From Microbacterium sp. No. 7 (lineage in GTDB: Bacteria > Actinomycetota > Actinomycetes > Actinomycetales > Microbacteriaceae): DNA of 64,000 nt. A program made the translations under genes and the position numbers. This document shows, piece by piece, positions 1 through 64,000 of this stretch. Location: positions 1-64,000 of the forward strand of contig NZ_CP012699.1 in NCBI RefSeq assembly GCF_001314225.1, in the 5' to 3' direction. The notes under the pieces were generated by a model that saw only the letters and a program-made list of their open reading frames with translations, ran no database searches and was not told where the DNA came from. Position 1 is the first letter of the stretch; each line of letters starts with the position of its first letter.

Positions 1-151
1 CCGTCGGGGAGGGTCCGGGGCGCTGCGCGCCCCTCCGGGTCGGCCCGGCAGGCCGGGCCTCCGGCCTCGGTGGGGTCGGCGCTGCGCGCCCTCCGGCGGC
101 GTGCTGGGGTGGCCCGTTCTGGGGAGCCGGCTGCCTGCCGCTGTGGGGGGT

Positions 152-472
152 CTACGGCCAGCGGGCTACCTGTGGGTGCCCTGCGGATTCGAGTGCGTCA
201 CAGAGGGCATAGAAGGCGTCGAGGCGGTCTTTGTGCCAGGCGTCTGCCTCGTGGCCGGAGGGGCGGGTGCAGCGCCCTGCGGTGGCCTTGCAGCGGGGGC
301 AGGGCACATCGGCGGCGTGGGGTTCGACGGTGAAGTGTTCACGGTTGCAGGGGCGGCACCAGGCGAGTTCGAGGGGGCGGCCTGCGGTGTCGATCATGTG
401 GGGGCGGGCGCGTTCGTATTCGGCGTAGCTCTGGGGTCTGGGCATCGGCTGCCGGAGGGTGCTGGCGGTCAT
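152..472 (-). CDS. hypothetical zinc-binding protein
   Basis: An unrecognised 106-residue protein. It has a CRPC pair around residue 40 and a CPRC pair about 19 residues later, followed by another Cys, the spacing of a small zinc ribbon. The rest is charged and soluble, with no signal peptide or membrane segment. It lies downstream of, and in the same direction as, the small gene at 521-781, so the two may form one leftward unit diverging from the rightward promoter at 804-856. Function is unknown; nucleic-acid binding is only a guess from the zinc motif. Confidence 0.55.
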   Translation of the reverse strand: MTASTLRQPMPRPQSYAEYERARPHMIDTAGRPLELAWCRPCNREHFTVEPHAADVPCPRCKATAGRCTRPSGHEADAWHKDRLDAFYALCDALESAGHPQVARWP

Positions 473-520
473 CCTCTCCCCCGTTCCTGTGGTCGGTTCG
501 GCGCTGCGCGCCGAGGCGGG

Positions 521-781
521 TTAGCTGGCGGGTTCGTAGGGGTTCGGCCCGACGCTGAACGGTGCTCCCGGCTCGGGGGATGTCACGGCGTAGAGCGCGG
601 CTTCGACGCCCTCCTCCCACGCCCTCGCGCAGTGCCCCTCGCCCAGCAGGGCGGTGTGGTCGCTCACGAGCGCCTGCAGTGCCTCTGCGAGCGCGATCTC
701 GTGGTCGGTGGGTCGGTGGGTCACGTTGCCGGTCAGTGCGGCGAGCGCGGCCTCTGCGGTAGCGATGGTCTGGGCGGTCAT
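521..781 (-). CDS. hypothetical small protein
   Basis: An 86-residue acidic, alanine-rich, mostly helical protein of unknown function. The reading frame extends upstream into the conserved promoter element, but that DNA is explained by the element, so I chose the internal ATG at 781, which leaves a free intergenic space. It is divergent from the gene at 875. No domain recognised. Confidence 0.5.
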   Translation of the reverse strand: MTAQTIATAEAALAALTGNVTHRPTDHEIALAEALQALVSDHTALLGEGHCARAWEEGVEAALYAVTSPEPGAPFSVGPNPYEPAS

Positions 782-803
782 TTCGGCCTCTTTCGGTGCT
801 GTG

Positions 804-856
804 ATCCCGATGTCGGAACCTATGTCTATATTAGTAGCTGTCAAGTCAACTAATCA
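804..856 (+). promoter_or_regulatory. array promoter/leader copy 1
   Basis: The -10 hexamer TATATT is at 827-832; 17 bases upstream lies a poor -35 (ATCCCG). TGTCGG (811-816) sits 10 bases before the -10, as in the sister copies. GTCAAGTCAACTAATC (840-855) begins 7 bases after the -10, so it should be the first transcribed bases. The gene at 875 follows within 20 bases. Confidence 0.8.
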
Positions 857-874
857 AGAAAGGTAGGGCCTGAC

Positions 875-1525
875 ATGAGCATGTGGACATCGGTGACGAT
901 CACCTTCCCGAACCGGGAGGAGGTCGCCGCGCTGGAGAGCATGGTGGCGCTGTGGAACGCGAGCGTGGACCGCGAGCACGGCCTGGAGATCGGCGAGAGC
1001 CTCCGCGAGGAGCGGGTCTATCTGGGCGGGCGGGCGCTCGGATTCGACTCGGACTTCGGTCTCGACGATGAGGGTGCGCACCTGGCGTACCACGACAAGT
1101 ACGAGACCGAGGGACTCGCCACGTTCGGGGAAGCGTTCACGCACCGCTACCAGACCGCGACGGTGCTGATCGAGACCGAGTGGACCGGCGAGGAGCCGAG
1201 CGTCACCCGCGAGCAATGGCAGGGCGGGCGCATCGTGGCCGAGCGCACGAGCGCGGGGAACCTGGAGCCGGTCTACGAGCCGGGACACTCCCCCGCCGAG
1301 GTGCTCGACCGGCTGCGCGCCGAGCTGCGCGAGCTGGCCGAGCTGCTGGGCCGGATCGAGGTGGGCGAGGACTTCTTCGAGCACTTCACCCGCCGCGAAG
1401 CCGAGGCCCTCGCCACGGTCTACGACACCGCCGACATGGCCGAGATCGCCGGTGAGATCCGTCGCAAGTGCGCCGAGGCCGACCCCGAGGCATGGGCCGA
1501 GGAGGTCGATGCCATGACCTCCTGA
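875..1525 (+). CDS. hypothetical protein, array gene 1
   Basis: An unrecognised 216-residue acidic protein. The first ten residues look like a short beta strand (VTITFP), the middle is rich in aromatic and acidic residues, and the C-terminal third is strongly helical with many Glu, Leu and Arg (possible coiled coil around residues 125-160). No Cys pairs, signal peptide or membrane segment. It is the sole gene between array promoter 1 and the hairpin at 1547-1583, so it is likely monocistronic. The start is fixed by the GAAAGG-type ribosome site just downstream of the promoter leader. Function unknown; its regulation is shared with the other array genes. Confidence 0.7.
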   Translation: MSMWTSVTITFPNREEVAALESMVALWNASVDREHGLEIGESLREERVYLGGRALGFDSDFGLDDEGAHLAYHDKYETEGLATFGEAFTHRYQTATVLIETEWTGEEPSVTREQWQGGRIVAERTSAGNLEPVYEPGHSPAEVLDRLRAELRELAELLGRIEVGEDFFEHFTRREAEALATVYDTADMAEIAGEIRRKCAEADPEAWAEEVDAMTS

Positions 1526-1546
1526 TCCCCGTCACTCCCTAGGCGG

Positions 1547-1583
1547 ATAGGGGCCACCTCCCAATGTCGGAGGTGGCCCCTAT
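1547..1583 (+). terminator. perfect hairpin, overlaps promoter copy 2
   Basis: A perfect 15-base inverted repeat (1547-1561 and 1569-1583) with a 7-base loop. It is placed as a terminator for array gene 1, but its loop and right arm contain the TGTCGG and the start of the -10 box of promoter copy 2. Confidence 0.7.
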
Positions 1584-1610
1584 ATTTGTACACGTCAAGT
1601 CAACTAATCA
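1558..1610 (+). promoter_or_regulatory. array promoter/leader copy 2
   Basis: The -10 TATATT is at 1581-1586, with TGTCGG at 1565-1570 and a weak -35 (CTCCCA) 17 bases upstream. The invariant GTCAAGTCAACTAATC is at 1594-1609. It drives the gene at 1630. The spacer DNA is also the upstream gene's terminator stem. Confidence 0.8.
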
Positions 1611-1629
1611 TCGTTCTAGGGAGGACATC

Positions 1630-2124
1630 ATGACTGACATCACCACCACCGGAACCGACACCGCGGCCGAGCTGGGCGAGATCAGCTTCATCCGCGACAA
1701 CCGGACAGTCGCCATCGGCGAGATCGCCCGGGCCGAGGCCACGGCGCGCGACGCGCTCGCTCGCGTGGCCGAGCTCGAGGCGGAGAACAACCGGCTGCGC
1801 TTCGACCAGATCACGGACGGCGGCGACCCCCGCCTCGTCGACTTCTGGGACAAGGCGGGCCGGATCGCTGACTACGCCGGGTTCTGCGCCGAATACGACC
1901 GCCTCGCGGACGAACTGAACGGGGTGCCCCGCGAGCGCGACTTCGAGGTCCGCCTCGACATCACGATCTCCCTCACCGTCTACAAGACGGTCGCCGCCCG
2001 CGACAGCGACGGCGCGGGCGATCTCGCCTCCGAGGAGATCACCTCCGAGGACGTGATCGAGTCCATCCGCTCGAACGGCTGGAGCGGCCTGGACGTGGAC
2101 GACTGGGACGCCGAGCGCGCCTGA
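1630..2124 (+). CDS. hypothetical coiled-coil protein, array gene 2
   Basis: A 164-residue acidic protein with no recognised family. Residues about 25-60 form a heptad-rich helix (AELEAENNRLR and preceding Ala/Glu/Arg repeats), a probable short coiled coil. The second half alternates strand-like and acidic helical stretches (DITISLTVYKTV, then DVIESIRS) and could be a small alpha/beta domain. Cytosolic by appearance. The ATG at 1630 follows GGGAGG closely; the frame's earlier start codons lie inside the promoter element. Monocistronic between promoter copy 2 and the hairpin at 2138-2168. Confidence 0.7.
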   Translation: MTDITTTGTDTAAELGEISFIRDNRTVAIGEIARAEATARDALARVAELEAENNRLRFDQITDGGDPRLVDFWDKAGRIADYAGFCAEYDRLADELNGVPRERDFEVRLDITISLTVYKTVAARDSDGAGDLASEEITSEDVIESIRSNGWSGLDVDDWDAERA

Positions 2125-2137
2125 TCCACCGCTGACC

Positions 2138-2168
2138 GAGGGGCGGAGCCGACTTGGCTCCGCCCCTC
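2138..2168 (+). terminator. hairpin terminator
   Basis: Perfect 13-base arms (2138-2150, 2156-2168) with a 5-base loop, followed by a pyrimidine run. It separates array gene 2 from promoter copy 3. Confidence 0.8.
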
Positions 2169-2193
2169 TCTCTTGCCCCGACTGTCGGCCTGC

Positions 2194-2246
2194 GCGCCAA
2201 TGTCCGACCCCCCTCCTATATTCGTAGGTGTCAAGTCAACTAACCC
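2194..2246 (+). promoter_or_regulatory. array promoter/leader copy 3
   Basis: TGTCCG at 2201-2206, -10 TATATT at 2217-2222, and the leader beginning GTCAAGTCAACTAA at 2230. The -35 position holds GCGCCA. It precedes the gene at 2264 with AGGAGG in between. Confidence 0.8.
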
Positions 2247-2263
2247 ATATCTAGGAGGACACC

Positions 2264-2824
2264 ATGACTGACGTCACCACTGGAGCGGCCGAGATCCTGG
2301 CCGGGATCGAGGATGCGCTCGGGTCGATCTTCGAGCGCATCGGCTGGGCCGAGGACGAGATCGCGCAGGCGCAGCTGCGCCACCCCGAGGACGCCGACAA
2401 GCTCTATCACTCGTTCGCCCTGCTGAGCGGCGATGAGGCATCCGCCCGGATGGGCGTGGAGATCGTCTACCGCGCCCACGTGCGCGAGATCCTCGAACGG
2501 GTCGCCCACGGGGAGGACACCCGCCCGGGCACCGCCGTGGAGGTGGTGATCGGCCTTCTCGCGGCCGCAGAGCGGGCACCGCTCTCGCACGAGGGCTTCG
2601 GGCTGTGCGCGCGGCTGTGGGCCGCTGCAGGACTCCCCGACCACGACGGCTTCGCCGACAAGCTCGACCACATCGAGGCGCTGCACGCCGCGCGCATCGA
2701 CAGCGACGAGATCGCCGCGCGCCGCGCCTGCCGCAACGACGCCCGGAAGCTCGGGCACATCGAGTGCGACGGCTGGCACCACGGACGCGAGACCTACTGC
2801 GTGTTCACCCCCACCGTCGCCTGA
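2264..2824 (+). CDS. hypothetical protein, array gene 3
   Basis: An unrecognised 186-residue soluble protein, mostly helical in appearance and rich in Ala, Glu and His. There are two Cys in the last third and a His-rich C-terminus (GWHHGRETYCVF). No signal peptide or membrane segment. The ATG has a clear AGGAGG upstream within the conserved leader layout. Flanked by array promoter 3 and a hairpin, so probably expressed alone. Function unknown. Confidence 0.7.
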   Translation: MTDVTTGAAEILAGIEDALGSIFERIGWAEDEIAQAQLRHPEDADKLYHSFALLSGDEASARMGVEIVYRAHVREILERVAHGEDTRPGTAVEVVIGLLAAAERAPLSHEGFGLCARLWAAAGLPDHDGFADKLDHIEALHAARIDSDEIAARRACRNDARKLGHIECDGWHHGRETYCVFTPTVA

Positions 2825-2838
2825 TACCGCGGCGCTCA

Positions 2839-2871
2839 GGAGGGGCGGGGTCGAGCCGGCTCCGCCCCTCC
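2839..2871 (+). terminator. hairpin terminator
   Basis: Ten-base GC arms (2839-2848, 2862-2871) directly after array gene 3. Confidence 0.7.
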
Positions 2872-2893
2872 CGCCTACCCGAACCACTCCGCA

Positions 2894-2946
2894 GCGCCAA
2901 TGTCCGACCTCCCTCCTATATTCGTAGGTGTCAAGTCAACTAATCC
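2894..2946 (+). promoter_or_regulatory. array promoter/leader copy 4
   Basis: Nearly identical to copy 3 from 2896 to 2943: TGTCCG at 2901, -10 TATATT at 2917-2922, GTCAAGTCAACTAATC at 2930-2945, and GCGCCA at the -35 position. Confidence 0.8.
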
Positions 2947-2964
2947 CAAGGAAAGGGGATCGAC

Positions 2965-3462
2965 ATGGGTATGGACGTCTACGGGAAGAACCCGACCGCC
3001 GAGGTCGGGCAGTACTTCCGCAACAGCGTGTGGGGCTGGCATCCGCTCGCCGACTACCTCACCGCTGCGCACCCGGCGCTGACCGCCGGATGCACCTACT
3101 GGCACAGCAACGACGGCGACGGCCTCGACGACGCTGGCGCGCTCGCCCTGGCCGACGCGCTCGACGCAGACCTCGCCAACGGCACCGTTGCGCTGTACGA
3201 GGCGGAGCGCAGCGTCTACCTCGCCGCGCTCCCGATGGAGGAGTGCTGGCTGTGCTCGGGCACCGGGGTGCGCACCGACGAGATCGGCGTGCAGAACGGC
3301 CTCGACAAGCCTCGCGACCCCGTGACCGGTCGTGGCGGGTGCAACGCCTGCAGCGGCACCGGGCAGACCGAGCCGAGCGCGCGGCACTACCCGTTCGAGG
3401 TCGCCAACGTGGCCGAGTTCGCCCGCTTCGCGCGGCACAGCGGGGGCTTCGAGATCTGGTGA
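2965..3462 (+). CDS. hypothetical protein with two DnaJ-like Cys motifs, array gene 4
   Basis: A 165-residue protein. Its N-terminus (MGMDVYGKNP) and the aromatic WGWHPLADYL stretch resemble a family of small plasmid and phage proteins I know only as hypothetical. Around residues 94-99 and 115-120 there are two CxxCxGxG-like motifs (CWLCSGTG and CNACSGTG), the zinc-binding unit of DnaJ-type domains, so one zinc ion may be bound between them. No membrane segment. The start follows a GGAAAGGGGATCG ribosome site after promoter copy 4. A chaperone-like or nucleic-acid role is possible but not shown. Confidence 0.7.
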   Translation: MGMDVYGKNPTAEVGQYFRNSVWGWHPLADYLTAAHPALTAGCTYWHSNDGDGLDDAGALALADALDADLANGTVALYEAERSVYLAALPMEECWLCSGTGVRTDEIGVQNGLDKPRDPVTGRGGCNACSGTGQTEPSARHYPFEVANVAEFARFARHSGGFEIW

Positions 3463-3468
3463 ATCAGG

Positions 3469-3506
3469 CCCGGGGAGCGGGGCGATTCGCCGTCTCGCTC
3501 CCCGGG
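3469..3506 (+). terminator. hairpin terminator abutting promoter copy 5
   Basis: Eleven-base arms (3469-3479, 3496-3506). The -35 box of the next promoter begins two bases after the stem. Confidence 0.7.
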
Positions 3507-3508
3507 GG

Positions 3509-3561
3509 TTGCCAATGTCGGACCCATGCCCTATATTCGTAGTAGTCAAGTCAACTAATCA
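3509..3561 (+). promoter_or_regulatory. array promoter/leader copy 5
   Basis: -35 TTGCCA at 3509-3514, exactly 17 bases, then -10 TATATT at 3532-3537. TGTCGG is at 3516 and GTCAAGTCAACTAATC at 3545-3560. Confidence 0.85.
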
Positions 3562-3579
3562 TCGTCCGAGGAGGACCCC

Positions 3580-4605
3580 ATGACCACCACCGCCCAGCCG
3601 ACCGTCGTCCAGGCCACCAGCGCCGCCGACTTCCTCGGCCTCATCCCCGCCCTCATCGGCTACACCCCGACCCGCTCCATCGTCGTCGTCCCCTTCCGCG
3701 GCAACCACACCGCCGGGGCCGCACGCTTCGACCTCAACGAGGACACCGACCCGCAGGCCCTCGCCAGCACCATCACCGGCATCGTCTGCCGTATCCCCGA
3801 CGCCCGGGCCGTCGCCGTGGTCATCTACACCGACCAGGACGGGCACACCACCCGCCCCATCATCGGCGCCCTCCTCGACCGAGCCACCGAGTGCGGCTTC
3901 GGCATCAAGGACGCCCTCTACGTCGCCCGCGATGGCTGGGGAAGCGCCCTCACCGACGAGCAGCCCCACCCGCTCACCGAGATCAACTCCGCGCTCGCCG
4001 CAGGCCGCGCCACCACCGGCGACCAGCACAGCGGCACCGAGATCCCCGCCCCCGACGAGGACCGCCTCGAGGCCGTGCTCGCAGCGTTCGAGGACTTCGG
4101 CCTCGCCGACGTCGCCGAAACCGACTGGGTCGCACTCGCGGAGGTCGCCGCGACCACCCGGCCCGAGGAGATCGACCCGTTCGACGCGGCCAGCCTGATC
4201 TTCGCCCTCAGCCGCCCCTCCCTCCGCGACATCGCCATCGTGCAGTGGGCCACCGACGAGCACGGCGGCGAGCGGGCCGCCGAGGCGCAGGCCGGATGGG
4301 AGCACGGCGAGGAGTACCCGACCGACCTCGCCAGCATCATGTGGGGCGACGCTCCCCGACCCGACGCGCGCCGCCTGCAGTCCGCTCTCGCCACCGTGCG
4401 CCACCTGACCGCACTCGCCCCCCAGCCCCTCCGCGCGGGCCTGCTGGCGACCATCGCGTGGCTCTCCTGGGCGCTCGGGCACTCCACCCACGCCGACGCC
4501 TACGCCCGCCAGGCGCTCACGATCGAACCCGGCCACGGCCTCTCCGAGATCGTCGCCTCGTTCGTCCAGGCAGGCCACCTCCCTCGCTGGGCCTTCGAGC
4601 GTTGA
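3580..4605 (+). CDS. DUF4192 domain protein, array gene 5
   Basis: A 341-residue protein that fits the actinobacterial DUF4192 family: the N-terminus has the typical FLGLIPALIGYTPTRSIVVVPF segment (family recognition), followed by alternating strands and helices. The C-terminal ~100 residues are helical and TPR-like (LLATIAWLSWALGHSTHADAYARQAL). The biochemical function of the family is not established; members are common on actinobacterial chromosomes, phages and plasmids. Start ATG at 3580 is preceded by GAGGAGG. It lies alone between promoter copy 5 and a strong hairpin. Confidence 0.85.
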   Translation: MTTTAQPTVVQATSAADFLGLIPALIGYTPTRSIVVVPFRGNHTAGAARFDLNEDTDPQALASTITGIVCRIPDARAVAVVIYTDQDGHTTRPIIGALLDRATECGFGIKDALYVARDGWGSALTDEQPHPLTEINSALAAGRATTGDQHSGTEIPAPDEDRLEAVLAAFEDFGLADVAETDWVALAEVAATTRPEEIDPFDAASLIFALSRPSLRDIAIVQWATDEHGGERAAEAQAGWEHGEEYPTDLASIMWGDAPRPDARRLQSALATVRHLTALAPQPLRAGLLATIAWLSWALGHSTHADAYARQALTIEPGHGLSEIVASFVQAGHLPRWAFER

Positions 4606-4610
4606 CCTGT

Positions 4611-4643
4611 ACGGGGGTGGGGCGCTCGCCGCCCCACCCCCGT
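4611..4643 (+). terminator. strong hairpin terminator
   Basis: Fourteen-base perfect arms (4611-4624, 4630-4643) with a 5-base loop, immediately after the DUF4192 gene. Confidence 0.8.
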
Positions 4644-4707
4644 GCAAGTCAGAACACGCCAAGACGCTCAGCTCGACTACGGCGCGACGGCGGCGGCGGC
4701 CGACGAC

Positions 4708-4760
4708 TTGCGCATGTCGGAGGCATGCCCTATATTAGTAGTAGTCAAGTCAGCTAATCG
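4708..4760 (+). promoter_or_regulatory. array promoter/leader copy 6, no evident gene
   Basis: -35 TTGCGC at 4708-4713, a 17-base spacer, -10 TATATT at 4731-4736, TGTCGG at 4715 and GTCAAGTCAGCTAATC at 4744-4759. Over the next ~170 bases I see no convincing start codon with a ribosome site; the leftward gene ends at 4933. A small GC hairpin at 4816-4833 could end a ~90-base transcript. The 4606-4932 interval therefore holds a terminator, this promoter and otherwise nothing recognisable. Confidence 0.75.
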
Positions 4761-4932
4761 ACAGGAGAGGGGGCAGGCCCGCCAACCGCACAGCGGCCAG
4801 GGGAAGCGCACACCGCCTCCCCTCGGAGGGAGGGGCTCCACCCCGGAGCCCGCAGTCGCGCTCGCCGCAGCCGGCTACTCCCACGCCGACACAGAGCCAC
4901 ACTCGATCGCCGTCAGGCGGGTCGTCGACGGC

Positions 4933-5265
4933 TCAGCCCCGCGGCTTCCCTGACCGCGGCCACGGGTATGCGTCCACCCGCTCCCACGCCTCGGCGGCGG
5001 ACATCGACATCCGCATGCGATCCCCCACGTGGGGCGCCTCGGCGTTCGCGCACTGCAGGAACCAAGCCCCTGCGCGCAGCGCATCGGTGAATCCGACATG
5101 CCCCGCGGCCACGGCCTCGGCGATCGCCGCGAGCTTCAACGCCTGCCGAGACGTGATCTGCACAGGAGCGTCGTCATCCGGCCCGGGCGCGTCCACGAGG
5201 GCCTGATACTGCTCGGCGACCTTCCACTCGTACTCCGGATCGGCCGGATCGATCAGCTCACCCAT
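4933..5265 (-). CDS. hypothetical protein
   Basis: A 110-residue acidic soluble protein with no recognised domain. Features: Trp/Tyr-rich N-terminus (DPEYEWKVAEQYQAL), an Ala-rich helix, and a proline-rich basic tail. It is the last gene of a compact leftward run (6788 to 4933) that starts with a kinase-like gene, and is only three bases from its upstream neighbour, so co-transcription is likely. Confidence 0.55.
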   Translation of the reverse strand: MGELIDPADPEYEWKVAEQYQALVDAPGPDDDAPVQITSRQALKLAAIAEAVAAGHVGFTDALRAGAWFLQCANAEAPHVGDRMRMSMSAAEAWERVDAYPWPRSGKPRG

Positions 5266-5268
5266 CGC

Positions 5269-5553
5269 TCAACCCTCCACTATCGGCGCGCTCGCCGCCG
5301 GGGAGGTATCAGCCACCACCACCGGCACCAGGTAGCCGGTGCGGAACGCCCGCCGCGCCTTCCGCGCCCAGGTGACCGGATCATCAGCCAGCGCGAGACG
5401 ACCGCCCGGCGCTGACCGGTCCATGATGGTCACTTCCTCAAGGTCGACCCCGATGTCCCCCGAGACCCGATAAGAGCCATCGTCCTCGACACGCAGCACA
5501 CCGACCGCCTCGTACCCGCTCGCCGCGGGCCGCCGGAACTCGACTTCGATCAT
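5269..5553 (-). CDS. hypothetical small protein
   Basis: A 94-residue protein starting MIEVEFRRP. Predicted beta-rich first half (EAVGVLRVEDDGSYRVSGD) and a basic second half. It lies between the kinase-like gene and the 4933-5265 gene in the same direction. The pattern of strands resembles small proteins that accompany phosphotransferase-like enzymes, but I cannot name the family. Confidence 0.55.
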   Translation of the reverse strand: MIEVEFRRPAASGYEAVGVLRVEDDGSYRVSGDIGVDLEEVTIMDRSAPGGRLALADDPVTWARKARRAFRTGYLVPVVVADTSPAASAPIVEG

Positions 5554-5583
5554 CGGGATGTCACCTCACTCGTGCCCTGCATT

Positions 5584-6618
5584 TTAGAACCAGCCCCCCG
5601 GCAGCACCCGGCCCGAAGCCAGCATGATCTCCGCCCGCGCGCGCAGCGCGTCCGCGCGATCCCCCTGGAGCAACGGCGCCACACCCAACAGATCCGGCGA
5701 CCCCACGAGCCGATGCAACGCGCTGCGCTCGCCGTCCGTGAGCTGCGGGGCGTGGAACACTCGGCGCTGCTGGAGCAGCTGCAGGTTGTACCCGTCGCCG
5801 GTGCGGCCGAACGCGAACCCGTGGTCGATCAGGTAGAGCCGGTCCTGGTCGACGAGGAGGTTCCCGCCGTGACGGTCCTGCTGACCGATGAGGGCGTCGA
5901 AGAACCCGGCCGCGAGGATCCGCTCCTCGGGCACGACCGGCAGCGGGTTCGTCACGTTGCCGGGGACGCCCATCGACAACGAGCCGAGCCGGCCGTCGAT
6001 CTCGCGCAGCACGCAGGGCGGCACGAGCTCGTCCCACGGCCCGCCGAGCTCGCGAGCCAGCGCCCACGCTGCGACCTCATGGACCGGCTGCAGCGGCCCG
6101 TCGTGCCCGTAGTCCTCGCTCGCTTCCTCATCCAGCCCGTCGAAGGGTTTGTGGTAGGCGTCTGCGCCGTCCGTCAGCCGCACCCGGATGGTCTCGTTCA
6201 CCCCCGATTCCTCCGCCCACTCGAGGCCGGCCACCTCGGCATCCAGGAGGGCACGCTCGCGGGGATGCCTGCCCTGCTGCGCGGCGGTGGCGATGATCGA
6301 CGGGAGAACATCCGGCCCCACCCAGAAGATGTCTGACACCTCCCGGGGGGACATTGCTCGCGCCGCCGATGCCGGCGGGGGATCTTCGAGCAGCGATGCC
6401 GGCGCGCCCGCCTCGCGCGCCCACCGCTTCGCTACGGACGGCGGCGCCTTCGCGAGGAGCGAGATCGCCTCGTCCGGCACACCCTCTGCTCGCGCCCACG
6501 AGACGATCGCCGAGCGGGCGGCGCGATTCTGCCGACGTCGGGCGTTGTGGGTGGCGCGCTCAGACTCGCTGCCGCAGTTCGGGCAGCGGCGGCCGCCCTC
6601 CTCTGCCGACCGACACAT
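5584..6618 (-). CDS. kinase-like protein with N-terminal zinc ribbon
   Basis: A 344-residue protein. Residues about 12-15 (CPNC) with a nearby Cys form a half zinc ribbon. The C-terminal half carries the hallmarks of an ATP-grasping kinase of the PI3/4-kinase or HipA type: GQQDRHGGNLLV around residue 246 (catalytic D and N in DxxxxN) and LYLIDHGFAF around 262 (metal-binding D, here IDHG in place of DFG). Actinobacterial proteins of this class are poorly characterised. HipA-like toxins are one alternative, but no HipB-like partner is adjacent. The ATG at 6618 overlaps the stop of the small upstream gene (ATGA), indicating translational coupling. Confidence 0.65.
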   Translation of the reverse strand: MCRSAEEGGRRCPNCGSESERATHNARRRQNRAARSAIVSWARAEGVPDEAISLLAKAPPSVAKRWAREAGAPASLLEDPPPASAARAMSPREVSDIFWVGPDVLPSIIATAAQQGRHPRERALLDAEVAGLEWAEESGVNETIRVRLTDGADAYHKPFDGLDEEASEDYGHDGPLQPVHEVAAWALARELGGPWDELVPPCVLREIDGRLGSLSMGVPGNVTNPLPVVPEERILAAGFFDALIGQQDRHGGNLLVDQDRLYLIDHGFAFGRTGDGYNLQLLQQRRVFHAPQLTDGERSALHRLVGSPDLLGVAPLLQGDRADALRARAEIMLASGRVLPGGWF

Positions 6619-6788
6619 CAAGAGGCTCGGGGGTCGTCGTCTCGATCGACTCTGATGGCGATGAGCTGATGCCCTGCGGGCACGCGCTGCTCGAGCTGCT
6701 CGAGGGCGGCCGGATAGGTCGCAGCGTCGACCTCGATCCTCGTGGGCTCCGCCTCCGGCTCGCTGCGCACCGTCCCGATCAACCTCAT
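6618..6788 (-). CDS. hypothetical small protein
   Basis: A 56-residue protein starting MRLIGTVRSEPEAEP, with strand-helix-strand character. I chose the ATG at 6788; an upstream in-frame ATG at 6824 would add 12 residues and has a purine run directly before it. It heads the leftward run and overlaps the kinase-like gene by ATGA. It is divergent from array promoter 7. Function unknown. Confidence 0.45.
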   Translation of the reverse strand: MRLIGTVRSEPEAEPTRIEVDAATYPAALEQLEQRVPAGHQLIAIRVDRDDDPRAS

Positions 6789-6847
6789 GCCCAGATGGTA
6801 TGTCCCCCGCTGCCCAGTCCGCATCCTCTCGCTCGGAGACGGGCATC

Positions 6848-6900
6848 TTGACTAGCTCATATGCGTAACCTATATTTGTAACCGTCAAGTCAGCTAATTT
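6848..6900 (+). promoter_or_regulatory. array promoter/leader copy 7 with CTCATATGCGTAAC
   Basis: Canonical -35 TTGACT (6848-6853), 17-base spacer, -10 TATATT (6871-6876) and leader GTCAAGTCAGCTAATT (6884). In place of TGTCGG the spacer holds CTCATATGCGTAAC (6856-6869), a motif also present at the parA promoter, at 45.77 kb and, reversed, at 48.24 kb. The leftward kinase-like run starts on the other side. Confidence 0.85.
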
Positions 6901-6915
6901 GGATTGGAGGACGTC

Positions 6916-7608
6916 ATGGCCGCGCACGAGACACCCGGCACAGACGGCGCCATCCTGCTGCACCCCGAGCATGAGCACTGGCCGGCAGAGTTCGCCGATC
7001 TCGGCTCGATCGCCCCACGCCGCATCTTTGCCCTCGGCGCTCTGGATCTTCTCCAGTCCCAGGCGCGCACGGCACTCATCGGTGGCCGTACAGCGACGGT
7101 CGCCGGTCGGGCCGCCGGCGCGGCGCTGGCCGCCGGGCTCGCCGCTCGTGGTGAGGCCCTCATCACTCCCGCCGAGACGGGAACCGATCTCGCCGTGGTC
7201 GACGCCGCCCGCCGCGCCGGCGGGCGCGTCATCGCGATCACCGACCGTCCACCGGCGGAGGCCGGCCACATCGCCCGTGCCGCGCAGCGGGGGATCCTCG
7301 AGCGCGGCGGGCTGATCCTCTGGGAGGCCTCGTCGCCACGGGGCGGCCGCACCTCCCACCGCAGCGCACGCCTCATCGCCGCGCTCGCGGCTCGCCTCGT
7401 CCTCGTCGAGATCGGTGCGCGATCGGCGGGGATGACCGCGGCCGCGATCGCCGGCGGGCTGTCCCGGGCCGTGGCCGCCACGCCCACTGATCAGTCCCGC
7501 CCGGGTCGCGGCACCCGGCAGCTGCTCGCCGCAGATCTCGCGACCCTCGTCCATACCCCCGACGAGCTCGACGCCTTGTCCGATCCGCGCACGCTCGCGC
7601 ACCTATGA
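6916..7608 (+). CDS. DprA-like Rossmann protein
   Basis: A 230-residue protein with the layout of a shortened DprA/Smf or LOG-type Rossmann domain: an ALIGGRTAT loop near residue 55, followed by ITPAETGTDLAVVDAARRAGGRVIAIT and a late GMTAAAIAGGLSRAVAATP segment comparable with DprA's SG..TA..A...GR.V.AVPG region. DprA proteins load RecA on incoming single-stranded DNA; this short member may be divergent in function. ATG at 6916 is five bases after GGAGG. Directly downstream of promoter copy 7; followed by three genes in the same direction with little space, so it may head an operon (6916-9060). Confidence 0.7.
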   Translation: MAAHETPGTDGAILLHPEHEHWPAEFADLGSIAPRRIFALGALDLLQSQARTALIGGRTATVAGRAAGAALAAGLAARGEALITPAETGTDLAVVDAARRAGGRVIAITDRPPAEAGHIARAAQRGILERGGLILWEASSPRGGRTSHRSARLIAALAARLVLVEIGARSAGMTAAAIAGGLSRAVAATPTDQSRPGRGTRQLLAADLATLVHTPDELDALSDPRTLAHL

Positions 7609-7634
7609 CCTGCAGGGACCAGAGAGGAACCACG

Positions 7635-8093
7635 ATGAGCACCACAGAGACGACCGAGCCGGTCTCGACCGACGTCACCTACATCGGCCGGCGCACCCTG
7701 GCCAGCAACGGCAAGCTCGGCTACGCCTACCTCGAAGGCGACCGCACCCGCTACTACACCGCGCCGCTCGTGACCGGCGCGCAGATCGGGGCGCGCATCA
7801 CGATCTCCTCGCCCGCCGACGAGCCCGACGTCTACTTCTCGAAAGGCCCGCGCCAACCCCGCATCGCCGGACACGTCACCGACGTCGACGAGGCCACCCT
7901 CACCGCCTGGCAAGTCGCCGACCGGGCCGCGTACCAGCTCAAGGCGGATGCCGACGCCTCCAAGAGAGCCGCGAAGCAGGCAGCGCACCTCGAGCGGCAC
8001 ATCGAGGCCCTGACCTACGCGGCGCGACCCCTCACCGGGGCGCAGCGCGCGGCGTTCGCGCGATACGTCGAAGACCGGATCCGGGGGTGGTGA
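7635..8093 (+). CDS. hypothetical protein
   Basis: A 152-residue protein with a strand-rich first half (YIGRRTLASNGKLGYAYL, then a Tyr-rich RYYTAPL) and a lysine/alanine-rich helical second half (residues ~95-135, likely coiled coil). No recognised family. Start ATG at 7635 after AGAGAGG. It lies 26 bases after the DprA-like gene and is probably co-transcribed. Confidence 0.6.
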   Translation: MSTTETTEPVSTDVTYIGRRTLASNGKLGYAYLEGDRTRYYTAPLVTGAQIGARITISSPADEPDVYFSKGPRQPRIAGHVTDVDEATLTAWQVADRAAYQLKADADASKRAAKQAAHLERHIEALTYAARPLTGAQRAAFARYVEDRIRGW

Positions 8094-8095
8094 CT

Positions 8096-8272
8096 ATGTC
8101 CCGGGGCAACTGGCCCGAAGAGGAGTTCTACCTCGATCTGCAGGAGTGCCTGGAGAACGCCTCGACGTTCTACATCCCCACCTCCGAGCTCGAGCGCGCG
8201 ATCGCGGATCTCGCCGACCGCGGATGGACCCGGCTGCCGCAGCGAGCCGGCGGAGACGGCGGCCGGCGATGA
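8096..8272 (+). CDS. hypothetical small protein
   Basis: A 58-residue acidic protein beginning MSRGNWPEEEFYLDLQECLENA. The start lies two bases after the preceding stop, and its stop overlaps the ATG of the nuclease gene (ATGA), so it is translated in an operon. Function unknown; a small partner of one of the neighbours is possible. Confidence 0.55.
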   Translation: MSRGNWPEEEFYLDLQECLENASTFYIPTSELERAIADLADRGWTRLPQRAGGDGGRR

Positions 8273-9060
8273 CCAGAAGACGCTCCCCCGCGCTGCCGGC
8301 ATTCACCGTCGCGAGCCTCGCTGCCGTCGTCGCCGGCATCACCTGGCTGTCGGGCTCCCCGTTTGACTCGCACGCGGAGACGGGCGAGCCATCGTCGCCC
8401 GTACAGCAGTTGAGCACCCAGGCCGATGATTCCGCGATCGACGAGTTGATCGGCGCCGGTCTCGCCGACACGGAGCACGACGTCACGACGATCAATGCCG
8501 ACGCGACGCTGCAGCTGCTCGCGACGATCCCCGCCGTGGGTGAGGCGCAGTCGGCTCTCCCCTACAGTCGTGACGCCTACGGCCAGCGGTGGGCCGACGT
8601 CGATCGGAACGGGTGCGACACCCGCAACGACATCCTCCGCAGAGATCTCGTCGACGTCGGCCTCAAGCCGGGAACGAACGACTGCGTGGTCCTGACCGGG
8701 ACTCTGCATGACGCCTACACCGGGCAAGACATCACCTTCCAGCGAGGTCAGGGAACCAGCGAGCTCGTCCAGATCGACCACCTCTGGAGCCTCTCGGGCA
8801 GCTGGCACGCCGGCGCTGATCTGTGGACCGCCGACAAGCGCGAGCAGTTCGCCAACGACCCTGCCAACCTCGAAGCCGTCGACGGCCCCAGCAACAGCGC
8901 CAAGGGAGACAGCGGTCCCAGCCAGTGGCTGCCCGCCAACGCCGACTACCTCTGCACCTATGCGGCCCGACTCACCTTCGTCGCCTCCAAGTACCAGCTG
9001 CCCCTCCTCGCTGAGGACCGCCTCGCCATCACCCACATCCTGGAGCGCTGCGACGGCTGA
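8269..9060 (+). CDS. exported HNH nuclease, DUF1524 (GmrSD C-terminal type)
   Basis: A 263-residue protein. Residues about 10-30 form a hydrophobic signal or anchor segment (FTVASLAAVVAGITWLSG) after an RRR start, so it is probably secreted or membrane-anchored. The rest matches the common actinobacterial DUF1524 HNH family: RDAYGQRWADVDRNGCDTRNDIL, then IDHLWSLSGSWHAGADLW (DH of the ββα-metal fold) and NLEAVDGPSNSAKGD (conserved N and K). Such proteins are DNA endonucleases. Last gene of the short run from 6916. Exported DNase near conjugation or competence genes may act on the cell surface; this is inference. Confidence 0.85.
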   Translation: MTRRRSPALPAFTVASLAAVVAGITWLSGSPFDSHAETGEPSSPVQQLSTQADDSAIDELIGAGLADTEHDVTTINADATLQLLATIPAVGEAQSALPYSRDAYGQRWADVDRNGCDTRNDILRRDLVDVGLKPGTNDCVVLTGTLHDAYTGQDITFQRGQGTSELVQIDHLWSLSGSWHAGADLWTADKREQFANDPANLEAVDGPSNSAKGDSGPSQWLPANADYLCTYAARLTFVASKYQLPLLAEDRLAITHILERCDG

Positions 9061-9064
9061 GGGG

Positions 9065-9117
9065 TTGCGCATGTCCAACCTGAGATCTATATTAGATGGT
9101 GTCAAGTCAACTAATCA
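9065..9117 (+). promoter_or_regulatory. array promoter/leader copy 8
   Basis: -35 TTGCGC (9065-9070), 17-base spacer, -10 TATATT (9088-9093), TGTCCA at 9072 and GTCAAGTCAACTAATC at 9101-9116. No terminator hairpin is seen between the nuclease stop and this promoter. Confidence 0.85.
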
Positions 9118-9134
9118 TCATCCAGGAGGATCCG

Positions 9135-10091
9135 ATGACCACCCGCACCACCACTCTCCCCCTCCCCACGACCGGTGAGGTCGCAACCTGGACCGAGCGC
9201 GAGTCTCGCCTCGCGCTCACCGTCTGGGCAGAGCCCAACAACCCGACCCTGGGCGCCTGGCTCACACGTCGCGCGCAGACCGGCAGCGAGACTCCCGCCC
9301 GCGACGTCGTCACGACGATCATCACGGGCGACCTCGCCGGACTGAGCGCCACCGAGATCGAGGCTGTCAACCAGATCCGACCCCGCACCCTCCTGGGCGA
9401 CGGGATCGAGCGCGCCGCGCGCTGGCTGGACAGCCACGCCGATGCCGTCTTCCTCATCCCCGGGGACGACGCCTGGCCGACCGCTCTCGACGCCCTCGGC
9501 GACCGCCGCCCCGCGGGACTGTGGGTACGCGGCGACGCGGCCGCGCTGCGCCACGCTCGAGTCATCGCGATTGGCGGAGCGCGGGCCTCCACCGGGTACG
9601 GCGACCACGTCGCCGGTGAGCTCGCCACCGAGCTCACCGAGCGGGGCGTGGCGATCGCCACCGGCGCCGCCTATGGGATCGACGGGGCAGCCACCCGCGC
9701 CACCCTCGCCGCCGGCGGCACCCCGATCGTCGTCCTCGGCGGCGGCGTCGACCGCCCCTACCCGGCAGGACACAACGACCTGATCAACCGGGTAGCGATC
9801 GCCGGCGGCGCGATCGTCAGCGAACTCGCCCCCGGTGCCGCGCCCACCAAGTGGCGCTTCGCCGCTCGGGCTCGCGTCCTCGGCGGGCTGTCGCAGGCAT
9901 CCGTGATCGTCGAAGCCGGCTGGCGCAGCGGCTCCCTGCTCCTGGCCGCTGAGACCGCGCAGCTCGGTCGACGTGTCGGCGCGGTGCCCGGCCCGATCAC
10001 GAGCCCGAGCAGCGCCGGCACCCACCGTCTCATCCGCGAGAGCGGAGCCACCCTCGTCACCGACGCCACGGACGCGCTCGCGCTCCTCTGA
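9135..10091 (+). CDS. dprA: DNA-processing protein DprA
   Basis: A 318-residue protein covering the DprA/Smf Rossmann domain: GGARASTGYGDHVAGELA near residue 150, TGAAYGIDGAATRATLAAGGTPIVVLGGGVDRPYP after it, then IVSELAPG, GGLSQASVIVEAGWRSGSLLLA and GRRVGAVPGP. These are the family's conserved blocks (known: binding single-stranded DNA and loading RecA). There is no C-terminal winged-helix extension. ATG 9135 follows AGGAGG. It is driven by promoter copy 8 and closed by the hairpin at 10096-10121. With the DprA-like gene at 6916 it is the second DprA-type gene on this element. Confidence 0.9.
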   Translation: MTTRTTTLPLPTTGEVATWTERESRLALTVWAEPNNPTLGAWLTRRAQTGSETPARDVVTTIITGDLAGLSATEIEAVNQIRPRTLLGDGIERAARWLDSHADAVFLIPGDDAWPTALDALGDRRPAGLWVRGDAAALRHARVIAIGGARASTGYGDHVAGELATELTERGVAIATGAAYGIDGAATRATLAAGGTPIVVLGGGVDRPYPAGHNDLINRVAIAGGAIVSELAPGAAPTKWRFAARARVLGGLSQASVIVEAGWRSGSLLLAAETAQLGRRVGAVPGPITSPSSAGTHRLIRESGATLVTDATDALALL

Positions 10092-10095
10092 CCCC

Positions 10096-10121
10096 ACGGG
10101 GGCGGCGCCAGCCGCCCCCGT
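10096..10121 (+). terminator. hairpin terminator or attenuator
   Basis: Eleven-base perfect arms (10096-10106, 10111-10121) with a 4-base loop. The ribosome site of the next gene starts three bases after it, so read-through may supply that gene. Confidence 0.75.
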
Positions 10122-10138
10122 CTAGGAGGTGAACAACC

Positions 10139-11167
10139 TTGACCACCAATCGCACCTGCCAGGCACCCGAAGAGCAGTGCTCCCGGCCGGTCACCGCTCG
10201 CGGGCTGTGCCGCATGCACTACCTGCGGGAGTACCGCGCCGGCAACCACACCGCCCGCCCCACCCGCGCCAACGGCATCCGGAACCAGTGCCCACCCGAT
10301 CATCCTCACGACGTCGACACCTGCTGGACGCGACACGGATGCCGCTGCAGCACGTGCGTCCACGAGCGAGCAATGGAACGGCAGCGTCGACGGAACAGGC
10401 TGCGCGCCTACGGTCGAGACGACCAGATCGGCCCCCGCCTGGTACCCGCGGCCCCCGTCCGCGCACACGTCCAGCAGCTGCACGAGCTCGGCCTCGGCTA
10501 CGAACGCATCGGCCGGGCAGCAGGCGTCGGGCACGGCCCGATGATGGACCTCATCTACGGGCCGCGCGGAACCGATCAGCGTGCCCCCGTGGAGAAGATC
10601 CGCAAGTCGTACGCCGATGCTCTCCTCGCCCTCACCGCCGACAGCATCGAGGCCGCTCTCATCGATCCCACAGGCACCGTCCGCCGGCTGCGCGCACTCG
10701 TCGCCATCGGATGGCAGGAGACCGCTCTCGCCGAGGCGCTGGGGATGGGCGTCGGGAACTTCTGGACCCTGCTGCACGGACGGAGGAACCGCATCACCAC
10801 CGGCACCCGCAACAAGGTCACTGCCCTCTTCATCCAGCAGTGGGACAAGCCGCAGGACGGGGTACGCGCCGAGCGGGCCAAGAAGATCGCCAAGCACTAC
10901 CGGTGGGTCGGCCCGCTCGCCTGGGACGACATCGACGACCCCACCGAGGTGCCGGAGGGAGTGGCGAAGGCGCGTGACGCCCGATACACGGCCACCGAGT
11001 ACCTCGACGACATCGCCTTCCTGCTCGAGCTCGGCGAATCCCCCCACCAGGCCGCCGCCATCGTTGGCCGCACCGTGCCGGCCATCGTCAAAGCCGCGGA
11101 GCGGCATCACCGCGGCGACATCCAGACCGTCTTCGAGCGGACACTGCGGAAGCGGGTCGCAGCATGA
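10139..11167 (+). CDS. DNA-binding protein with N-terminal zinc motif and HTHs
   Basis: A 342-residue protein starting with TTG, well placed after AGGAGGTGAAC. The first 30 residues carry C-x6-C-x9-C-x2-H (a treble-clef-like zinc motif), with a second cluster CWTRHGCRCSTC around residues 62-73. The centre and C-terminus contain two or three helix-turn-helix-like segments (ALAEALGMGVGNFWTLLHGR; GESPHQAAAIVGRTVPAIVKAAERHHRG). This combination is typical of actinobacterial phage and plasmid regulators of unknown target. It has no array promoter of its own and may depend on read-through from dprA. Confidence 0.6.
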   Translation: MTTNRTCQAPEEQCSRPVTARGLCRMHYLREYRAGNHTARPTRANGIRNQCPPDHPHDVDTCWTRHGCRCSTCVHERAMERQRRRNRLRAYGRDDQIGPRLVPAAPVRAHVQQLHELGLGYERIGRAAGVGHGPMMDLIYGPRGTDQRAPVEKIRKSYADALLALTADSIEAALIDPTGTVRRLRALVAIGWQETALAEALGMGVGNFWTLLHGRRNRITTGTRNKVTALFIQQWDKPQDGVRAERAKKIAKHYRWVGPLAWDDIDDPTEVPEGVAKARDARYTATEYLDDIAFLLELGESPHQAAAIVGRTVPAIVKAAERHHRGDIQTVFERTLRKRVAA

Positions 11168-11394
11168 GCCTGGTCACCCACCTCTCGCCGCGACGTCGAC
11201 GGGTCGTCCTGGATCTCGGTGACCCCGCCGAGGCGGCATCCGTCTGCGCGGCGCTGCGCGAGCTCGGGCTGACCGGACACATCCACCTCGAGGTCGTCGA
11301 CGAGATCCTCGGCGGCGGCAGCGAGGAGATCGTCGACGAGATCCGCGATCGCCTCCACCTCCGCGCACACCTCGAGGAGGTCCCCGATGAATGA
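11164..11394 (+). CDS. hypothetical small protein
   Basis: A 76-residue acidic protein (VCAALRELGLTGHIHLEVVDEIL and a Glu-rich tail). It overlaps the upstream gene by ATGA and the downstream gene by eight bases, so it belongs to one operon (10139-11977). No family recognised. Confidence 0.55.
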   Translation: MSLVTHLSPRRRRVVLDLGDPAEAASVCAALRELGLTGHIHLEVVDEILGGGSEEIVDEIRDRLHLRAHLEEVPDE

Positions 11395-11977
11395 CGAGCG
11401 CGTCGTGCTCCTAGTGGAGTTCACCTCCGGCGAGGTCGTGGCCGTGCCCTTCACGAGCCGTGACGCTGCCGACCGCTGGGAGCAGAGTCACGACTACGAG
11501 GTCATCGGCCGGCCACGGATCGCCACGGCGAGATCCCTGAGCGTCGGCGCCCGGAAAGCGAGGGAAGTCATGACCGCCGACGAGCCGCTGTTCGAACTCG
11601 CCGACGTCGGCCTCGAACTCGTGCCCACCGAGGCCATGAGACGGGGCGAGCAGTTCGTCCACCAATGCGCCTGGTGCGGGGCCGTTGTCGTCTGGCACCG
11701 GCGGAAGACCACCGACTCCCTCGGTCTGTGCCCCAACTGCGGCTCGGACGCCGGCGGGAACCCAGCAGAGTCCTCCACCTGGTGGCGCCAACGCCTCCCC
11801 CTCGCCGGAATAGCACCTCTGGGCCTCGCAGCGTGGAACCGGCTCGTCGACGATCTGATCGCGCAACTGCACACCAGCGAGATCACGGAATGGGACGAAG
11901 CGCGCGTTGCGGCATGGCTGCGCGCATGCGCGGCCGCGCCGCACGCGTCAGTCCCCGGCGACGGGGGCGACCGCTAA
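11387..11977 (+). CDS. hypothetical zinc-ribbon protein
   Basis: A 196-residue protein. The N-terminal ~60 residues look like a small alpha/beta domain; a classic zinc ribbon follows at residues about 94-120 (CAWCGAV ... LCPNCGSDAG). The C-terminal part is helical with several Trp. Nucleic-acid binding is likely from the zinc ribbon, but the family is unknown to me. Last gene of the operon; no hairpin terminator is obvious after it. Confidence 0.55.
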   Translation: MNDERVVLLVEFTSGEVVAVPFTSRDAADRWEQSHDYEVIGRPRIATARSLSVGARKAREVMTADEPLFELADVGLELVPTEAMRRGEQFVHQCAWCGAVVVWHRRKTTDSLGLCPNCGSDAGGNPAESSTWWRQRLPLAGIAPLGLAAWNRLVDDLIAQLHTSEITEWDEARVAAWLRACAAAPHASVPGDGGDR

Positions 11978-12027
11978 GATCTGAGACGGCACCCGGTCAG
12001 TGGAGCGCTGGACATCCGGCCCTCCTG

Positions 12028-12043
12028 GATTAGTTGACTTGAC
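12028..12043 (-). promoter_or_regulatory. array leader copy 9, reversed and lacking a -10 box
   Basis: The exact 16-base leader GTCAAGTCAACTAATC on the minus strand, followed by AGGAGG and an ATG (minus, at 12014) that opens only 12 codons. The DNA 7 bases upstream does not resemble TATATT (GTGGAT), so this seems to be a relic or a binding site without a promoter. The 11978-12176 interval holds nothing else recognisable. Confidence 0.6.
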
Positions 12044-12176
12044 ACTTGACGATCCACGGCCGGGTGCCCTCTCTGTCCGCGGCCCATTGCAGACAGACAC
12101 GCCCGGCATAAGCGCCCGATAGCGTGATGACGAGTGAGCGTCCGGGACTGACGCTCCAGGCTGAGGAGCTGCCCCG

Positions 12177-14243
12177 ATGACCGACGAACGGCGACGCATA
12201 GACGTGCTGCTGGATCAGGTAGCCGACCAGGCCCTGCGCGACCGCATCGCCGCCGAGATCACCCAGATCACCGGCAAGAAGAAGTGGGGCTTGAACTTCG
12301 AGGAGCACCTCCCCGAAGGCATCCGCATCCCGAAGGCCCGCGTGCGACGCGGCGTCCGCGCCCAGCTACGCGACGGTTCTGACCCGCGCTACTGGGAGGT
12401 GAAGAGGGTCGTCGGCGGAGTCGCGCAACTGCACCACGACGGCGAAACGCGCGAAGTGCCGACAGGCGACCTCGTGGTCGCGCGTGTCTTCGACGAGCCC
12501 GTCTACCCAGGCTTCACGCCGCTCGGGTCGATAGAGCGCGGCGGCGACAAGCCGCACCACCTCGTCATCGAGGGTGAGAACTTCCACGCGCTCGAGACGC
12601 TCCGATACACGCACGAGGGCAAGGTCGATCTGATCTACATCGACCCGCCCTACAACACCGGCGCCGGCGACTGGATCTACAACGACCGCTACGTCGGCGA
12701 CGCGGACGCATACCGCCATTCCAAGTGGCTGAGCTTCATGCAGAAGCGCCTCGAGCTCGCGCGACACCTCCTCGCTCCGACCGGCGTCATCATCGTCGCC
12801 ATCGACGACAACGAGCACCACCGCCTTCGGGTGCTCCTGGACGAAGTATTCGGTGAGCAGAACTTCCTCGGCAACGTTGTGTGGCAGGGCGGCCGTAAGA
12901 ACAACGTGAAGTTCATCGCCGACACGCACGACTACATGCTCTTTTTCGCGAAGGACAAGGCGCTTCTCTCTACCGGTGATGCCTGGAAGGAGTCACGTCC
13001 CGGGTACGACGAACTACTGCAGGCTGGGCTCGATGCGTGGGAGGAGTCCGGTCATGACGCTGCAGCTGCCACCGCGTTGCTCCGAAACTGGCGCAGAGCC
13101 CTTCCGGCTGACCACCCGGCCCGTGCCGAGCGCGGCCTCAACATGTACGACCAAGTTGATGGCCATCCGAAGCACGCCGGCAAGGTCTACAGCACGGGCG
13201 ATCTGCGAAACCCCTTTCCCCGCCCGAACCTTCAGTACGACATTCCGCACCCGGTCGATGGCAAGCCCGTGAAGATGCATCCGAACGGGTGGATCTGGTC
13301 GCGCGAGCGGATGATGCAAGCGATTGAAGACGGCATAGTCGTCTTTGCCCCTGACAGCACCGGTTCCGCGCGCCAGAAGCGCTTCCTGGAAGCCGGCAGC
13401 CAGCAGTCTGTTGCCCCCGTGTTCACTCAGGACCGATCGAAGGCTACGAGGTCACTAGCTGCGATCCTCGGAACCAACGACTTCCCCTTCCCGAAAGACG
13501 TCGACGTCATCGCGCGGTGGGTGAACATCGCGACAGGCGGCCAGCCCAGTGCCGTAGTTCTCGACTTCTTCGCAGGCACCGGGACGACTGCGCACGCCGT
13601 TCTGCAGCTCAACGCGACCGATGGCGGCCACAGGCAGTCGATTGTCGTGACAAATAACGAGGTAGGGCAGAAGGCGGCGACGGCCCTCACCAAAGCTGGC
13701 CATGCAGCGGGAGATCCCGAGTGGGAGGCGGAAGGTGTTTTCGAGAAGGTCACGCTGCCGCGAATCCAGACGGTTGTCACTGGCACACGGCGCGACGGCT
13801 CGAAGCTCACTGACCCGGTGATGGACGCGGACGGCAAGAAGATCGCGTCGGGCATTCCGGGTGCGATTGGGTACGACGAGAACGTGACCTTTTTGAAGCT
13901 CGACTACCTCGACCGCGATGACATCGCTGCCGACGATGCATTCCGGCAGATCGCGACGCTGCTGTGGGTGAAGGCCGGCGGGCGCGGCCCGGTGATCGCT
14001 GAGCGTGCCGAGGCATTCGCGGTGCCCGAGGGCGCGAACTATGCGGTGCTGTTCAGCGTCGCCGAGTGGGCACCGTTCGTCGAGCTCGTGAACAGCCGGC
14101 CGGAGATCGAGACCGTCTACGTCGTCTCGGACTCGGAGACCACGTACGGCCCGATCGTGCGAGCGATGCGCCCCGAGGTGTCGTCGTTCCGGCTGTACGA
14201 GAACTATCTCAGCAACTTCGAGATCAACGTGGGAGGGCGCTGA
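12177..14243 (+). CDS. type III-like DNA methyltransferase (Mod), beta class
   Basis: A 688-residue site-specific DNA methyltransferase. Catalytic motif IV is DPPYNTG near residue 156, and the AdoMet-binding motif I (DFFAGTGTTAHAV) comes later, near 462; this order marks the beta class used by type III Mod subunits. The region between them would be the target-recognition domain. The N-terminal 120 residues are a family-typical extension (KKKWGLNFEEHLPEG). It should methylate adenine in an asymmetric site. Its stop overlaps the ATG of the next gene by one base, so the pair is translationally coupled. Promoter not obvious; an array-leader relic lies upstream in the opposite direction. Confidence 0.9.
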   Translation: MTDERRRIDVLLDQVADQALRDRIAAEITQITGKKKWGLNFEEHLPEGIRIPKARVRRGVRAQLRDGSDPRYWEVKRVVGGVAQLHHDGETREVPTGDLVVARVFDEPVYPGFTPLGSIERGGDKPHHLVIEGENFHALETLRYTHEGKVDLIYIDPPYNTGAGDWIYNDRYVGDADAYRHSKWLSFMQKRLELARHLLAPTGVIIVAIDDNEHHRLRVLLDEVFGEQNFLGNVVWQGGRKNNVKFIADTHDYMLFFAKDKALLSTGDAWKESRPGYDELLQAGLDAWEESGHDAAAATALLRNWRRALPADHPARAERGLNMYDQVDGHPKHAGKVYSTGDLRNPFPRPNLQYDIPHPVDGKPVKMHPNGWIWSRERMMQAIEDGIVVFAPDSTGSARQKRFLEAGSQQSVAPVFTQDRSKATRSLAAILGTNDFPFPKDVDVIARWVNIATGGQPSAVVLDFFAGTGTTAHAVLQLNATDGGHRQSIVVTNNEVGQKAATALTKAGHAAGDPEWEAEGVFEKVTLPRIQTVVTGTRRDGSKLTDPVMDADGKKIASGIPGAIGYDENVTFLKLDYLDRDDIAADDAFRQIATLLWVKAGGRGPVIAERAEAFAVPEGANYAVLFSVAEWAPFVELVNSRPEIETVYVVSDSETTYGPIVRAMRPEVSSFRLYENYLSNFEINVGGR

Positions 14244-16738
14244 TGGAGTACCAGCTCCGGGGCTACCAGGCGCAGGCCGCCGGCGAGATCGTCAGCGGTA
14301 TCGAAGTGGGCGCCGGGCTCGCGTCGAAGGGTAAGTCGTCGGCTGTGAGCCTCGCGGCACCGACCGGTGCCGGCAAGACGATCATCGCCGCGGCCGCCAT
14401 CGAGGATCTGATTTTCGGTGACACGGTGATACCCGGCGAGGAACCGGTCATCCTGTGGGTATCGCTCTACCCGAAGCTGAACGAGCAGACTCGTGACAAG
14501 TTCGAACGCGCGAGCGAGAAGCTGCGTCCCCGGTTGCACATCATCGACTCCTCGAAGCAGTACGACGTGGAAACACTGACACCGGGCCGGGTGTACTTTC
14601 TGAACACCCAGAAGCTCGGCAGCAGCGCGACCAACTACACCTCAAAGGATGGGCGCACCTTCACCCTGTGGGAGACCCTGAGCAACACGGTCGACCGGTT
14701 CGGCAGCCGCGTGGTCATGTTCGTCGACGAAGCGCACCAGGGCACTGGCGGCGGATCCAGTGCGAGCGGCGACACGATCCTCGGGCAGCTGACCCGGGGC
14801 GGCGGCAAGATGAGCAATCCGGTGCCGATCGTCGTCGGTGTCTCCGCCACTCCGGAGCGCTTCGAAAAGAACATCGCAGCGCATCGGGCGTACCGTGAGG
14901 CGGTCGACGTAGAGGTTGCGGCGGTACGCGAGTCCGGGCTCGTGAAGGACCAGCTCGTCCTCGCGCATCCGACCGAGGAGATCGCATCAGACTCGACCCT
15001 CGTTCGGGAGGCGGCGATCCAGCGCGCCCGCCAGGAGCAGCGATGGGCGTCCTGGGCGGACCAGAATCCGGGCGATGCGCTCGTGGAGCCGGTGCTTCTC
15101 GTACAGCTGACCGCAAAACCGAATGAGACCATCGTGGCCGGCTTCATCCAGGACATCCTGCAAGCCGACTCAACCCTCACAATCGACAACTTCGCCAACG
15201 CGCTCGAGGGCGGATCCGCGGTCACCTTCGGAAGCCACGACGTGCGCTACGTCGACCCACCCCGGATCCAGGAGACCGGCGGAGTGAAGGTGGTGCTGTT
15301 CAAGGACGCGCTCACGACCGGGTGGGATTGCCCCCGCGCCGAGGTGCTGGTCTCCCTCCGCGGCACCAGCGACGACGTGACCATCACCCAGCTCGTCGGC
15401 CGCATCGTCCGCACCCCACTCGCGAAGCGGGTCGCCGGCGACGACAACCTGAACGCCGTGTGGACCTATCTTCCGCACTTCGATCAGGAGTCCGTCGAGC
15501 GGGTCGCGATGCGCCTGCGCACCGGCGACACCGAGGTCGCAACGCCCGTCGTGGTGAACCCGGTGCCAGTCACCCGCAACGCCGCCGTGCCGGATGCTGT
15601 ATGGACCGCGTTCAGGGACTTCCCCAGCTGGTCGCGGCCCTCACGGACCGCGCGGCCGGCGACATCCCGCGTATTGACCGCGGCGATGGTGCTCGCGAAG
15701 ACCGGCATCCTCCAAGACGCACCGCGGATCGCTCAAGACCGGGCAGTCGACACCCTGCTGCAGCACATCAAAGCCAACCAGCAGTTCGTCGACGACAAGG
15801 TGACCGCCTACGAGGAGGTCGACTATCAGACCCTCGCGATCGACTGGCTCACCGGCGAGCAGACTGGCACGCAGGCCGAAAGCGCGAAGATTGCCACCCG
15901 TAACGTCGCCGACCTGTTCAACATCGCCGCCCGCCGCCTCCCGGACAACTCAGCGAAGTGGCTCTGGGACCGCCTGTACATGGCCCAGCCCGAAGGCGAC
16001 CGGGACGGAGACGCCGCACGCCTCATCGTCGCAGCTGTCGCACAGCAGCCCGACACAGTGAAAGCTGTCGAGGACGCCAGCCAGACGCTGCTGGATCAAT
16101 GGCGGAAGCAGCACGCCGCCGCCCTGTCGCAGATCGGCGGGACCGCAGAGACCGACTTCTACGCCGCGTTCGCCGAGTCGAAGCGTTCCGTCGAGATCCC
16201 CGTCGAGGCACCCGCGGACACGGTAGTGAAGGACGCCGAGCACCGCTGGCCGCGCCACCTGCTCGCGGACACTGACGGACAATTCCCGCACGACGGCAAC
16301 ACGTGGGAACGCGCCGTGCTCGAGACGGAGACGAAGCGCCACACCACCCTCGCCTGGTATCGGAACCCCTCGAGCGGCACCCAGTCCATCGCGATCGCGT
16401 ACGGCCCGCTCGGGGAGCAGCGCCTGCTGCATCCCGACTTCCTGGTCTTCACCGAACGCGACGGCGAAGTGCTCATAGACATCATCGACCCACACGATCC
16501 GTCCCGCAGCGACACAATCCCGAAGTGGGGCGCTCTCGCCGAGTACACGAAGCAGAACGCCACCCGCCTCGGCCGCGTTCTCGCGATCATCGACGAAAAG
16601 AAGGGCTCCGACGTCCTCGTCCAGCTGAACCTCGCGAGCCCGACAGCGCAGGACGCGATGATCTCCCTGGCGAAGACCGGCGGCACCGAGGCCGACGTGC
16701 GCGCCCTGTTTGACCAGCACGGCGGCCGCTATCAGTAG
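14243..16738 (+). CDS. type III-like restriction subunit (Res), DEAD/DEAH helicase
   Basis: An 831-residue superfamily 2 helicase: Walker A APTGAGKT near residue 38, DEAHQG near 162, VGVSATPERF near 200, and a C-lobe with TTGWDCPRAEVLVSLRGT and QLVGRIVRTP around 360-395. The C-terminal ~250 residues occupy the place of the endonuclease domain; around HPDFLVFTERDGEVLIDIIDPHDP the usual (D/E)xK lysine is not evident, so cleavage activity is uncertain. The start chosen is the ATG coupled to the methylase stop; in-frame codons further upstream lie inside mod. Alternative: a helicase partner in another defence system with this Mod type. Confidence 0.85.
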   Translation: MEYQLRGYQAQAAGEIVSGIEVGAGLASKGKSSAVSLAAPTGAGKTIIAAAAIEDLIFGDTVIPGEEPVILWVSLYPKLNEQTRDKFERASEKLRPRLHIIDSSKQYDVETLTPGRVYFLNTQKLGSSATNYTSKDGRTFTLWETLSNTVDRFGSRVVMFVDEAHQGTGGGSSASGDTILGQLTRGGGKMSNPVPIVVGVSATPERFEKNIAAHRAYREAVDVEVAAVRESGLVKDQLVLAHPTEEIASDSTLVREAAIQRARQEQRWASWADQNPGDALVEPVLLVQLTAKPNETIVAGFIQDILQADSTLTIDNFANALEGGSAVTFGSHDVRYVDPPRIQETGGVKVVLFKDALTTGWDCPRAEVLVSLRGTSDDVTITQLVGRIVRTPLAKRVAGDDNLNAVWTYLPHFDQESVERVAMRLRTGDTEVATPVVVNPVPVTRNAAVPDAVWTAFRDFPSWSRPSRTARPATSRVLTAAMVLAKTGILQDAPRIAQDRAVDTLLQHIKANQQFVDDKVTAYEEVDYQTLAIDWLTGEQTGTQAESAKIATRNVADLFNIAARRLPDNSAKWLWDRLYMAQPEGDRDGDAARLIVAAVAQQPDTVKAVEDASQTLLDQWRKQHAAALSQIGGTAETDFYAAFAESKRSVEIPVEAPADTVVKDAEHRWPRHLLADTDGQFPHDGNTWERAVLETETKRHTTLAWYRNPSSGTQSIAIAYGPLGEQRLLHPDFLVFTERDGEVLIDIIDPHDPSRSDTIPKWGALAEYTKQNATRLGRVLAIIDEKKGSDVLVQLNLASPTAQDAMISLAKTGGTEADVRALFDQHGGRYQ

Positions 16739-16876
16739 CAGCCCTCGGGATGACACCTAGGAACAGAAGCAGACTGGTGCGCCGCCGACGTTGATGGCCA
16801 CCTAGAGCGGACACTCGACCTGGCTCGTCTGTGCAACCGTGTGGTTGTCGGCACCCTTGCGTATGGTCACGGGGTG

Positions 16877-17143
16877 GTGCAGCACTGGACTCCGATGTCG
16901 CAGCTGCAGAGATCGCCAGAGCCGGGCATCTGGTACGTGTTCGACCAGAGCAAGCGCATCGCGATCATCCGGCATGTCGAAGTCAAAGGGCGACGTCTGC
17001 TGCGTTCGGTGACCTGGTCGCAGGATCCTGAGCAGCGGCAGCTCATCGGGTACTTTCCGGAAGACGCGATGCGCCTCGCCGTGGAGTGCACCTGGTCTGA
17101 GTACGTGCGGTACACCGGCCCACCCACGAGCAACCGGCGGTAA
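16877..17143 (+). CDS. hypothetical protein
   Basis: About 89 residues, strand-rich, with several Trp and Tyr (GIWYVFDQSKRIAIIRHVEVKGRRLLRSVTW). The start is uncertain: GTG codons at 16841, 16874 and 16877 are possible and none has a good ribosome site; a leaderless start is conceivable. It stands alone between the restriction gene and promoter copy 10. No family recognised. Confidence 0.45.
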   Translation: MQHWTPMSQLQRSPEPGIWYVFDQSKRIAIIRHVEVKGRRLLRSVTWSQDPEQRQLIGYFPEDAMRLAVECTWSEYVRYTGPPTSNRR

Positions 17144-17256
17144 GAACCAGCCCGCTCCCTCATGCCCGGGCGCCGCTCTGCTGCGCACTGCGGCCGGCTG
17201 AAGGCGTCCACTGGCCTACCGATCCGCACGCTTCGGTCGACGACGAGGTTGACCAG

Positions 17257-17306
17257 TTGACTATCTGCTATGTGTGCCCTATATTCGATGCTGTCAAGTC
17301 AGCTAA
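17257..17306 (+). promoter_or_regulatory. array promoter/leader copy 10
   Basis: -35 TTGACT (17257-17262), 17-base spacer, -10 TATATT (17280-17285), leader GTCAAGTCAGCTAA from 17293. The spacer carries CTATCTGCTATGTG, a weak relative of the CTATCTCATATG motif, instead of TGTCGG. Confidence 0.85.
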
Positions 17307-17323
17307 ATGCAGGGAGGTTTCTC

Positions 17324-17836
17324 GTGCGCGTCCAGATCGTCACCAAAGACACCATCGACCTCATCGTGAGCGCCGCCGTCATCGGCAACTCCACCGTCGA
17401 CCGCGACGCGGAGGAGATCGTCAGGGCCGCAGATCGGATCGGCCGTCAGCTGCGCTCGGAGAACTACGCGGCCGCGAACGCAGCGGCCGGCACCCATCAC
17501 CCCACCCCGCTGTACACCTGGCAGCCAGTCTTCGATCTGATCTGGCAGCCCGAGCAGCGGGAGACGTTCACCATCACCGAGGAGCAGGCCCTCCAAGTGG
17601 AGCGATGCCGGCTCTTCCTCATCGACAACAGCGCCGGCAGTCCGAACTGGGCGGACTCGTTCGCCCGCAAGTTCCTCGACAGGCTCGGGGCCGCAATCCA
17701 GTCACGGCTGCGCGCCTGGCCGTTGGTCGCCAGCGATGACCACCCGGGCGTCGTCGAGTACTCCGGCCTGTGCGACTTCACACCGCAGTGGCGGCGCGGT
17801 CCAGCGGTGGAGCCGACGCAACGCATCGGGGGCTGA
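17324..17836 (+). CDS. hypothetical protein, array gene
   Basis: A 170-residue protein starting GTG after GGGAGG. Unrecognised; helical N-terminus (VSAAVIGNSTVDRDAEEIVRAADRIGRQL), then an aromatic-rich region with many Trp and a C-terminal strand region. The earlier in-frame ATG lies in the promoter element and was not used. It begins a run of closely spaced rightward genes (17324-19624) ending in the mom-like gene, so promoter copy 10 probably drives the whole operon. Confidence 0.6.
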   Translation: MRVQIVTKDTIDLIVSAAVIGNSTVDRDAEEIVRAADRIGRQLRSENYAAANAAAGTHHPTPLYTWQPVFDLIWQPEQRETFTITEEQALQVERCRLFLIDNSAGSPNWADSFARKFLDRLGAAIQSRLRAWPLVASDDHPGVVEYSGLCDFTPQWRRGPAVEPTQRIGG

Positions 17837-17838
17837 GC

Positions 17839-18075
17839 ATGGCTATCGCTCCGTATCCCCGTCGCCATGTCTCCGCGGAGATCTCACAGCGCTCCAGCCG
17901 GGCGGCATCCGGCGCCGTGTTCGTTCTCGTCGCCGCAGTCGCGGTCGCCGCGGCGCTCATCCTCGGCGGCCGCGTCTGGCATGCCCTGCTCGAGCTCGGT
18001 CTGCTGATCGGGCTCTGGTTCCTCCTCCGACTGGTCGTCAGGAACGCGATCGCGATCTTCCGGGACGAGCCATGA
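17839..18075 (+). CDS. small membrane protein
   Basis: A 78-residue protein with two predicted membrane segments (about residues 24-42, AVFVLVAAVAVAAALILGG, and 48-65, LLELGLLIGLWFLLRLVV). It starts two bases after the previous stop and overlaps the next gene by ATGA. Function unknown. Confidence 0.6.
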   Translation: MAIAPYPRRHVSAEISQRSSRAASGAVFVLVAAVAVAAALILGGRVWHALLELGLLIGLWFLLRLVVRNAIAIFRDEP

Positions 18076-18746
18076 GCTCGTTGCGGATCACCCACCGCGG
18101 CGCCGAGGGCACCACGCTGGCCGGCGTCCGCGTCGACGGGGCCGAAGCCGAGGCCCTCCGGGCGTGCGGGTGGCGGTACTCGCGACGACGCGCCAAATGG
18201 TATGTCCCCTCCTCGCAGGACCGTGCGCCGCGGCGAGACCTCATCGCACGCACCGAGGAGGAGCTCACCCGAGCTGGGCACGTCGTCCTCGTCGAGCTCG
18301 AGGTACTGCCCCAGCCCGTCGAAGATCTCACCACCTGGCACGAGGTGAGGACCAGTCCGCAGGACGCCGCCCGGAGGATCGAACGGCTGCAGCGGCGACT
18401 CCGCGCGACGGCGCGAGATCTCGCCGGCTACCGCAACCACCTTGGAGTCACGTTCCCTCCCGCTCGTGGCGCCGAGCGGGAGGAGCTTCTCGACGAGCGC
18501 GAGCAGCTGACGGGACGGCTGCGCTTCTGGCAGGCCGTGGAGCAGGCGCACCTCAACGGCGCCGGCGCCACCCGAGTCGATCGGAGAGCTGTCGCCCCCG
18601 GAGATCTCGTGGAGCATCGCGGCCGCTGGCACACGGTCGTCCGCGCGAACCGGACCACCGTTTCACTCCGCAGCGACTCCGGTGGCAATTGGCCCGAGAC
18701 AGTCCCGTACCACCAGCTGACCGGGCACCGGCCGCAGAACCGTTGA
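18072..18746 (+). CDS. DUF3560-like protein
   Basis: A 224-residue protein. The first 60 residues fit the DUF3560 start (ITHRGAEGTTLAGVR ... GWRYSRRRAKWYVPSSQDRAPRRDLIAR), in which a mini-domain resembling a nucleic-acid-binding fold is followed by a helical stretch; here residues ~95-160 are helical with repeated Arg/Glu (coiled coil), then a small beta domain. DUF3560 genes are frequent on actinobacterial plasmids and their role is unknown. Translationally coupled to the upstream membrane gene. Confidence 0.7.
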   Translation: MSSLRITHRGAEGTTLAGVRVDGAEAEALRACGWRYSRRRAKWYVPSSQDRAPRRDLIARTEEELTRAGHVVLVELEVLPQPVEDLTTWHEVRTSPQDAARRIERLQRRLRATARDLAGYRNHLGVTFPPARGAEREELLDEREQLTGRLRFWQAVEQAHLNGAGATRVDRRAVAPGDLVEHRGRWHTVVRANRTTVSLRSDSGGNWPETVPYHQLTGHRPQNR

Positions 18747-18755
18747 GGGCACACA

Positions 18756-19031
18756 GTGAAGACCGCGCTCAGCTGGCAGCAGACGACGACCGTCGAGGTA
18801 GAGCTCGACGTCGACGACGTCGCGCTCTGCGACTGGGCGATCGCCACCCTGGATCTCCGCACCCTCGGGGGCGAGATCTCTGCAGCGGAGCTCCGCCGGT
18901 CAGCTGCAGCGAATCCGCACCTTCGCCGGCGACTCCAACAGCTGTACGCGATCGCCCTCGCCGCGCCGCGCACGTCCTCCTCCACGATCGGCGTCCCGCA
19001 CGACACCCACCCGGAAGGATCCGCCCGATGA
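18756..19031 (+). CDS. hypothetical small protein
   Basis: A 91-residue protein starting GTG after GAGGG. Acidic beta-hairpin-like N-terminus (TTVEVELDVDDVALCDWAIATL) and an Ala/Arg helical middle. Its stop overlaps the mom-like ATG, so it is translated together with it. In some phages mom-type genes need a small co-factor; whether this is one cannot be seen. Confidence 0.5.
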   Translation: MKTALSWQQTTTVEVELDVDDVALCDWAIATLDLRTLGGEISAAELRRSAAANPHLRRRLQQLYAIALAAPRTSSSTIGVPHDTHPEGSAR

Positions 19032-19627
19032 CCCGCACGCCTACCCCCGAATCGTCCTCCTGCCAGCGGTGGACGCTGGGGCGACACTCGTGGCGTCATC
19101 TGTCCGAGGGAGGTTTCGACGCGCGTCAGTTCTCCGTCGCCGAGATCCCGGAGTCCGTCGCGCGATCGTTCGTCTGCCGGCACCACTACGCAGCCTCGTA
19201 CCCGGCTGGCCGGATGGCGTGGGGGCTGTTCTCTGAGGCCGGCGAGGATCCCGCGAGCCTGGTCGGCGTCGCGGTCCTGTCCGTCCCCATGAGGGCAGCC
19301 GTCGTCAGCAACGTCTTCCCTGAACTCGCCCCCTTCACGCAATCTCTCGAGCTCGGCCGCTTCGTGCTCACGGATGCCGCACCCGCCAACGCCGAGTCCT
19401 GGTTCCTCGCCCAGGTCTGGAAGCGCGCAGCGGCTGCCGGCATCCTCGGGATCGTCTCTTTCGCCGACCCGATGCCACGGCAGCGAACCATCACCGACGT
19501 CGACGAGCACGGCCAGATCTCCACCCGTGTCGAGACCGTCTCCCGGGGTCATGTGGGCACGATTTACCAGGCCACGGGGGCGATCGCCCTGGGGCGATCC
19601 ACCCCGCGGACGCTGAACTACGTCTGA
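19028..19627 (+). pseudogene. Mom-like DNA-modification gene, 5' part
   Basis: 199 codons that fit the N-terminal two thirds of the Mom family (phage Mu Mom: adenine methylcarbamoylation, a hypermodification that blocks restriction enzymes; a GNAT-fold enzyme). Family-like stretches are SFVCRHHYAASYPAGRMAWGL, LELGRFVLTDAAPANAESWFL and GIVSFADPMPRQ. The frame ends after TPRTLNYV because the first three bases of the IS21 element (TGA, 19625) supply the stop. The missing C-terminal part is found in frame at 45374-45700. The gene is therefore broken here; residual activity is unlikely but not excluded. Confidence 0.75.
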
Positions 19628-19631
19628 CTAT

Positions 19632-19722
19632 GGCAGCGTAAGTCGGACCCACCAGGGCAATCTAAGCGGAGACCACTTGCTGCTTGACGGGGTGTCCACG
19701 GCAGCCTGAGCCGAGTCCACCT
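19632..19722 (+). repeat. IS21 left-end multiple repeats
   Basis: Three imperfect ~22-base repeats beginning GGCAGCGTAAG (19632), GGCAATCTAAG (19656) and GGCAGCCTGAG (19700), each ending in ACC. One related copy (GGCAATCTAAACGGGACC, reversed) lies near the right end at about 23485-23506. Multiple terminal repeats for transposase binding are typical of IS21 elements. Confidence 0.75.
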
Positions 19723-19771
19723 CCACCGTTGACGGAACTGTTGTTCCGGATGCTGATGGTGGAGGTTTGGG

Positions 19772-21451
19772 ATGGGATCTCGGGTGGATGTGTTCGCGGC
19801 GATTCGGCGTGATGCGCGGGTGGAGGAGCTCTCGATCAGAGAGCTTGCGCGCCGTCATCACGTTGGGCGAGCGACGGTGCGGCAGGCGTTGGCTTCGCCG
19901 GAACCGCCGCCGAAGAAGACGCGGGTGAGGTCGGCGCCGAGGCTTGACCGGTTCAAGCCCGCGATCGACGCGATGCTGCGGGAGGATCTGACGGCACCAA
20001 GGAAGCAGCGCCACACCGCGACCCGGGTACTGGATCGTCTTATTGAGGAGCACGGAGCGACTGAATTGTCGTATTCGACTGTTCGTAACTACGTCCGCTT
20101 TCGCCGGCCCGAGATCGACGCGGTCGCGGGCCGGCGGGTGGAGGTCTTCATCCCTCAAGACCACCAGCCAGGTGCGGAGGCTGAGGTCGATTTCGGCGAG
20201 GTGTGGGTGGTGCTAGCTGGGGTGAAGACGAAGTGCCACATGTTCGTGTTCCGGCTCTCTCACTCGGGGAAGGCGATCCACCGGGTTTATTCGACTCAGT
20301 CGCAGGAAGCATTCCTCGAGGGCCACATTGATGCGTTCGAAGAGATTGGCGGCATCCCGACCCGGCATATCCGTTACGACAATCTGACATCGGCAGTCCA
20401 GGCGGTGCTCTATGGCAACGGGCGCGGCCGGATCGAGAACGAGCGGTGGGTGCTGTTCCGCTCCCACTACGGGTTCGATTCGTTCTACTGCCAACCCGGT
20501 ATCACGGGCGCACATGAGAAGGGCGGCGTTGAGGGTGAGGTCGGGCGGTTCCGGCGAACACATTTGACACCCATGCCGGTTGTCGATTCCCTCGCAGAAC
20601 TCAACGCGAGAATCCGCGCCTGGGACGCGGCGGATGACAGGCGGCGGATCGCGTCGCGGATTCGCACAGTCGGCCAGGACTTCGCCGTCGAACAGGCACT
20701 GCTGTCGCCGCTGCCGTATGAGCGATTCGATCCAGGCCTGACGCTGCATCCGCGGGTCGACAGGTCGAGTCTGATCACGGTTCGGATGGCGAAGTACTCC
20801 GTCCCCGCCCATCTGATCGGCCGGAACGTCCGCGTCTCATTACGCGCGTCCGTGGTCGTCGTTTTCGACGGGCACCAGGAAGTTGCCCGCCATGAGCGAG
20901 TTGTCGCGCGCGGCGGACAATCAGTCGTCCTCGACCATTACCTCGAGGTGTTGCGTCAGAAGCCCGGAGCGCTCCCGGGAGCCACCGCCTTAGCGAGGGC
21001 GCGGGAGGCCGGAGTGTTTACGGCTGCCCACGATGCGTTCTGGGCGGCCGCCCGCAAGACCGATGGTGATGCCGTCGGCACGCGAGCCCTCATTGATGTT
21101 CTGCTTCTGCACCGGAGCATGCCCGCAGAGGAAGTGATCGCCGGCATCCACGCAGCACTCCAAGTCGGGGCAGTCACCGCCGATGTCGTCGCTGTCGAAG
21201 CCCGCAGACAAACTTCGACGGGTGGGCCTGGCCTGCATGGTCATCTCCGTGAACTCGCGTCTGGCCGCGAGCAACGAGTTGTCAGTCTCACCCAACGCCG
21301 TCTCGCTGATCCGGCCGCGGTGATCGCAGGTCTCCCGGCCGACACGAGACCACTGCCGAGTGTCGCCGGCTACGACGAACTCTTGGAACGTCGGGCACGC
21401 CCGACGCTCACGGACGAAGCGATTGATCGGGAAGGAACCACGGGAACATGA
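19772..21451 (+). CDS. istA: IS21-family transposase IstA
   Basis: A 559-residue transposase. N-terminal helix-turn-helix (SIRELARRHHVGRATVRQAL, residues ~21-40), then the rve catalytic core with D in EVDFGE (~138), D in RYDNL (~201) and E in HEKGGVEGEVG (~252), followed by a beta-barrel and a basic C-terminus. Length and layout are complete for the family. Its stop overlaps istB by ATGA, as is usual. Confidence 0.95.
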   Translation: MGSRVDVFAAIRRDARVEELSIRELARRHHVGRATVRQALASPEPPPKKTRVRSAPRLDRFKPAIDAMLREDLTAPRKQRHTATRVLDRLIEEHGATELSYSTVRNYVRFRRPEIDAVAGRRVEVFIPQDHQPGAEAEVDFGEVWVVLAGVKTKCHMFVFRLSHSGKAIHRVYSTQSQEAFLEGHIDAFEEIGGIPTRHIRYDNLTSAVQAVLYGNGRGRIENERWVLFRSHYGFDSFYCQPGITGAHEKGGVEGEVGRFRRTHLTPMPVVDSLAELNARIRAWDAADDRRRIASRIRTVGQDFAVEQALLSPLPYERFDPGLTLHPRVDRSSLITVRMAKYSVPAHLIGRNVRVSLRASVVVVFDGHQEVARHERVVARGGQSVVLDHYLEVLRQKPGALPGATALARAREAGVFTAAHDAFWAAARKTDGDAVGTRALIDVLLLHRSMPAEEVIAGIHAALQVGAVTADVVAVEARRQTSTGGPGLHGHLRELASGREQRVVSLTQRRLADPAAVIAGLPADTRPLPSVAGYDELLERRARPTLTDEAIDREGTTGT

Positions 21452-22260
21452 CCACGAAACCCACCACCGTCACGACGACGCTGCGCCGGAGACGCGGGCT
21501 CACCGAAGAAGCAGCGATCGCGGCTGTCGATCAGGCCTGCCGGCGTCTCCGGCTCCCGACTGTCCGCGCCGTCGTTGACGAGGCCCTGGTGACCGCGAAC
21601 CGAGAGCAGCTGTCCTACCAAGGGTTCCTGGCAGAGCTACTGCTCGCGGAGTGCGATGATCGCGATCGGCGCTCCTCGATTCGGCGCGTGTCTGCGGCTG
21701 GCTTCCCGCGGAGCAAGTGGCTCGGTGACTTCGATTTCGACGCGAACCCGAACATCAACCCGGCCACGATCCACCAACTCGCTACCGGTGACTGGATCCG
21801 CAAAGGCGAACCGCTCTGCCTCATCGGCGACTCCGGTACCGGGAAATCGCATCTACTGATCGGTCTGGGAACCGCGGCTGCAGAGAAGGGCTATCGGGTC
21901 AAATACACGCTCGCGACGAAACTCGTCAACGAACTCGTCGAAGCCGCCGACGAGAAGCAGCTCGCCCGCACCATCGCTCGCTACGGCCGCGTCGACTTGC
22001 TCTGCATCGATGAACTCGGCTACATGGAACTCGACCGCCGCGGAGCCGAGCTCCTGTTCCAGGTCCTCACCGAACGCGAAGAGAAGAACTCCGTCGCGAT
22101 AGCCTCCAACGAATCGTTCTCCGGATGGACGAGGACCTTCACCGACCCGAGGCTCTGCGCTGCGATCGTCGACCGACTCACGTTCGGTGGCAGCATCATC
22201 GAAACCGGCACCGACTCCTATCGCCTCGCCCACACCCGCCGACTCACTGACCAGGTCTGA
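21448..22260 (+). CDS. istB: IS21-family ATPase IstB
   Basis: A 270-residue AAA+ ATPase: Walker A GDSGTGKS at about residues 127-134, Walker B LLCIDELGY at about 186-193, and a sensor region SNESFSGW. IstB activates IstA and chooses the target. Complete; coupled to istA. It ends eight bases from the convergent trpS stop. Confidence 0.95.
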   Translation: MTTKPTTVTTTLRRRRGLTEEAAIAAVDQACRRLRLPTVRAVVDEALVTANREQLSYQGFLAELLLAECDDRDRRSSIRRVSAAGFPRSKWLGDFDFDANPNINPATIHQLATGDWIRKGEPLCLIGDSGTGKSHLLIGLGTAAAEKGYRVKYTLATKLVNELVEAADEKQLARTIARYGRVDLLCIDELGYMELDRRGAELLFQVLTEREEKNSVAIASNESFSGWTRTFTDPRLCAAIVDRLTFGGSIIETGTDSYRLAHTRRLTDQV

Positions 22261-22268
22261 CCGAGGTC

Positions 22269-23309
22269 CTAGTAGATCGTCCCCATTGCTTCGCGCACCT
22301 GGGCCAGTGTTGACTCCGCCGAAGTGTTCGCAGCCTCATTGCCGTGGCGAAGAATCGCCCGCACGAGATCCTCGTCTTTGGCGAAGGCTTGCCGCCTCAC
22401 GCGCAACGGTTCCAAGAAGTCGTTCACGGCTGTCGCCGTCATGGCTTTCAGGGCGCTGCTGCCGCCATCACCGATCTCGTCGGCTAACTCGGCTGGCTCG
22501 ACACCGCGGCACAGCGCGGCCGTCGACAACAGCGCCGAAACACCAGGCCTGTCCTCGGGATCGAAACTGATCCGCCGGTCCTGATCGGTCCGAGTCTGAC
22601 GAATCACCGCAACTGTCTCGTCCGGTGTCATAGATAACGCGATCGCGTTCCCGTAGCTCTTCGACATCTTCCGACCGTCCAAGCCCGGAACCTCCGGCGT
22701 CGACGTGATCAACGCATCCGGAACCGGGAAGACATCCCCATAGCGCTCGTTGAACCGTCGAGCGATCACGCGAGTCATCTCCACATGCGGGAGGTTGTCC
22801 TTGCCGACGGGCACGAGATTGCCTTTGCAGAACAGAATGTCGGCCGCCTGGTGCACCGGATAGGTCAAGAGCAACCCGCTCAACGCGCGCCCGGACGCCG
22901 CGAGTTCCGCTTTGACGGTCGGATTACGATGCAGTTCCGCCTCGGTGACCAAGCTCAGGAACGGCAGCATCAACTGATTCAGCGCCGGCACCGACGAGTG
23001 GGTGAAAATGGTCGTCCGTTCCGGGTCGATGCCCGCGGCGAGATAGTCGAGCACAGCGCTATAGACGTTCTCGCGAACGTGAGCCATCGTGTCTCGGTCG
23101 GTGATGACCTGATAGTCCGCGAGCACGAGGAACATCTCGACGCCAGCCTGCTGGAGACGCACCCGTTCCCTGATGGTGCCAAAGTAGTGGCCCAGATGCA
23201 GCGGCCCAGTCGGCCGCTCACCCGTGAGGACTCGAAAGTGCTCGGGGTGCTCGGCCACGAGGACCGCGACCTCTGCCGAGCGTTGCGCGGTTGCGATGAA
23301 GGACTCCAT
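22269..23309 (-). CDS. trpS: tryptophanyl-tRNA synthetase, IS cargo
   Basis: A 346-residue class I aminoacyl-tRNA synthetase charging tRNA-Trp. HIGH-type motif PTGPLHLGHY at residues 33-42 and GRKMSKSYGN around 213-222 are intact; length is normal for bacterial TrpRS. The ATG at 23309 has GGGAG eight bases upstream; a longer in-frame start at 23384 falls inside the attenuator and is unlikely. Because it rides on an IS and has its own Trp-codon leader peptide, it is probably an auxiliary, inhibitor-tolerant enzyme, as known for Streptomyces indolmycin-resistance TrpRS genes (established analogy; resistance here is inferred). Confidence 0.92.
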   Translation of the reverse strand: MESFIATAQRSAEVAVLVAEHPEHFRVLTGERPTGPLHLGHYFGTIRERVRLQQAGVEMFLVLADYQVITDRDTMAHVRENVYSAVLDYLAAGIDPERTTIFTHSSVPALNQLMLPFLSLVTEAELHRNPTVKAELAASGRALSGLLLTYPVHQAADILFCKGNLVPVGKDNLPHVEMTRVIARRFNERYGDVFPVPDALITSTPEVPGLDGRKMSKSYGNAIALSMTPDETVAVIRQTRTDQDRRISFDPEDRPGVSALLSTAALCRGVEPAELADEIGDGGSSALKAMTATAVNDFLEPLRVRRQAFAKDEDLVRAILRHGNEAANTSAESTLAQVREAMGTIY

Positions 23310-23356
23310 TTGTGTCTCCCGATGATTGGGAGCTACACGGAGTACTCGGGCCGTTC

Positions 23357-23433
23357 CACGAGCTGCCGTGCAGCCCGTGAACATACTTCAACCGGCTGCT
23401 ATCGCAGCCACCACCAAGCGGAACGGTTGAAGT
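23357..23433 (-). promoter_or_regulatory. trpS attenuator hairpins
   Basis: Alternative pairings in the trpS leader: ACTTCAACCG (as CGGTTGAAGT) arms at 23385-23394 and 23424-23433 enclosing the leader peptide; a GGCTGC/GCAGCC hairpin at 23394-23409 over its end; and a 10-base stem at 23357-23366/23370-23379 (one G-U pair) just before trpS that could be the terminator. No U-run follows it, as is common in high-GC bacteria. Confidence 0.7.
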
Positions 23434-23437
23434 TCAT
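23399..23437 (-). CDS. Trp-rich leader peptide of trpS
   Basis: A 12-codon reading frame, MNFNRSAWWWLR, with three consecutive TGG codons two codons before its last residue. It ends 89 bases before the trpS start, and its codons lie inside the alternative hairpins at 23385-23433. This is the standard design of ribosome-mediated attenuation: stalling at Trp codons when charged tRNA-Trp is scarce (or TrpRS is inhibited) favours read-through. A sequence-identical copy is at 27505-27543. Confidence 0.85.
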   Translation of the reverse strand: MNFNRSAWWWLR

Positions 23438-23598
23438 GAACGAGATACTACCGGGGCCCGGAACCAAGACCAGAAACCACAGGGTGGGTCCCGTTTAGAT
23501 TGCCGCCCTGGGCCCAGCTGAGGTTGACATTCTCACACCCGGAGGAGCAGACTGAGAAACGCAGAGAACTGAGAACACGCAGAGAATGGGAGTTGACC

Positions 23599-24633
23599 AT
23601 GAAGGCAGTCCAGTACCGCGAGATCGGCAAAGGTCCCGAGGTCGTCGAGATCGATACACCGGAGCCCGGGCCCGGGCAGATCCGACTCAAGGTCGCGGCA
23701 GCAGGGCTCTGCCACACCGATTGGTTCCTGATGGACCTCCCGGCTGAGCAGTACATCTACGGCCTACCGCTGACTCTCGGACACGAGGGCGCGGGGACGG
23801 TCGACAAGCTGGGCGAAGGGGTCGAGGGCATCGAGCTCGGCGGTTCATACGCGATCTACGGTCCGTGGGGGTGCGGACAGTGCCACGCGTGCTCCCAGGG
23901 GCGCGAGAACTATTGCCCGAACGCCTGGGCCCAGGGCATTGCCCCTCCCGGCCTGGGCGCCCCCGGTGCGATGGCCGAGTACGTGATCGTCGACGACGCA
24001 CGCCACCTGGTGCCGCTCGGCGATCTCGATCCGGTCGCGACCGTGTCTCTCACGGACGCCGGCCTGACGCCGTACCACGCGATCCGGTCAGCCGCAGCAA
24101 AGCTGTACCCCGGCGCGACCGCCGTCGTCATCGGCGCGGGCGGCCTCGGCCACGTCGCGATCCAGATCCTGCGGGCCGTCTCGTCGGCCACCGTGATCGT
24201 GGTGGACCTGAACGAGGACAAGCTCGCGCTCGCACGCGAAGTGGGTGCCCACCACACCGTGATCTCGGGCCCTGACACGGTCGCCGAGATCAAGCGGCTG
24301 ACGGGAGAGGCGGGCGCCGAGACCGTCTTCGACTTCGTCGGGGTGCAGCAGACGATCGACACCGCGCGCGCCGTGGTGGCGATGGATGGCTTCGTGCACA
24401 TTGTCGGGATCGGTGGCGGCACGATGCAGATCGGGTACTTCGCCACCCCGTTCGGTGCGGCGGTTCGTGCACCGTACTGGGGATCGCGCAGTGAGTTGAT
24501 CGAGGTACTCGATCTCGCCCGCGCGGGCGATGTCGAGGTGCACGTCGAGCGGTACGGCATCGACGACGCCGTCGAGGCGTACGCGAAGCTGCACGCGGGA
24601 ACCGTGCGCGGCCGAGCCGTCGTCGTCCCCTGA
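23599..24633 (+). CDS. zinc-dependent alcohol dehydrogenase
   Basis: A 344-residue medium-chain dehydrogenase. Catalytic zinc ligands C (AGLCHTDW, ~39) and H/E (LGHEGAGTV, ~63); structural zinc cluster CGQCHACSQGRENYC (~92-106); NAD(P)-binding GAGGLGHVA (~175). It oxidises alcohols or reduces aldehydes; substrate unknown. The adjacent divergent HxlR regulator and quinone/azo-type reductase suggest an electrophile or aldehyde detoxification set (24.6-25.8 kb), as in yeast- or thiol-stress-responsive HxlR clusters (inference). It starts 63 bases after the IS21 right end and may have lost its native promoter. Confidence 0.9.
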   Translation: MKAVQYREIGKGPEVVEIDTPEPGPGQIRLKVAAAGLCHTDWFLMDLPAEQYIYGLPLTLGHEGAGTVDKLGEGVEGIELGGSYAIYGPWGCGQCHACSQGRENYCPNAWAQGIAPPGLGAPGAMAEYVIVDDARHLVPLGDLDPVATVSLTDAGLTPYHAIRSAAAKLYPGATAVVIGAGGLGHVAIQILRAVSSATVIVVDLNEDKLALAREVGAHHTVISGPDTVAEIKRLTGEAGAETVFDFVGVQQTIDTARAVVAMDGFVHIVGIGGGTMQIGYFATPFGAAVRAPYWGSRSELIEVLDLARAGDVEVHVERYGIDDAVEAYAKLHAGTVRGRAVVVP

Positions 24634-24704
24634 GCTAAACCGTCGCTCCGCCCTCGCCGACGCGGGGTGCGGAGCGACGGCGGCACTCGATCTCCGAGCC
24701 GCGC

Positions 24705-25052
24705 CTAGGCCGTGGGCTGCTCGGTGAGGTTGCCCGATGCCCATCGACCGAGCTGGTCGAGGATCGGCAGCAAGCGTTCGCCGCTGTCGCTCAGCGCGTA
24801 CGAAACGGCCGTCGGGGGACCGGGGGTGACGGTCCGCAGAACGAGTCCCGCCTCGGCGAGTCCGGCGAGGCGATCCGAGAGCACGGCGTCGCTGATGCCC
24901 GGAACCGCGCGCCGCAGGCCGCCGAACGTGGACGCGCCGCTGCCGAGCGCCGAGACGATCATCCCGTTCCATCTCTTGCCGAGCACCGAGAACGCCAGCG
25001 TCACGGCCGCGTCGCAGACCTCGCGCTCGTGCTCGTCGTCGGGGGGCGTCAT
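24705..25052 (-). CDS. HxlR-family transcriptional regulator
   Basis: A 115-residue winged-helix regulator with the family pattern: an N-terminal Cys (REVCDAAVTLAFSVLGKRW), then GALRR-type recognition (FGGLRRAVPGISDAVLSDRLAGLAEAGLV) and the wing (VSYALSDSGERLLPIL). HxlR proteins often sense electrophiles through that Cys. It is divergent from the reductase at 25130, with only 77 bases between, so it likely controls that gene and itself. Confidence 0.9.
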   Translation of the reverse strand: MTPPDDEHEREVCDAAVTLAFSVLGKRWNGMIVSALGSGASTFGGLRRAVPGISDAVLSDRLAGLAEAGLVLRTVTPGPPTAVSYALSDSGERLLPILDQLGRWASGNLTEQPTA

Positions 25053-25129
25053 GAATTCATCGTACGGGTGCTACAGTCTCCGGAGTCGCTATGTTTTACT
25101 TAGTTACTTCGGATTCCAGATAGGACACC

Positions 25130-25789
25130 ATGACCACGCTGTTCCGGCTCGACGCCAGCATCCTTCCCCCCACCTCCTCCAGCCGCGCGCTCGCCGATCT
25201 CGTCGAGGCCGAGTGGCTCTCGACGCACCCCACATCCGACGTCGTTCGACGCGACCTGTCCGCCGACCCGATTCCGGCGACCGCATGGGCGGATGCCGTC
25301 ACCTCCAACTTCACGCCCGCCGCGGATCACACCGACGGCCAGCGTGCAGCCCGTGCACTGGCAGCAGAGCTCGCCGACGAGATGATCGACGCCGACGCCC
25401 TGCTGTTCGCCGTTCCGCTCTACAACTACGGGGTGTCCCAGCACTTCAAGACCTGGTTCGACGTCGCCTACACCGATCCGCGCATCGACCCGCAGGGCAC
25501 CGCGCTCCGCGGTAAGCCCGCAACCCTCGTCACGGTGCTCGGTGGCAACTACGCCCCCGGAACGCCGAAGGAAGGGTGGGATCACTCGACCGCGTGGCTG
25601 CGTCGCGTTCTGGAGGATGTCTGGGGCCTCGACCTGCGGGTCGTGGAGCGTCCCTTCACGCTCGTCGGCGTGAACCCGGCCCTCGACGCGTTCGCCGATG
25701 TGGCCGCGGACCTGAAGCAGACGGCCGAGACCCACGCCGTCCGATCCGGTCGCGAAATCGCGGGACTCGCCGCCTCGGCCGCGAGCTGA
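25130..25789 (+). CDS. FMN-dependent NAD(P)H oxidoreductase (azoreductase-like)
   Basis: A 219-residue flavodoxin-fold reductase. Family signs: an early phosphate-binding region (LDASILPPTSSSRALADLV), the mid-chain LLFAVPLYNYGVSQHFKTWFD segment, and TLVTVLGGNYAPGTP before the C-terminal helices. It would reduce quinones, azo or nitro compounds with NAD(P)H. Divergent from the HxlR gene. Ends in a short hairpin region (25805-25842) with a run of T that probably terminates it. Confidence 0.88.
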   Translation: MTTLFRLDASILPPTSSSRALADLVEAEWLSTHPTSDVVRRDLSADPIPATAWADAVTSNFTPAADHTDGQRAARALAAELADEMIDADALLFAVPLYNYGVSQHFKTWFDVAYTDPRIDPQGTALRGKPATLVTVLGGNYAPGTPKEGWDHSTAWLRRVLEDVWGLDLRVVERPFTLVGVNPALDAFADVAADLKQTAETHAVRSGREIAGLAASAAS

Positions 25790-25960
25790 ATTCGGCACCA
25801 GAGGGCGCCCCGAGTCGAAACTGACTCGGGGCGCCCTTCTGTTTCCCTCCGCCTCGGGCTGAGCCGGCGGCCGAGGTCCGTTGATCGCCGCGCCGCGCAT
25901 AGCGCTGTGCGAGCTACTGCGCATTGCGTGGTAGCGTGCACTCGACAAGAGGGAGGTCCG

Positions 25961-26317
25961 ATGGATTCCACACAACTCCTCAAGGGCGTGCTCGACGCCG
26001 CCGTCCTCGCGGTCGTGCAACATGAGGACGGCTACGGATACGACATCGTCCGGCGCCTGCGCGATGCCGGCCTCGGCGACGTGGGGGACGCCTCGGTCTA
26101 TGGCACGCTTCGACGGCTATACGGGGCCGGGGCCCTGTCGAGCTACGTCGTGCCCTCGGACGGCGGACCGCATCGCAAGTACTACGCGATCAGTCCGCTG
26201 GGTCGAAACATGCTCGCGGAGCAGCAGCGCGACTGGATGGAGTTCGCAGGGGTCATGACGACTCTGCTGGAACCCCAACCGCGCCCCCGCAAGATCACGA
26301 AGATCGGAGAGAAGTGA
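25961..26317 (+). CDS. PadR-family transcriptional regulator
   Basis: A 118-residue winged-helix protein: LLKGVLDAAVLAVVQHEDGYGYDIVRRL, GTLRRLYGAGALSSY and GPHRKYYAISPLGRNML are the PadR core. Its stop overlaps the ATG of a truncated HAAS-type membrane gene, the usual PadR-HAAS arrangement for envelope-related operons. Confidence 0.9.
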   Translation: MDSTQLLKGVLDAAVLAVVQHEDGYGYDIVRRLRDAGLGDVGDASVYGTLRRLYGAGALSSYVVPSDGGPHRKYYAISPLGRNMLAEQQRDWMEFAGVMTTLLEPQPRPRKITKIGEK

Positions 26318-26739
26318 TGGACCAGACGACGACCGCTCCGGATGCCTCGATCGCCGCGTTCGCGGCGGCAGTGCGCGCATCTCTCGACGACCTTCCCACC
26401 GACGAGATCGACGAACTGGTCGAAGGGCTCGAATCCGACCTCCTCGACCAGGCGTCCGACAGCGGCGAAGACTTCGCGCTCAGGGACCCCGACGCATACG
26501 CGGCCGAGTTGCGTTCGGCGGCGGGCATCCCGCCGCGCTCGGAAGTTGCCGTTGATCGGCGCAAGCCTTCGGCTGTTGCGGCTGAGTGGGTCTCGACCCG
26601 CTGGCGCTCGGCCGTAGAGCGAGCGCGGCGCAACGCTGTGGCCTCCTGGGTCATCGATCTGCTTATCTCGCTCCGGCCGGTGTGGTGGTTGGCGCGCGGG
26701 TGGGCGATGTACGCGCTCGTGTCTCGTCCGGTGTCATAG
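26317..26739 (+). pseudogene. HAAS/DUF1700-type membrane gene, 3' truncated
   Basis: The first ~135 codons of the partner gene of PadR: a helical N-domain (PTDEIDELVEGLESDLLDQ ... YAAELRSAAGIP) typical of HAAS domains, then the beginning of a first membrane segment (WVIDLLISLRPVWWLARGW). The sequence joins the IS21 copy at 26720, and the last codons to a stop belong to that IS fragment. Function lost or altered. Confidence 0.75.
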
Positions 26740-27415
26740 ATAACGCGATCGCGTTCCCGTAGCTCTTCGACATCTTCCGACCGTCCAAGCCCGGAACCTC
26801 CGGCGTCGACGTGATCAACGCATCCGGAACCGGGAAGACATCCCCATAGCGCTCGTTGAACCGTCGAGCGATCACGCGAGTCATCTCCACATGCGGGAGG
26901 TTGTCCTTGCCGACGGGCACGAGATTGCCTTTGCAGAACAGAATGTCGGCCGCCTGGTGCACCGGATAGGTCAAGAGCAACCCGCTCAACGCGCGCCCGG
27001 ACGCCGCGAGTTCCGCTTTGACGGTCGGATTACGATGCAGTTCCGCCTCGGTGACCAAGCTCAGGAACGGCAGCATCAACTGATTCAGCGCCGGCACCGA
27101 CGAGTGGGTGAAAATGGTCGTCCGTTCCGGGTCGATGCCCGCGGCGAGATAGTCGAGCACAGCGCTATAGACGTTCTCGCGAACGTGAGCCATCGTGTCT
27201 CGGTCGGTGATGACCTGATAGTCCGCGAGCACGAGGAACATCTCGACGCCAGCCTGCTGGAGACGCACCCGTTCCCTGATGGTGCCAAAGTAGTGGCCCA
27301 GATGCAGCGGCCCAGTCGGCCGCTCACCCGTGAGGACTCGAAAGTGCTCGGGGTGCTCGGCCACGAGGACCGCGACCTCTGCCGAGCGTTGCGCGGTTGC
27401 GATGAAGGACTCCAT
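26720..27415 (-). pseudogene. truncated trpS copy
   Basis: Codes for the first ~232 residues of the same tryptophanyl-tRNA synthetase, including both signature motifs, then runs into unrelated DNA. The last ~114 residues (tRNA anticodon-binding part) are missing, so it should be inactive. It keeps the whole attenuator and leader peptide (27505-27543). Confidence 0.9.
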
Positions 27416-27504
27416 TTGTGTCTCCCGATGATTGGGAGCTACACGGAGTACTCGGGCCGTTCCACGAGCTGCCGTGCAGCCCGTGAACATACTTCAACCG
27501 GCTG

Positions 27505-27543
27505 CTATCGCAGCCACCACCAAGCGGAACGGTTGAAGTTCAT
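27505..27543 (-). CDS. second copy of the Trp leader peptide
   Basis: Same 12 codons as 23399-23437, upstream of the truncated trpS. Confidence 0.8.
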   Translation of the reverse strand: MNFNRSAWWWLR

Positions 27544-27707
27544 GAACGAGATACTACCGGGGCCCGGAACCAAGACCAGAAACCACAGGGTGGGTCCCGT
27601 TTAGATTGCCGCCCTGGGCCCAGCTGAGGTTGACATTCTCACGCGTGGCTGATGGCCGGCGATGTCCGGTTTTCGGTCATCGGCAACAGCAACGCGATCA
27701 CGTACAA

Positions 27708-29117
27708 GGCCACGTCCCGCTGAGTGGTGGTCTTTCGTTTCCACTCGATGATCAGCTGGTTGCAGTTTAGGCGGCCGTGATCTCGGGCAGCATCACCGCG
27801 TCCTCGACCGAGTTGGTGGCGGCGAGTTCGGCCATAGACGCTTCGGAGAAGTAGCGGCGGTCGCCGGCTTCCCATTCGTCGTGCTGCTCGATCAGAACGG
27901 CGCCGGTCAGGCGCAGCAGGCTGGCAGCGTTCGGGAACACTCCGACGACGTCGGTGCGACGTTTGATCTCCCGGTTCAGCCGTTCCAGCGGGTTCGTCGA
28001 CCAGATCTGCCGCCAATGCCGGGCTGGGAAGTGCTTGAACGCCAGCACGTCGGCTCGGGCATCGTGGAGCATCTCAGCCGCCTTGGGGTGAACGCGGTCG
28101 ATCATGCGTGCAACCTCATCGAACTGTGCATCAATGTGCTCAGCGTCGGGTTGGGCGAAGATCGTGCGGATGATCGAGGCGACCATCTCCTGCCGACCCT
28201 TGGGTAAGGCGGTGAGCACGTTGCGCATGAAGTGCACGCGACACCGCTGCCAACTGGCTCCCTGCAACACCACTGCGGCGGCTGCTTTCAAGCCAGCGTG
28301 TGCGTCGGAGATCACCAGCTTCACCCCGCCAAGGCCTCGGGCTTTCAGGGACCGTAAGAATGCTTTCCAGAACTCCTCGGTTTCGCTGTCGCCCACGTCG
28401 AAGCCGAGCACCTGACGGTGCCCGTCAGCGGTTATCCCGATCGCGACGACAACCGCTTGGGACACCACCCGACCGTCGATGCGAACCTTGCAGTAGGTGG
28501 CGTCCAGGAAGACGTAGGGGTAGGCGATCTGGGACAGGGAGCGGTCGCGGAATGCCGCAACCGTCGCGTCAAGGCCTTCGCAGATGCGCGACACCTCGGA
28601 CTTCGAGATGCCGGTGTCGGCGCCGAGCGCTTTGACCAGGTCGTCGACTTTGCGGGTGGACACGCCGTGCAGGTAGGCCTCCATCACGACGGCGAACAGC
28701 GCCTGATCAACCCGACGGCGCCTCTCCAACAGCGACGGGAAGAAACTGCCGGCCCGTAGCTTCGGGATTCGTAACTCCAGATCTCCCGCAGTGGTCGACA
28801 GGGTGCGCAGCCTCGCCCCGTTGCGGGTAGCGGTGCGCTCGACGGTGCGCTCGTAGGGTCCGGCACCGATCACCGACGCGGCTTCAGCGTCGATGAGTTC
28901 TTGGTAGAGCCGTTCGGTCATCTGACGGATCCGGTCGGTGGTGTCGGTGAGTTTCAGCTCGGCGAGCAGCTCGAGCAGGGCAGACTGATTGAGGGCCATC
29001 GTGCGATCTCCTGTCGTGAGTAACTTGGTCGTTCTCACTGACCATCGCACGGTGGCCCCCCACGTCAATGACACGACGCTCAAGACCGGAAAGTCCACCA
29101 CTCAACGGGACTCAGGC
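27708..29117 (-). mobile_element. IS256-family element A, 9-base target duplication
   Basis: Ends carry inverted repeats sharing GTCCCG(C/T)TGAGTGGTGG (27714-27730; reverse of 29095-29111). CACGTACAA flanks both sides (27699-27707 and 29118-29126), and removing the element restores an open methylase frame. Confidence 0.92.
27767..28999 (-). CDS. IS256-family transposase A
   Basis: A 410-residue Mutator/IS256-type transposase starting MALNQSALLELL. Family blocks: AYLHGVSTRKVDDLVKALG, YPYVFLDATYCKVR (catalytic D), LVISDAHAGL (catalytic D), WQRCRVHFMRN and WSTNPLERLNREIKRRT (E). Complete length. Related to, but clearly different from, the copy at 32716-33951. Confidence 0.95.
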   Translation of the reverse strand: MALNQSALLELLAELKLTDTTDRIRQMTERLYQELIDAEAASVIGAGPYERTVERTATRNGARLRTLSTTAGDLELRIPKLRAGSFFPSLLERRRRVDQALFAVVMEAYLHGVSTRKVDDLVKALGADTGISKSEVSRICEGLDATVAAFRDRSLSQIAYPYVFLDATYCKVRIDGRVVSQAVVVAIGITADGHRQVLGFDVGDSETEEFWKAFLRSLKARGLGGVKLVISDAHAGLKAAAAVVLQGASWQRCRVHFMRNVLTALPKGRQEMVASIIRTIFAQPDAEHIDAQFDEVARMIDRVHPKAAEMLHDARADVLAFKHFPARHWRQIWSTNPLERLNREIKRRTDVVGVFPNAASLLRLTGAVLIEQHDEWEAGDRRYFSEASMAELAATNSVEDAVMLPEITAA

Positions 29118-29630
29118 CACGTACAAGGAGGTCTACCCACTGATCCAGGACAACGATCTGTGGCTGGGTGTGACCCGCGACGGTAACGGCTCGATGTGGT
29201 TCCGGATCCCCGACGACGCACCGATCAAAGCCACCGGCCAGAAGGTCGAAGACGGGGTTCGCTATCAGACGGTCGGAAACTCGGCCTGGTTCACCAACAT
29301 CGACCACGGTCGACGTCACCAGCCGCTGCAGCTGATGTCCGAAGCGGAGAACATCCGGTACAGCAAGCACGCTCACGTCAAGGGCATCGGCTACGAGCGT
29401 TACGAGAATGAAGACGCGATTGAGGTTCCGCGGCTGGACGCCATCCCGAGCGACTACCCCGGGCTGATGGGTGTCCCGATCACCTTTCTGGGCAAGTACA
29501 ACCCCGAGCAGTTTGAGATCGTGCGCTTCCGTTATGGCAGAGACGGCAAAGATCTACGCCTGCCCGGGGGAAAGTCCCCCTACTTCCGCGTTCTCGTTCG
29601 CCACCGCGCACCCCAGATCAGAGAGACAGC

Positions 29631-30818
29631 ATGAAGACCGAGCTGAAGTTCATCAAGATCAGCGACCTCGTCGCAGGTTTTCAGTACAGCGAGCTCGATG
29701 CGAAGGGTCTCTACGGCCTGTCGGGCACGCTGACGATTCAGCCGGAGTATCAGCGACACTTCGTGTACGGGAACACCCCGCGCGAGGGCGCCGTCATCGA
29801 CTCGCTGCTGAAGGAGTACCCGATCGGACTGATCTACTTCACCGATGTGACCGCGGGCTTCAACGACGGCAAGCAGCATCTCGAGGTGCTCGACGGCCAG
29901 CAGCGCATCACCTCGATCGGTCGCTTCGTGACGAACAAGTTCGCGGTAAAGGTCGGTGGCCGCGAGCGGTACTTCTCGTCGCTGTCGGACACCGAGAAGG
30001 AACTGATCATGGACCGCGAGCTGCTGGTCTACGTGTGCGAGGGCACCGAGCCCGAGATAAAGGCCTGGTTCCAGACAATCAACACCGCAGGCGTCGAGCT
30101 GACCCGGCAGGAGCTGCGCAACGCCGCATACTCCGGTCCGTTCGTTACGCTCGCCAAGGCTGAGTTCTCGAACGCGCGGAACGCGCTGCAGCAGAAGTGG
30201 GCGAGCTTCGTCAAGGGCGACCCGCTCCGCCAGGAGGTCCTCGAGGTCGCGCTCAAGTGGGTCGCCGCATCCAAGGCCCAGGAGATCGACGACTATATGT
30301 CGCTGCATCGGCACGACACGACGATCGACGAGCTGCAGGCCTACTTCACAACGGTCATCGAGTGGGTCGAGACGACGTTCGGGGGGCGCACCGACTCAGA
30401 GATGAGAGGGCTGGCGTGGGCTGATTTGTACGAGCGCTTCGGCAACAACCCCTACAACGGTCGCGTCGTGAGCGCGCGCGTGGGCGAGCTGCTCAGCAGC
30501 GGTGCCGTGCATGACCGAAAGGGGGTGTACGAGTACGTCCTCGGCGGCGAGACGCAGCCGCGCTTGCTCAACATCCGCCTGTTCGAAGACAAGGACAAGA
30601 AGGTCAAGTACGCACAGCAGACGGCGGCGGCGGAGGCGGCCGGCACCTCCAACTGCCCGGCGTGCGTGTTCGCGGGCGACGCCAACGCGACGAAGATCTG
30701 GTCGCTGAAGGAGATGGACGCTGACCACGTCACGGCCTGGTCGAAGGGCGGGGCGACGGACATCAGCAATCTGACGATGCTGTGCACGACGCACAATCGT
30801 CAGAAGGGCAACCGCTAG
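29631..30818 (+). CDS. DUF262-HNH endonuclease
   Basis: A 395-residue protein: N-terminal DUF262 (ParB-like NTPase/nuclease fold) with EYQRHFVYG (~44) and the signature LDGQQRITS (~87-95), and a C-terminal HNH domain (CPAC ... [31 protein letters not shown]). Proteins of this build act as restriction enzymes, either modification-dependent like GmrSD or paired with a methylase. Here the neighbouring EcoRI-type methylase is broken but this gene is full length; its ATG overlaps the methylase stop. Confidence 0.88.
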
Positions 30819-30910
30819 AACGGCACGCTGAGGCATCCAGCGGTTCGCCATCACTGCCGGCGCCGGCCAACCGCGCTCCTTCGACAGATCGAGCGACCTA
30901 AGCTCTGAGC

Positions 30911-31075
30911 ATGTTCGACGGCAACGATGATGTGTCCCACGCTCGTCGTCGACGATTTGAGAGGGAACACCTCTCGCTGGACGTGCCGAACTGTCCTGGG
31001 TGTCTCCACCCCATGATCCCCGCCACTGATGGCAGCGAGTGGGTGTGTGAGTGCTCGGCTTGTGTGGGCCGATAA
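30911..31075 (+). CDS. small zinc-ribbon protein
   Basis: A 54-residue protein, MFDGNDDVSH at the start, with CPGC at residues 28-31 and CECSAC at 46-51: four Cys spaced as a zinc ribbon. It follows the DUF262-HNH gene and precedes a transposon-end fragment. No ribosome site is obvious, so translation is not certain; function unknown. Confidence 0.5.
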   Translation: MFDGNDDVSHARRRRFEREHLSLDVPNCPGCLHPMIPATDGSEWVCECSACVGR

Positions 31076-31115
31076 CGATCGATTTCGGGACGAGTGCCAA
31101 CCCCGGCCCGTCGAC

Positions 31116-31275
31116 TGTGAAGTTCGGCGCTCTTCGGCGGTGTTCTGTGATCGTCCGGTGTCGCTAGTTTCCGATGACGAGGATGCTGGCGGCGGCTTCG
31201 ACGACGTCGTCGGTGATGGTGTCGAGCTGGTTGATCCTGAGTACCCGGTTGATCTGGGGGAAGAGTCGCTCGAGA
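31116..31275 (-). mobile_element. right-end fragment of the Tn552-like transposon, reversed
   Basis: 160 bases that match, in reverse, the right end of the transposon at 35649-41265, from its tip (TGTGAAGTTCGGCGC) through the stop and last ~37 codons of its ATPase gene. The match ends at GCTCGAG (31275), where a bifunctional-nuclease gene fragment begins. A scar of a second copy or an inversion. Confidence 0.85.
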
Positions 31276-31565
31276 CGGTCGGCGCCGAGGTCGAGCGGGT
31301 GGAGGTGACGAAGATCGAAGGCGGCACCTTCTACGCCGAGATCACCCTGCAGACCCAGTACGGCCGCCGCGTCCTCGACGCCCGGCCCTCCGACTCCATC
31401 GCGCTCGCCGCCCGCGTCGACGCGCCGATCTGGGTGGCGGACGAGGTGCTCGCCGAGGCGGGCATCGCCGACGAGACGGAAGGCTCGCACGAGGACGAGG
31501 AGGCGAAGCTCGCCGAGTTCAAGCGATTCCTGGAGGAGGTCGACCCGGAGGACTTCCAGGGGTAG
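31276..31565 (+). pseudogene. bifunctional nuclease (DUF151) gene, 5' truncated
   Basis: About 96 codons of the C-terminal part of the bifunctional nuclease family: VTKIEGGTFYAEITLQ, then VLDARPSDSIALAARVDAPIWVADEVL, and an acidic tail. The N-terminal ~half is missing at the junction with the transposon end. This is normally a chromosomal housekeeping-type gene in actinobacteria, so the segment 31276-32585 was probably captured from a chromosome. Confidence 0.85.
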
Positions 31566-31579
31566 TCGTCCGGTCGCGT

Positions 31580-31655
31580 GAGCCCGTCGAAGGGCCGCGC
31601 ACGGTCCCTGAGCCTGTCGAAGGGCCGCGCACGGTCCCCGAGCCCGTCGAAGGGC
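31580..31655 (+). repeat. three tandem REP-like units
   Basis: Three copies of AGCC(C/T)GTCGAAGGGC at a 30-base spacing (31581, 31611, 31641) joined by CGCGCACGGTCCC. This sequence resembles the abundant extragenic palindrome of many high-GC chromosomes and supports a chromosomal origin of the segment. Confidence 0.75.
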
Positions 31656-31707
31656 ACCGAGCCCGGCGCCTGGGAGCGGACTCGGTGACCGCCTGGATCC
31701 GCTCGCG

Positions 31708-32460
31708 TTACTGCGCGGTGTAGCCGCCGTCCACGGTGTGCTGCGTGCCGGTGATGAACGACGACCGGTCGGACAGCAGGAACAGCACCAGCTCCGCGAC
31801 CTCCTCCGCCTTCCCGAGACGGCCGATGGGGTGCTTCGCGACCAGCCCGTTGTACCACTCCTCGGAGAGGTTCCCGAGCAGGGGCGTGTCGATGTAGCCG
31901 GGATGCACCGAGTTGATGCGGATTCCCTGCGGCGCGTACCCGAGCGCTGCGGCCTTCGTCATTCCGGTGACTCCGTGCTTGGCTGCGACGTACGGGACGG
32001 CCCCCGTGACGCCGACGAGCCCGAGGATGGAGGAGGTGTTCACGATGGAGCCACCCCCGGCCTTCAGCATCGCCGGGATCTCGTAGTACATGCCGTAGTA
32101 GACGGAGTCGAGGTTGATCGCCATCAGCTTTCGGTATCCCTCGAGGTCCGTCTCGTGTAGCGGGCCGAGCGGGCCGACGATGCCGGCGTTGTTGAACGCG
32201 AGGTGCAGCCCGCCGAACTGCTCGACCGCCGCGTCGACCGCCGCCTTCATCCGGTCCGCGTCGGTCACGTCCGCCGCGAAGCCGGCCGCCTTGCCGCCGG
32301 CGTTCCCGATCTCCCCCGCGACCCGGTTCGCGCCCTCCTCGTTCAGGTCGACGACCAGCACGGACGCACCCTGCTGTGCCAGCATCCGGGCCACCACCTC
32401 ACCGATGCCGGACGCTCCTCCGGTGACCAGCGCGACCTTGCCCGCGAACTCTTCTGCCAT
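31708..32460 (-). CDS. SDR-family oxidoreductase
   Basis: A 250-residue short-chain dehydrogenase: nucleotide-binding TGGASGIG (residues 14-21), NNAG (~91-94), catalytic Ser (NTSS), YxxxK (YVAAKHG, ~160-164) and the C-terminal DGGYTAQ. A hydrophobic-substrate NAD(P)-dependent reductase of unknown specificity. Complete, with a ribosome site (GGAGGAGAACG) before the ATG. Part of the captured chromosomal-looking segment. Confidence 0.92.
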   Translation of the reverse strand: MAEEFAGKVALVTGGASGIGEVVARMLAQQGASVLVVDLNEEGANRVAGEIGNAGGKAAGFAADVTDADRMKAAVDAAVEQFGGLHLAFNNAGIVGPLGPLHETDLEGYRKLMAINLDSVYYGMYYEIPAMLKAGGGSIVNTSSILGLVGVTGAVPYVAAKHGVTGMTKAAALGYAPQGIRINSVHPGYIDTPLLGNLSEEWYNGLVAKHPIGRLGKAEEVAELVLFLLSDRSSFITGTQHTVDGGYTAQ

Positions 32461-32658
32461 CGTTCTCCTCCTTCTGCCTGGATTTTGGGATGCCGAATCG
32501 ACGGCCGAGGAACGACCGCCGATGGTGTTCTCACGTCGAGGCTAGGGGAGGAATCTGAGGGGGTCAAGCCCCCGACGAGACTCACTTAAAGTGCCCGCGA
32601 AACGCCTTCGGTGCCTCATCTGAGAATGCCCGCGAAATGGCGACGCTCGGGGCATGGG

Positions 32659-34073
32659 GGTGACGTCCCGCTGAGTGGTGGAGTTTCTCGACACCGTGCG
32701 GTCAGTTGGGTTTGATTATGCCGCAGCGATTTCGGGGATGACCACCTCCTCGATGTGGGCGGTGTTCATGGCGTCGAGTTGCCGCATGGAGTGCTCGGAG
32801 AAGTAGCGGCGGTCGCCGGCTTCCCATTCGTCGTGCTGCTCGACCAGGACCGCGCCGGCCAGGCGCAGCAGCGCGGCGGGGTTGGGGAACACCCCGACCA
32901 CGTCGGTGCGACGCTTGATCTCCTTGTTCACCCGTTCCAGCGGGTTCGTGGACCAGATCTGCCGCCAGTGCTTCTGCGGGAACCCAGTGAACGCGAGCAG
33001 GTCGTCTCGTGCGTCGGAGAGCATCTCGGCAACCTTCGGGTGCGACCGGTCGAGCATGCGGACGACTTCGTCGAACTGGGCCTGAACATGCTCCTTGTCG
33101 GGTTGGGCGAAGATCGTGCGGATGATCGAGGCGACCATCTCGCCGCTGGCCTTGGGCACCACCGCGAGGACGTTGCGCATGAAGTGCACCCGGCAGCGTT
33201 GCCAGGCGGCGCCCTGCAGAACGGTGCTGATCGCTTTCTTCAGCCCGGTGTGGGCGTCGGAGATCACCAGTTGCGTGCCGGCCAGCCCACGGGCCTTCAG
33301 AGAGCGCAGGAAGCTGGTCCAGAACGGCTCACTCTCGGTGTCGCCGACGTCGAAGCCGAGCACTTCGCGGCGTCCGTCTGCGGCGACGCCGACGGCGACG
33401 ACGATCGCCTGCGACACCACCCGATGATTCACTCGTGCTTTGCAGTAGGTGGCGTCGAGGAACACATACGGGTAGCCCATCGTCGCAAGATCGCGGTCGC
33501 GGAACGCGGCGACCTCGGCGTCCAGGTCGGCGCAGATCCTGGACACCTCGGACTTCGAGATCCCGGTGTCGGCGCCGAGCGCCTTCACCAGGTCGTCGAC
33601 CTTCCTCGTGGAGACGCCGTGCAGGTAGGCCTCCATCACCACCGCGAACAGTGCCTGATCGACGCGGCGACGTCGCTCCAGCAGCGACGGGAAGAACGTC
33701 CCCTGCCGCAGCTTCGGGATCCGCAGCTCCAGATCCCCGGCGGTCGTGGACAGGGTCCTCGGTCGGGAGCCGTTGCGCTGTGTCGTCCGGGTGGACGACC
33801 GTTCGAACGGGGCGGCACCGATCAACGCGGTCGCTTCCGCGTTGATCAGCTCCTGGTAGAGCGTCTCGGTCGCGACCCGGATCCGGTCGGTGACATCGGT
33901 GAGTTTCAGTTCCCCGAGCAGCTCGAGCAGGGCAGACTGGTCAAGAGCCATCGTGCGTTTGTGTCCTTCCGTGAGTTTCCTAGACAGTTCTCACTGACCA
34001 TCGCACGATGGCTCACCACGTTCACGACGTGACACTCGAGCCCGAGAACTACACCACTCCCAGGGACGTCACC
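32659..34073 (-). mobile_element. IS256-family element B, 8-base target duplication
   Basis: Tips GGTGACGTCCC on both ends (reversed at 34063-34073). GGCATGGG flanks both sides (32651-32658, 34074-34081). Inserted inside the DDE element 32586-35393. Confidence 0.95.
32716..33951 (-). CDS. IS256-family transposase B
   Basis: A 411-residue transposase of the same type as element A (MALDQSALLELLGELKLTDVTDRIR; YPYVFLDATYCKAR; LVISDAHTGL; WSTNPLERVNKEIKRRT). Complete. Many substitutions relative to A, so the two elements arrived independently. Confidence 0.95.
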   Translation of the reverse strand: MALDQSALLELLGELKLTDVTDRIRVATETLYQELINAEATALIGAAPFERSSTRTTQRNGSRPRTLSTTAGDLELRIPKLRQGTFFPSLLERRRRVDQALFAVVMEAYLHGVSTRKVDDLVKALGADTGISKSEVSRICADLDAEVAAFRDRDLATMGYPYVFLDATYCKARVNHRVVSQAIVVAVGVAADGRREVLGFDVGDTESEPFWTSFLRSLKARGLAGTQLVISDAHTGLKKAISTVLQGAAWQRCRVHFMRNVLAVVPKASGEMVASIIRTIFAQPDKEHVQAQFDEVVRMLDRSHPKVAEMLSDARDDLLAFTGFPQKHWRQIWSTNPLERVNKEIKRRTDVVGVFPNPAALLRLAGAVLVEQHDEWEAGDRRYFSEHSMRQLDAMNTAHIEEVVIPEIAAA

Positions 34074-34076
34074 GGC

Positions 34077-35336
34077 ATGGGAAGCGAGTTGTCGGTGCGG
34101 TCACGTGCGGAGATCACAGCGAAGTACGCCAAGGCGTATGCGAGGGTGTCGAAGAAGGAGCGGGGCCGGCTGCTGGGCGAGGTGGTCGCGGTGACGGGCT
34201 GGTCCCGTGACAACGCCCGCCGCAGGCTGGCCGCCGCCGCCAAGCCGCGGCCTCGGGCGGTGACGCCGCAGCGGCCGCGGCCGCGGAAATACTCCTACGA
34301 CGCGGTGAAGGTGCTGCAGCTGGTGTGGGCGTTCGCCGGATTCGAGTGCGGGAAGTACCTGGCTGCCTCGATGATGGCCCTGCTGGACGCGCTGGAGCGC
34401 CACGGCGAACTCGTGCCCGGAAAGGCGCGGTACTCGGCGCAGGTGCGCGCCGAGCTGCTCGGGATGAGCGCGGCAACGATCGACCGGTACCTTGCACCAG
34501 CCCGTGCGACGGACCCGCTGCGCGGGGTCTCGACGACGAAGCCGTCGCCGCTGCTGCGCTCCTCGATCACGGTCCGTAAGGCTGGCGACGAGGTCGAGGA
34601 CGCCCCCGGGTTCTTCGAGGGCGACACCGTCGCGCACTGCGGCCCAACGCTCAGGGGCGAGTTCGCCCGGACGGTAAACCTGACCGACATGCGCACCGGG
34701 TGGGTGTTCACGCGCTCGGTCCGCAACAACGCGCACGTGCACATCCTGTCCGCCCTCGACGCAGCGGTGGAGGCAATCCCCTTCGAGATCGTCGGGCTGG
34801 ACTTCGACAACGGATCCGAGTTCATCAACCATGACGTGGTCGGCTGGGCCGCGGGCCGGAAGATCTTCTTCACCCGGTCTCGGCCCTACAAGAAGAACGA
34901 CCAGGCCACGATCGAATCTAAGAACAACCACCTCGTACGCCGTTACGGGTTCTACTGGCGCTACGACACCCCCGAAGCGCTGATCCTGCTCAACCAGCTC
35001 TGGCCGCTGGTGAACGACCGGCTGAACTACTTCACCCCGACCAAGAAGCCCACCGGATGGGCCACCGACGCCGCCGGGCGCCGCAAGCGCCTCTACGACA
35101 AGCCAAAGACCCCGATCGACCGGCTCCTGGACGCAGGGGTGCTCTCCCCGGCACAAGAGGCCGAGCTGCGCGCCCGCCGCGACGCACTCAACCCCGCCGA
35201 GATCGCCCGCCGCATCCAGTCCCTCCAAGACCACCTCACCGGCCTTGCACGCGACACGACCCTCGCCCTCCAGGCCGTCTCGGCCACGCCACTGCCCGAC
35301 ACCAGCCGCGGCGTCCGTCTCCGCCCCGCCAGCTGA
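34077..35336 (+). CDS. rve-type DDE transposase
   Basis: A 419-residue transposase with helix-turn-helix (ERGRLLGEVVAVTGWSRDNARRRL) and an integrase-type core: D in FFEGDTVAH (~182), D in LDFDNGSEF (~241) and probable E in ATIESKN (~278). The group is IS481-like or an unclassified relative. The start ATG lies within the 8-base duplication made by element B, so the coding part survives but its upstream DNA has been replaced. Confidence 0.88.
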   Translation: MGSELSVRSRAEITAKYAKAYARVSKKERGRLLGEVVAVTGWSRDNARRRLAAAAKPRPRAVTPQRPRPRKYSYDAVKVLQLVWAFAGFECGKYLAASMMALLDALERHGELVPGKARYSAQVRAELLGMSAATIDRYLAPARATDPLRGVSTTKPSPLLRSSITVRKAGDEVEDAPGFFEGDTVAHCGPTLRGEFARTVNLTDMRTGWVFTRSVRNNAHVHILSALDAAVEAIPFEIVGLDFDNGSEFINHDVVGWAAGRKIFFTRSRPYKKNDQATIESKNNHLVRRYGFYWRYDTPEALILLNQLWPLVNDRLNYFTPTKKPTGWATDAAGRRKRLYDKPKTPIDRLLDAGVLSPAQEAELRARRDALNPAEIARRIQSLQDHLTGLARDTTLALQAVSATPLPDTSRGVRLRPAS

Positions 35337-35401
35337 CCCGATCTCGCGGGCATTCCTACTTGAGGCACGGGTCAGATTTCGCGGGCACTTGACAATGAGG
35401 C

Positions 35402-35648
35402 ACCACGGCCCCTTGGAGTGGTGTAGTTCTCGGTGATCCTTCTGCTGTTGATGTTGGTTAGGCGCTGAGTTCGAGGATCGTGTCGGTGGTCACCTCGCTT
35501 GTGGTGTCGGGGACGAAGGTGAGGCGGGACTTGGCGAGGATGTCGAGGCCGAGGTAGCGGCGGCCTTCTGCCCATTCGTCGGTCTGCTCGGCGAGGACTG
35601 CGCCGACGAGGCGGATGATCGCATCACGGTTCGGGAAGATCCCCACGG
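35402..35648 (-). mobile_element. third IS256-family element, end fragment
   Basis: Begins with an IS256-like tip containing GGAGTGGTGTAGTTCTCGG and continues with ~60 codons of a transposase C-terminus (NSVGIFPNRDAIIRLVGAVLAEQTDEWAEG) ending at 35458. Cut off at 35648 by the Tn552-like transposon. The remainder was not found in the window. Confidence 0.75.
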
Positions 35649-35743
35649 AGTTCGGCGCTCTTCGGCGGTGTTCTGCGATCGCTCCTCGTCGCGTCTGAGC
35701 TTTGCGGCATCGGGTTGCGACGCACCCGCGTCGTCGGTGCAGA

Positions 35744-36508
35744 CTAGTCAGAGGTAGTGCCCGCTGGCCGGTCGAGGCCGACGAAGTCCTGCATGGCGCG
35801 AGCGAACTTGTCCTGCTTGCCTGCTTGGACGACGGTTGCACCGTAGCTGATGGCGATTGTTGCCATGGGCCAGTCGAACTTCTCGGCCTCGCGTTCCGCA
35901 TCGCCAGACAGGTCTAGCGCCCGGTCCTGGATGGTGAACGACACCCACTGGACCCCATCACTGGCGGTCGCCGCGAGGATCCAGCAGGACTCCCTGTCGG
36001 CTTTCCCACAGCTTTCAGACTGCTCATCGACGACGAATGGTCCGAGACCGGCCCGCTCGGCTGCACGACTGGCCGCATCGAGTACCGTTTGCCACTTCGC
36101 TCGGTCCGGCGTCCCCTCCGAGGCGAGCTCGCAGCAGTTGACGGTGATCAGCATGGATTCCCCGCCGTACCCGTTCCCCACTTGGGCGTGCCAGTTGTCG
36201 TCTGAGAACCAGGTCGATTCGGGGGTGGCAGGGACCAGGGCGATACCTGACTCGTCCGTGATCGCTTCGGCGATGTCTTTGGTGATGCGCGTTGCTACGG
36301 GCTGCAACTCGACCTGATCCGGGTAGCCGATGAGCGCTTCTCCGTCCTGACCGGCATGCGCCGGATAGTTCATCCACTCGGCAACAACTTGCTCACCCGC
36401 TGCGTTCGTGTGGATGGTCGTTGGCGACGGCGTTTGACCGAAGGCTGCGCACCCCGTCAGCAACGTCAGCGCTGCAAGAACTAGCGCGACCCGCGGGACA
36501 CACTTCAT
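35744..36508 (-). CDS. lipoprotein of the PadR operon
   Basis: A 254-residue lipoprotein. Residues 1-20 form a signal peptide with lipobox LLTGC, so Cys ~19 would be lipid-anchored on the cell surface. The mature part has no recognised domain but contains two Cys pairs (CCEL; SCGKADRESC) that may form disulfides. It overlaps the upstream membrane gene by ATGA. Envelope-related role inferred from the operon only. Confidence 0.75.
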   Translation of the reverse strand: MKCVPRVALVLAALTLLTGCAAFGQTPSPTTIHTNAAGEQVVAEWMNYPAHAGQDGEALIGYPDQVELQPVATRITKDIAEAITDESGIALVPATPESTWFSDDNWHAQVGNGYGGESMLITVNCCELASEGTPDRAKWQTVLDAASRAAERAGLGPFVVDEQSESCGKADRESCWILAATASDGVQWVSFTIQDRALDLSGDAEREAEKFDWPMATIAISYGATVVQAGKQDKFARAMQDFVGLDRPAGTTSD

Positions 36509-37836
36509 GCCATCACCGCCGGGGCTGCGGGTCCGTCGTGAACAGCGCTGGGATGCTTCGACTGACCGCCGCTTCGGCCGCGGAGCGCGACGATCACGCC
36601 GAAAATCGGGACGGCGAACGCAAGCACAGGTATTACCGTGATGCCGATGAGCGCTGCGTAGGCGATGCCACTGGCGATACCCACAGCGACACGGGCTGCG
36701 AGCGGTCCGCGCAGGCGCGGAGTGGCCCACCAGGCCAGGGCGCCGCCGCCAAGAGCAGCTGACAGCGTCATCCATGGACCCATGCCCTCCCACTCGGGGG
36801 CGAACATATAGGCAACGGCGACTGCGATGAGAGCGACGACCGCGACGCAGAGCGGCCCCCACACGACGATGCGTCCGCGGTGTTTCGACGCATCGAGCCC
36901 GACCGCAGCAAGGAGGGGGATGCTGGCGGCGAGCATGATCGTAATGCCCTGGCCCATCGCCACGGTGCCATCCGTCGCTCCCGCAGACCACGCGGTGCCG
37001 GTGAGAGCGTAGGCCACGCCCACGAGTCCGCCGGCCACGCTGAACCAGGCCAGCCGCTGCCCTGAACGTCGGGATTCATCGGCGCGTGATGGCGACCTGA
37101 GCGCGTGCGTGGGCGTCGCGTCCCCCCGTTCGACGGTGCGCAGCGCCACGATGGCCACGATGACGGCAACGACGTTGGACATCACAGGATTGATCAGTCC
37201 GACGCCCAAGACGGGAGCAGCCAGCGCGCCGACAATAATCGCGATGGCGATGCGGCCAAACCCCGGTATGCGGGTTGGGGTGAGCACGCCGTCGAGAAGA
37301 AGCGCGAGCCCGAAACCACCGACAACCCAACCGCCGATGAAGAGCGGCACCCACGCGGCTGCCAGTCCGGCAAGGGCGATGCCAGCATCCGCGAGATCGA
37401 AGCCCCGCGCCCACGACAGTTGCGCGAGCGCGGCAAGAATCAGCGCACCGACAAGCACGGCGAGCACGATCAGCGTACGAAGCGGCGCGATCCATCCACG
37501 GGAGCGGATCAGCGCAACAACTCCGATCAAGGCTAGGACAGGAGCTATCCCAGTCGTCACTACTCCCGTGTAAGCGCCCCGCAGACCGAGCATCCACACA
37601 CCCGAGCTAAGGACGAGCGCGACTACCGACGACCAGAGAGCGACCCGGGTATCCAAGCGCATCGCCAGGCCGTTCACCATCGCTGAGAGGGCCTCATCGC
37701 GAGACGGTCCCTTCCTGCCCTCGTGCTCGGCGTGATCAAGCAACGTGCCGAGCAGCACGTCCCCATTCGCCGCACGCCACCACGCCGGATACCAGCGCAG
37801 CAACCGCTCGAACGCGTCAGCACCGCGCCGGCTCAT
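36505..37836 (-). CDS. multi-pass membrane protein with HAAS-like N-terminus
   Basis: A 443-residue protein. The first ~55 residues are a cytosolic helical domain (RLLRWYPAWWRAANGDVLLGTLLDHAEHEGR) typical of proteins next to PadR regulators, followed by about ten membrane segments in pairs from residue 65 to the end. Function unknown. Overlaps both neighbours by ATGA; co-transcribed with the PadR gene. Confidence 0.75.
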   Translation of the reverse strand: MSRRGADAFERLLRWYPAWWRAANGDVLLGTLLDHAEHEGRKGPSRDEALSAMVNGLAMRLDTRVALWSSVVALVLSSGVWMLGLRGAYTGVVTTGIAPVLALIGVVALIRSRGWIAPLRTLIVLAVLVGALILAALAQLSWARGFDLADAGIALAGLAAAWVPLFIGGWVVGGFGLALLLDGVLTPTRIPGFGRIAIAIIVGALAAPVLGVGLINPVMSNVVAVIVAIVALRTVERGDATPTHALRSPSRADESRRSGQRLAWFSVAGGLVGVAYALTGTAWSAGATDGTVAMGQGITIMLAASIPLLAAVGLDASKHRGRIVVWGPLCVAVVALIAVAVAYMFAPEWEGMGPWMTLSAALGGGALAWWATPRLRGPLAARVAVGIASGIAYAALIGITVIPVLAFAVPIFGVIVALRGRSGGQSKHPSAVHDGPAAPAVMA

Positions 37837-38186
37837 GCCAACGCCGCCGGCGTGAAGGCGAACGCTGACTTATGCGTCGTCAACTGGGCGCGAGCCGCGC
37901 GAGCGGCCTGCTCCATCGAGTCGACCTCCTCCGAGAGTCGTGCGGCGCCCTCGTCAGTGATGACAAAGTAGCGCCGCGCGCGACCATTTACGATCTCCTC
38001 GCCATCAGCGCGGATGGACCCGTTCGCCTCAAGTCGCTCCAAGGCCGCATAGAGCGTGGGCACCTTCAGCGAGACCCGCCCATCGGATGCTGTCGCCGCC
38101 ACCTGAAGGATCTCGTACCCGTGCCGACGGTGCGACGCTAGCGCAGTCAAGATCCAAAACGACGGTGGGGCTAGGGGAATGGTCAT
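37833..38186 (-). CDS. PadR-family regulator
   Basis: A 117-residue winged-helix regulator: SFWILTALASHRRHGYEIL, VPTLYAALERLEANGSI and RRYFVITDEGAARL are the PadR core, followed by a dimerisation helix. The start ATG at 38186 is ten bases from a perfect 23-base palindrome, its probable operator. Confidence 0.9.
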   Translation of the reverse strand: MTIPLAPPSFWILTALASHRRHGYEILQVAATASDGRVSLKVPTLYAALERLEANGSIRADGEEIVNGRARRYFVITDEGAARLSEEVDSMEQAARAARAQLTTHKSAFAFTPAALA

Positions 38187-38195
38187 ATCACCAAC

Positions 38196-38218
38196 CATAT
38201 TCTCGCAGCGAGAATATG
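38196..38218. promoter_or_regulatory. perfect palindrome, likely PadR operator
   Basis: CATATTCTCGC, one central A, then GCGAGAATATG. It lies just upstream of the padR start and could block transcription of the whole leftward operon. Confidence 0.75.
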
Positions 38219-38419
38219 ACAAGCGGCCCACGTTTCCGCTACTGCGAACGATTATGTCGGTGTTGCAGAAACGTACAGCTTTCCGAGACAGTGGCCTGTC
38301 GCCGAGAAGGCTCGGTTCGAGTGCCGCGATTCCGTGGCGGTGCATGTCTTGCAAATTCGTCTCAACGCAAAGTGTCTCGGCCGGGTGACGACCGAGGGTT
38401 TCTGAGTCACAATGGCCAG

Positions 38420-39013
38420 GTGAGACTTCTTGGATACACCCGGGTCAGCACATCAAGCCAGGATGCACAGCTGCAGCTCGACGCGCTCGTTGGCGCCGGC
38501 GTTCAAAAGCGTGATGTGTTCGCTGACGTCACATCCGGCAGCAAGACGGCGGTCGAGCGTCGAGGGATGAAGAAGCTTCTCGAACACGCTGAGCCCGGCG
38601 ACACCGTCGTCGTCTGGCGCGTCGACCGACTCGGCCGATCCCTGATCGACGTCCTCAACACAGTGAACCTACTGCGCGATCGCGGCATCCACGTGCGCTC
38701 GATCTCCGATGGCATCGACCCGACGACATCGACGGGCCGGCTAATGCTCAACATGCTGGCCACACTCGCCGAGTACGAGCGTGAGTTGATTGTCGAACGA
38801 GTCAACGCCGGCATCGCCGCCGCCAGGCAAAACGGAACCCGATTCGGTCGGCCCGTGTCTGACCCGGTCGTGATCGCGGAGAAGCTGCAGCTCGTAGCTG
38901 ATGCGCGTTCCCGGGGCCGCACGGCGGAAGATGCGGCCCGTCTCGTCGGGTGGAGCCGAGCGACCCTGTACCGGCATCAGCAAACTCACGCTTCACACGC
39001 CGCGACGATGTAG
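38420..39013 (+). CDS. tnpR: serine resolvase TnpR
   Basis: A 197-residue serine recombinase (GYTRVSTSSQDAQLQ with catalytic Ser ~10; RVDRLGRSL; EYERELIVERVNAG) with a C-terminal helix-turn-helix (TAEDAARLVGWSRATLYRHQ). Starts GTG after a short purine run. It resolves cointegrates of the transposon; a res site should lie in 38220-38419, where I see no clear repeat structure. Confidence 0.9.
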   Translation: MRLLGYTRVSTSSQDAQLQLDALVGAGVQKRDVFADVTSGSKTAVERRGMKKLLEHAEPGDTVVVWRVDRLGRSLIDVLNTVNLLRDRGIHVRSISDGIDPTTSTGRLMLNMLATLAEYERELIVERVNAGIAAARQNGTRFGRPVSDPVVIAEKLQLVADARSRGRTAEDAARLVGWSRATLYRHQQTHASHAATM

Positions 39014-39018
39014 CGGTC

Positions 39019-40410
39019 GTGGACGGTGAGGGGCGGTGGCGGATTCTTCGGCTGCATGTCGAAGACCAGATTCCCCTCGCCGCCCTCGCCCGAGAATCCC
39101 GGATCAGCGCGAGAACACTTCAACGCTGGCATCACCTGTACCGCGATGGCGGCCTCGCCGCGCTCGACGCTCAGCCTCGCGGTGACCGCGGAGCGCGACG
39201 GACCCAGCCTGAGACTGTGGCGTTCATCGAACGCCTGGCATTGACGAGACCCCGTCCCGCCCTTGCTACGCTCCATCGCCTCGCCACTGCGGACGCAACA
39301 CGGAGGGGTGTTCCCGCGCCGAGCTATTCGACGGTCAGGGAGATCGTCATGGATCTCGACCCGGCGTTGGTGACCCTCGCGTTAGAGGGGCCGGCGTCGT
39401 ATCGGGACAAGTTCGAGCTGGTTTTCCGTCGCCGTGCCGATCACCCGAACCAGACGTGGCAGTCCGACCACACCGAACTCGACATCCTCATCGTCGGCGC
39501 CGACGGTAAACCGGATCGACCCTGGTTGACCACGGTCCTAGATGATCACTCCCGCGCGATCTGCGGCTACATGGTGTTCACCGGCGCACCGTCTGCGATA
39601 AACACCGCCCTCGCGCTCCGGCAGGCGATTTGGCGCAAGACTGACCCCGCCTGGGCCATGTGCGGGATCCCCGACGTTCTGCACGTCGATCACGGCTCCG
39701 ACTTCACCAGCCATCATCTGGAACGTACCGCGATCTCGCTACACATCCGGATCATCCACTCCACCGTCGGCAGACCTCAAGGGCGAGGAAAAATCGAGCG
39801 AGTCTTCCGCACCATCAACACCGAGCTCCTCGCAGTGCTGCCCGGGCACCTCGACCGAGGCAGCAGGAATCCGAAGCCAGTCCTCACCCTGACAGAGCTT
39901 GATCGGGCAATCGGCGCGTTCATCGCGACCTACAACGACCGAATTCACAGCGAACTTGGGATCTCTCCGAAGGCTGCGTGGATCGGCGACGGGTGGCTTC
40001 CTCGCATGCCCGACAGCCTCGAAGAACTCGACGGTCTGCTCCTCACCGTCCCGAAGAACAGAGTCGTGCAACGCGACGGCATCCATTTCCAAGGCCAGAG
40101 GTACCTCGCGCCGACTTTGGCGCCGTTCGTGGGACGAACAATCACCATCCGATACGACCCCCGCGACATCTCAGAGATCCGCGTCTACGACCGCGACACG
40201 TTCATCTGCACAGCCATAGACGAAGCCCACCCGAACCTCCGCCTCAGCCTCCGCGACATCGAAACCGCACGCCGGGCACGGCGCCGAGAACTGCGCCGCA
40301 CAATCAACGATCGGATCGCCACGGTCGCTCCACGTGAAGAACCCCGCGCGCCAGTGCCCGCGCTCACCCCGCGGCGGCCACGGCTGCGCACCTACGAAGA
40401 GGACGAATGA
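39019..40410 (+). CDS. tniA: Mu/TniA-type transposase
   Basis: A 463-residue transposase: N-terminal helix-turn-helix (PLAALARESRISARTLQRWHHLY), rve core with D in WQSDHTELDI (~149), D in VLHVDHGSDFTS (~223) and E in GRGKIERVFR (~258), then a Mu-type C-terminal domain. GTG at 39019 chosen, five bases after the resolvase stop; upstream frame overlaps the resolvase. Overlaps the ATPase gene by ATGA. Confidence 0.92.
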   Translation: MDGEGRWRILRLHVEDQIPLAALARESRISARTLQRWHHLYRDGGLAALDAQPRGDRGARRTQPETVAFIERLALTRPRPALATLHRLATADATRRGVPAPSYSTVREIVMDLDPALVTLALEGPASYRDKFELVFRRRADHPNQTWQSDHTELDILIVGADGKPDRPWLTTVLDDHSRAICGYMVFTGAPSAINTALALRQAIWRKTDPAWAMCGIPDVLHVDHGSDFTSHHLERTAISLHIRIIHSTVGRPQGRGKIERVFRTINTELLAVLPGHLDRGSRNPKPVLTLTELDRAIGAFIATYNDRIHSELGISPKAAWIGDGWLPRMPDSLEELDGLLLTVPKNRVVQRDGIHFQGQRYLAPTLAPFVGRTITIRYDPRDISEIRVYDRDTFICTAIDEAHPNLRLSLRDIETARRARRRELRRTINDRIATVAPREEPRAPVPALTPRRPRLRTYEEDE

Positions 40411-41222
40411 TGAGCCACGGATTCATCGTCACCAAAGAACACCGACGCTTCACCGAGTTCGCGAACGCCGTCCGGAAAGAGAAGACGATCGGGATCTGCC
40501 ACGGCGCAGCGGGCGTCGGGAAGACGAACTCCGCCCGCCGCTACGCGAGCTGGGACATCCTCGAGCCGTACATCAACGAATGGGGTCCGCGCGGAGAGCA
40601 CGACGCGAAGCATTACGCACTGGCGAACCGATCTCGGGCCGTCTTCTACACGCCCGAAGTCCTCTGCCGCCCCAAAGACCTCATGCAGGACATCGACCAC
40701 TGGCAAATGAAAGTCGGCATCTGCGCCGACGAACACCTCAGAACACTCAACCCAGACACCGGGTCCTTCTGTCAGAGAGACGTCAAACACCTCGTCGAAC
40801 TGCTCATCATTGACGAAGCCGAACGGCTCACCCCGACAGGGCTGGAACTGCTCCGGGACCAACACGACCGCACCCACCTCGCGATCATCCTGATCGGCAT
40901 GCCCGGCATCGACGAACGTTTCCGCCACTACCCGCAACTCTTCAGCCGGCTTGGTTTCTCACATCAGTACCGAAACCTAGGCCGTGAGGAACTCCTGTTC
41001 GTCCTGGATCGCCACTGGAAGCGCCTCGGAAAGACCCTCGATCCGGACGACTTCACCGACGCGCAGGCCATCGCCGCGATCGAACGCATCACCCGCGGCA
41101 ACTTCCGCCTCCTCGAGCGACTCTTCCCCCAGATCAACCGGGTACTCAGGATCAACCAGCTCGACACCATCACCGACGACGTCGTCGAAGCCGCCGCCAG
41201 CATCCTCGTCATCGGAAACTAG
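40407..41222 (+). CDS. tniB: transposition ATPase (TniB/TnsC type)
   Basis: A 271-residue AAA ATPase with Walker A GAAGVGKT (~36-43), Walker B LLIIDEAER (~132-140) and a C-terminal all-helical lid. It selects targets for the Mu-like transposase. Two adjacent ATGs (40407, 40410) are possible. Complete; the transposon tip is 43 bases after the stop. Confidence 0.92.
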   Translation: MMSHGFIVTKEHRRFTEFANAVRKEKTIGICHGAAGVGKTNSARRYASWDILEPYINEWGPRGEHDAKHYALANRSRAVFYTPEVLCRPKDLMQDIDHWQMKVGICADEHLRTLNPDTGSFCQRDVKHLVELLIIDEAERLTPTGLELLRDQHDRTHLAIILIGMPGIDERFRHYPQLFSRLGFSHQYRNLGREELLFVLDRHWKRLGKTLDPDDFTDAQAIAAIERITRGNFRLLERLFPQINRVLRINQLDTITDDVVEAAASILVIGN

Positions 41223-41431
41223 CGACACCGGACGATCACAGAACACCGCCGAAGAGCGCCGAACTTCACACCCGTCGACGTTGTGGCTTCGTTCGCTTGG
41301 TGGCGGGGTTTTTGCAGCGCTCCGTGGCGGTCTTGTTGCCGCGATCACGCAGGACTGGCTGCAGGTAGGTGTCGCGGTCTGAACCGAGAGGGGTGCGCCC
41401 GGTCGGGGCCGTTTGGATCGCTGCCGCTACG

Positions 41432-42034
41432 TCAGAGTCCGAAGGCTCCGCCGCTGACGAGGATCACGATGCCGAGGCCGATGAGAACGATGGGGAAGAG
41501 GATGTGCTCCCAGCGTTCGAGCACTTCTGCGATCGGGGGGCGGGTGGCGACGAACTTTGCCAGGGCCACCAGGACCGCGACGAGCGCGAGGAAGACGATG
41601 CAGTAGGCGACTACTGCGAGAGGTTCCACGCTGAGGAAGACAGGGGTGTAGACGCCGATGTTGTCGCCGCCGTTGGCAAGGGTGACGCCTGCGACTGTCC
41701 ACACGCCGACCTTCTTGCCGGCAACCTTGGCCTCGTCGTCATCGTCGTCATCGTCTCCGCGCCAGGCCTGCCATGCGGCCCAGAGGCCGAGGCCCAGAGG
41801 GATGAGACCGAAGTACGGGATGGCTGCCGAGGGCAGGAATGCTCCGGCACCGATGGTCACCAGGACCGCGGCACCGAGGATGCCGGCGAATCCGAGGTAC
41901 TGGCCGGCCAGAATGCGGGCGGTAGTGCCGCGCTGGCCTGCCCCTCGCGCGAAGAAGAGGGAGAGCACGATGATGTCGTCGATGTTGGTCGCTGCGAACA
42001 GGCCCATCGCCTGCAAGACCGAGGTGAGGATCAT
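41432..42034 (-). CDS. cadD: cadmium resistance transporter CadD
   Basis: A 200-residue membrane protein of the CadD family with about six membrane segments: FAATNIDDIIVLSLFFAR (segment 1), paired glycines in later helices, an acidic cytosolic loop of seven Asp around residue 93, and NGGDNIGVYTPVF mirroring segment 1. Confers cadmium efflux in characterised members. Its ATG at 42034 overlaps the regulator's stop. Confidence 0.92.
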   Translation of the reverse strand: MILTSVLQAMGLFAATNIDDIIVLSLFFARGAGQRGTTARILAGQYLGFAGILGAAVLVTIGAGAFLPSAAIPYFGLIPLGLGLWAAWQAWRGDDDDDDDEAKVAGKKVGVWTVAGVTLANGGDNIGVYTPVFLSVEPLAVVAYCIVFLALVAVLVALAKFVATRPPIAEVLERWEHILFPIVLIGLGIVILVSGGAFGL

Positions 42035-42390
42035 GCGCCCTCCCCAGCTGCGTCGCATCCGGGAAGCGAGCAGGCGGGATCGATGCACGGGGCGTCTTCG
42101 TCCACTGCCAGGGTGGCATCGACCAGTGCCGTCAGCGCCTGCGCCAGGTGCGAATCGGCGATCTCATATCGTGTCCGACGACCCTCGGGCTCGGAGACGA
42201 CGATCCCGCAATCGCGCAGGCATGCCAGGTGGTTGGACACGTTCGGGCGTGTCAGGTCCAGATCTCGGGCCAGTTCCGCCGGGTAAGCGGGATGGTCGAG
42301 CAGGGTCAAGATGATCCGGGATCGAGTGGGGTCGGCCAGTGCACGACCCAGGCGGTTCATCACGTCGAGACGCGAAGCAATAGTCAGCAT
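42031..42390 (-). CDS. cmtR: CmtR-type cadmium/lead-sensing ArsR repressor
   Basis: A 119-residue ArsR-family repressor. The winged helix (AELARDLDLTRPNVSNHLACLRDCGIV) holds Cys57 and Cys61, and the tail holds Cys102 (PCIDPAC); these are exactly the positions of the metal ligands in mycobacterial CmtR. It should release DNA on binding Cd or Pb and de-repress itself and cadD, with which it overlaps by ATGA. Confidence 0.93.
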   Translation of the reverse strand: MLTIASRLDVMNRLGRALADPTRSRIILTLLDHPAYPAELARDLDLTRPNVSNHLACLRDCGIVVSEPEGRRTRYEIADSHLAQALTALVDATLAVDEDAPCIDPACSLPGCDAAGEGA

Positions 42391-42582
42391 GGACTGAACT
42401 ATACAGCGCGCACTGAACACTCGGTCACAGGCGTCAGCCTAGATCGCATGCCCGTAAGGGGAACCTTCACCGTACGTCGAGAGAGCTTCCTCCTCGACGA
42501 CTCCTTACGAGGGATCGGCATGTACGCAAGACCCGTACGGTGACATGGGCGGTGAGGGGAGGGCAACTGCAACAATGGGGAC

Positions 42583-43155
42583 ATGCATGTCGGCTACGCG
42601 CGCGTCTCGACTCTCGAGCAAGACCTCTCCGCCCAACGGGAAGCACTCGAGCGCCTCGGAGTCGAGAACAAGAACATCTACTTCGACCACGGCCTAACGG
42701 GAACGACCCGCGCCCGGCCCGGGCTGCGTGAGGCACTGGCCGCGACCCGGGATGGGGACACCCTGGTGGTGACCAAGCTCGACCGGCTGGCCCGCTCGCT
42801 CCCGGACGCGAGGGACATCGCCGACGAGCTCACCATCAAAGGAGTGGCGCTCAGTCTCGGAGGCAGCGTCTACGACCCCAACGACGCCGTCGGCCGGTTG
42901 CTGTTCAACGTGCTCGGCATGGTGGCCGAGTTCGAGGCGGACCTCATCCGCCTGCGCACCCGCGAGGGCATGGCCATCGCCAGATCCAAGGGCAAGCTCA
43001 AGGGCAAGAAGCCCAAGCTCTCGCCCTCTCAGCGCAAGCATCTGTTGACGTTGCACGCGGCTGGCGAGCACACCCAGGCCGAGCTCGCCGAGCTGTTCAA
43101 CGTCTCCCGCACCACCATCTACCGCGAGCTGCGCCGCACCACGGCGGACACCTGA
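42583..43155 (+). CDS. serine recombinase (resolvase)
   Basis: A 190-residue resolvase/invertase: GYARVSTLEQDLSAQ (catalytic Ser9), KLDRLARSL, EFEADLIRLRTREGMAIARSKGKL and a C-terminal helix-turn-helix (TQAELAELFNVSRTTIYREL). The upstream 42444-42545 interval contains several CCCGTA/TTACG repeats (for example 42451, 42471, 42504 and 42530) that could be its res site. Complete. Confidence 0.9.
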   Translation: MHVGYARVSTLEQDLSAQREALERLGVENKNIYFDHGLTGTTRARPGLREALAATRDGDTLVVTKLDRLARSLPDARDIADELTIKGVALSLGGSVYDPNDAVGRLLFNVLGMVAEFEADLIRLRTREGMAIARSKGKLKGKKPKLSPSQRKHLLTLHAAGEHTQAELAELFNVSRTTIYRELRRTTADT

Positions 43156-43335
43156 CCGCGCCTGCACCGCCACTGAGCGATCACAGAAGCCCGCCACCAA
43201 GCCATCACATCCACACGTCGACGTCGACACGCCGTGCCGAAACTCCGTGCCAAAACCTCCCATGTTCCGAAACCTGATTCGACCGTTTTCGGCCCATAGC
43301 TGATAGAATCGAAGCACGCCACGAGAGGGGCAATC

Positions 43336-43533
43336 ATGGTCCGTACGCTCATTGCCGCACCGCCGGCATCGACCACTGCCGAGGACCGCCTGGCGTTCGC
43401 GGATGCAGCTCTCGCGCTGGCCGGCCACGAGGTCATCGACCCGGCGCTGCGCACCATCGTCGAGCGGGCCGCTCGCCACGAGCTGACGGGGGATGAGGCG
43501 CGCGCTGCGATCCGCCGCCATGTGCAGGGCTGA
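43336..43533 (+). CDS. VbhA-like antitoxin
   Basis: A 65-residue helical protein directly before fic, overlapping it (TGATG). It ends with the family's ERAARHELTGDEARAAIRRH. In VbhA-type antitoxins an (S/T)xxxE(G/N) motif places a glutamate in the Fic active site; here the aligned segment reads ALALAGHE, with Ala where Glu is expected. It may neutralise by another contact, or be impaired. Confidence 0.8.
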   Translation: MVRTLIAAPPASTTAEDRLAFADAALALAGHEVIDPALRTIVERAARHELTGDEARAAIRRHVQG

Positions 43534-44372
43534 TGCCTCGCGGCACCACCTTTCGTACCTGGGATGACTACTTCATCCCAGGTACTTCTGTGTTGAGGAA
43601 CAAGTTCACCGCACCCGGCAAGCCGTATGGGGAACCCGACCCCGACAAGCTCCGGCAGTTGGAAGAGGCATACGCGCACACGCGCCTTCAAGAGCTGTAC
43701 GACGGCCCGATTCCTGGCCAGTTCGACTACGACCACATGAAGGCGATCCACGCTTACGTGTTCCAGGACGTCTACGAGTGGGCTGGTCAAGAACGGGTGG
43801 CGCCGGCCGGACAGTTCATGACGAAGGACGGACACGCCTACTACGGCGCCGGCCCTCACCTGACGGCGGGCGCCGAGGCCGAGTACGCCAAGCTCGCCAG
43901 CAAGGACTATCTGCGCGGACTGCCGAAAGCGAAGTTCGTCGACGAGCTCGCGGAGAGCTGGGGGGAGCTGAATGTCGTGCACAGCTTCCGTGAGGGCAAT
44001 ACGCGGACGCAGTTCGTGTTCTTCTCCCAGCTCGCAGAGCAGGCCGGCTATCGGATCGACGCCGCGCAATTTGCTCCCGGCTCGCCGCTGCGCGACGAGT
44101 TCGTGCAGGCACGGTTTCACTCCCAGGACACCGGCCGAAACGATCAGCTCGCCGCGGTGCTGGGGAAGGCGATCACCCCTTTAGACCGTGACGCTTCGGC
44201 GTCCCGGATGAGCGACAACGGCGTAGCCGACGCCCTCCGCGCAAGCTTCCCCATGAGTGCGAGAGGGGCCGTGCGACCGGCACCCACGCCGGGCGCGAAC
44301 GTCGCAAAACGTTCGACGACGCAGCACCCCGAAAGAGGCAGAACCGACACAGGACGGAGCGGACGTGACTGA
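43533..44372 (+). CDS. Fic-domain AMP-transferase toxin
   Basis: A 279-residue Fic protein. Active-site motif HSFREGNTRTQFVFF at residues ~149-163 (catalytic His, phosphate-binding EGNTR). The N-terminal part (FDYDHMKAIHAYVFQDVYEWAGQERV) and the flap (QFMTKDGHAYYGAG) are typical of VbhT-type Fic toxins, which AMPylate targets such as topoisomerases. The C-terminal ~70 residues are low-complexity and basic. In an operon with the antitoxin upstream. Confidence 0.92.
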   Translation: MPRGTTFRTWDDYFIPGTSVLRNKFTAPGKPYGEPDPDKLRQLEEAYAHTRLQELYDGPIPGQFDYDHMKAIHAYVFQDVYEWAGQERVAPAGQFMTKDGHAYYGAGPHLTAGAEAEYAKLASKDYLRGLPKAKFVDELAESWGELNVVHSFREGNTRTQFVFFSQLAEQAGYRIDAAQFAPGSPLRDEFVQARFHSQDTGRNDQLAAVLGKAITPLDRDASASRMSDNGVADALRASFPMSARGAVRPAPTPGANVAKRSTTQHPERGRTDTGRSGRD

Positions 44373-44610
44373 CCCGATGACTACTCGATTCGACATTGAG
44401 CAGCGGTGGCCGGAGTTGTTCGACGGCCTGACCGAGACGCAGCGCTGGTCCGTCGCGCAGTCCCTCGCGGCCGCCTGGCATGAGGGCTGGGAGCCGAACC
44501 GCGCCGACGTCGCCAACCTCACCGAGTATGCGGGTGGCCGGATCGACCACGCCGAGTACATCCGTCGATCGGATGCGTCGTCGAAGGGCACGCGGGGGAG
44601 TGCGCGATGA
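44365..44610 (+). CDS. hypothetical small protein
   Basis: An 81-residue protein (FDIEQRWPELFDGLTETQRWSVAQSLAAAWHEGWEPNRADV). GTG at 44365 overlaps fic by eight bases; an ATG at 44377 is the alternative. Its helical pattern with repeated Trp resembles small antitoxin-like proteins found after fic genes, but I cannot name the family. Overlaps the resolvase start by ATGA. Confidence 0.6.
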   Translation: MTDPMTTRFDIEQRWPELFDGLTETQRWSVAQSLAAAWHEGWEPNRADVANLTEYAGGRIDHAEYIRRSDASSKGTRGSAR

Positions 44611-45212
44611 ACGTTGTCGGCTACGCCCGTGTGTCGAAGCGGGAGCAGAACCCCGCCGCCCAGGAGGCCGAGCTGCGCGCGGCCGGCGCTTCTCGAGTAT
44701 TCGTCGACCACGGCGAATCCAGCCGCATCACGGACCGCCCGCAGTGGCTTGCCTGCCTCGATTACCTCCGCGAGGGCGACACCCTTCTGGTGCGCCGCCT
44801 CGACCGCCTCGGCGGCACGGAGCGAATCATCATCGAGACGCTGCACGACCTCGACCGTCGAGGGGTGAACATCAAGAGCCTCACGGAGCCGATGATCGAC
44901 ACCACAACCCCGATGGGCCGCGCCCTGTTCGGCATGGTCGCCGTGTTCGCGCAGCTCCGCGTCGACACGATCCGGGAGAACACCATGCGGGGCCTCGCTC
45001 ACGCGAAGTCGCAGGGTCGAGTCGGTGGGCGGCCGGCGAAGATGACGCCGGAGAAGATCGCACAGGCCAAACGGATGCGCGCCGAGAACGCGAGTCTTGA
45101 TCACATCGCCGGGGTTCTCAGCGTTGGTAAATCGACGGTCGCCCGCGCGCTTGCTCGCCTAGAGGATGATTCCGAGCAAGTAACGGCAGGCGCTTCGAGC
45201 GGCCGACGGTGA
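44607..45212 (+). CDS. serine recombinase
   Basis: A 201-residue resolvase/invertase: GYARVSKREQNPAAQ (catalytic Ser10), RRLDRLGGTERIIIE, MGRALFGMVAVFAQLRVDTIRENTMRG and a C-terminal helix-turn-helix (ASLDHIAGVLSVGKSTVARAL). Coupled to the fic operon. It may resolve plasmid multimers or belong to an element whose right edge is near 45.37 kb. Confidence 0.88.
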   Translation: MNVVGYARVSKREQNPAAQEAELRAAGASRVFVDHGESSRITDRPQWLACLDYLREGDTLLVRRLDRLGGTERIIIETLHDLDRRGVNIKSLTEPMIDTTTPMGRALFGMVAVFAQLRVDTIRENTMRGLAHAKSQGRVGGRPAKMTPEKIAQAKRMRAENASLDHIAGVLSVGKSTVARALARLEDDSEQVTAGASSGRR

Positions 45213-45700
45213 CCACCCGAAACCTCGACGAGCTCCGAGAGCTGATCGACCACCTTCTGACGCAATGGGCACTGCACTCCGACGTGGGAACCTACCGGCA
45301 GCCGGCGGCCCGACGAGGCAAATCTTTCACCAGTCCCGACATCACGCGCGCTGCGATCGTCGACGGCTTCGTCCCCACCGCCGGCCTCGTGCTCTCCGAG
45401 CGGACCCTCTCGAAGCTTCGCACTGGGGAGCAGGGATGCGACGCCGCCGAGCGGCACCTGGTGAAGCTCGGTGCCCGGCCGCGTCGCGCCGGGCAGGATC
45501 CTCGCGCGTGGCTGCATACGGCACTCGTCGACGTCGGAGTGCAGAAGATCCGCCACCCCGGCAACTTCCGCTACGCCTGGGCGCTCGGCACTGCGCGTCA
45601 GCGTCGCCAACAGCTGGTCGCTCTCGAGCGGACGACGTACCCGAAGGCCGCGCGAGACCTGCTGCCGTTGATCACCCCCGGCGGTGAAGACGCCGCATAG
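45209..45700 (+). pseudogene. fusion: unknown N-terminus joined to the Mom-like C-terminus
   Basis: The first 55 codons (DELRELIDHLLTQWALHSD ... IVDGFV) are unrecognised. From codon 56 (45374) the sequence reads PTAGLVLSERTLSKLRTGEQG, LGARPRRAGQDPRAWL and KIRHPGNFRYAWALG, the expected C-terminal third of the Mom family. Codon phase matches the 5' part at 19028-19624, and both junctions share CGTC (19621-19624; 45370-45373). The translated fusion lacks the catalytic part, so it should be inactive. Confidence 0.7.
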
Positions 45701-45704
45701 AGAA

Positions 45705-45738
45705 GGTCCCCGGAGGGATGCAGCACCCTCCGGGGACC
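45705..45738. terminator. bidirectional hairpin terminator
   Basis: Perfect 13-base arms (45705-45717, 45726-45738) between convergent genes ending at 45700 and 45816. Confidence 0.85.
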
Positions 45739-45773
45739 GAGGTGAAGTTCGGGCGGTCACCCACAGCAACTAT

Positions 45774-45787
45774 CTCATATGTGCAAC
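45774..45787 (+). promoter_or_regulatory. copy of the CTCATATG operator-like motif
   Basis: CTCATATGTGCAAC, preceded by TAT, closely resembling the parA promoter copy (CTCATATGCGTTAC, 62592). It lies between convergent genes, so it is not an obvious promoter site; a partition or nucleoprotein site is possible. Confidence 0.5.
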
Positions 45788-45815
45788 GGTGATGTCCAGG
45801 CGCTCAGAGCACCTG

Positions 45816-46109
45816 TCATCGATGCGCGAGCTCGTACTCCTCGGGCGTCGGCAGGGGCACGTCGGGATACCGGATCTCGTGCATCCTGTCCTCGATGTAG
45901 GCCGCGAACTCATCCGCGAATGCTGCAGCATCGTCGATCTCTGAGTTCGTCAGAGCGTAGGAGTACGCGCCCTGCCACCGATCAGAGATCGAGGCGGCGC
46001 GACGGTGGCTGCACGAGCATCCGCACTGGCTGTGCTTGTGCCCCGCTGAGCAATGGGCCGCGCAGTAGGGATCGCTGTGCGATCGCTCCGCCCACGTCGA
46101 CGGGCTCAC
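45816..46109 (-). CDS. hypothetical Cys/His-rich protein
   Basis: A 97-residue protein with a Cys/His-rich first third (CAAHCSAGHKHSQCGCSCSHRR), a probable metal-binding region, and an acidic helical second half. Last gene of a leftward run of small genes (47791 to 45816) with ATGA overlaps throughout, downstream of the coupling ATPase. Function unknown. Confidence 0.6.
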   Translation of the reverse strand: MSPSTWAERSHSDPYCAAHCSAGHKHSQCGCSCSHRRAASISDRWQGAYSYALTNSEIDDAAAFADEFAAYIEDRMHEIRYPDVPLPTPEEYELAHR

Positions 46110-46462
46110 CAGAGCGCTCCGTCCTGATAGACCGGCTCACAGATCCACCAGTCGAGGTCGATCCATGTGCGCTCACCGTTGCGAGGGTTGCGGCATGCGA
46201 CCTTCACGATGAGAGGCTCGGCGACCGGCGTCACGCTCACGACGTCGGTCGCCGGCCCCCACGGCCCGCGCGCGTCTCGGGCCGGCCAGTCCTCGAGGCG
46301 GTGCCCGTTCTCGTCCCAGGCCGAGTGGCGCATCGCATACCGGATGCAGTCCCCCGTCGACGGGATGTATCCGAGCTCATCGCCCTCGCGGCGGCGGTGC
46401 AGATCATCGCTCGAGACGCCGTCCGGGTAGCCGGCAGCGTCATTGTCTCGGAGCGTCCTCAT
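46106..46462 (-). CDS. hypothetical protein
   Basis: A 118-residue acidic protein rich in Trp and Asp (WDENGHRLEDWPARDARGPWGP; TWIDLDWWICEP). Overlaps both neighbours by ATGA. No family recognised. Confidence 0.6.
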   Translation of the reverse strand: MRTLRDNDAAGYPDGVSSDDLHRRREGDELGYIPSTGDCIRYAMRHSAWDENGHRLEDWPARDARGPWGPATDVVSVTPVAEPLIVKVACRNPRNGERTWIDLDWWICEPVYQDGALW

Positions 46463-46818
46463 GGCTCCTGCACCCCATCGCCTGCAGCTGGTCCGGTCCC
46501 AGAGGCGGCTCCCCCTGACGCGAGCAGCTGGTGCAGGAGCAATCGCTGCCGGCAGAGGACGATGCGCGCCGCGTCGACCAGCGCGAGGTAGTCGCCTTCG
46601 GGTACTGCTCCACGGATGCGCAGTTTGACGATCATTTCCCGCGCGGCCGCGGCGACGGCGACGAGCTTGCCGGCTGACAGTCTCGCGCGCAGCGCATCGG
46701 CTTCCGCCCGTAGAGCGTCGGCCGAGGCGACGAGGTCAGCGAGCACCTCGAGCGACGATTCGTTCGACGTCACGATGCGGCCGCGAAGGGTGCGGGGCTG
46801 TGCGGATCGTGCGGTCAT
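46459..46818 (-). CDS. hypothetical helical protein
   Basis: A 119-residue Ala/Leu-rich protein with a probable coiled coil at residues ~20-65 (LEVLADLVASADALRAEADALRARLSAGK). Overlaps its neighbours. Function unknown. Confidence 0.6.
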   Translation of the reverse strand: MTARSAQPRTLRGRIVTSNESSLEVLADLVASADALRAEADALRARLSAGKLVAVAAAAREMIVKLRIRGAVPEGDYLALVDAARIVLCRQRLLLHQLLASGGAASGTGPAAGDGVQEP

Positions 46819-47033
46819 GTCCCCTCCCCCAGCCCGGCGTCGACGAGCATGGCGCGCAGTCGCTGCACGCTCTCGTCATCGGAGGGCAAAGCCTGCTCGT
46901 CGAGCAGCTCGCGCAGCTCGGCGTCGTCCGGGGTGTGGCCGTTGATGGCGGCGACGGCGGCGACGGCGGCGACGATGTCCGTGAGCGGATCGCCGGGCGC
47001 CCCGGCCGCGATGTACTTGAGGTCCTTCGTCAT
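46815..47033 (-). CDS. hypothetical small protein
   Basis: A 72-residue acidic protein (IVAAVAAVAAINGHTPDDAELRELLDE). Its layout (Ala-rich helix, then an acidic helical tail) is simple and unrecognised. Overlaps the upstream gene by ATGA. Confidence 0.55.
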   Translation of the reverse strand: MTKDLKYIAAGAPGDPLTDIVAAVAAVAAINGHTPDDAELRELLDEQALPSDDESVQRLRAMLVDAGLGEGT

Positions 47034-47791
47034 GACGGGTTCCCTTCGTTGAGGTGCGAGATTCGGTCGCGGGCATTCGGGTCGACCTCGACCGAGGCGC
47101 CGGTCTGCGCGTCGAAGAACGCGACTTGCTGGTGCTGCTCGGCGAGCCGTCGAGCCTCGGCTGCGTCGAGGGTCTTCACGGACACGTCCAGGGAGACGAT
47201 TCCCGTCTCAGGATCGTGCCAGGCGCCCTCGTAGTGGTAGTCCATCCGCAGCAGATCGGCGTTGGCCTTGCTGAATCGCAGGAGGTCGATGGGTCGGAGC
47301 TGGTCGACGGGGATGGCTACCTCGCGGTCTGGGTAGGGCGAGACGAAGAAGCCGATGCTCTCCTCGCGACCAGTGTTCGGGTGGCGGGTGTATCCGCCGT
47401 CCGGGTGGCGAAGCCGGTTGAGGGCACGATCCACCTCGAGGGACTCCTCCGCCCCGGACAGGCCGCGTGACCGGGCGAGGGCTTGCTTCTGGGCGATGCG
47501 CGTAGCCCGGCCGGCGCAGAGCCGAGTGCGCAGATCGTCGAGCTCGGGGTTATTCGGATCAGCTGCGGAGTCGATCATCTCCGCGAGCTCGCGCTGGCCC
47601 CGAGGCGAGGAGTCGTATGCGGCGCTCTTCTCTGCGAGGTTGCTCTCGGCTTGGTGCAGCCGGCGCCGTGCGGAAGGGTCCTCGGGCGCGCGGTCGAGAT
47701 CTCGTCGAGCGGCATCTGCCTTCGATCGCGCGTGCTGCAGTTCCTTCCAGGTGTCGGCGCTGCACCGCGCACCAGGCTTCGGGTCACACAT
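47030..47791 (-). CDS. hypothetical protein
   Basis: A 253-residue soluble protein. Residues ~15-70 are charged and helical (coiled-coil-like), the centre has an aromatic GGYTRHPNTGREESIGFFVSPYP motif, and the C-terminal third looks beta-rich. No recognised domain. First of the coupled small genes downstream of the coupling ATPase; a role in transfer or establishment is inferred only from position. Confidence 0.6.
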   Translation of the reverse strand: MCDPKPGARCSADTWKELQHARSKADAARRDLDRAPEDPSARRRLHQAESNLAEKSAAYDSSPRGQRELAEMIDSAADPNNPELDDLRTRLCAGRATRIAQKQALARSRGLSGAEESLEVDRALNRLRHPDGGYTRHPNTGREESIGFFVSPYPDREVAIPVDQLRPIDLLRFSKANADLLRMDYHYEGAWHDPETGIVSLDVSVKTLDAAEARRLAEQHQQVAFFDAQTGASVEVDPNARDRISHLNEGNPS

Positions 47792-47836
47792 CCGTGAGAG
47801 GTCCTCTCGTCAGGGGTCCGGGCGTTGACGCGGAGG

Positions 47837-48139
47837 TCAACGCAGATCGAGCTCGACGCTGTCCGCCTCGAGATCCGGAACGTGTTGATCGGGGTGCGCG
47901 AGAGTCGCGCAGGGTGCGTGAACCCGCACGGCGTTCCCCTTGCGGATCGTCTGCCGGAGCAGCTCTGCGAGCACGCCGCGCGCGTGCACGTTGTACGGCC
48001 CGTCGACGCCGTCGATGCGGAACGAGACGTGCGGGATGCGGTCGGGGATGGTGCGGAAGAGCATGAGCGGGCTGCGCACCGTTCCGGTGACATCGACCCC
48101 CACCGCGGTGCTCGCGGGGGCGGTCTGGGTGATGGTCAT
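47837..48139 (-). CDS. hypothetical small protein
   Basis: A 100-residue protein with strand-rich core (VTGTVRSPLMLFRTIPDRIPHVSFRIDGV) and a conserved-looking HARGVLAELLRQTIRKGNAVRVHA segment, somewhat like small OB-fold or SSB-type proteins; this is a weak impression. Its promoter should lie in the inverted-repeat region 48218-48285. Confidence 0.55.
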   Translation of the reverse strand: MTITQTAPASTAVGVDVTGTVRSPLMLFRTIPDRIPHVSFRIDGVDGPYNVHARGVLAELLRQTIRKGNAVRVHAPCATLAHPDQHVPDLEADSVELDLR

Positions 48140-48217
48140 GATGACCCTCCTTCTTGTCGAGGATGAGGCGGGATGCCTCTACTCGACATGGGTCCGGTTA
48201 GAGGCCCAGATCGGACA

Positions 48218-48285
48218 AAGACGATCTCGTCTTTCTTTACGCATATGAGTCTAACTCCTATGCGATAGAAAGACGAGATCGTCTT
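48218..48285. promoter_or_regulatory. 19-base inverted repeat around a CTCATATGCG motif
   Basis: Perfect arms AAGACGATCTCGTCTTTCT (48218-48236) and its complement (48267-48285); each arm is itself nearly palindromic (AAGACGA..TCGTCTT). The loop holds TTACGCATATGAG (48237-48249), the reverse of the motif at the parA promoter. Located between the coupling-ATPase stop and the start of 47837-48139. Confidence 0.75.
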
Positions 48286-48298
48286 GTCGGCTTCGAGG

Positions 48299-50368
48299 TC
48301 ACTCCGGGAGCAGGATCGTCACCTGTTCGTCGTCGGGCACCGCGACCTCACCCTTCTCGCCGTCTTCGGTGAGGTAGGTCAGGATGAGGTAGTCCTGGTC
48401 CTCCAAGTCGACGTCGATGGACTCCACGGTCGCGATCACGCCTTCACCGTCGACGTCGACGAGGATGCTCATCCCCACATCGAGCTCGGAGACCGACAGC
48501 TCGAAGCTGCGCACGTTCTCTTCCTCGATGGGGGTCGAGTCCTCGACGGCATACAGGTGCGGGCGGCCCGCATCCTCCTCGCCGGAGATCTCTGCCACGT
48601 CTTCGGTCTCACCGTTCTCGGTGGGCACCTGGACGACGTCGTCTTGCGGAACGAAGTCCGGGTCGTCCGGGAGGGTGATTCCGAGCGCGTGCATGATCGC
48701 GCGGTCCTCGTCGCCGAGCCCTTGGGCGAGCTTCGGGGTCCAGAAGATCTGCGCATGCTCGGGCGGGATACCCATACCCGGAGACACCCAGGCGCGGCCG
48801 GGCTTGTTCTCGAGCCCGGCGGTGGCCACGAGGCTGCCGAACGTCATCATCGAGGTGGACTGCTCCAGGTTGCGCAGCGCGATGCGGACGGCGAACTGGG
48901 ATCGGCTCGAAGTGCTCAACCACGACGCCGCCGCCTGCTGCGAGGCGAGAATGACGTGCACTCGCGCTTCGCGGCCGAGCCGCAGGATCGAGCCGAATGC
49001 CGTCATCACGGGGTGGATGCTGCCGGTCGGCGCCTTCTCGAGACCCATCCTCTGGCACCAGTCGGCCTTGCCGCCGCCGGATTTCCACCACTCGTTGAGC
49101 ATGTCGGCCATCTCCTCGCCCTCGTCGACGGCGAGGACGAGCGGGTCGAGCGTGGAGCGCAGATGAGGACCGTTCCGCTCGAGGTACTCGTATCGGTCGT
49201 CCATGAGCTTCTTCACCTTGAGGATGTAAGTGACGATCGCCGCCTCGCGGGTCGCGGCCGGCTTCGCGCCGGGGAGCAGCCCGAGGTTGAACAGGCCGAG
49301 GCGCTTCGGGTCGATCGGCCAGATCTCGGCCATCGGCATGTCTGGGTCGCGAACCCACTGACCGAATGCGTCACGCCGCATCCCCGTGGGCAGTGCGGTG
49401 AGAATCGACAGCAATAGCACCGTCTTTCCACCACCGGTGCCACCCACGATCAGCAAGTGCGGGAGTGGAGCGTCGAGGTCCCAGACGCAGGGAGTCCCGT
49501 CGCGGAAGTGACCGAAGGCGATCTTCATCGGGTTGTCGTCGTCACGGGGCGGATGAGGGAGCACATCAGGCAGCGGCGTCAGCGGGCGCACGGTACCGCG
49601 GTCGGCGGTGAGATCCCAGTCGATGGTCAGCTGCGCCGCGTTGGGCGCCACGACCGAGGAGCGCACGGCGTCGACAGCCTGCTTCTGCCAGATCGTCTTC
49701 GACACCCGCGAAGTCGACGTCGGCGGCCAGTGCAGAATCGTTCGCTGCAGGTTGTCGGCATTGTCCCGGACGAACTCGTCGACGGACACCCCGGGGATGA
49801 TCACCGACAGCACGCTCTCCAGACGGGATTGATCCGGGTCGACCACAGGCTCAGGGGCGGCCGGGTCTGCGGTCAGCGTGATCAGGCATCGGCGCGCATC
49901 GTTCTTCTTCACCCGGTACGCGATCCCCATCCGGTTGCTCACCTGGACGACCAGCGTCTCGGCGAACTTCAGATCCGAGTCGACCAGATCTCCGGGGTAG
50001 CGGATCACGATGCGCTGCGGAGCGCCGATCCACCCTCCCCTCCACCTCGACACGGTCACCAGGTCTCGGGTCGGAGCTGACGCTCTCACCACAGAGTTGA
50101 CGGCCTCGATCATCAGGTCGATGGACCGGCCGCGTTGCCACGCGCGATGACCGAGTACGATCAGGGCGGCGATGATCACCGCCGCGACGATCACGACCAA
50201 CACCAGCAGCTCGACGCGATCGGTCACCGCCGCCAGTCCTCCGGCCATCAACGCGATCGCCGAGACGACGACGACCCGCATCGGCCACGCGAGCGGCCGC
50301 CGCGGCAACGCGCGCACGGCAACGTCCTCCACGACCTCGGGCCTCACACCCAACATTGCGCGAGACAT
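48299..50368 (-). CDS. tcpA: FtsK/TcpA-type coupling ATPase
   Basis: A 689-residue membrane-anchored DNA translocase. Two membrane segments at residues ~28-70, then a helical region and an FtsK/SpoIIIE motor: Walker A GGTGGGKT (~307), IDPKRLGL (~351), Walker B LVLAVDEGEEM (~411) and a late LRNLEQSTSMMTFG arginine-finger region. The acidic C-terminal ~100 residues are a variable domain. In Gram-positive conjugation this ATPase brings DNA to the channel (established for TcpA). Starts after AGGAGG. Its target relaxase is not in the window. Confidence 0.88.
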   Translation of the reverse strand: MSRAMLGVRPEVVEDVAVRALPRRPLAWPMRVVVVSAIALMAGGLAAVTDRVELLVLVVIVAAVIIAALIVLGHRAWQRGRSIDLMIEAVNSVVRASAPTRDLVTVSRWRGGWIGAPQRIVIRYPGDLVDSDLKFAETLVVQVSNRMGIAYRVKKNDARRCLITLTADPAAPEPVVDPDQSRLESVLSVIIPGVSVDEFVRDNADNLQRTILHWPPTSTSRVSKTIWQKQAVDAVRSSVVAPNAAQLTIDWDLTADRGTVRPLTPLPDVLPHPPRDDDNPMKIAFGHFRDGTPCVWDLDAPLPHLLIVGGTGGGKTVLLLSILTALPTGMRRDAFGQWVRDPDMPMAEIWPIDPKRLGLFNLGLLPGAKPAATREAAIVTYILKVKKLMDDRYEYLERNGPHLRSTLDPLVLAVDEGEEMADMLNEWWKSGGGKADWCQRMGLEKAPTGSIHPVMTAFGSILRLGREARVHVILASQQAAASWLSTSSRSQFAVRIALRNLEQSTSMMTFGSLVATAGLENKPGRAWVSPGMGIPPEHAQIFWTPKLAQGLGDEDRAIMHALGITLPDDPDFVPQDDVVQVPTENGETEDVAEISGEEDAGRPHLYAVEDSTPIEEENVRSFELSVSELDVGMSILVDVDGEGVIATVESIDVDLEDQDYLILTYLTEDGEKGEVAVPDDEQVTILLPE

Positions 50369-50950
50369 CCCATCTACCTCCTATGCATCAGCGGCTGCAG
50401 AGACGATGCGTCTCTATGGCACATAGGTCGGCATTGCCAGCGGAATCGGACATCACCGGCGAACGTGATGCAGGCGTCGACGAAGCCCTTACTCCCCGGG
50501 CGCCCGGGGCTGGAACCACAGATCGGTTGGCAGAAACTACCGATGGGTTGTCATCGGTGCGGGTGCGGCGGCATATGCAGACGATAGGCAGATATTTGGC
50601 ACCCCCCTTGACAGCCGTGATAAGCTCGCGACTGCCGATCGAGGCAACGGAGCGAGCTTCCCACCGGCATCAGGTAGATAGCAACTTGCTAGATCAAGAG
50701 CATGCAGGGTGTCGTGTCTCACTCCAGTTGTCCGATTCTCACGGACCTGTCGAGTCGTCTCACTCCAGTTGTCCGATTCTCACTCCAGTTGTCAGAAGCA
50801 CGGCGAGCCGCGTAGCTCTTGGTCGACGCCATGCTCTTTGTCGCTGGCCGCCAGCCAGTGTCCCGCAGAACTCCGCGGCACAGTTTCACCCTCGACGGGC
50901 GCCGTCGCCACGGAACCTGCCAGTAGTCGATGGCAAGCAACACCGGAGAG

Positions 50951-51403
50951 TCAGAGGGTCAGGGCCATGGACCGAACGTCTGGCCTGTCGCCTCCGGGCA
51001 GCTGCCGGAATCCGGCCTGCTCATAAGTTGCGATCGCGGGCGCGTTGTCGGCAATCACGTTGAGCGCGACGCGCCTCGCACCGAGCGAGCGAGCCCTCTC
51101 TACCGCCAGGCTCACCAGCGCGCCGCCATAGCCACGACCGCGCTCTGCCGGATCGACGATGACTCTCCCAATCCGGGCGGTGTCATCGGCCAGCGTGAGG
51201 TCGAAGTGCCCGATCACAAGTGACTCATCGTCGACCATCACCCACGCCCTTATCTCACTGGTGACGGTCATGGCTGCCAACTGATCTACTGTCAGCGGCC
51301 ACACCAACCGGGGACCCGTGAACAGGTACAGCGCCCTCTCATCCGGAATCCAACTCATCACCGTCGCAATGTCGGCGTCTACCCTCTCCCGCAGGCTCAG
51401 CAT
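50951..51403 (-). CDS. GNAT-family N-acetyltransferase
   Basis: A 150-residue acetyltransferase with the GNAT core: motif A VIVDPAERGRGYGGALV (acetyl-CoA pyrophosphate loop RGRGYG), a preceding beta strand GHFDLTLADDTARIG, and motif B LNVIADNAPAIATYEQAGFRQ. Substrate unknown; could be a small molecule, antibiotic or protein. It is the main cargo of the non-autonomous cassette. Confidence 0.9.
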   Translation of the reverse strand: MLSLRERVDADIATVMSWIPDERALYLFTGPRLVWPLTVDQLAAMTVTSEIRAWVMVDDESLVIGHFDLTLADDTARIGRVIVDPAERGRGYGGALVSLAVERARSLGARRVALNVIADNAPAIATYEQAGFRQLPGGDRPDVRSMALTL

Positions 51404-51410
51404 GACGCCC

Positions 51411-51695
51411 TCACTCCGAGACCTCGATCACGATCTTGCCGCTCGCGTCGATGACACCCGGCCCCTTGTCGGGCGTCGGCGCCGGGGCGGGAATCTCTCG
51501 CTCGGCCTCCCACGCGATCCGCGCGTTGTGAGCAGACGGATGGAAGAGTTCGTCGAATCCGAGCAGGCCAGCTGATGAGGGTGCCGTGGCATCACCGGCA
51601 TGATGGCGCCGGCGGGTTGCGATCCCCACCACCCCAAAGACGATCGGAATGGCGAGCACAATCCCGATCGCGCCCCACCCAAGGAAGTCGCTCAT
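51411..51695 (-). CDS. small membrane protein in the cassette
   Basis: A 94-residue protein with one N-terminal membrane segment (GAIGIVLAIPIVFGVVGIAT) and a soluble tail containing FDELFHPSAHNARIAWEAE. Seven bases separate it from the acetyltransferase start, so they are co-transcribed. Unknown function. The stretch 51696-51995 contains the cassette's right end repeats only. Confidence 0.65.
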   Translation of the reverse strand: MSDFLGWGAIGIVLAIPIVFGVVGIATRRRHHAGDATAPSSAGLLGFDELFHPSAHNARIAWEAEREIPAPAPTPDKGPGVIDASGKIVIEVSE

Positions 51696-51995
51696 ATGCC
51701 CCAGGGTAGAAGCAGCATCCCTGCTATGAATCCCCCGCCGGGCGGATCTGCTGACAAGTTGAGTGGCAGCGCTGATAGTGCGCATGGCCGCGGACACTCC
51801 CGGTGCGCGGCCGCGGATTCGTAACAACTGTCGTGAGACGGATCACTGCGTTGGCTCGAACGCTCGAGTGAGAAAACCCCAGGTGAGCAGCTCCACGATC
51901 TGACAACTCTCGTGAGATCCGACACAGGGTTGCTGCGTCATCCGCTGCACACGGAGACCGCGCCGCTCACCTGACGGACTCGCCACCAGCTGGAG

Positions 51996-52553
51996 CTAGT
52001 CGTTCCGGGCCGCGTGAGATCGCTCGGCCCACAGGCTGGCCATCATCTCCGCCTGACGCCTGGCGGCCTCCGGGTCCACCCCTCGAGCGCCGATCGGCGC
52101 TTCGGGGAACGGGGCACCCGCGTTGTGCTTCTCCTCGAGTCGCGTGGCCTCTTCGGTGAGCAGGGCGGCGACCATCGACGACATCGACGGATAGCCGGCG
52201 TCGCGATCGCGCGTTGCCCACCAGGCCGCTTTCGCTCGGGCGTGCACGGCATCGGGGAGGAAGTAGCTGTGGTTGCGCTGCTCGCCGTCGCCGAGCGCGC
52301 GGCCGCGAGCTCCTTCGGGAGCGGCGGGGAAGGGCTCACCGTCGTTGTATCGGTCTTCGAGACGGGCGGCGCCGGCGACGAGCAGCTGCGCCACGAGCGA
52401 GGCGAGGGTCGGAGCGGCGTCAGCAGTGTCTCGGGTCCCCCACCAGGCGGCCTTGATGCGCGCGTGAAGGCCCACGGGGAGGAAGTAGCCGCGGAGCCTG
52501 TTGCCTGTGGCGGGGGAAGGTGTAGTGGAGGGCACTGAGGGACGCCTCGTCAT
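51996..52553 (-). CDS. protein with duplicated ribbon-helix-helix-like domain
   Basis: A 185-residue protein made of two clear internal repeats of ~65 residues: YFLPVGLHARIKAAWWGTRD ... LEDRYNDGEPFP and YFLPDAVHARAKAAWWATRD ... LEEKHNAGAPFP. The unit resembles the ParB-like/RHH DNA-binding module of actinobacterial plasmids; a tandem duplication would give one protein the two half-sites of a dimer. I chose ATG 52553; TTG 52580 lies inside the hairpin. Probably a transfer-region repressor or partition-related protein (inference). Confidence 0.65.
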   Translation of the reverse strand: MTRRPSVPSTTPSPATGNRLRGYFLPVGLHARIKAAWWGTRDTADAAPTLASLVAQLLVAGAARLEDRYNDGEPFPAAPEGARGRALGDGEQRNHSYFLPDAVHARAKAAWWATRDRDAGYPSMSSMVAALLTEEATRLEEKHNAGAPFPEAPIGARGVDPEAARRQAEMMASLWAERSHAARND

Positions 52554-52562
52554 CCAGGGCGG

Positions 52563-52607
52563 GGAGTCTTGGTCGATCAAGACTCCGGAGCGCTTTTCGT
52601 CTTTTTC
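52563..52607. promoter_or_regulatory. operator-like inverted repeat plus TTCGTCTTTTTC
   Basis: Nine-base arms GGAGTCTTG (52563-52571) and CAAGACTCC (52578-52586), ten bases upstream of the duplicated-RHH gene, followed by TTCGTCTTTTTC (52596-52607). The same two elements occur at 61158-61239. Confidence 0.65.
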
Positions 52608-52678
52608 GGTCGGGTGTCGCTGAGTCTACCGGGCGGTGTTTTTCGAGGTGGGGAGCCGATGTGCCCGGCGGTGCCGTG

Positions 52679-52984
52679 TCATCGTGTCGCGGTGCTTCTC
52701 GCGGACCGGGCGGCGGCGCGACGGACCGCGAAGACGACCAGAGCGAGCAGCAGCAGCAGACCACCGGCAGCGATCACCAGGCGGCCGAGGTCGAGGCCTG
52801 CCGCGTCGGACAGGGGAAGGATGACGTTCTCTGTGGTGAGGACGTGCACGTCGACGAGGAAGGACGCCGCCTGCGGGATGAGGCGGGCGGCGAGGGTGGG
52901 GCCGAACAGCATCAGCGCGAACGCTCCGATCAAGACCAGGGTCAGAGTGTCGTCGGACAGTTCCGAGTTGCGGTTCTCGCTCAT
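52679..52984 (-). CDS. small two-helix membrane protein
   Basis: A 101-residue protein with two membrane segments (residues ~15-37 and ~70-90) separated by an extracytoplasmic stretch. ATG 52984 follows AAGGAGACACC. It lies between the hydrolase and the RHH gene in the transfer operon and may be a structural subunit; no family recognised. Confidence 0.65.
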   Translation of the reverse strand: MSENRNSELSDDTLTLVLIGAFALMLFGPTLAARLIPQAASFLVDVHVLTTENVILPLSDAAGLDLGRLVIAAGGLLLLLALVVFAVRRAAARSARSTATR

Positions 52985-53004
52985 GGTGTCTCCTTCGTGT
53001 GTGG

Positions 53005-54243
53005 TCAGGGCCGCCGGCAGCTGTCCGGCGGGCAGATCTCGATGCCGTAGAGGCGGAGGAACTCTTCTGGGTTGACATAGCCTGCGTACTGGGCCGGCGC
53101 GCCGAGCGCGGGCGCCTCCTGCAGTCCGGCGACGGCGGGGTTGGTGGTGCCGTTCTTGTTGATCCGCAAGTCCAGGTGGCAACCGCCCGAGGGAGGGACG
53201 TTCCCGGTCACGCCGATCTGCTGGCCTGCGGTGATCTGATCGCCCACGTCGACGAGGCGCTGGCTCTTGTACATGTGCAGGTAGCTGACGATGAACCCGT
53301 CCGGGTGCTTGACCGACAGCCACAGGTCGCTGCTGAGGACGACCGTGCCGGGGAGGATCGCGTAGACGGGGTCGCCGCAGGGGTTCGGCCAGTGCTGCAG
53401 GTCGATTGCGACGTGCCAGGTTGAGGCGTTGGGCACGTCGATGTCGCGAGGCCCGTACCCGGAGGTCATGTTGAAGCCGGGCGAGAGGGGGTACGCGGCC
53501 TGCCCCACCAGGACGCTGCTGTCGCAGCTGACCGAGCCGCCGACTGAGGAGATGATCTGCTGGGCGGCGCCCTCCCATTTGTCGTAGGCGTCGGGGAAAG
53601 CGGACACCTGTACGGTCTGCGCCGCCTCGCCCAGGCTCATGCTCTCCCACCCCGGGATGTCGAGCAGACCGCGGGGGCTGCCCTCGTTCGGCCCGTCAGG
53701 GCCGCCGAAGAACGCTCTGGCGGCGTAGGTGGGGTCCATCAGGTCCTTGACCGAGCCCCACCCGGACACGCGCTGCTGGAAGAAGTTGACGGAGTCGTGG
53801 TCGCTGCCGACCGCGTCGTGGGGGTAGTCCAGGGATGCCGGCACGCTGCTGTTCGCGTACATCTTCAAGCCCGACTCCTGCAGGGCCGTCATCATCGCGA
53901 TCTGCTGCCCTCGCTCGGAGACGCCAAGAGAGCGTGCCACGGCGAGGATCGTCGCTGCGTGGCCGAGCTCGGTGGCGGTCAGCGTCCGCGTCGATCCGCC
54001 GCTGGTCGTGACGGTGAGCTCGGTGGCGACTCCGCCGGCGCTCACGGTGCAGCTCGACGCGGTTCCGCCGCCGCTGCCGAGCATCGACATCAGGAACATC
54101 GTGTAGGCGGCGAAGACCATGATCGGCACGAGGATCACGGCGATCACGGCGACCACCCACTTCCAGCGGCCGGTGCGGGTCTCCTCGTCAACGGGGTCGG
54201 TGAGCGGCGACGTTTCGGCGGGTCGCTCGAGCAGATCGGTCAC
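53005..54243 (-). CDS. conjugative cell-wall hydrolase: lytic and M23 domains
   Basis: A 412-residue protein with one membrane anchor (residues ~28-54). A helical lytic-transglycosylase-like domain follows (ILAVARSLGVSERGQQIAMMTALQESGLK ... DSVNFFQQRVSGWGS; probable catalytic E in ALQESGL), then an M23 endopeptidase-like domain from ~260 (GYGPRDI, WHVAIDL, HMYKSQRLVDVGDQITAGQQIGVTG). The last zinc motif, normally HxH, reads CHLDLRI, so one ligand is changed to Asp. It opens peptidoglycan for the transfer channel (VirB1 role). Confidence 0.88.
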   Translation of the reverse strand: MTDLLERPAETSPLTDPVDEETRTGRWKWVVAVIAVILVPIMVFAAYTMFLMSMLGSGGGTASSCTVSAGGVATELTVTTSGGSTRTLTATELGHAATILAVARSLGVSERGQQIAMMTALQESGLKMYANSSVPASLDYPHDAVGSDHDSVNFFQQRVSGWGSVKDLMDPTYAARAFFGGPDGPNEGSPRGLLDIPGWESMSLGEAAQTVQVSAFPDAYDKWEGAAQQIISSVGGSVSCDSSVLVGQAAYPLSPGFNMTSGYGPRDIDVPNASTWHVAIDLQHWPNPCGDPVYAILPGTVVLSSDLWLSVKHPDGFIVSYLHMYKSQRLVDVGDQITAGQQIGVTGNVPPSGGCHLDLRINKNGTTNPAVAGLQEAPALGAPAQYAGYVNPEEFLRLYGIEICPPDSCRRP

Positions 54244-54252
54244 GATCGCGGA

Positions 54253-56271
54253 TCACCTCTGCTCGAGCGCGAGGCGCTCCCGCAGCTCGACCGACCGGGG
54301 AGAGCGCGGCGCACGCGGCGGCAACGACGAGATATCGACCCCGGACTCTGACGATCGAGTCTGAATGTGCCCCACCCCGGCGCCGTCCACGACGATGCGC
54401 CGCGGCCGGGAAGGAGCTCGTGGCGCTTCGACGACCCGCACAGGAGCAGAGGACTGCGCCGACGACGCAGACGGCTGCTCCCCGCGTCGCGTGCCGTGCT
54501 CGATCGCCTTCGAGGCGCCCTTGCTGGCGACCCGACCGCCGACCTCGAGCGCAGCTGCGCCGACCCCGCCGGCGACACCACCCGCAGCGACGCCCTTCCC
54601 GATGCGGACGCCGGTGAATACCAGATCTGCCGTCTTTCCGGCCGCCGAGCCGCCGCCTGAGCCCGTTCGCGGGCTGGGGAGGGCCGGACGTCCTCCTGAA
54701 CCGCCGGAGGGCCGGGGAGGCGCCTGTGGGGCTGCTGGCGCCCGCGTGGCGGCCAGTGTGCCGATGTCGGCGGTCGCGCCGCCGGCACCCTGCCCGACCA
54801 GGGTGAGGGAGCGCGCGTCGACGGTGTTGTCGGGTCGCCGCAGCGCCGCGGCGGCGACCGTGGAGACGGCGCTCATGGCGGCGATCGTCTTCACGCCGTC
54901 GCGTTCGGCGCGGCCGCCCTTGGTGAACCCGTACTGGGACAGCTGCTGCGCGAGCGATCGGCCCGCCTTCTTCGCCATCCGCTTCGCACGGACGACGAGG
55001 AAGATCAGGACGCACATGACCAGAGACGCAAAGGTCATCTGCGCCATCAGCGGAACACCGAGGGCGCTGAGACCCGTGATCGCTGCGACGGTAAGTTTCA
55101 GAGTCGCGGCCATCACCACCGCCATGAACACGATCGCGACCAAGCCCATGAAGGTGTCGGCGAGGGACTTCCACAGGGGGTACCGGTCGATCGGCAGGAT
55201 GCCGAGGTAGACGTTCCACATCGTCTTGAGCGCGGCGATCAGGAAGCCGAGCACGGTGACGAGAAAGAGCACACCGAACGTGAGGGGGATCACGAACAGC
55301 ACCAGGGCGCCGGGCGTCATCAGCGCGGCGGTGGCGACCATGCCGAAGTTCGGGTTCTGGTTGTACTTCTTCGCGGCCTCGTCGCAATTGTTGACCGCGT
55401 CGCGGACCTCGTTGCCGCCGGTGTTGATGGGCGGCGAGGAGATCATCTGGTCGGTGAAGGCCGTGGCGCACTCCCCCTCCAGGGCGTGACCGAACGCGAC
55501 AGTCTGCGCGGGGATCTTCACGAAGATGTCCACCAGCTGCGAGGTGACTGCTGCGGACAGCATGTTGTCCGAGTCCAGGGTGGTGTTGTTGAGGTCCTCG
55601 CTGACGACCGCGGCCGCGATCTCTCCCCCGTACTGCTGGGCGGTATCCATCGCGCCGCCGGCCGCGGTCAGCGTGGCGATCGGGTTGGCGAGCATCCCGG
55701 TCGCCAGCACGGCGCATGTTGCGGAGATGAAGATCTCCGACCAGCCACGCGCATGCCGGCCGACCATGATCGCGAGGCCCGCGACCCCGCCGGCGATCGC
55801 CAGCGCGAAGGGGATCCAGTTGATCTTCTCGAGGAACTGCTGCAGAAGGTCCGCCAGAGCTCCGAACGGGGCGCTGACCACGCTGACCCATTCGAAAGAC
55901 AGCAGCCAGTTGCAGAACCAGATCATCCACGAGAGCAGCCCGAGGTGTCCGGTCCAGATGGGATCCAGCCACGACGCGATGAACACCTTCCCCCAGTTGG
56001 CGGGGTTCCAGTCGCCACGGTCGATCGGGAGCATCGAGTAGGACGAGAGGGGCACTCCCCCGCTGTCGGTGATGTCGCCGCCGAGGATGTACGGGGCTGC
56101 GCCGCCGCCGTCCGCGAACGCCCAGTACGTGTTGCCGAAGCACACCAGGAAGACGTCGATCAGGATGACGGCGATGATCCGGCTCCACCACGGGTGCTCT
56201 TTGACCCAGAACCTGACGCGCCAGAACGCGCCGCCGAGGCTTTCGAAGGTGTGCCGGTAGAAGACGATCAC
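54253..56271 (-). CDS. VirB6/TrbL-like polytopic membrane protein
   Basis: A 672-residue membrane protein. About eight membrane segments lie between residues ~30 and ~420, with a large extracytoplasmic loop around 165-290; the C-terminal ~200 residues are a cytosolic, Pro/Arg-rich, low-complexity tail. This layout matches the channel membrane protein of Gram-positive conjugation systems. It overlaps the VirB4-like gene (ATGA at 56268-56271) and lies ten bases before the hydrolase. Confidence 0.8.
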   Translation of the reverse strand: MIVFYRHTFESLGGAFWRVRFWVKEHPWWSRIIAVILIDVFLVCFGNTYWAFADGGGAAPYILGGDITDSGGVPLSSYSMLPIDRGDWNPANWGKVFIASWLDPIWTGHLGLLSWMIWFCNWLLSFEWVSVVSAPFGALADLLQQFLEKINWIPFALAIAGGVAGLAIMVGRHARGWSEIFISATCAVLATGMLANPIATLTAAGGAMDTAQQYGGEIAAAVVSEDLNNTTLDSDNMLSAAVTSQLVDIFVKIPAQTVAFGHALEGECATAFTDQMISSPPINTGGNEVRDAVNNCDEAAKKYNQNPNFGMVATAALMTPGALVLFVIPLTFGVLFLVTVLGFLIAALKTMWNVYLGILPIDRYPLWKSLADTFMGLVAIVFMAVVMAATLKLTVAAITGLSALGVPLMAQMTFASLVMCVLIFLVVRAKRMAKKAGRSLAQQLSQYGFTKGGRAERDGVKTIAAMSAVSTVAAAALRRPDNTVDARSLTLVGQGAGGATADIGTLAATRAPAAPQAPPRPSGGSGGRPALPSPRTGSGGGSAAGKTADLVFTGVRIGKGVAAGGVAGGVGAAALEVGGRVASKGASKAIEHGTRRGEQPSASSAQSSAPVRVVEAPRAPSRPRRIVVDGAGVGHIQTRSSESGVDISSLPPRAPRSPRSVELRERLALEQR

Positions 56272-58781
56272 GGCGTCACCAGGGAGGGCGTCGACAGCAC
56301 GGCTTCACGCCGGTCCGGGCGCTCGGGGAGGGTGCGACGGAACTTCCCGATCCGGCCGCGCTGGTCGCGGATCAGCCCCTCGCCGCGGCGATCGGGGGCG
56401 ACTCTCCCGTCAGAGCCCAGCGGGGAGAGGTCCTCGGTGACGACCTTCACCATGTGCGCGTCGGCCGGTTCACCTGTCAGCCACTCGATTGCGCGGCGGG
56501 CGAGATCCTTGTCGGTCTGTCGCATGACGTATCGGGTCTTGAGCAGACCGCGGGTCTGGGTCTCGCCGAAGTCCTCGGGGTCGTGGGACCCGAGAGCGAA
56601 GAACGCGCGGTGCTTGCGGCCGTCCCGGATGCCGATGCGCAGATCGCGCTCTCCCTCGGGGGAGGCGGTGATGTGGTGGCATTCGTCGAAGTAGGCGCCG
56701 GCGAGCTCGCCGGGGTTCATGAAGCACACCTCGCGCGTGACGCCCATGAGCATCGCGTACATGGCGCGGCCGTAGATCTTCTCGAGCGGCATCTCCTCGA
56801 ACAGGTGAGCGTGCTCGAGCTCGGTCTTGTCGGGGAGCGAGAGGCCGTGGGTGAGGAAGACCAGCGCGCGCGATTTCAGGTCGACGGCGGGCAGCGTGTC
56901 GTTGAAGAGGACCTCGCCGATGTCCTTTGACGCGACCAGGCCGATCAGTCCGGACAGCTCGTCGCTCTCGGCCGAGGTGATGGTCTTCAAGTGCGCGCGG
57001 AGCCGGCCGAGGCTGGTGATGTCGTGCGCGGCGACGTACTCCGGCTCCATGAGCCGGGACAAGGCGACCCCGCGGGCGTCGCGGGCGCGGATGCCGAGCA
57101 TCACCGCGAAGAGAGACTGCACCATGCGGGCACCGACGAGCGGGCCGAACATGCGCAGCGGATCCAGCGAGGACTCCGGCGTCATCAGGTCGACGATCGT
57201 GGTGGTGTCAGGGCGCAGGCTCTTCGCGAACGCCGCGTACTCCTTCGCCTCGGTACGGTCGATCGCCACGACGCGGCCGTTGCGGTCGACCGTGTCGCCC
57301 ATGTCGCACTTGAGGAGCACGCTCTTTCCGGCGCCGAGCTCGGCGACGACCCCGAAGCTGGCGCTGGTGTCGGCCTGGATGCTGCCGTCAGCGTCGCGGA
57401 GGATCGGCGTGTGGCGGGCGGTGGAGATGTTCTCCCCGAAGCGCGCGCCGCGCTCATCGCCCAGCTCGTTGCTGGCCAGCGGGACCCCGGTGGCGAACTC
57501 CCTGCCGGTGGTGATCTGCGTGAGCTCGCGGGAGAGGCGGCTTGTCGCGGTGCCGGGAATCATCGACCACCACAGGTCTTCCTGCCCACCCAGCGGCGCC
57601 TCGAGAATGAAGTCCGAGCTCTTGTACTCCTCGGCGACGAAGCGGGCTCTGGCCTGCGCGAGCTCGGCGGTGTCAGCGCCCACCGCGAACAGCACAGTGC
57701 CCTGCACCTCAACCTCCTTGTCGGAACGGTTGAGGGAGGCGTGGTAGGCCGCGAGGGTCTCAGCGATCTCGCCCAGGTCGGATCCGCCGCCGGTGATCGT
57801 CGCGGTACCTTCCTGGTGCTTGTACTGCTCCTCGAGCGCCGACTCGGCCTTCTTGTTGCGGCGCTTGACCTCCTCCGCGCCTGTGACGGTGAACCGCACC
57901 GCCCAGTCGACGTCGACGGGGAACTGGTCGACGTGGGAGAGCCACTCGACACCCGGTGACACCCAGCCCATCTTGGGCGTGGCGACGAGGGACTGGACCA
58001 CCTGGTAGGACGAGGCGTCCGCGTACGGGCTGTGGATCTTCACGTAGCGGCGCTTGAACGGGACGAACTGCTGACCCTTGGAGAGGTCGCTCTGCCCGCC
58101 CTCGTCGATCCACGGGTTGGGCATCGCGGACGGCATCTGGAAGTGGGCGATATCGTCGGGGGCTGCGCCCTTGGCCGGCGGAACGGGCGCGGCCATGTCG
58201 GCTGCGAGTCCGCGCTGCTGGGAGTGCAGCGCGATCCAGATCTGCTCGGCGGGAGTCGCGCGCGTCGGCTGGAACGCGGCCGGGATGCGCACCTCGATCT
58301 CCTTGGCCGCCCGGGCGGCCGCGGCGATCTCGCCGTCGCTGGGCAGCTGGCGGGGCAGTGCGAGCGTGTCGCGCAGCTTCGTATCAGCTGCGCGCAGCGC
58401 GGACATCGCGCGGGCCTTCCACGCGCCAGCGGCGAGGGGAACCGCGAGCCAGAAGGCACGGGTACCCAACCGGATCTGCTCGAGCGAGTCCAAGGTCAGC
58501 TCGATCTCCTCTGCCAGGTCGGGGCAGTCGCTGATCCGGATGCCGTCCAGCATCCTTTCGACGACCGCGACCGGGTCGAGATCCGCGCACAGGCCGAGGA
58601 GGAGGCCCTCGCCGCGGTGAGCCTGGAAGAGCGCCTGGTGGTGCGCCTTGACGAGCTTCTGGTTGGTGTCGCTGCTGTAGGCGTACGGCAGCGGCTGCAG
58701 CCGCCACGTCGCCCACACCACGCCCGAGCGAGTCCACATCAGGTTGCTCGTCATTGCTGTCGCTGGAATCTGCATCGTCAT
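56268..58781 (-). CDS. VirB4-like transfer ATPase
   Basis: An 837-residue ATPase. N-terminal half of the VirB4/TraC type; motor half with Walker A AELGAGKSVLLK (~480-491), an IDRTEAKEYAAFA segment, Walker B AYFDECHHI (~695) and the late GSHDPEDFGE arginine-finger region. It energises assembly of the mating channel. Adjacent small genes upstream and the membrane protein downstream are in one operon. Confidence 0.92.
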   Translation of the reverse strand: MTMQIPATAMTSNLMWTRSGVVWATWRLQPLPYAYSSDTNQKLVKAHHQALFQAHRGEGLLLGLCADLDPVAVVERMLDGIRISDCPDLAEEIELTLDSLEQIRLGTRAFWLAVPLAAGAWKARAMSALRAADTKLRDTLALPRQLPSDGEIAAAARAAKEIEVRIPAAFQPTRATPAEQIWIALHSQQRGLAADMAAPVPPAKGAAPDDIAHFQMPSAMPNPWIDEGGQSDLSKGQQFVPFKRRYVKIHSPYADASSYQVVQSLVATPKMGWVSPGVEWLSHVDQFPVDVDWAVRFTVTGAEEVKRRNKKAESALEEQYKHQEGTATITGGGSDLGEIAETLAAYHASLNRSDKEVEVQGTVLFAVGADTAELAQARARFVAEEYKSSDFILEAPLGGQEDLWWSMIPGTATSRLSRELTQITTGREFATGVPLASNELGDERGARFGENISTARHTPILRDADGSIQADTSASFGVVAELGAGKSVLLKCDMGDTVDRNGRVVAIDRTEAKEYAAFAKSLRPDTTTIVDLMTPESSLDPLRMFGPLVGARMVQSLFAVMLGIRARDARGVALSRLMEPEYVAAHDITSLGRLRAHLKTITSAESDELSGLIGLVASKDIGEVLFNDTLPAVDLKSRALVFLTHGLSLPDKTELEHAHLFEEMPLEKIYGRAMYAMLMGVTREVCFMNPGELAGAYFDECHHITASPEGERDLRIGIRDGRKHRAFFALGSHDPEDFGETQTRGLLKTRYVMRQTDKDLARRAIEWLTGEPADAHMVKVVTEDLSPLGSDGRVAPDRRGEGLIRDQRGRIGKFRRTLPERPDRREAVLSTPSLVTP

Positions 58782-58789
58782 CTCGTTTC

Positions 58790-59005
58790 TCAGCCGGTCG
58801 GATCGGTCAGCAGCAAATCGCGACCGCCACCGAGGGAGGCCGTGATCGGCGTGCCGCCGAGGATGGGGAGGAGGGCTGCGTAGCTTGTGGCGGCGGGATC
58901 CAGGTAGATCGGCTCGCGCGTGGCCTCCGCCTCGACCACGAGGGTCTTGATGGAGGAGCCGCGGCCTCGCCCGCGGATGCCGATCGGGACGTCGATGCTG
59001 CTCAT
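58790..59005 (-). CDS. hypothetical small protein of the transfer operon
   Basis: A 71-residue protein (IRGRGRGSSIKTLVVEAEATREPIYLDPAATSYAALLPIL), without membrane segments. Sits between the PrgI/TcpE-like and VirB4-like genes with 1 and 8 bases of spacing. Unknown. Confidence 0.65.
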   Translation of the reverse strand: MSSIDVPIGIRGRGRGSSIKTLVVEAEATREPIYLDPAATSYAALLPILGGTPITASLGGGRDLLLTDPTG

Positions 59006-59006
59006 G

Positions 59007-59582
59007 TCAGTTGCCTCCTCGTGCTTGCTGCAGCAGTCGCTCGACGCCGCTGACCGCGTGGGCGGGCGTGCGAGTGGCCAGCGGTGCCGAGCGCTGCTGC
59101 ATGGCCGGCTGCACCGCTGCGGGTGCTTCCGGCGTTGGGGTCGGGATCGCGACCTCCGGTCGCGGCAGGGCGTCGACGATGGTGTCGGCGATCGTCGTCT
59201 TTCCGCCGGCGTAGTGCGGGGGTCGGATCTTCATGGTGGTGCCGCGGTACTTGCCGGTGGCGGGTTTGGTCATGGCTGACAGCCCGCCGGCCAGGACGTT
59301 CAGCATGTTTCGGCGGGTCGCCGGGATCCTGCCCGCTCCCCATGCCGCCGCCCAGGAGAAGGCAATGGCGAGAGGGAAGTCGACGAGCGGAGAGCCGGTC
59401 CCCCACATCCGCTGCGTGAGCAGCGCGCCGATCAGGACGAGCGCGAGAACGATGCCCTGGGTCAGCGTGTAGGGGCCCCCGGGGATCTTCGTGCCGTCGT
59501 GGAGACGGCCGATGAACTTCGGGAACCGGCGGCTGCGCGTGTAGAACCGCGCAACCTCTCTGTCTTCGTCGCGTTCGGCCAC
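59007..59582 (-). CDS. TcpE/PrgI-like membrane protein
   Basis: A 191-residue protein with two close membrane segments (residues ~41-80, GIVLALVLIGALLTQRMWG and DFPLAIAFSWAAAWGAG) after a short basic N-terminus (RFPKFIGRLHDGTKIPGG). A cytosolic Pro/Ala-rich tail follows. Position directly before VirB4 and the double-helix layout match VirB3/TcpE/PrgI-type subunits. Confidence 0.75.
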   Translation of the reverse strand: MAERDEDREVARFYTRSRRFPKFIGRLHDGTKIPGGPYTLTQGIVLALVLIGALLTQRMWGTGSPLVDFPLAIAFSWAAAWGAGRIPATRRNMLNVLAGGLSAMTKPATGKYRGTTMKIRPPHYAGGKTTIADTIVDALPRPEVAIPTPTPEAPAAVQPAMQQRSAPLATRTPAHAVSGVERLLQQARGGN

Positions 59583-59592
59583 GGTGGACCCC

Positions 59593-59853
59593 CTACGCGG
59601 CGAGCTGGTAGACCGTGGCGCCGAGGGCGTTGACGGTCTCGCCCTGGATGAGGGTCATGACCCATTCGCCGCCGCCGAGGGCGAGGAACATCACGAACCC
59701 GCACAGCAGGCCTGTGATGACCGTCGTCGCGACGGCGAACTTCACCTTTGCGGCGACGACGAAGAACACGATCGCCGAGACGAGCACGACGAGTCCGCGG
59801 AATGCGGTCGTGCCGTCTGAGACGATCCCGTTGATCCAGTCGAAGAATCCCAT
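59593..59853 (-). CDS. small two-helix membrane protein, VirB2-like
   Basis: An 86-residue protein with membrane segments at ~20-38 (GLVVLVSAIVFFVVAAK) and ~42-62 (ATTVITGLLCGFVMFLALG) separated by a very short loop. Size and layout resemble pilin-like VirB2/TrbC subunits, but no cleavable signal is evident. Confidence 0.7.
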   Translation of the reverse strand: MGFFDWINGIVSDGTTAFRGLVVLVSAIVFFVVAAKVKFAVATTVITGLLCGFVMFLALGGGEWVMTLIQGETVNALGATVYQLAA

Positions 59854-59871
59854 GATGGGTGTTTCCTTTCG

Positions 59872-60870
59872 TTAGTTGCCGGTGCCGGACGGCGACGGCT
59901 CGGGGGTTGCCGACTTCTTCTCAGAGGTCGCTTGCGGTGCAAGATCGATCGCACTGACCTCCCACCGGCCGGCCCGGGCGGTGAGAGTCAGGGAGTAGGT
60001 GGAGGTGAGCTGCTGCTCGAGCGGGCTGAGCAGCGACACCGTGGCGAGGACCTTGACGACGTCGCCGTCCCCCGGCGTCTTGGCCGGCGCGACGTCGGCG
60101 CGCAGGTCGAAGACGCTGACGTTCACGTAGGGGGCAGGCGAGAGTGCGGTGAAGTCGGTACCCGGGGAGCTGAATCTCGCGAGTTCCCCCGAGCCGGCCA
60201 GGTAGGCGCCGAGGAACGCGGACACGGTCTCCGCGGCTGGGTCGCTCGAGCTGATCGTCTGCGCGTACGCCAGGGAGGTCGTCTTCCCCTCCACCGGCGC
60301 CGCAACCGGGGCAGGCAGCCCCACGACCCGGAGGGTCTCTCCCTCGGCCGACACCGCCACCTGGAAGTAGCGGCGCGGCCAGGTCGTCGAGCTCGTGTCG
60401 CTGGAGTCGCTGACGGTCAGCTCCTTCACATTGCCGGCGACGACGACGTTGATGAAGCTCGTCTCGTCGACGGGGGTGATGGACACCACGGCGAGGTTGC
60501 GGTACTCCCAGGGCTGCTCGGAGAGCTGACGGAGCGTAGCCAGGTCGATGTAGTCGCCGAGGTCGCCGGGCGCCTCCTTGCTCGCGCCCAGCCAGGACCC
60601 CACGTAACCCAGCGCGTACCCGCCTGCGGACTGCTGCTGGACGCTCAGCCCTGCCTCCTGCGTCTGCGCAGGCGCGGAAGCGATCGCGGCTGGTCGGGCC
60701 GCGGCCGCGAACAGTGCGATCGGGCCACACGCGATCGCCGCGAACAGAAGCCCCGACAGCAGCCGGCCGCTCATCTGCCGGCCGTGCGTCCAGCTGCTGC
60801 CCTTGGCCTCGGGCGACTTCTGATCCTTCGGAGCCTTGAGCTCCTTCTCACGCTTGCTGAACAGTCCCAT
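59872..60870 (-). CDS. tcpC: TcpC/VirB8-like channel protein
   Basis: A 332-residue bitopic protein: a cytosolic Lys-rich N-terminus, one membrane segment (residues ~35-60), and an extracytoplasmic part of two NTF2-like domains (about 95-205 and 215-315; second includes YSLTLTARAGRWEVSAIDL). Ser/Pro-rich tail. TcpC proteins are scaffold subunits of Gram-positive mating channels. Confidence 0.82.
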   Translation of the reverse strand: MGLFSKREKELKAPKDQKSPEAKGSSWTHGRQMSGRLLSGLLFAAIACGPIALFAAAARPAAIASAPAQTQEAGLSVQQQSAGGYALGYVGSWLGASKEAPGDLGDYIDLATLRQLSEQPWEYRNLAVVSITPVDETSFINVVVAGNVKELTVSDSSDTSSTTWPRRYFQVAVSAEGETLRVVGLPAPVAAPVEGKTTSLAYAQTISSSDPAAETVSAFLGAYLAGSGELARFSSPGTDFTALSPAPYVNVSVFDLRADVAPAKTPGDGDVVKVLATVSLLSPLEQQLTSTYSLTLTARAGRWEVSAIDLAPQATSEKKSATPEPSPSGTGN

Positions 60871-60873
60871 CGT

Positions 60874-61107
60874 TCACACCCCCTCGGCGGCGATCTGCAG
60901 CCGCGCGACACGGCTGGCGGCCTGCCCCGCCTGCGCCAGTCGGGAGGGCTCGAGGGTGCGGCGCATCCGCTCCTGCGCGTTCGGGTCGAGCGCGCTCTCG
61001 TACAGCCCGGCCGCCGCGTGCTGGATGTCGTCAATGGCCCGCAGGGCGTGAGCTGCGTCGCTCACGAAGCCCTCGGGAAACTCGTCTGCCGCTGATGCCT
61101 GAGCCAC
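60874..61107 (-). CDS. hypothetical small protein, first in the transfer operon
   Basis: A 77-residue helical protein (MAQASAADEFPEGFVSDAAHALRAIDDIQHAAAGLYESAL). No membrane segment. First gene after the regulatory region 61158-61239 and three bases before tcpC. Unknown. Confidence 0.6.
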   Translation of the reverse strand: MAQASAADEFPEGFVSDAAHALRAIDDIQHAAAGLYESALDPNAQERMRRTLEPSRLAQAGQAASRVARLQIAAEGV

Positions 61108-61157
61108 CGAACCGACCCTTTCTGTCGCCGTCTAGCACCGGCGGACTCCGGCGCTCA

Positions 61158-61239
61158 CAAGACATTGGTCTTGATTGACCGCCGGATCGGACAGGTCTCC
61201 CCCATCTTTTTTTCGTCTTTCTCAGATTTCGTCTTTTTC
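61158..61239. promoter_or_regulatory. transfer-operon control region
   Basis: Palindrome CAAGAC-ATTG-GTCTTG (61158-61173), then two direct repeats TTCGTCTTTCTC (61212) and TTCGTCTTTTTC (61228), 16 bases apart. Between the divergent tcpC-side operon and the sigma-like gene. Shares GATCGGACA with the control region at 48.21 kb. Confidence 0.65.
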
Positions 61240-61382
61240 CGTCACGATCTGGCTTTTTCACGCGCGTTCTGCGCGAGGCAGCGATGTGTCGCGGGAGAAC
61301 GGACCGAAACGACCAAGAGTCTGAGCAAGACCCGCTGAGGAACGTCGCTCGTGTTCACCCCCGACACGAGAGGCCGAAACTC

Positions 61383-62168
61383 ATGTCCACAACCTCGCTC
61401 ACCTCACGAGCACCCGGACTCCTCACCGCGCTGCGCGCTGAATGGGACCGCAGCTACACGCAGCTCCCCCACCACATCGCCGGCATCGGCGATGTCGTCT
61501 GCGGCGAGCTCACCGCTCAGATCCGAGCTGCTGGCGAAGACGAGCGTGATCGTCTGCTCCACGCACTGCTCGTCGCGGCGCACGACGGCGACCACGTTGC
61601 CGAGCGGATCCTCCTGCACCACATGCTCCCCAAGGCCGTCCACTACGCACGCACCTGCCGGGCGCTGCGCTCCATCTCCTCGACCGGGCACGACTCCGTC
61701 GACGCGGTCGCCACGGCGATCGGAGCGATGTGGCAGTCGATCTCCACCTACAGGCTCACCAACGCCCACCACGTCCAGGGCAACCTCGGCCTGAACGCTC
61801 TGAACATCATCAACGGCTCACTCGACGCCGGCTCTCAGGACCTCCCCGTCGACGATGACTACCTGACCCAGGCCGTGCACGACAACGGCGGCAGCCACGG
61901 CATCGAGCCCGAATGGGGTGAAGACTCCCTGCACGACCTCGTCACCCTCCTGTCCTGGGCGATCGACACCGACACCCTCTCCCCCGACCAGGTCCGCCTC
62001 CTTGCCCGACACGACCTCGCCGAACGGGACGAACGCGAGGCTGTCCGCGACACCCTCGCCGATGAGCTCGGCATCGCTAGAGGGAGCCTCACCCGACGCG
62101 TCCACAGAATCCGCCTCAAGCTCGTCGAGGCGGTCCAGGCCCACGTCCGTACCCACGGCGCCTGGTAA
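61383..62168 (+). CDS. sigma-factor-like regulator
   Basis: A 261-residue protein with a helical sigma-2-like middle (RILLHHMLPKAVHYARTCRALRSI ... DAVATAIGAMWQSISTYR) and a C-terminal helix-turn-helix of sigma-4 type (VRDTLADELGIARGSLTRRVHRIRLKLVEAV). Proteins of this type occur on actinobacterial plasmids and phages; whether it binds RNA polymerase is untested. ATG 61383 after GAGAGG. Divergent from the transfer operon and ends at a strong terminator. It could be the factor reading transfer or array promoters (speculative). Confidence 0.65.
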   Translation: MSTTSLTSRAPGLLTALRAEWDRSYTQLPHHIAGIGDVVCGELTAQIRAAGEDERDRLLHALLVAAHDGDHVAERILLHHMLPKAVHYARTCRALRSISSTGHDSVDAVATAIGAMWQSISTYRLTNAHHVQGNLGLNALNIINGSLDAGSQDLPVDDDYLTQAVHDNGGSHGIEPEWGEDSLHDLVTLLSWAIDTDTLSPDQVRLLARHDLAERDEREAVRDTLADELGIARGSLTRRVHRIRLKLVEAVQAHVRTHGAW

Positions 62169-62213
62169 CGGCTTGAGAACGCCGTAGAACGCCCGCTAGA
62201 CGGGTTCTTAGCT

Positions 62214-62252
62214 CTCAGCGCCCCCCGGGATCGGCCCCCGGGGGGCGCTGAG
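62214..62252 (+). terminator. strong intrinsic terminator
   Basis: Perfect 16-base GC-rich arms (62214-62229, 62237-62252) with a 7-base loop, followed by TCGTTTTG. Insulates the centromere region and parA. Confidence 0.92.
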
Positions 62253-62334
62253 TCGTTTTGGCGCCGCCGAGGGAACACTGGGGGCGGGATGCTCACACCC
62301 CCCACTCCCCGGCCCTCCGCCACACCCTCTTGCC

Positions 62335-62600
62335 CCGTGCCAACTCTCGTTGCATCCTCGTTGCAACCGTTCTGGCACTGCTCGTTGCTCCTCTCTGCCG
62401 TCTATCTGCATATGTTGTGCATATGTGGCTTGCACATAGCTATCAACGTGGTTGCTGTTCTGTACTTGCTTGCATTTCAGTAGCGTGCAGTCTTGCTGTC
62501 TACGTTGCTAGTTATGGTGTGTGTCGGTGTGCTTGCAATCTCCCTTGCAAACTGCGTGCAATCTTGCTGTGATATCGCTTGTAGTTGCTATCTCATATGC
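62335..62600. other. repeat-dense AT-richer region, likely centromere or origin
   Basis: About 265 bases with markedly lower GC than the surroundings and at least 12 short repeats of (G/C)TTGC(A/T), including three CTCGTTGC units at 62348-62385, plus two TGCATATG units (62408-62434) and the CTCATATGCGTTAC motif at the parA promoter. No gene. Position directly upstream of a short parA fits a type Ib parS; iterons of an origin are the alternative. Confidence 0.65.
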
Positions 62601-62608
62601 GTTACAAT
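62579..62608 (+). promoter_or_regulatory. parA promoter with operator motif
   Basis: -35 TTGTAG (62579-62584), 18-base spacer, -10 TACAAT (62603-62608). CTCATATGCGTTAC (62592-62605) fills the spacer and overlaps the -10. Transcription would start at about the ATG at 62616, which opens 16 codons ending at the parA start. Confidence 0.7.
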
Positions 62609-62659
62609 CTCGGCCATGCAGCAGACACCTTCGCGTAGGTATGGCATCGGGCGGATGCC

Positions 62660-63610
62660 ATGCTGAGCGCAGACAAGAGATCACGACTCCGGCGAGTGAT
62701 CGCCGTGATGAACCGCAAGGGCGGCGTGGGGAAGACCTCCATCACCTCGAACCTTGCGGGTGTGCTGGCGCAGGCCGGCTACAAAGTGCTTGCGATCGAT
62801 CTCGATCAGCAGGGGAACCTGGGCGACGACCTGGGGTACCGGCACACGGACTACAACGACCACGGTGCAGCGCTGTTCTTCGCGCTGAACAGCGGGAACC
62901 CACTGGCGCCGGCGAAGGGCATCCGCGAGAACCTCGACGTCGTGCCGGCGGGGGAGCAGACCGCTCTCCTCGCGGACACGCTGACTGGTCGGCAGCGTCG
63001 CAACGAGGATCCCAGCTTTGGCCTGGCGGACAAGCTCGCCGAGATCGCAGACCAGTACGACATCGTGTTGATCGACTGCCCGCCGGGGGATACCGCGATT
63101 CAGACTCAGGCGCTGGTCGCCGCCCGCTGGATCTTGATCCCCACGCAGCCCGACTCGGGCAGCCTCAACGGTCTCGAGCAGCTGGCGCGTGAGGTGATCG
63201 CCACCCAACCCAAGAACCCGACCATCATGCCCCTAGGCGCGGTGCTGTTCCCCATCGACAGCCGCGCCAAGCGGATGAAGGCCCGGAAGCACGAGGAGAT
63301 CAGGGAGATCATGGGCGACCTCGCTCCCGTCTTCACCACGTCTATCCGGTTCTCCCAGACCTCCGGCGTCGACAGTCGCGATCGCGGCCAGCTCGCGATC
63401 GAGTTGGCTCGCGACGCTGAGGAGCAGGACCCGTTCGCCTGGGCGAAGGCTCTCAAGGCGCGGAAGGCGGGGGAGACCGTCGAGGAGACTCCTAGCCAGC
63501 GGATCAGCGACAGCGCAGGTTCGCTTGCCGAGGACTACGTCGAGCTCACGGGAGAGATCCTGCAGGCACTCGCAGCACATGAGAGCTCACCGGCGGGGGA
63601 GGTGGCGTGA
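62660..63610 (+). CDS. parA: partition ATPase ParA
   Basis: A 316-residue ParA without an N-terminal helix-turn-helix (type Ib-like). Deviant Walker A KGGVGKTS at residues ~19-26, IDLDQQGNLGDDLGY (~50), Walker B-region VLIDCPPGDT (~136). It moves plasmid copies apart using ATP with a centromere-binding partner. Overlaps the next gene (TGATG at 63608-63612). Confidence 0.93.
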   Translation: MLSADKRSRLRRVIAVMNRKGGVGKTSITSNLAGVLAQAGYKVLAIDLDQQGNLGDDLGYRHTDYNDHGAALFFALNSGNPLAPAKGIRENLDVVPAGEQTALLADTLTGRQRRNEDPSFGLADKLAEIADQYDIVLIDCPPGDTAIQTQALVAARWILIPTQPDSGSLNGLEQLAREVIATQPKNPTIMPLGAVLFPIDSRAKRMKARKHEEIREIMGDLAPVFTTSIRFSQTSGVDSRDRGQLAIELARDAEEQDPFAWAKALKARKAGETVEETPSQRISDSAGSLAEDYVELTGEILQALAAHESSPAGEVA

Positions 63611-64000
63611 TGTCGGATCTCGGTCAGCCCCGCAAGGCGCAGCACAAGGCATCCGCGTTCGCCGGTCTCCTCAAGCCTGTCGCCGAGCTCGCACCGGAGA
63701 CGGTTCCCGACCCTGTCCCGGAACCGGCACCCGCTGAGCCCGTGTCGATCGTGGAGCCTTCCCCGAAGCCGGCGGACGCACCGGCCACCCCATCCGCGAA
63801 GAGCAAGCGGCGGGTGAGGAGCACCCCACCCCCCAGCGCCCCCGAGGCAGCGTCGACGCCGACGCCGGCCGAGGAGACCACCTCATCAGACGGAGAGAGG
63901 GACCTGGTGAATCAGCCTGTGAACGTCACGCTGCGCGAGAGCTTGATGAACAAGCTCAACGCCTACAAGGAGGAGACGGGGCTCAGCCACCCGATCATCC
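63610..64000 (+). CDS. partition partner protein, start only
   Basis: Begins at 63610, overlapping the parA stop, and runs off the window. The first ~95 residues are a disordered Pro/Ala/Ser linker; from ~98 the sequence NQPVNVTLRESLMNKLNAYKEETGLSH looks like the start of a ribbon-helix-helix domain. That is the expected centromere-binding partner of a type Ib ParA. Confidence 0.8.
   Translation, partial: MSDLGQPRKAQHKASAFAGLLKPVAELAPETVPDPVPEPAPAEPVSIVEPSPKPADAPATPSAKSKRRVRSTPPPSAPEAASTPTPAEETTSSDGERDLVNQPVNVTLRESLMNKLNAYKEETGLSHPII

Follow-up and report, generated by a model that had tools for sequence, protein, structure and literature searches.

Promoter-leader modules and the genes behind them

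The window, which is the whole stretch of 64,000 nucleotides analysed here, belongs to a plasmid-like contig (C3, 93.8 kb) of Microbacterium sp. No. 7. Nine promoter-leader modules were found on its plus strand, at 827-853, 1581-1607, 2217-2243, 2917-2943, 3532-3558, 4731-4757, 6871-6897, 9088-9114 and 17280-17306. All nine begin with the -10 box TATATT, followed after seven bases by the leader GTCAAGTCARCTAA (GTCAAGTCAACTAA in module 1; module 6 has G at position 10), which bears out the original prediction of nine near-identical modules. With up to three mismatches allowed, the 15-mer TGTCAAGTCARCTAA had 11 matches in the window, against a shuffle mean of 0.62, and none of 100 shuffles reached 11. 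No sign of a transposon end was seen. In the whole 4.83 Mb genome, the exact 14-mer occurred ten times, always on this contig. The nine sense copies all stand directly behind a -10 box; the tenth exact copy lies on the minus strand (12030-12044), without a -10 box and inside a hairpin, so the predicted count of nine is right for the sense modules and misses this copy, which proved to be the most informative of the ten. A -35 box had been expected always at 17 bp from the -10 box. This applied in part: the hexamer at that distance was TTGACT in two modules and TTGCCA or TTGCGC in three, and it was not -35-like in four of the nine. The 17-bp spacer started with ATGTC in seven of nine modules, and TTGACA-N17-TATATT was present in many copies in the relatives L056 and L057. 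The leader, counted from the G of the tag to the start codon, was 25-38 nt long in 39 of 44 cases.

Module 1 is followed by a gene at 875-1525 (216 aa), which had no Pfam or NCBIfam match, module 2 by 1630-2124 (164 aa), module 3 by 2264-2824 (186 aa), module 4 by 2965-3462 (165 aa) and module 5 by a DUF4192 gene (3580-4605); no gene of at least 50 aa was found behind module 6 (4731) by a script search. A DprA/Smf-like gene follows module 7 (6916-7608). Module 8 precedes a DprA-like gene (9135-10091) and the genes 10139-11167, 11164-11394 and 11387-11977, after which comes the hairpin, and module 9 precedes 17324-17836 and further genes, including one for a Mom-family protein (19028-19627). 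The downstream genes had been called unrelated, and this has to be corrected for the genes at 6916 and 9135, which are both of the DprA/Smf family with 33% identity across 219 aa. Besides the DprA-like genes and the Mom-family gene farther along the module 9 unit, most targets had no informative match. The same regulatory sequence stands before several operons of the one plasmid, as in an establishment regulon, and some of the regulated genes resemble establishment genes.

Given this resemblance and the 15-bp hairpin (z -5.5) that module 2 forms on folding (1525-1607), the modules might be single-stranded-DNA promoters, as on plasmid F, which fold into active promoters during single-strand entry. 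The other eight modules folded no better than shuffles (z -0.9 to +1.3, plus strand only), and the modules have ordinary -10 boxes and, in relatives, ordinary -35 boxes. We consider this explanation highly improbable.

The hairpin at 11988-12078

The plus strand of 11988-12078 is antisense to the common 5' leader plus the Shine-Dalgarno sequence and ATG, and it folds into a terminator-like hairpin that we predict to be an antisense small RNA. The outer stem is formed by 11988-11998 and 12058-12068. Inside it, the 5' sub-hairpin carries the anti-SD and anti-ATG segments, and the 3' sub-hairpin complements the shared leader with its loop and 5' arm (12030-12044 and flanks); the tail is pyrimidine-rich. 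A -10-like TAAGAT (11975-11980) stands 7 nt upstream, and no -35 was recognisable in the sequence inspected. A search of Rfam with positions 1-19000 of the window gave no match at the hairpin and a single match, proV (2983-3121), which was below the gathering score. The idea that the tenth tag copy is the leader of a short ORF on the minus strand was rejected, as this copy lacks a -10 box and the would-be peptides, compared by eye, differ between C3 and G183, which has the same tag.

The compensatory-change analysis covered the outer stem of 13 hairpins. In their alignment, 97% of the cells were paired, compared with 30-46% when the arms were slid, and seven of 14 pairs had changed on both sides, a number reached by one of 500 shuffles. 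The covariation score was reached by none of 500 shuffles; the measure of further pair types was not above shuffles (139/500). A sequence TAnnnT ending 6-11 nt before the stem was present in 17 of 17 hairpins, several of which are near-identical, compared with six of 533 GC-rich hairpins from five plasmids, a control set that includes some of the antisense hairpins themselves. At least four T in the 13-nt tail were found in 16 of the 17 and also in 71 of the 533 controls.

Two tests did not depend on the tag. The first looked for a T-rich tail and the arms of the outer stem, as taken from known hairpins, and returned 17 distinct places, of which 16 were antisense hairpins and one was false; the hairpins of G128 and pC1b were missed. 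The G194 hairpin obtained in this way predicted an unseen tag, and promoters bearing it were subsequently located ahead of genes in both G194 and G156. The second used model R1, which matched the genome of the window twice at E<=0.1, once on either of the two tagged contigs. Whole genomes were searched with this model in 12 cases, and most of its new matches (G023, G170, G353) were near-copies of the model members.

Tags and hairpins in related plasmids

On related plasmids, the same layout occurs with other tags. On a second plasmid-like contig of the same genome, C2, 13 promoters carry the tag GTCAGATACACAACA, and one hairpin is antisense to that tag; the window has nine promoters with its own tag and G183 has 14. 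At least seven tags were found in 21 Microbacterium genomes and one Curtobacterium plasmid, and each is accompanied by a hairpin of like scaffold carrying its antisense. A homologue of the gene 17324-17836 was present in 20 of 361 genomes, and all 20 have a tag and a hairpin with the antisense of it. Among orthologous genes, the tags differ between plasmids and are largely uniform inside each plasmid: orthologues of 2264-2824 stand under another tag on C2 (77% identity) and under the same tag on G183 (81%), and those of 2965-3462 on C2, G128 and pC1b stand under other tags. The sequences themselves show the tags, the complementarity, the hairpin scaffold with its compensatory stem changes, and the way in which tag and antisense change together from plasmid to plasmid. 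The nine modules might otherwise be recently duplicated promoters or cassette ends with no dedicated regulator, as they are near-identical and many head single-gene units. This reading is disfavoured, because the tag of orthologous genes changes from plasmid to plasmid and every tag is matched by an antisense hairpin, and we regard it as the least probable of those weighed here.

The cluster A mycobacteriophage stoperators are dispersed, mostly one-directional sites in which the core TGTCAAG is kept. The suggested link to them was not borne out. Stoperators share these seven bases with tag 1; the sense copies here sit just behind -10 boxes, and TGTCAAG occurs in only one of the seven tag types. 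The link fails because plasmids whose gene sets are related and whose promoters have this layout carry the leaders GTCAGATACACAACA, GTCACATTCACY, GTCAGATCGAACC, GTCAGGTTCACAACA and others without TGTCAAG, each with its own antisense hairpin. The proposed search in phages gave no match of the module pattern in viral contigs. The bare 14-mer occurred there in at least 120 stretches and the bare 15-mer in 78, which were taken for chance matches owing to their short length. In L015 (Flavobacteriaceae, 31% GC), one of 12 stretches with the pattern, the 45 nt that follow contain no gene start, and a chance match is probable here too.

In 15 of 15 plasmid sets, for which the hairpin was part of the selection criterion, one opposite-strand tag copy without a -10 box lies within a GC-rich hairpin. 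The antisense copy starts at the predicted +1: its identity to the leaders was 0.69-1.00 over +1 to +13, compared with 0.17-0.58 upstream, so it omits the promoter and keeps only the transcribed half. This bears on the explanation that the +1 block is a DNA operator for a plasmid-encoded repressor, like that of Reg of p576 (PMC8708921), with the hairpin copy as an extra binding site or decoy. Palindromic arms surround +1 in several tag types (means of 4-9.5 of 10 positions, with 8.5 on C2 and 9.5 on G234), and the ATGTC box recurs between -35 and -10, so a DNA-binding repressor may act too. The opposite-strand copy lacks the upstream arm of such a palindrome, and tags 4, 6 and 7 pair only 4-5.5 of the 10 arm positions. 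An operator also needs none of the compensatory stem changes, anti-SD segments and, in most, T-rich tail of the hairpin in which the copy sits, and the sole regulator candidate compared, the gene 10139-11167, has no match on C2 or pC1b. We therefore judge the operator explanation unlikely.

The pairing was compared for 13 RNAs and 13 leader types. The mean longest Watson-Crick run was 7.5-15.2 nt with the own leaders and at most 8.0 nt (mean 5.6) with foreign tag types, and all 13 RNAs scored higher with their own leaders than with any foreign type. The own runs of G015 (7.5), G128 (8.0) and G120 (9.0) were near the foreign range, with a best foreign run of 7.0 for these; when G-U pairs were allowed, foreign runs reached 10.0, above the own run of G128 (8.3). 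The hairpins of most tags were found by tag search, so for those tags the complementarity is given by construction. The mean duplex energies with own and with shuffled leaders were -45.6 and -26.2 kcal/mol for C3, -42.4 and -23.3 for G183, -42.6 and -25.7 for C2, -30.2 and -26.4 for G128, and -30.6 and -21.2 for pC1b. The G128 RNA did not beat its best shuffle (-30.6), the pC1b RNA equalled its best shuffle, and the leaders of both were computed to bind the C2 RNA more strongly (-34.8 and -32.1) than their own. In pC1b, G128 and G144, the anti-leader and anti-SD segments are in reversed order, so a single continuous duplex across both is impossible there. Position 10 of tag 1 is A or G in most copies, and U pairs with both, which speaks for an antisense RNA; it is C in one promoter each of G183 and G087, where no pairing is expected, and this counts against it. 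For the leaders of the window, G183 and C2, complementarity near the start codon of several mRNAs encoded elsewhere was found.

Two tags and two hairpins are present in G156. With model R1, G247 gave only a weak match (E 0.046), and no hairpin was found in G241, which has tags. In the stretches of G023, G170, G156 and G239 that were examined first, no hairpin was found, and the model located one elsewhere in each of them, two in G156. Likewise, the 30.6 kb stretches of the Microbacterium plasmids L084 and L085, reached through homologues of the gene 10139-11167, had no R1 match; in the plasmid of L085 (G170:C2, 177,760 bases), the hairpin lies elsewhere. G406 has a homologue of 2965-3462, with neither such a leader nor a hairpin seen. 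On Xylanimonas pXCEL01 and Gordonia NZ_CP128198, related genes stand under shared leaders of their own, and the scaffold scan and model R1 found no antisense hairpin. Loops of pXCEL01 complement its GC-rich leader over at most 10 nt, and this word reaches up to 12 nt on other plasmids. In 49,242 of the 152,586 bases of Cellulosimicrobium pCPRO01, neither search found a hairpin.

Proposed mechanism and comparison with known systems

The original prediction, which named a shared regulator or a shared tag at the mRNA 5' ends, holds in outline; what the evidence speaks for is a tag on the RNA that has a cognate antisense RNA. We believe that the common 14-15 nt at +1 of each module would be a 5' mRNA tag and that 11988-12078 would encode a short RNA, whose inner hairpin complements the tag and whose flanking segment complements the Shine-Dalgarno and start region. 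This RNA would act in trans on tagged mRNAs from its own plasmid. Pairing would begin where its loop (..UGACA..) meets the very 5' end of the mRNA (UGUCA..), and translation would be blocked. A trans-acting antisense RNA thus very probably pairs with the 5' tags and represses the plasmid regulon, with its DprA-like, DUF4192 and Mom-like genes; its transcription, its pairing in the cell, the repression and the timing are what we infer from the sequences. Such an RNA might instead act on transcription, by early termination, or on mRNA decay. Since pairing would begin at the very 5' end of the mRNA, it might affect elongation or decay, and the closest known RNA repressors of mobile elements act on transcription, as the CI RNA of phage P4 does by early termination. 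Against this, the RNAs of tags 1-5, which were inspected closely, also hold anti-SD segments, and leaders of 25-38 nt leave little room for a terminator. We think that this variant is rather unlikely, and a block of translation is preferred.

In this explanation, tag and antisense diversify together, so that each plasmid could regulate its own genes even beside another such plasmid in one cell. Since an incoming plasmid brings DNA and no antisense RNA, the regulated genes would be active after entry for the short time in which the RNA builds up, and the regulon is perhaps released in this way upon entry into a new host. It is conceivable, and we propose it tentatively at somewhat less than even odds, that this is a barcoded system of conjugative plasmids resembling RNA immunity, in which every plasmid lineage marks its establishment genes with a 5' tag of its own and has a single matching antisense RNA built on a conserved scaffold. 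The entry genes of established plasmids would be silent, newcomers with an unknown barcode would express theirs, and newcomers whose barcode is already present would be shut off immediately. Like plasmids would then exclude one another through RNA, and unlike ones would be independent, such as C2 and C3 in one genome or the two tags and two hairpins of G156. If this is true, plasmids with a common tag should silence each other's entry genes, which is a testable exclusion. If the antisense explanation as such holds, one small RNA and a 14-nt tag do the work of a protein repressor across an entire plasmid regulon, an RNA answer in actinobacteria to how establishment genes stay silent in the donor and are briefly on in the recipient. 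With at least seven tag/antisense pairs matched by nature on one scaffold, the rules of pairing can be tested directly, and the pairs could serve as ready-made regulators with little cross-talk. A description of such a system was not found in the open-licence literature searched, and the use of one small RNA against a shared mRNA tag, by which a plasmid would switch an entire gene set at once, seems to be undescribed.

Several known systems resemble this one in part. In the pLS20 family of Bacillus plasmids, like regulatory sequences (EGeRS1, EGeRS2/Reg_p576) stand before several establishment operons of one conjugative plasmid and differ between related plasmids, as the tags do here, and expression is transient since DNA and not repressor is transferred (PMC8708921). 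There, a ribbon-helix-helix protein acts on DNA motifs (EGeRS2; dual TTATCCC motifs for the Reg_p576-type repressor) or the mechanism is unknown (EGeRS1), whereas we propose an antisense RNA against a transcribed tag. The available text of that paper contains "antisense" once, in its references, and "small RNA" not at all; it also names the single-stranded promoters of plasmid F. These and the leading-region anti-defence genes (PMC11541004, in whose available text "antisense" and "sRNA" are absent) are likewise entry or anti-defence gene sets of conjugative plasmids with several like promoters. In contrast to plasmid F, eight of nine modules here form no hairpin promoter on the plus strand, and the proposed regulator is a small RNA.

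Among RNA regulators, the phage P4 CI RNA, the P1/P7 c4 RNA and the plasmid RNAs FinP, CopA and RNAI are structured antisense RNAs that control genes of their own element through loop-initiated pairing. They are known to act on one or a few leaders, whereas here up to 14 promoters per contig stand under one tag and the tag/antisense pairs diversify like barcodes. GcvB, Qrr and OmrA/B each regulate many mRNAs by pairing near the start codon; their targets share limited, imperfect complementarity, whereas the targets here carry one near-identical tag at +1.

Tagged promoters and an antisense hairpin on contig C3

The nine promoter-leader modules of the original prediction were all borne out as claimed, each with TATATT, 7 bases and then GTCAAGTCA(A/G)CTAA, the short shared and predicted 5' mRNA leader that we call the tag. 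At up to 3 mismatches, 11 matches to the 15-mer were counted in the window; shuffled versions averaged 0.62. The genome has 4.83 Mb in three contigs, and 10 of its 10 exact copies of the 14-mer were on C3 (93,808 bp), of which the window covers positions 1-64000. C3 is probably a conjugative plasmid, because the window genes encode ParA-like, TcpC-like, AAA_10 ATPase, FtsK-like and M23 peptidase products. The exact module was present in 7 of the 366 genomes of the genus, own genome counted. The promoters of the relatives L056 and L057 were plainer, often CCAACCGGGTTGACA-N17-TATATT-N7-GTCAAGTCAACTAA, and because of this layout the tag block is taken to start at about the predicted transcription start. 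At window 4731-4932, a full module had no evident gene after it and was also found in G176 and G240, and at window 1547-1583 a terminator-like stem, a 15-bp hairpin whose 3' arm reaches into the -10, overlapped the promoter of module 2. The module pattern at L015:2934-2960 was probably due to chance; this Flavobacteriaceae-titled record has 31% GC, with no gene start in the next 45 nt.

A tenth exact copy of the 15-mer was located on the minus strand at window 12030-12044, without a -10. Read on the plus strand, in which the tagged genes also run, its surroundings were predicted to form one fold (-50.9 kcal/mol, z -5.0) at window 11988-12078, which we call the antisense hairpin. The predicted plus-strand structure has an outer GC stem and two sub-hairpins: the 5' one contains a segment complementary to the Shine-Dalgarno (SD) sequence and ATG, and in the 3' one the loop and arm complement the leader. 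The hairpin had no Rfam match and was located downstream of the genes that come after module 8. The C3 element was also found in G176, G240, G183 and G087, with TTAGTTGACTTGACACTTGA invariant; in G183 and G087 the matching fold had z -6.8, and its stem had paired changes compared with the others.

Further tags and the spread of the hairpin

A homologue search with the gene at 2965-3462 led to C2, another plasmid-like contig of the own genome (135,111 bp), which had 13 promoters of the form TAnnnT-N7-GTCAGATACACAAC and one opposite-strand copy without a -10, inside the hairpin GGGCACCCGTCCG...CGGACGGGTGCCC followed by TTTT. Six first genes after C3 modules had 35-77% identical counterparts under the C2 tag. 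In G128, the tag was GTCAGRGATAC and the antisense hairpin was weaker. The Curtobacterium plasmid pC1b had TGTCAGATYGAACC at three promoters, and its antisense, within an inverted repeat, was 14 nt long, exact to one promoter and one letter off the others. On C3, C2, G183, G178:C2 and G128, the hairpin lay 3' of a GmrSD_C/HNH gene on the same strand, and this gene was near tagged promoters.

A type III restriction-modification pair (window 12177-16738), flanked by the antisense hairpin and module 9, had no homologues at E 1e-5 on C2, G183:C8, G128:C4, pC1b or the G178:C2 stretch. Module 9 has a Mom-family gene 3' of it (19028-19627, Pfam E 6e-21), to which C2 and G128 have homologues. A class I aminoacyl-tRNA synthetase of the W/Y family is encoded twice, once in shortened form (22269-23309 and 26663-27415 (-)), and had a 100% match on C2, as did the two adjoining genes (20066-22260, plus strand).

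Searching with the gene at 17324-17836 gave homologues in 20 of 361 genomes, and reading leaders and surroundings added the tags GTCACATTCACY, GTCAGATTCACTA, GTCAGGTYACA and GTCAGAGATAC. Eight fetched stretches (G115, G174, G330, G234, G226, G015, G120 and G144) had one hairpin copy each; the first fetched stretches of G023, G170, G156 and G239 had none (0/4), and hairpins were later found elsewhere in these genomes. A tag and a hairpin with its antisense were present in 20/20 genomes having the homologue, with one G-U pair in G015.

Two tests did not use the tag. A scaffold scan (outer-stem arms and T-rich tail, consensus from known hairpins) of 29 sequence sets, 1,191,303 bases in total, picked out 17 distinct places. 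Of these, 15 were antisense hairpins already known, one lay in G194, and one was false (C2 89485). The hairpins of G128 and pC1b were missed in these 29 sets. The G194 hairpin held the complement of GTCAGGTTCACAACA, a previously unseen tag; searching with GTCAGGTTCACAACA gave promoters with this tag in both G194 and G156, the majority of them having a -10-like box and SD-ATG, and G156 had a second hairpin with the antisense of GTCAGGTTCACAACA. The covariance model R1, built on 13 hairpins, was run on 12 whole genomes, and 150 of about 1,000-2,900 candidates per genome were scored in the first pass. Matches at E<=0.1 were found in 10 of the 12, including a weak one in G247 (0.046), and G178 had a weak second match (0.095); among the 150 scored candidates per genome, G241 and G406 had no match. 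The two matches of the own genome were on C2 and C3. Those of G023, G170 and G353 were near-copies of model members, and those of G239, G194 and G156 (two) were more divergent; all carried the antisense of a tag in their own genome. In G239, G194 and G156, the tag-bearing genes and the hairpin were partly on separate contigs. As for the other three tag-1 genomes, G087 had the hairpin, G247 only the weak match, and no hairpin was found in G241. In total, hairpins were found in 21 genomes of the genus and pC1b.

Conservation of the stem and specificity of pairing

The 17 compared hairpins, some of them near-identical (C3/G176/G240, G183/G087, C2/G178 and G330/G234/G226), had a common outer stem and TAnnnT ending 6-11 nt upstream. 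As a control, TAnnnT was so placed in 6 of 533 GC-rich hairpins of five plasmids, antisense hairpins included among them. No -35 of the predicted antisense RNA was recognised. In an alignment of 13 hairpins, 97% of outer-stem cells were paired (30-46% when the stem alignment was slid). Both-sided changes occurred in 7 of 14 pairs (equalled by 1/500 shuffles) and in 17 cells versus 5.5 in shuffles, and the covariation score was 0.257 versus 0.127 (reached by 0/500); the measure of further pair types was not above shuffles (139/500).

Across 13 sets, the mean longest Watson-Crick run was 7.5-15.2 nt with own leaders versus at most 8.0 with foreign types. Three of the 13 own runs were near the foreign range (G015 7.5, G128 8.0 and G120 9.0; best foreign type 7.0 each). 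With G-U pairs allowed, own runs were 8.3-16.5 (G015 15.0) and the foreign maximum was 10.0. Identity of the antisense copy to the leaders was 0.69-1.00 downstream of +1 versus 0.17-0.58 upstream, and therefore the transcript is mirrored and the promoter is not. In duplex energy, 5/5 RNAs were best with own-tag leaders, the G183 RNA being equal with C3 leaders, which have the same tag; the leaders of G128 (-34.8 versus -30.2) and pC1b (-32.1 versus -30.6) paired more strongly with the C2 RNA than with the RNA of their own plasmid. Compared with shuffled leaders, C3, G183 and C2 were far outside, pC1b equalled the best shuffle, and G128 did not beat it. By chance, the number of exact copies of the antisense word expected on each strand was 2e-6 for C3, 1e-6 for G183, 1e-4 for C2, 3e-4 for pC1b and 0.04 for G128. 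When hairpins having 8-bp arms were surveyed, tags 1, 2 and 4 each had loops in which 14-15 nt were antisense to the plasmid's own tag. By chance, the remaining short tags reached 9-10 nt, no less than the 9 nt of G128 with its own tag, and the long GC-rich leader of Xylanimonas pXCEL01 reached 12 nt. We think that the entries at C3 3008 (-) (15 nt) and in G087 (13 nt) are modules read on the other strand with chance arms.

Proposed mechanism and related systems

In the most probable mechanism, the RNA loop (UGACA) would contact the free mRNA 5' end (UGUCA), pairing would then spread along the tag, and the anti-SD/anti-ATG segment would block the ribosome site. In an established plasmid, tagged mRNAs would be repressed; because incoming DNA arrives without the antisense RNA, tagged genes would be expressed on entry until the RNA builds up. 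The position of the hairpin downstream of the GmrSD_C/HNH gene, near tagged promoters, would fit feedback, and the gene set (DprA-like, DUF4192, GmrSD_C/HNH and Mom-family) agrees in part with expression on entry. The order of the anti-leader and anti-SD segments was reversed in pC1b, G128 and G144. This speaks against a simple origin by inversion of one 5' region and, in those three, against one continuous duplex.

Palindromic arms around +1 in several tag types and an ATGTC spacer box, both loosely defined, suggest that a DNA-binding factor may add a second layer. The ATGTC box, a possible site for a DNA-binding protein, was seen between -35 and -10 in tag types 1, 2, 3, 4 and 7 (window modules 1-6 and 8, e.g. 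810-816; L098; L356; L365). Tag types 2, 3b and 5 (L098, L341, L349, L350 and L352) had inverted repeats with GTCAS at +1 as their centre, such as TGTTGTGTAT-GTCAG-ATACACAACA on C2.

The related plasmids pXCEL01 (L076/L077), Gordonia NZ_CP128198 (L083) and Cellulosimicrobium pCPRO01 (L075) had their own repeated leaders before genes. A pXCEL01 leader, e.g. GACCAACCACCACGGCGGCCCGACCACCCGCC, follows a TAnCGT box and is partly self-complementary, and the genes under such leaders there include ArdC and N6-methylase. No antisense hairpin was found on these three, with 49,242 of the 152,586 bases of pCPRO01 covered, and their leaders may therefore work by another mechanism.

The open-licence literature searched contained no description of an antisense RNA of this kind. 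Plasmids of the pLS20 family have establishment regulons with common upstream sequences, one class of which is under the repressor Reg_p576 (PMC8708921). The layout of these regulons is like that of the tagged modules, and the difference lies in the regulator, which is the Reg_p576 repressor for one class in the pLS20 family, whereas an RNA is proposed for the tagged plasmids.
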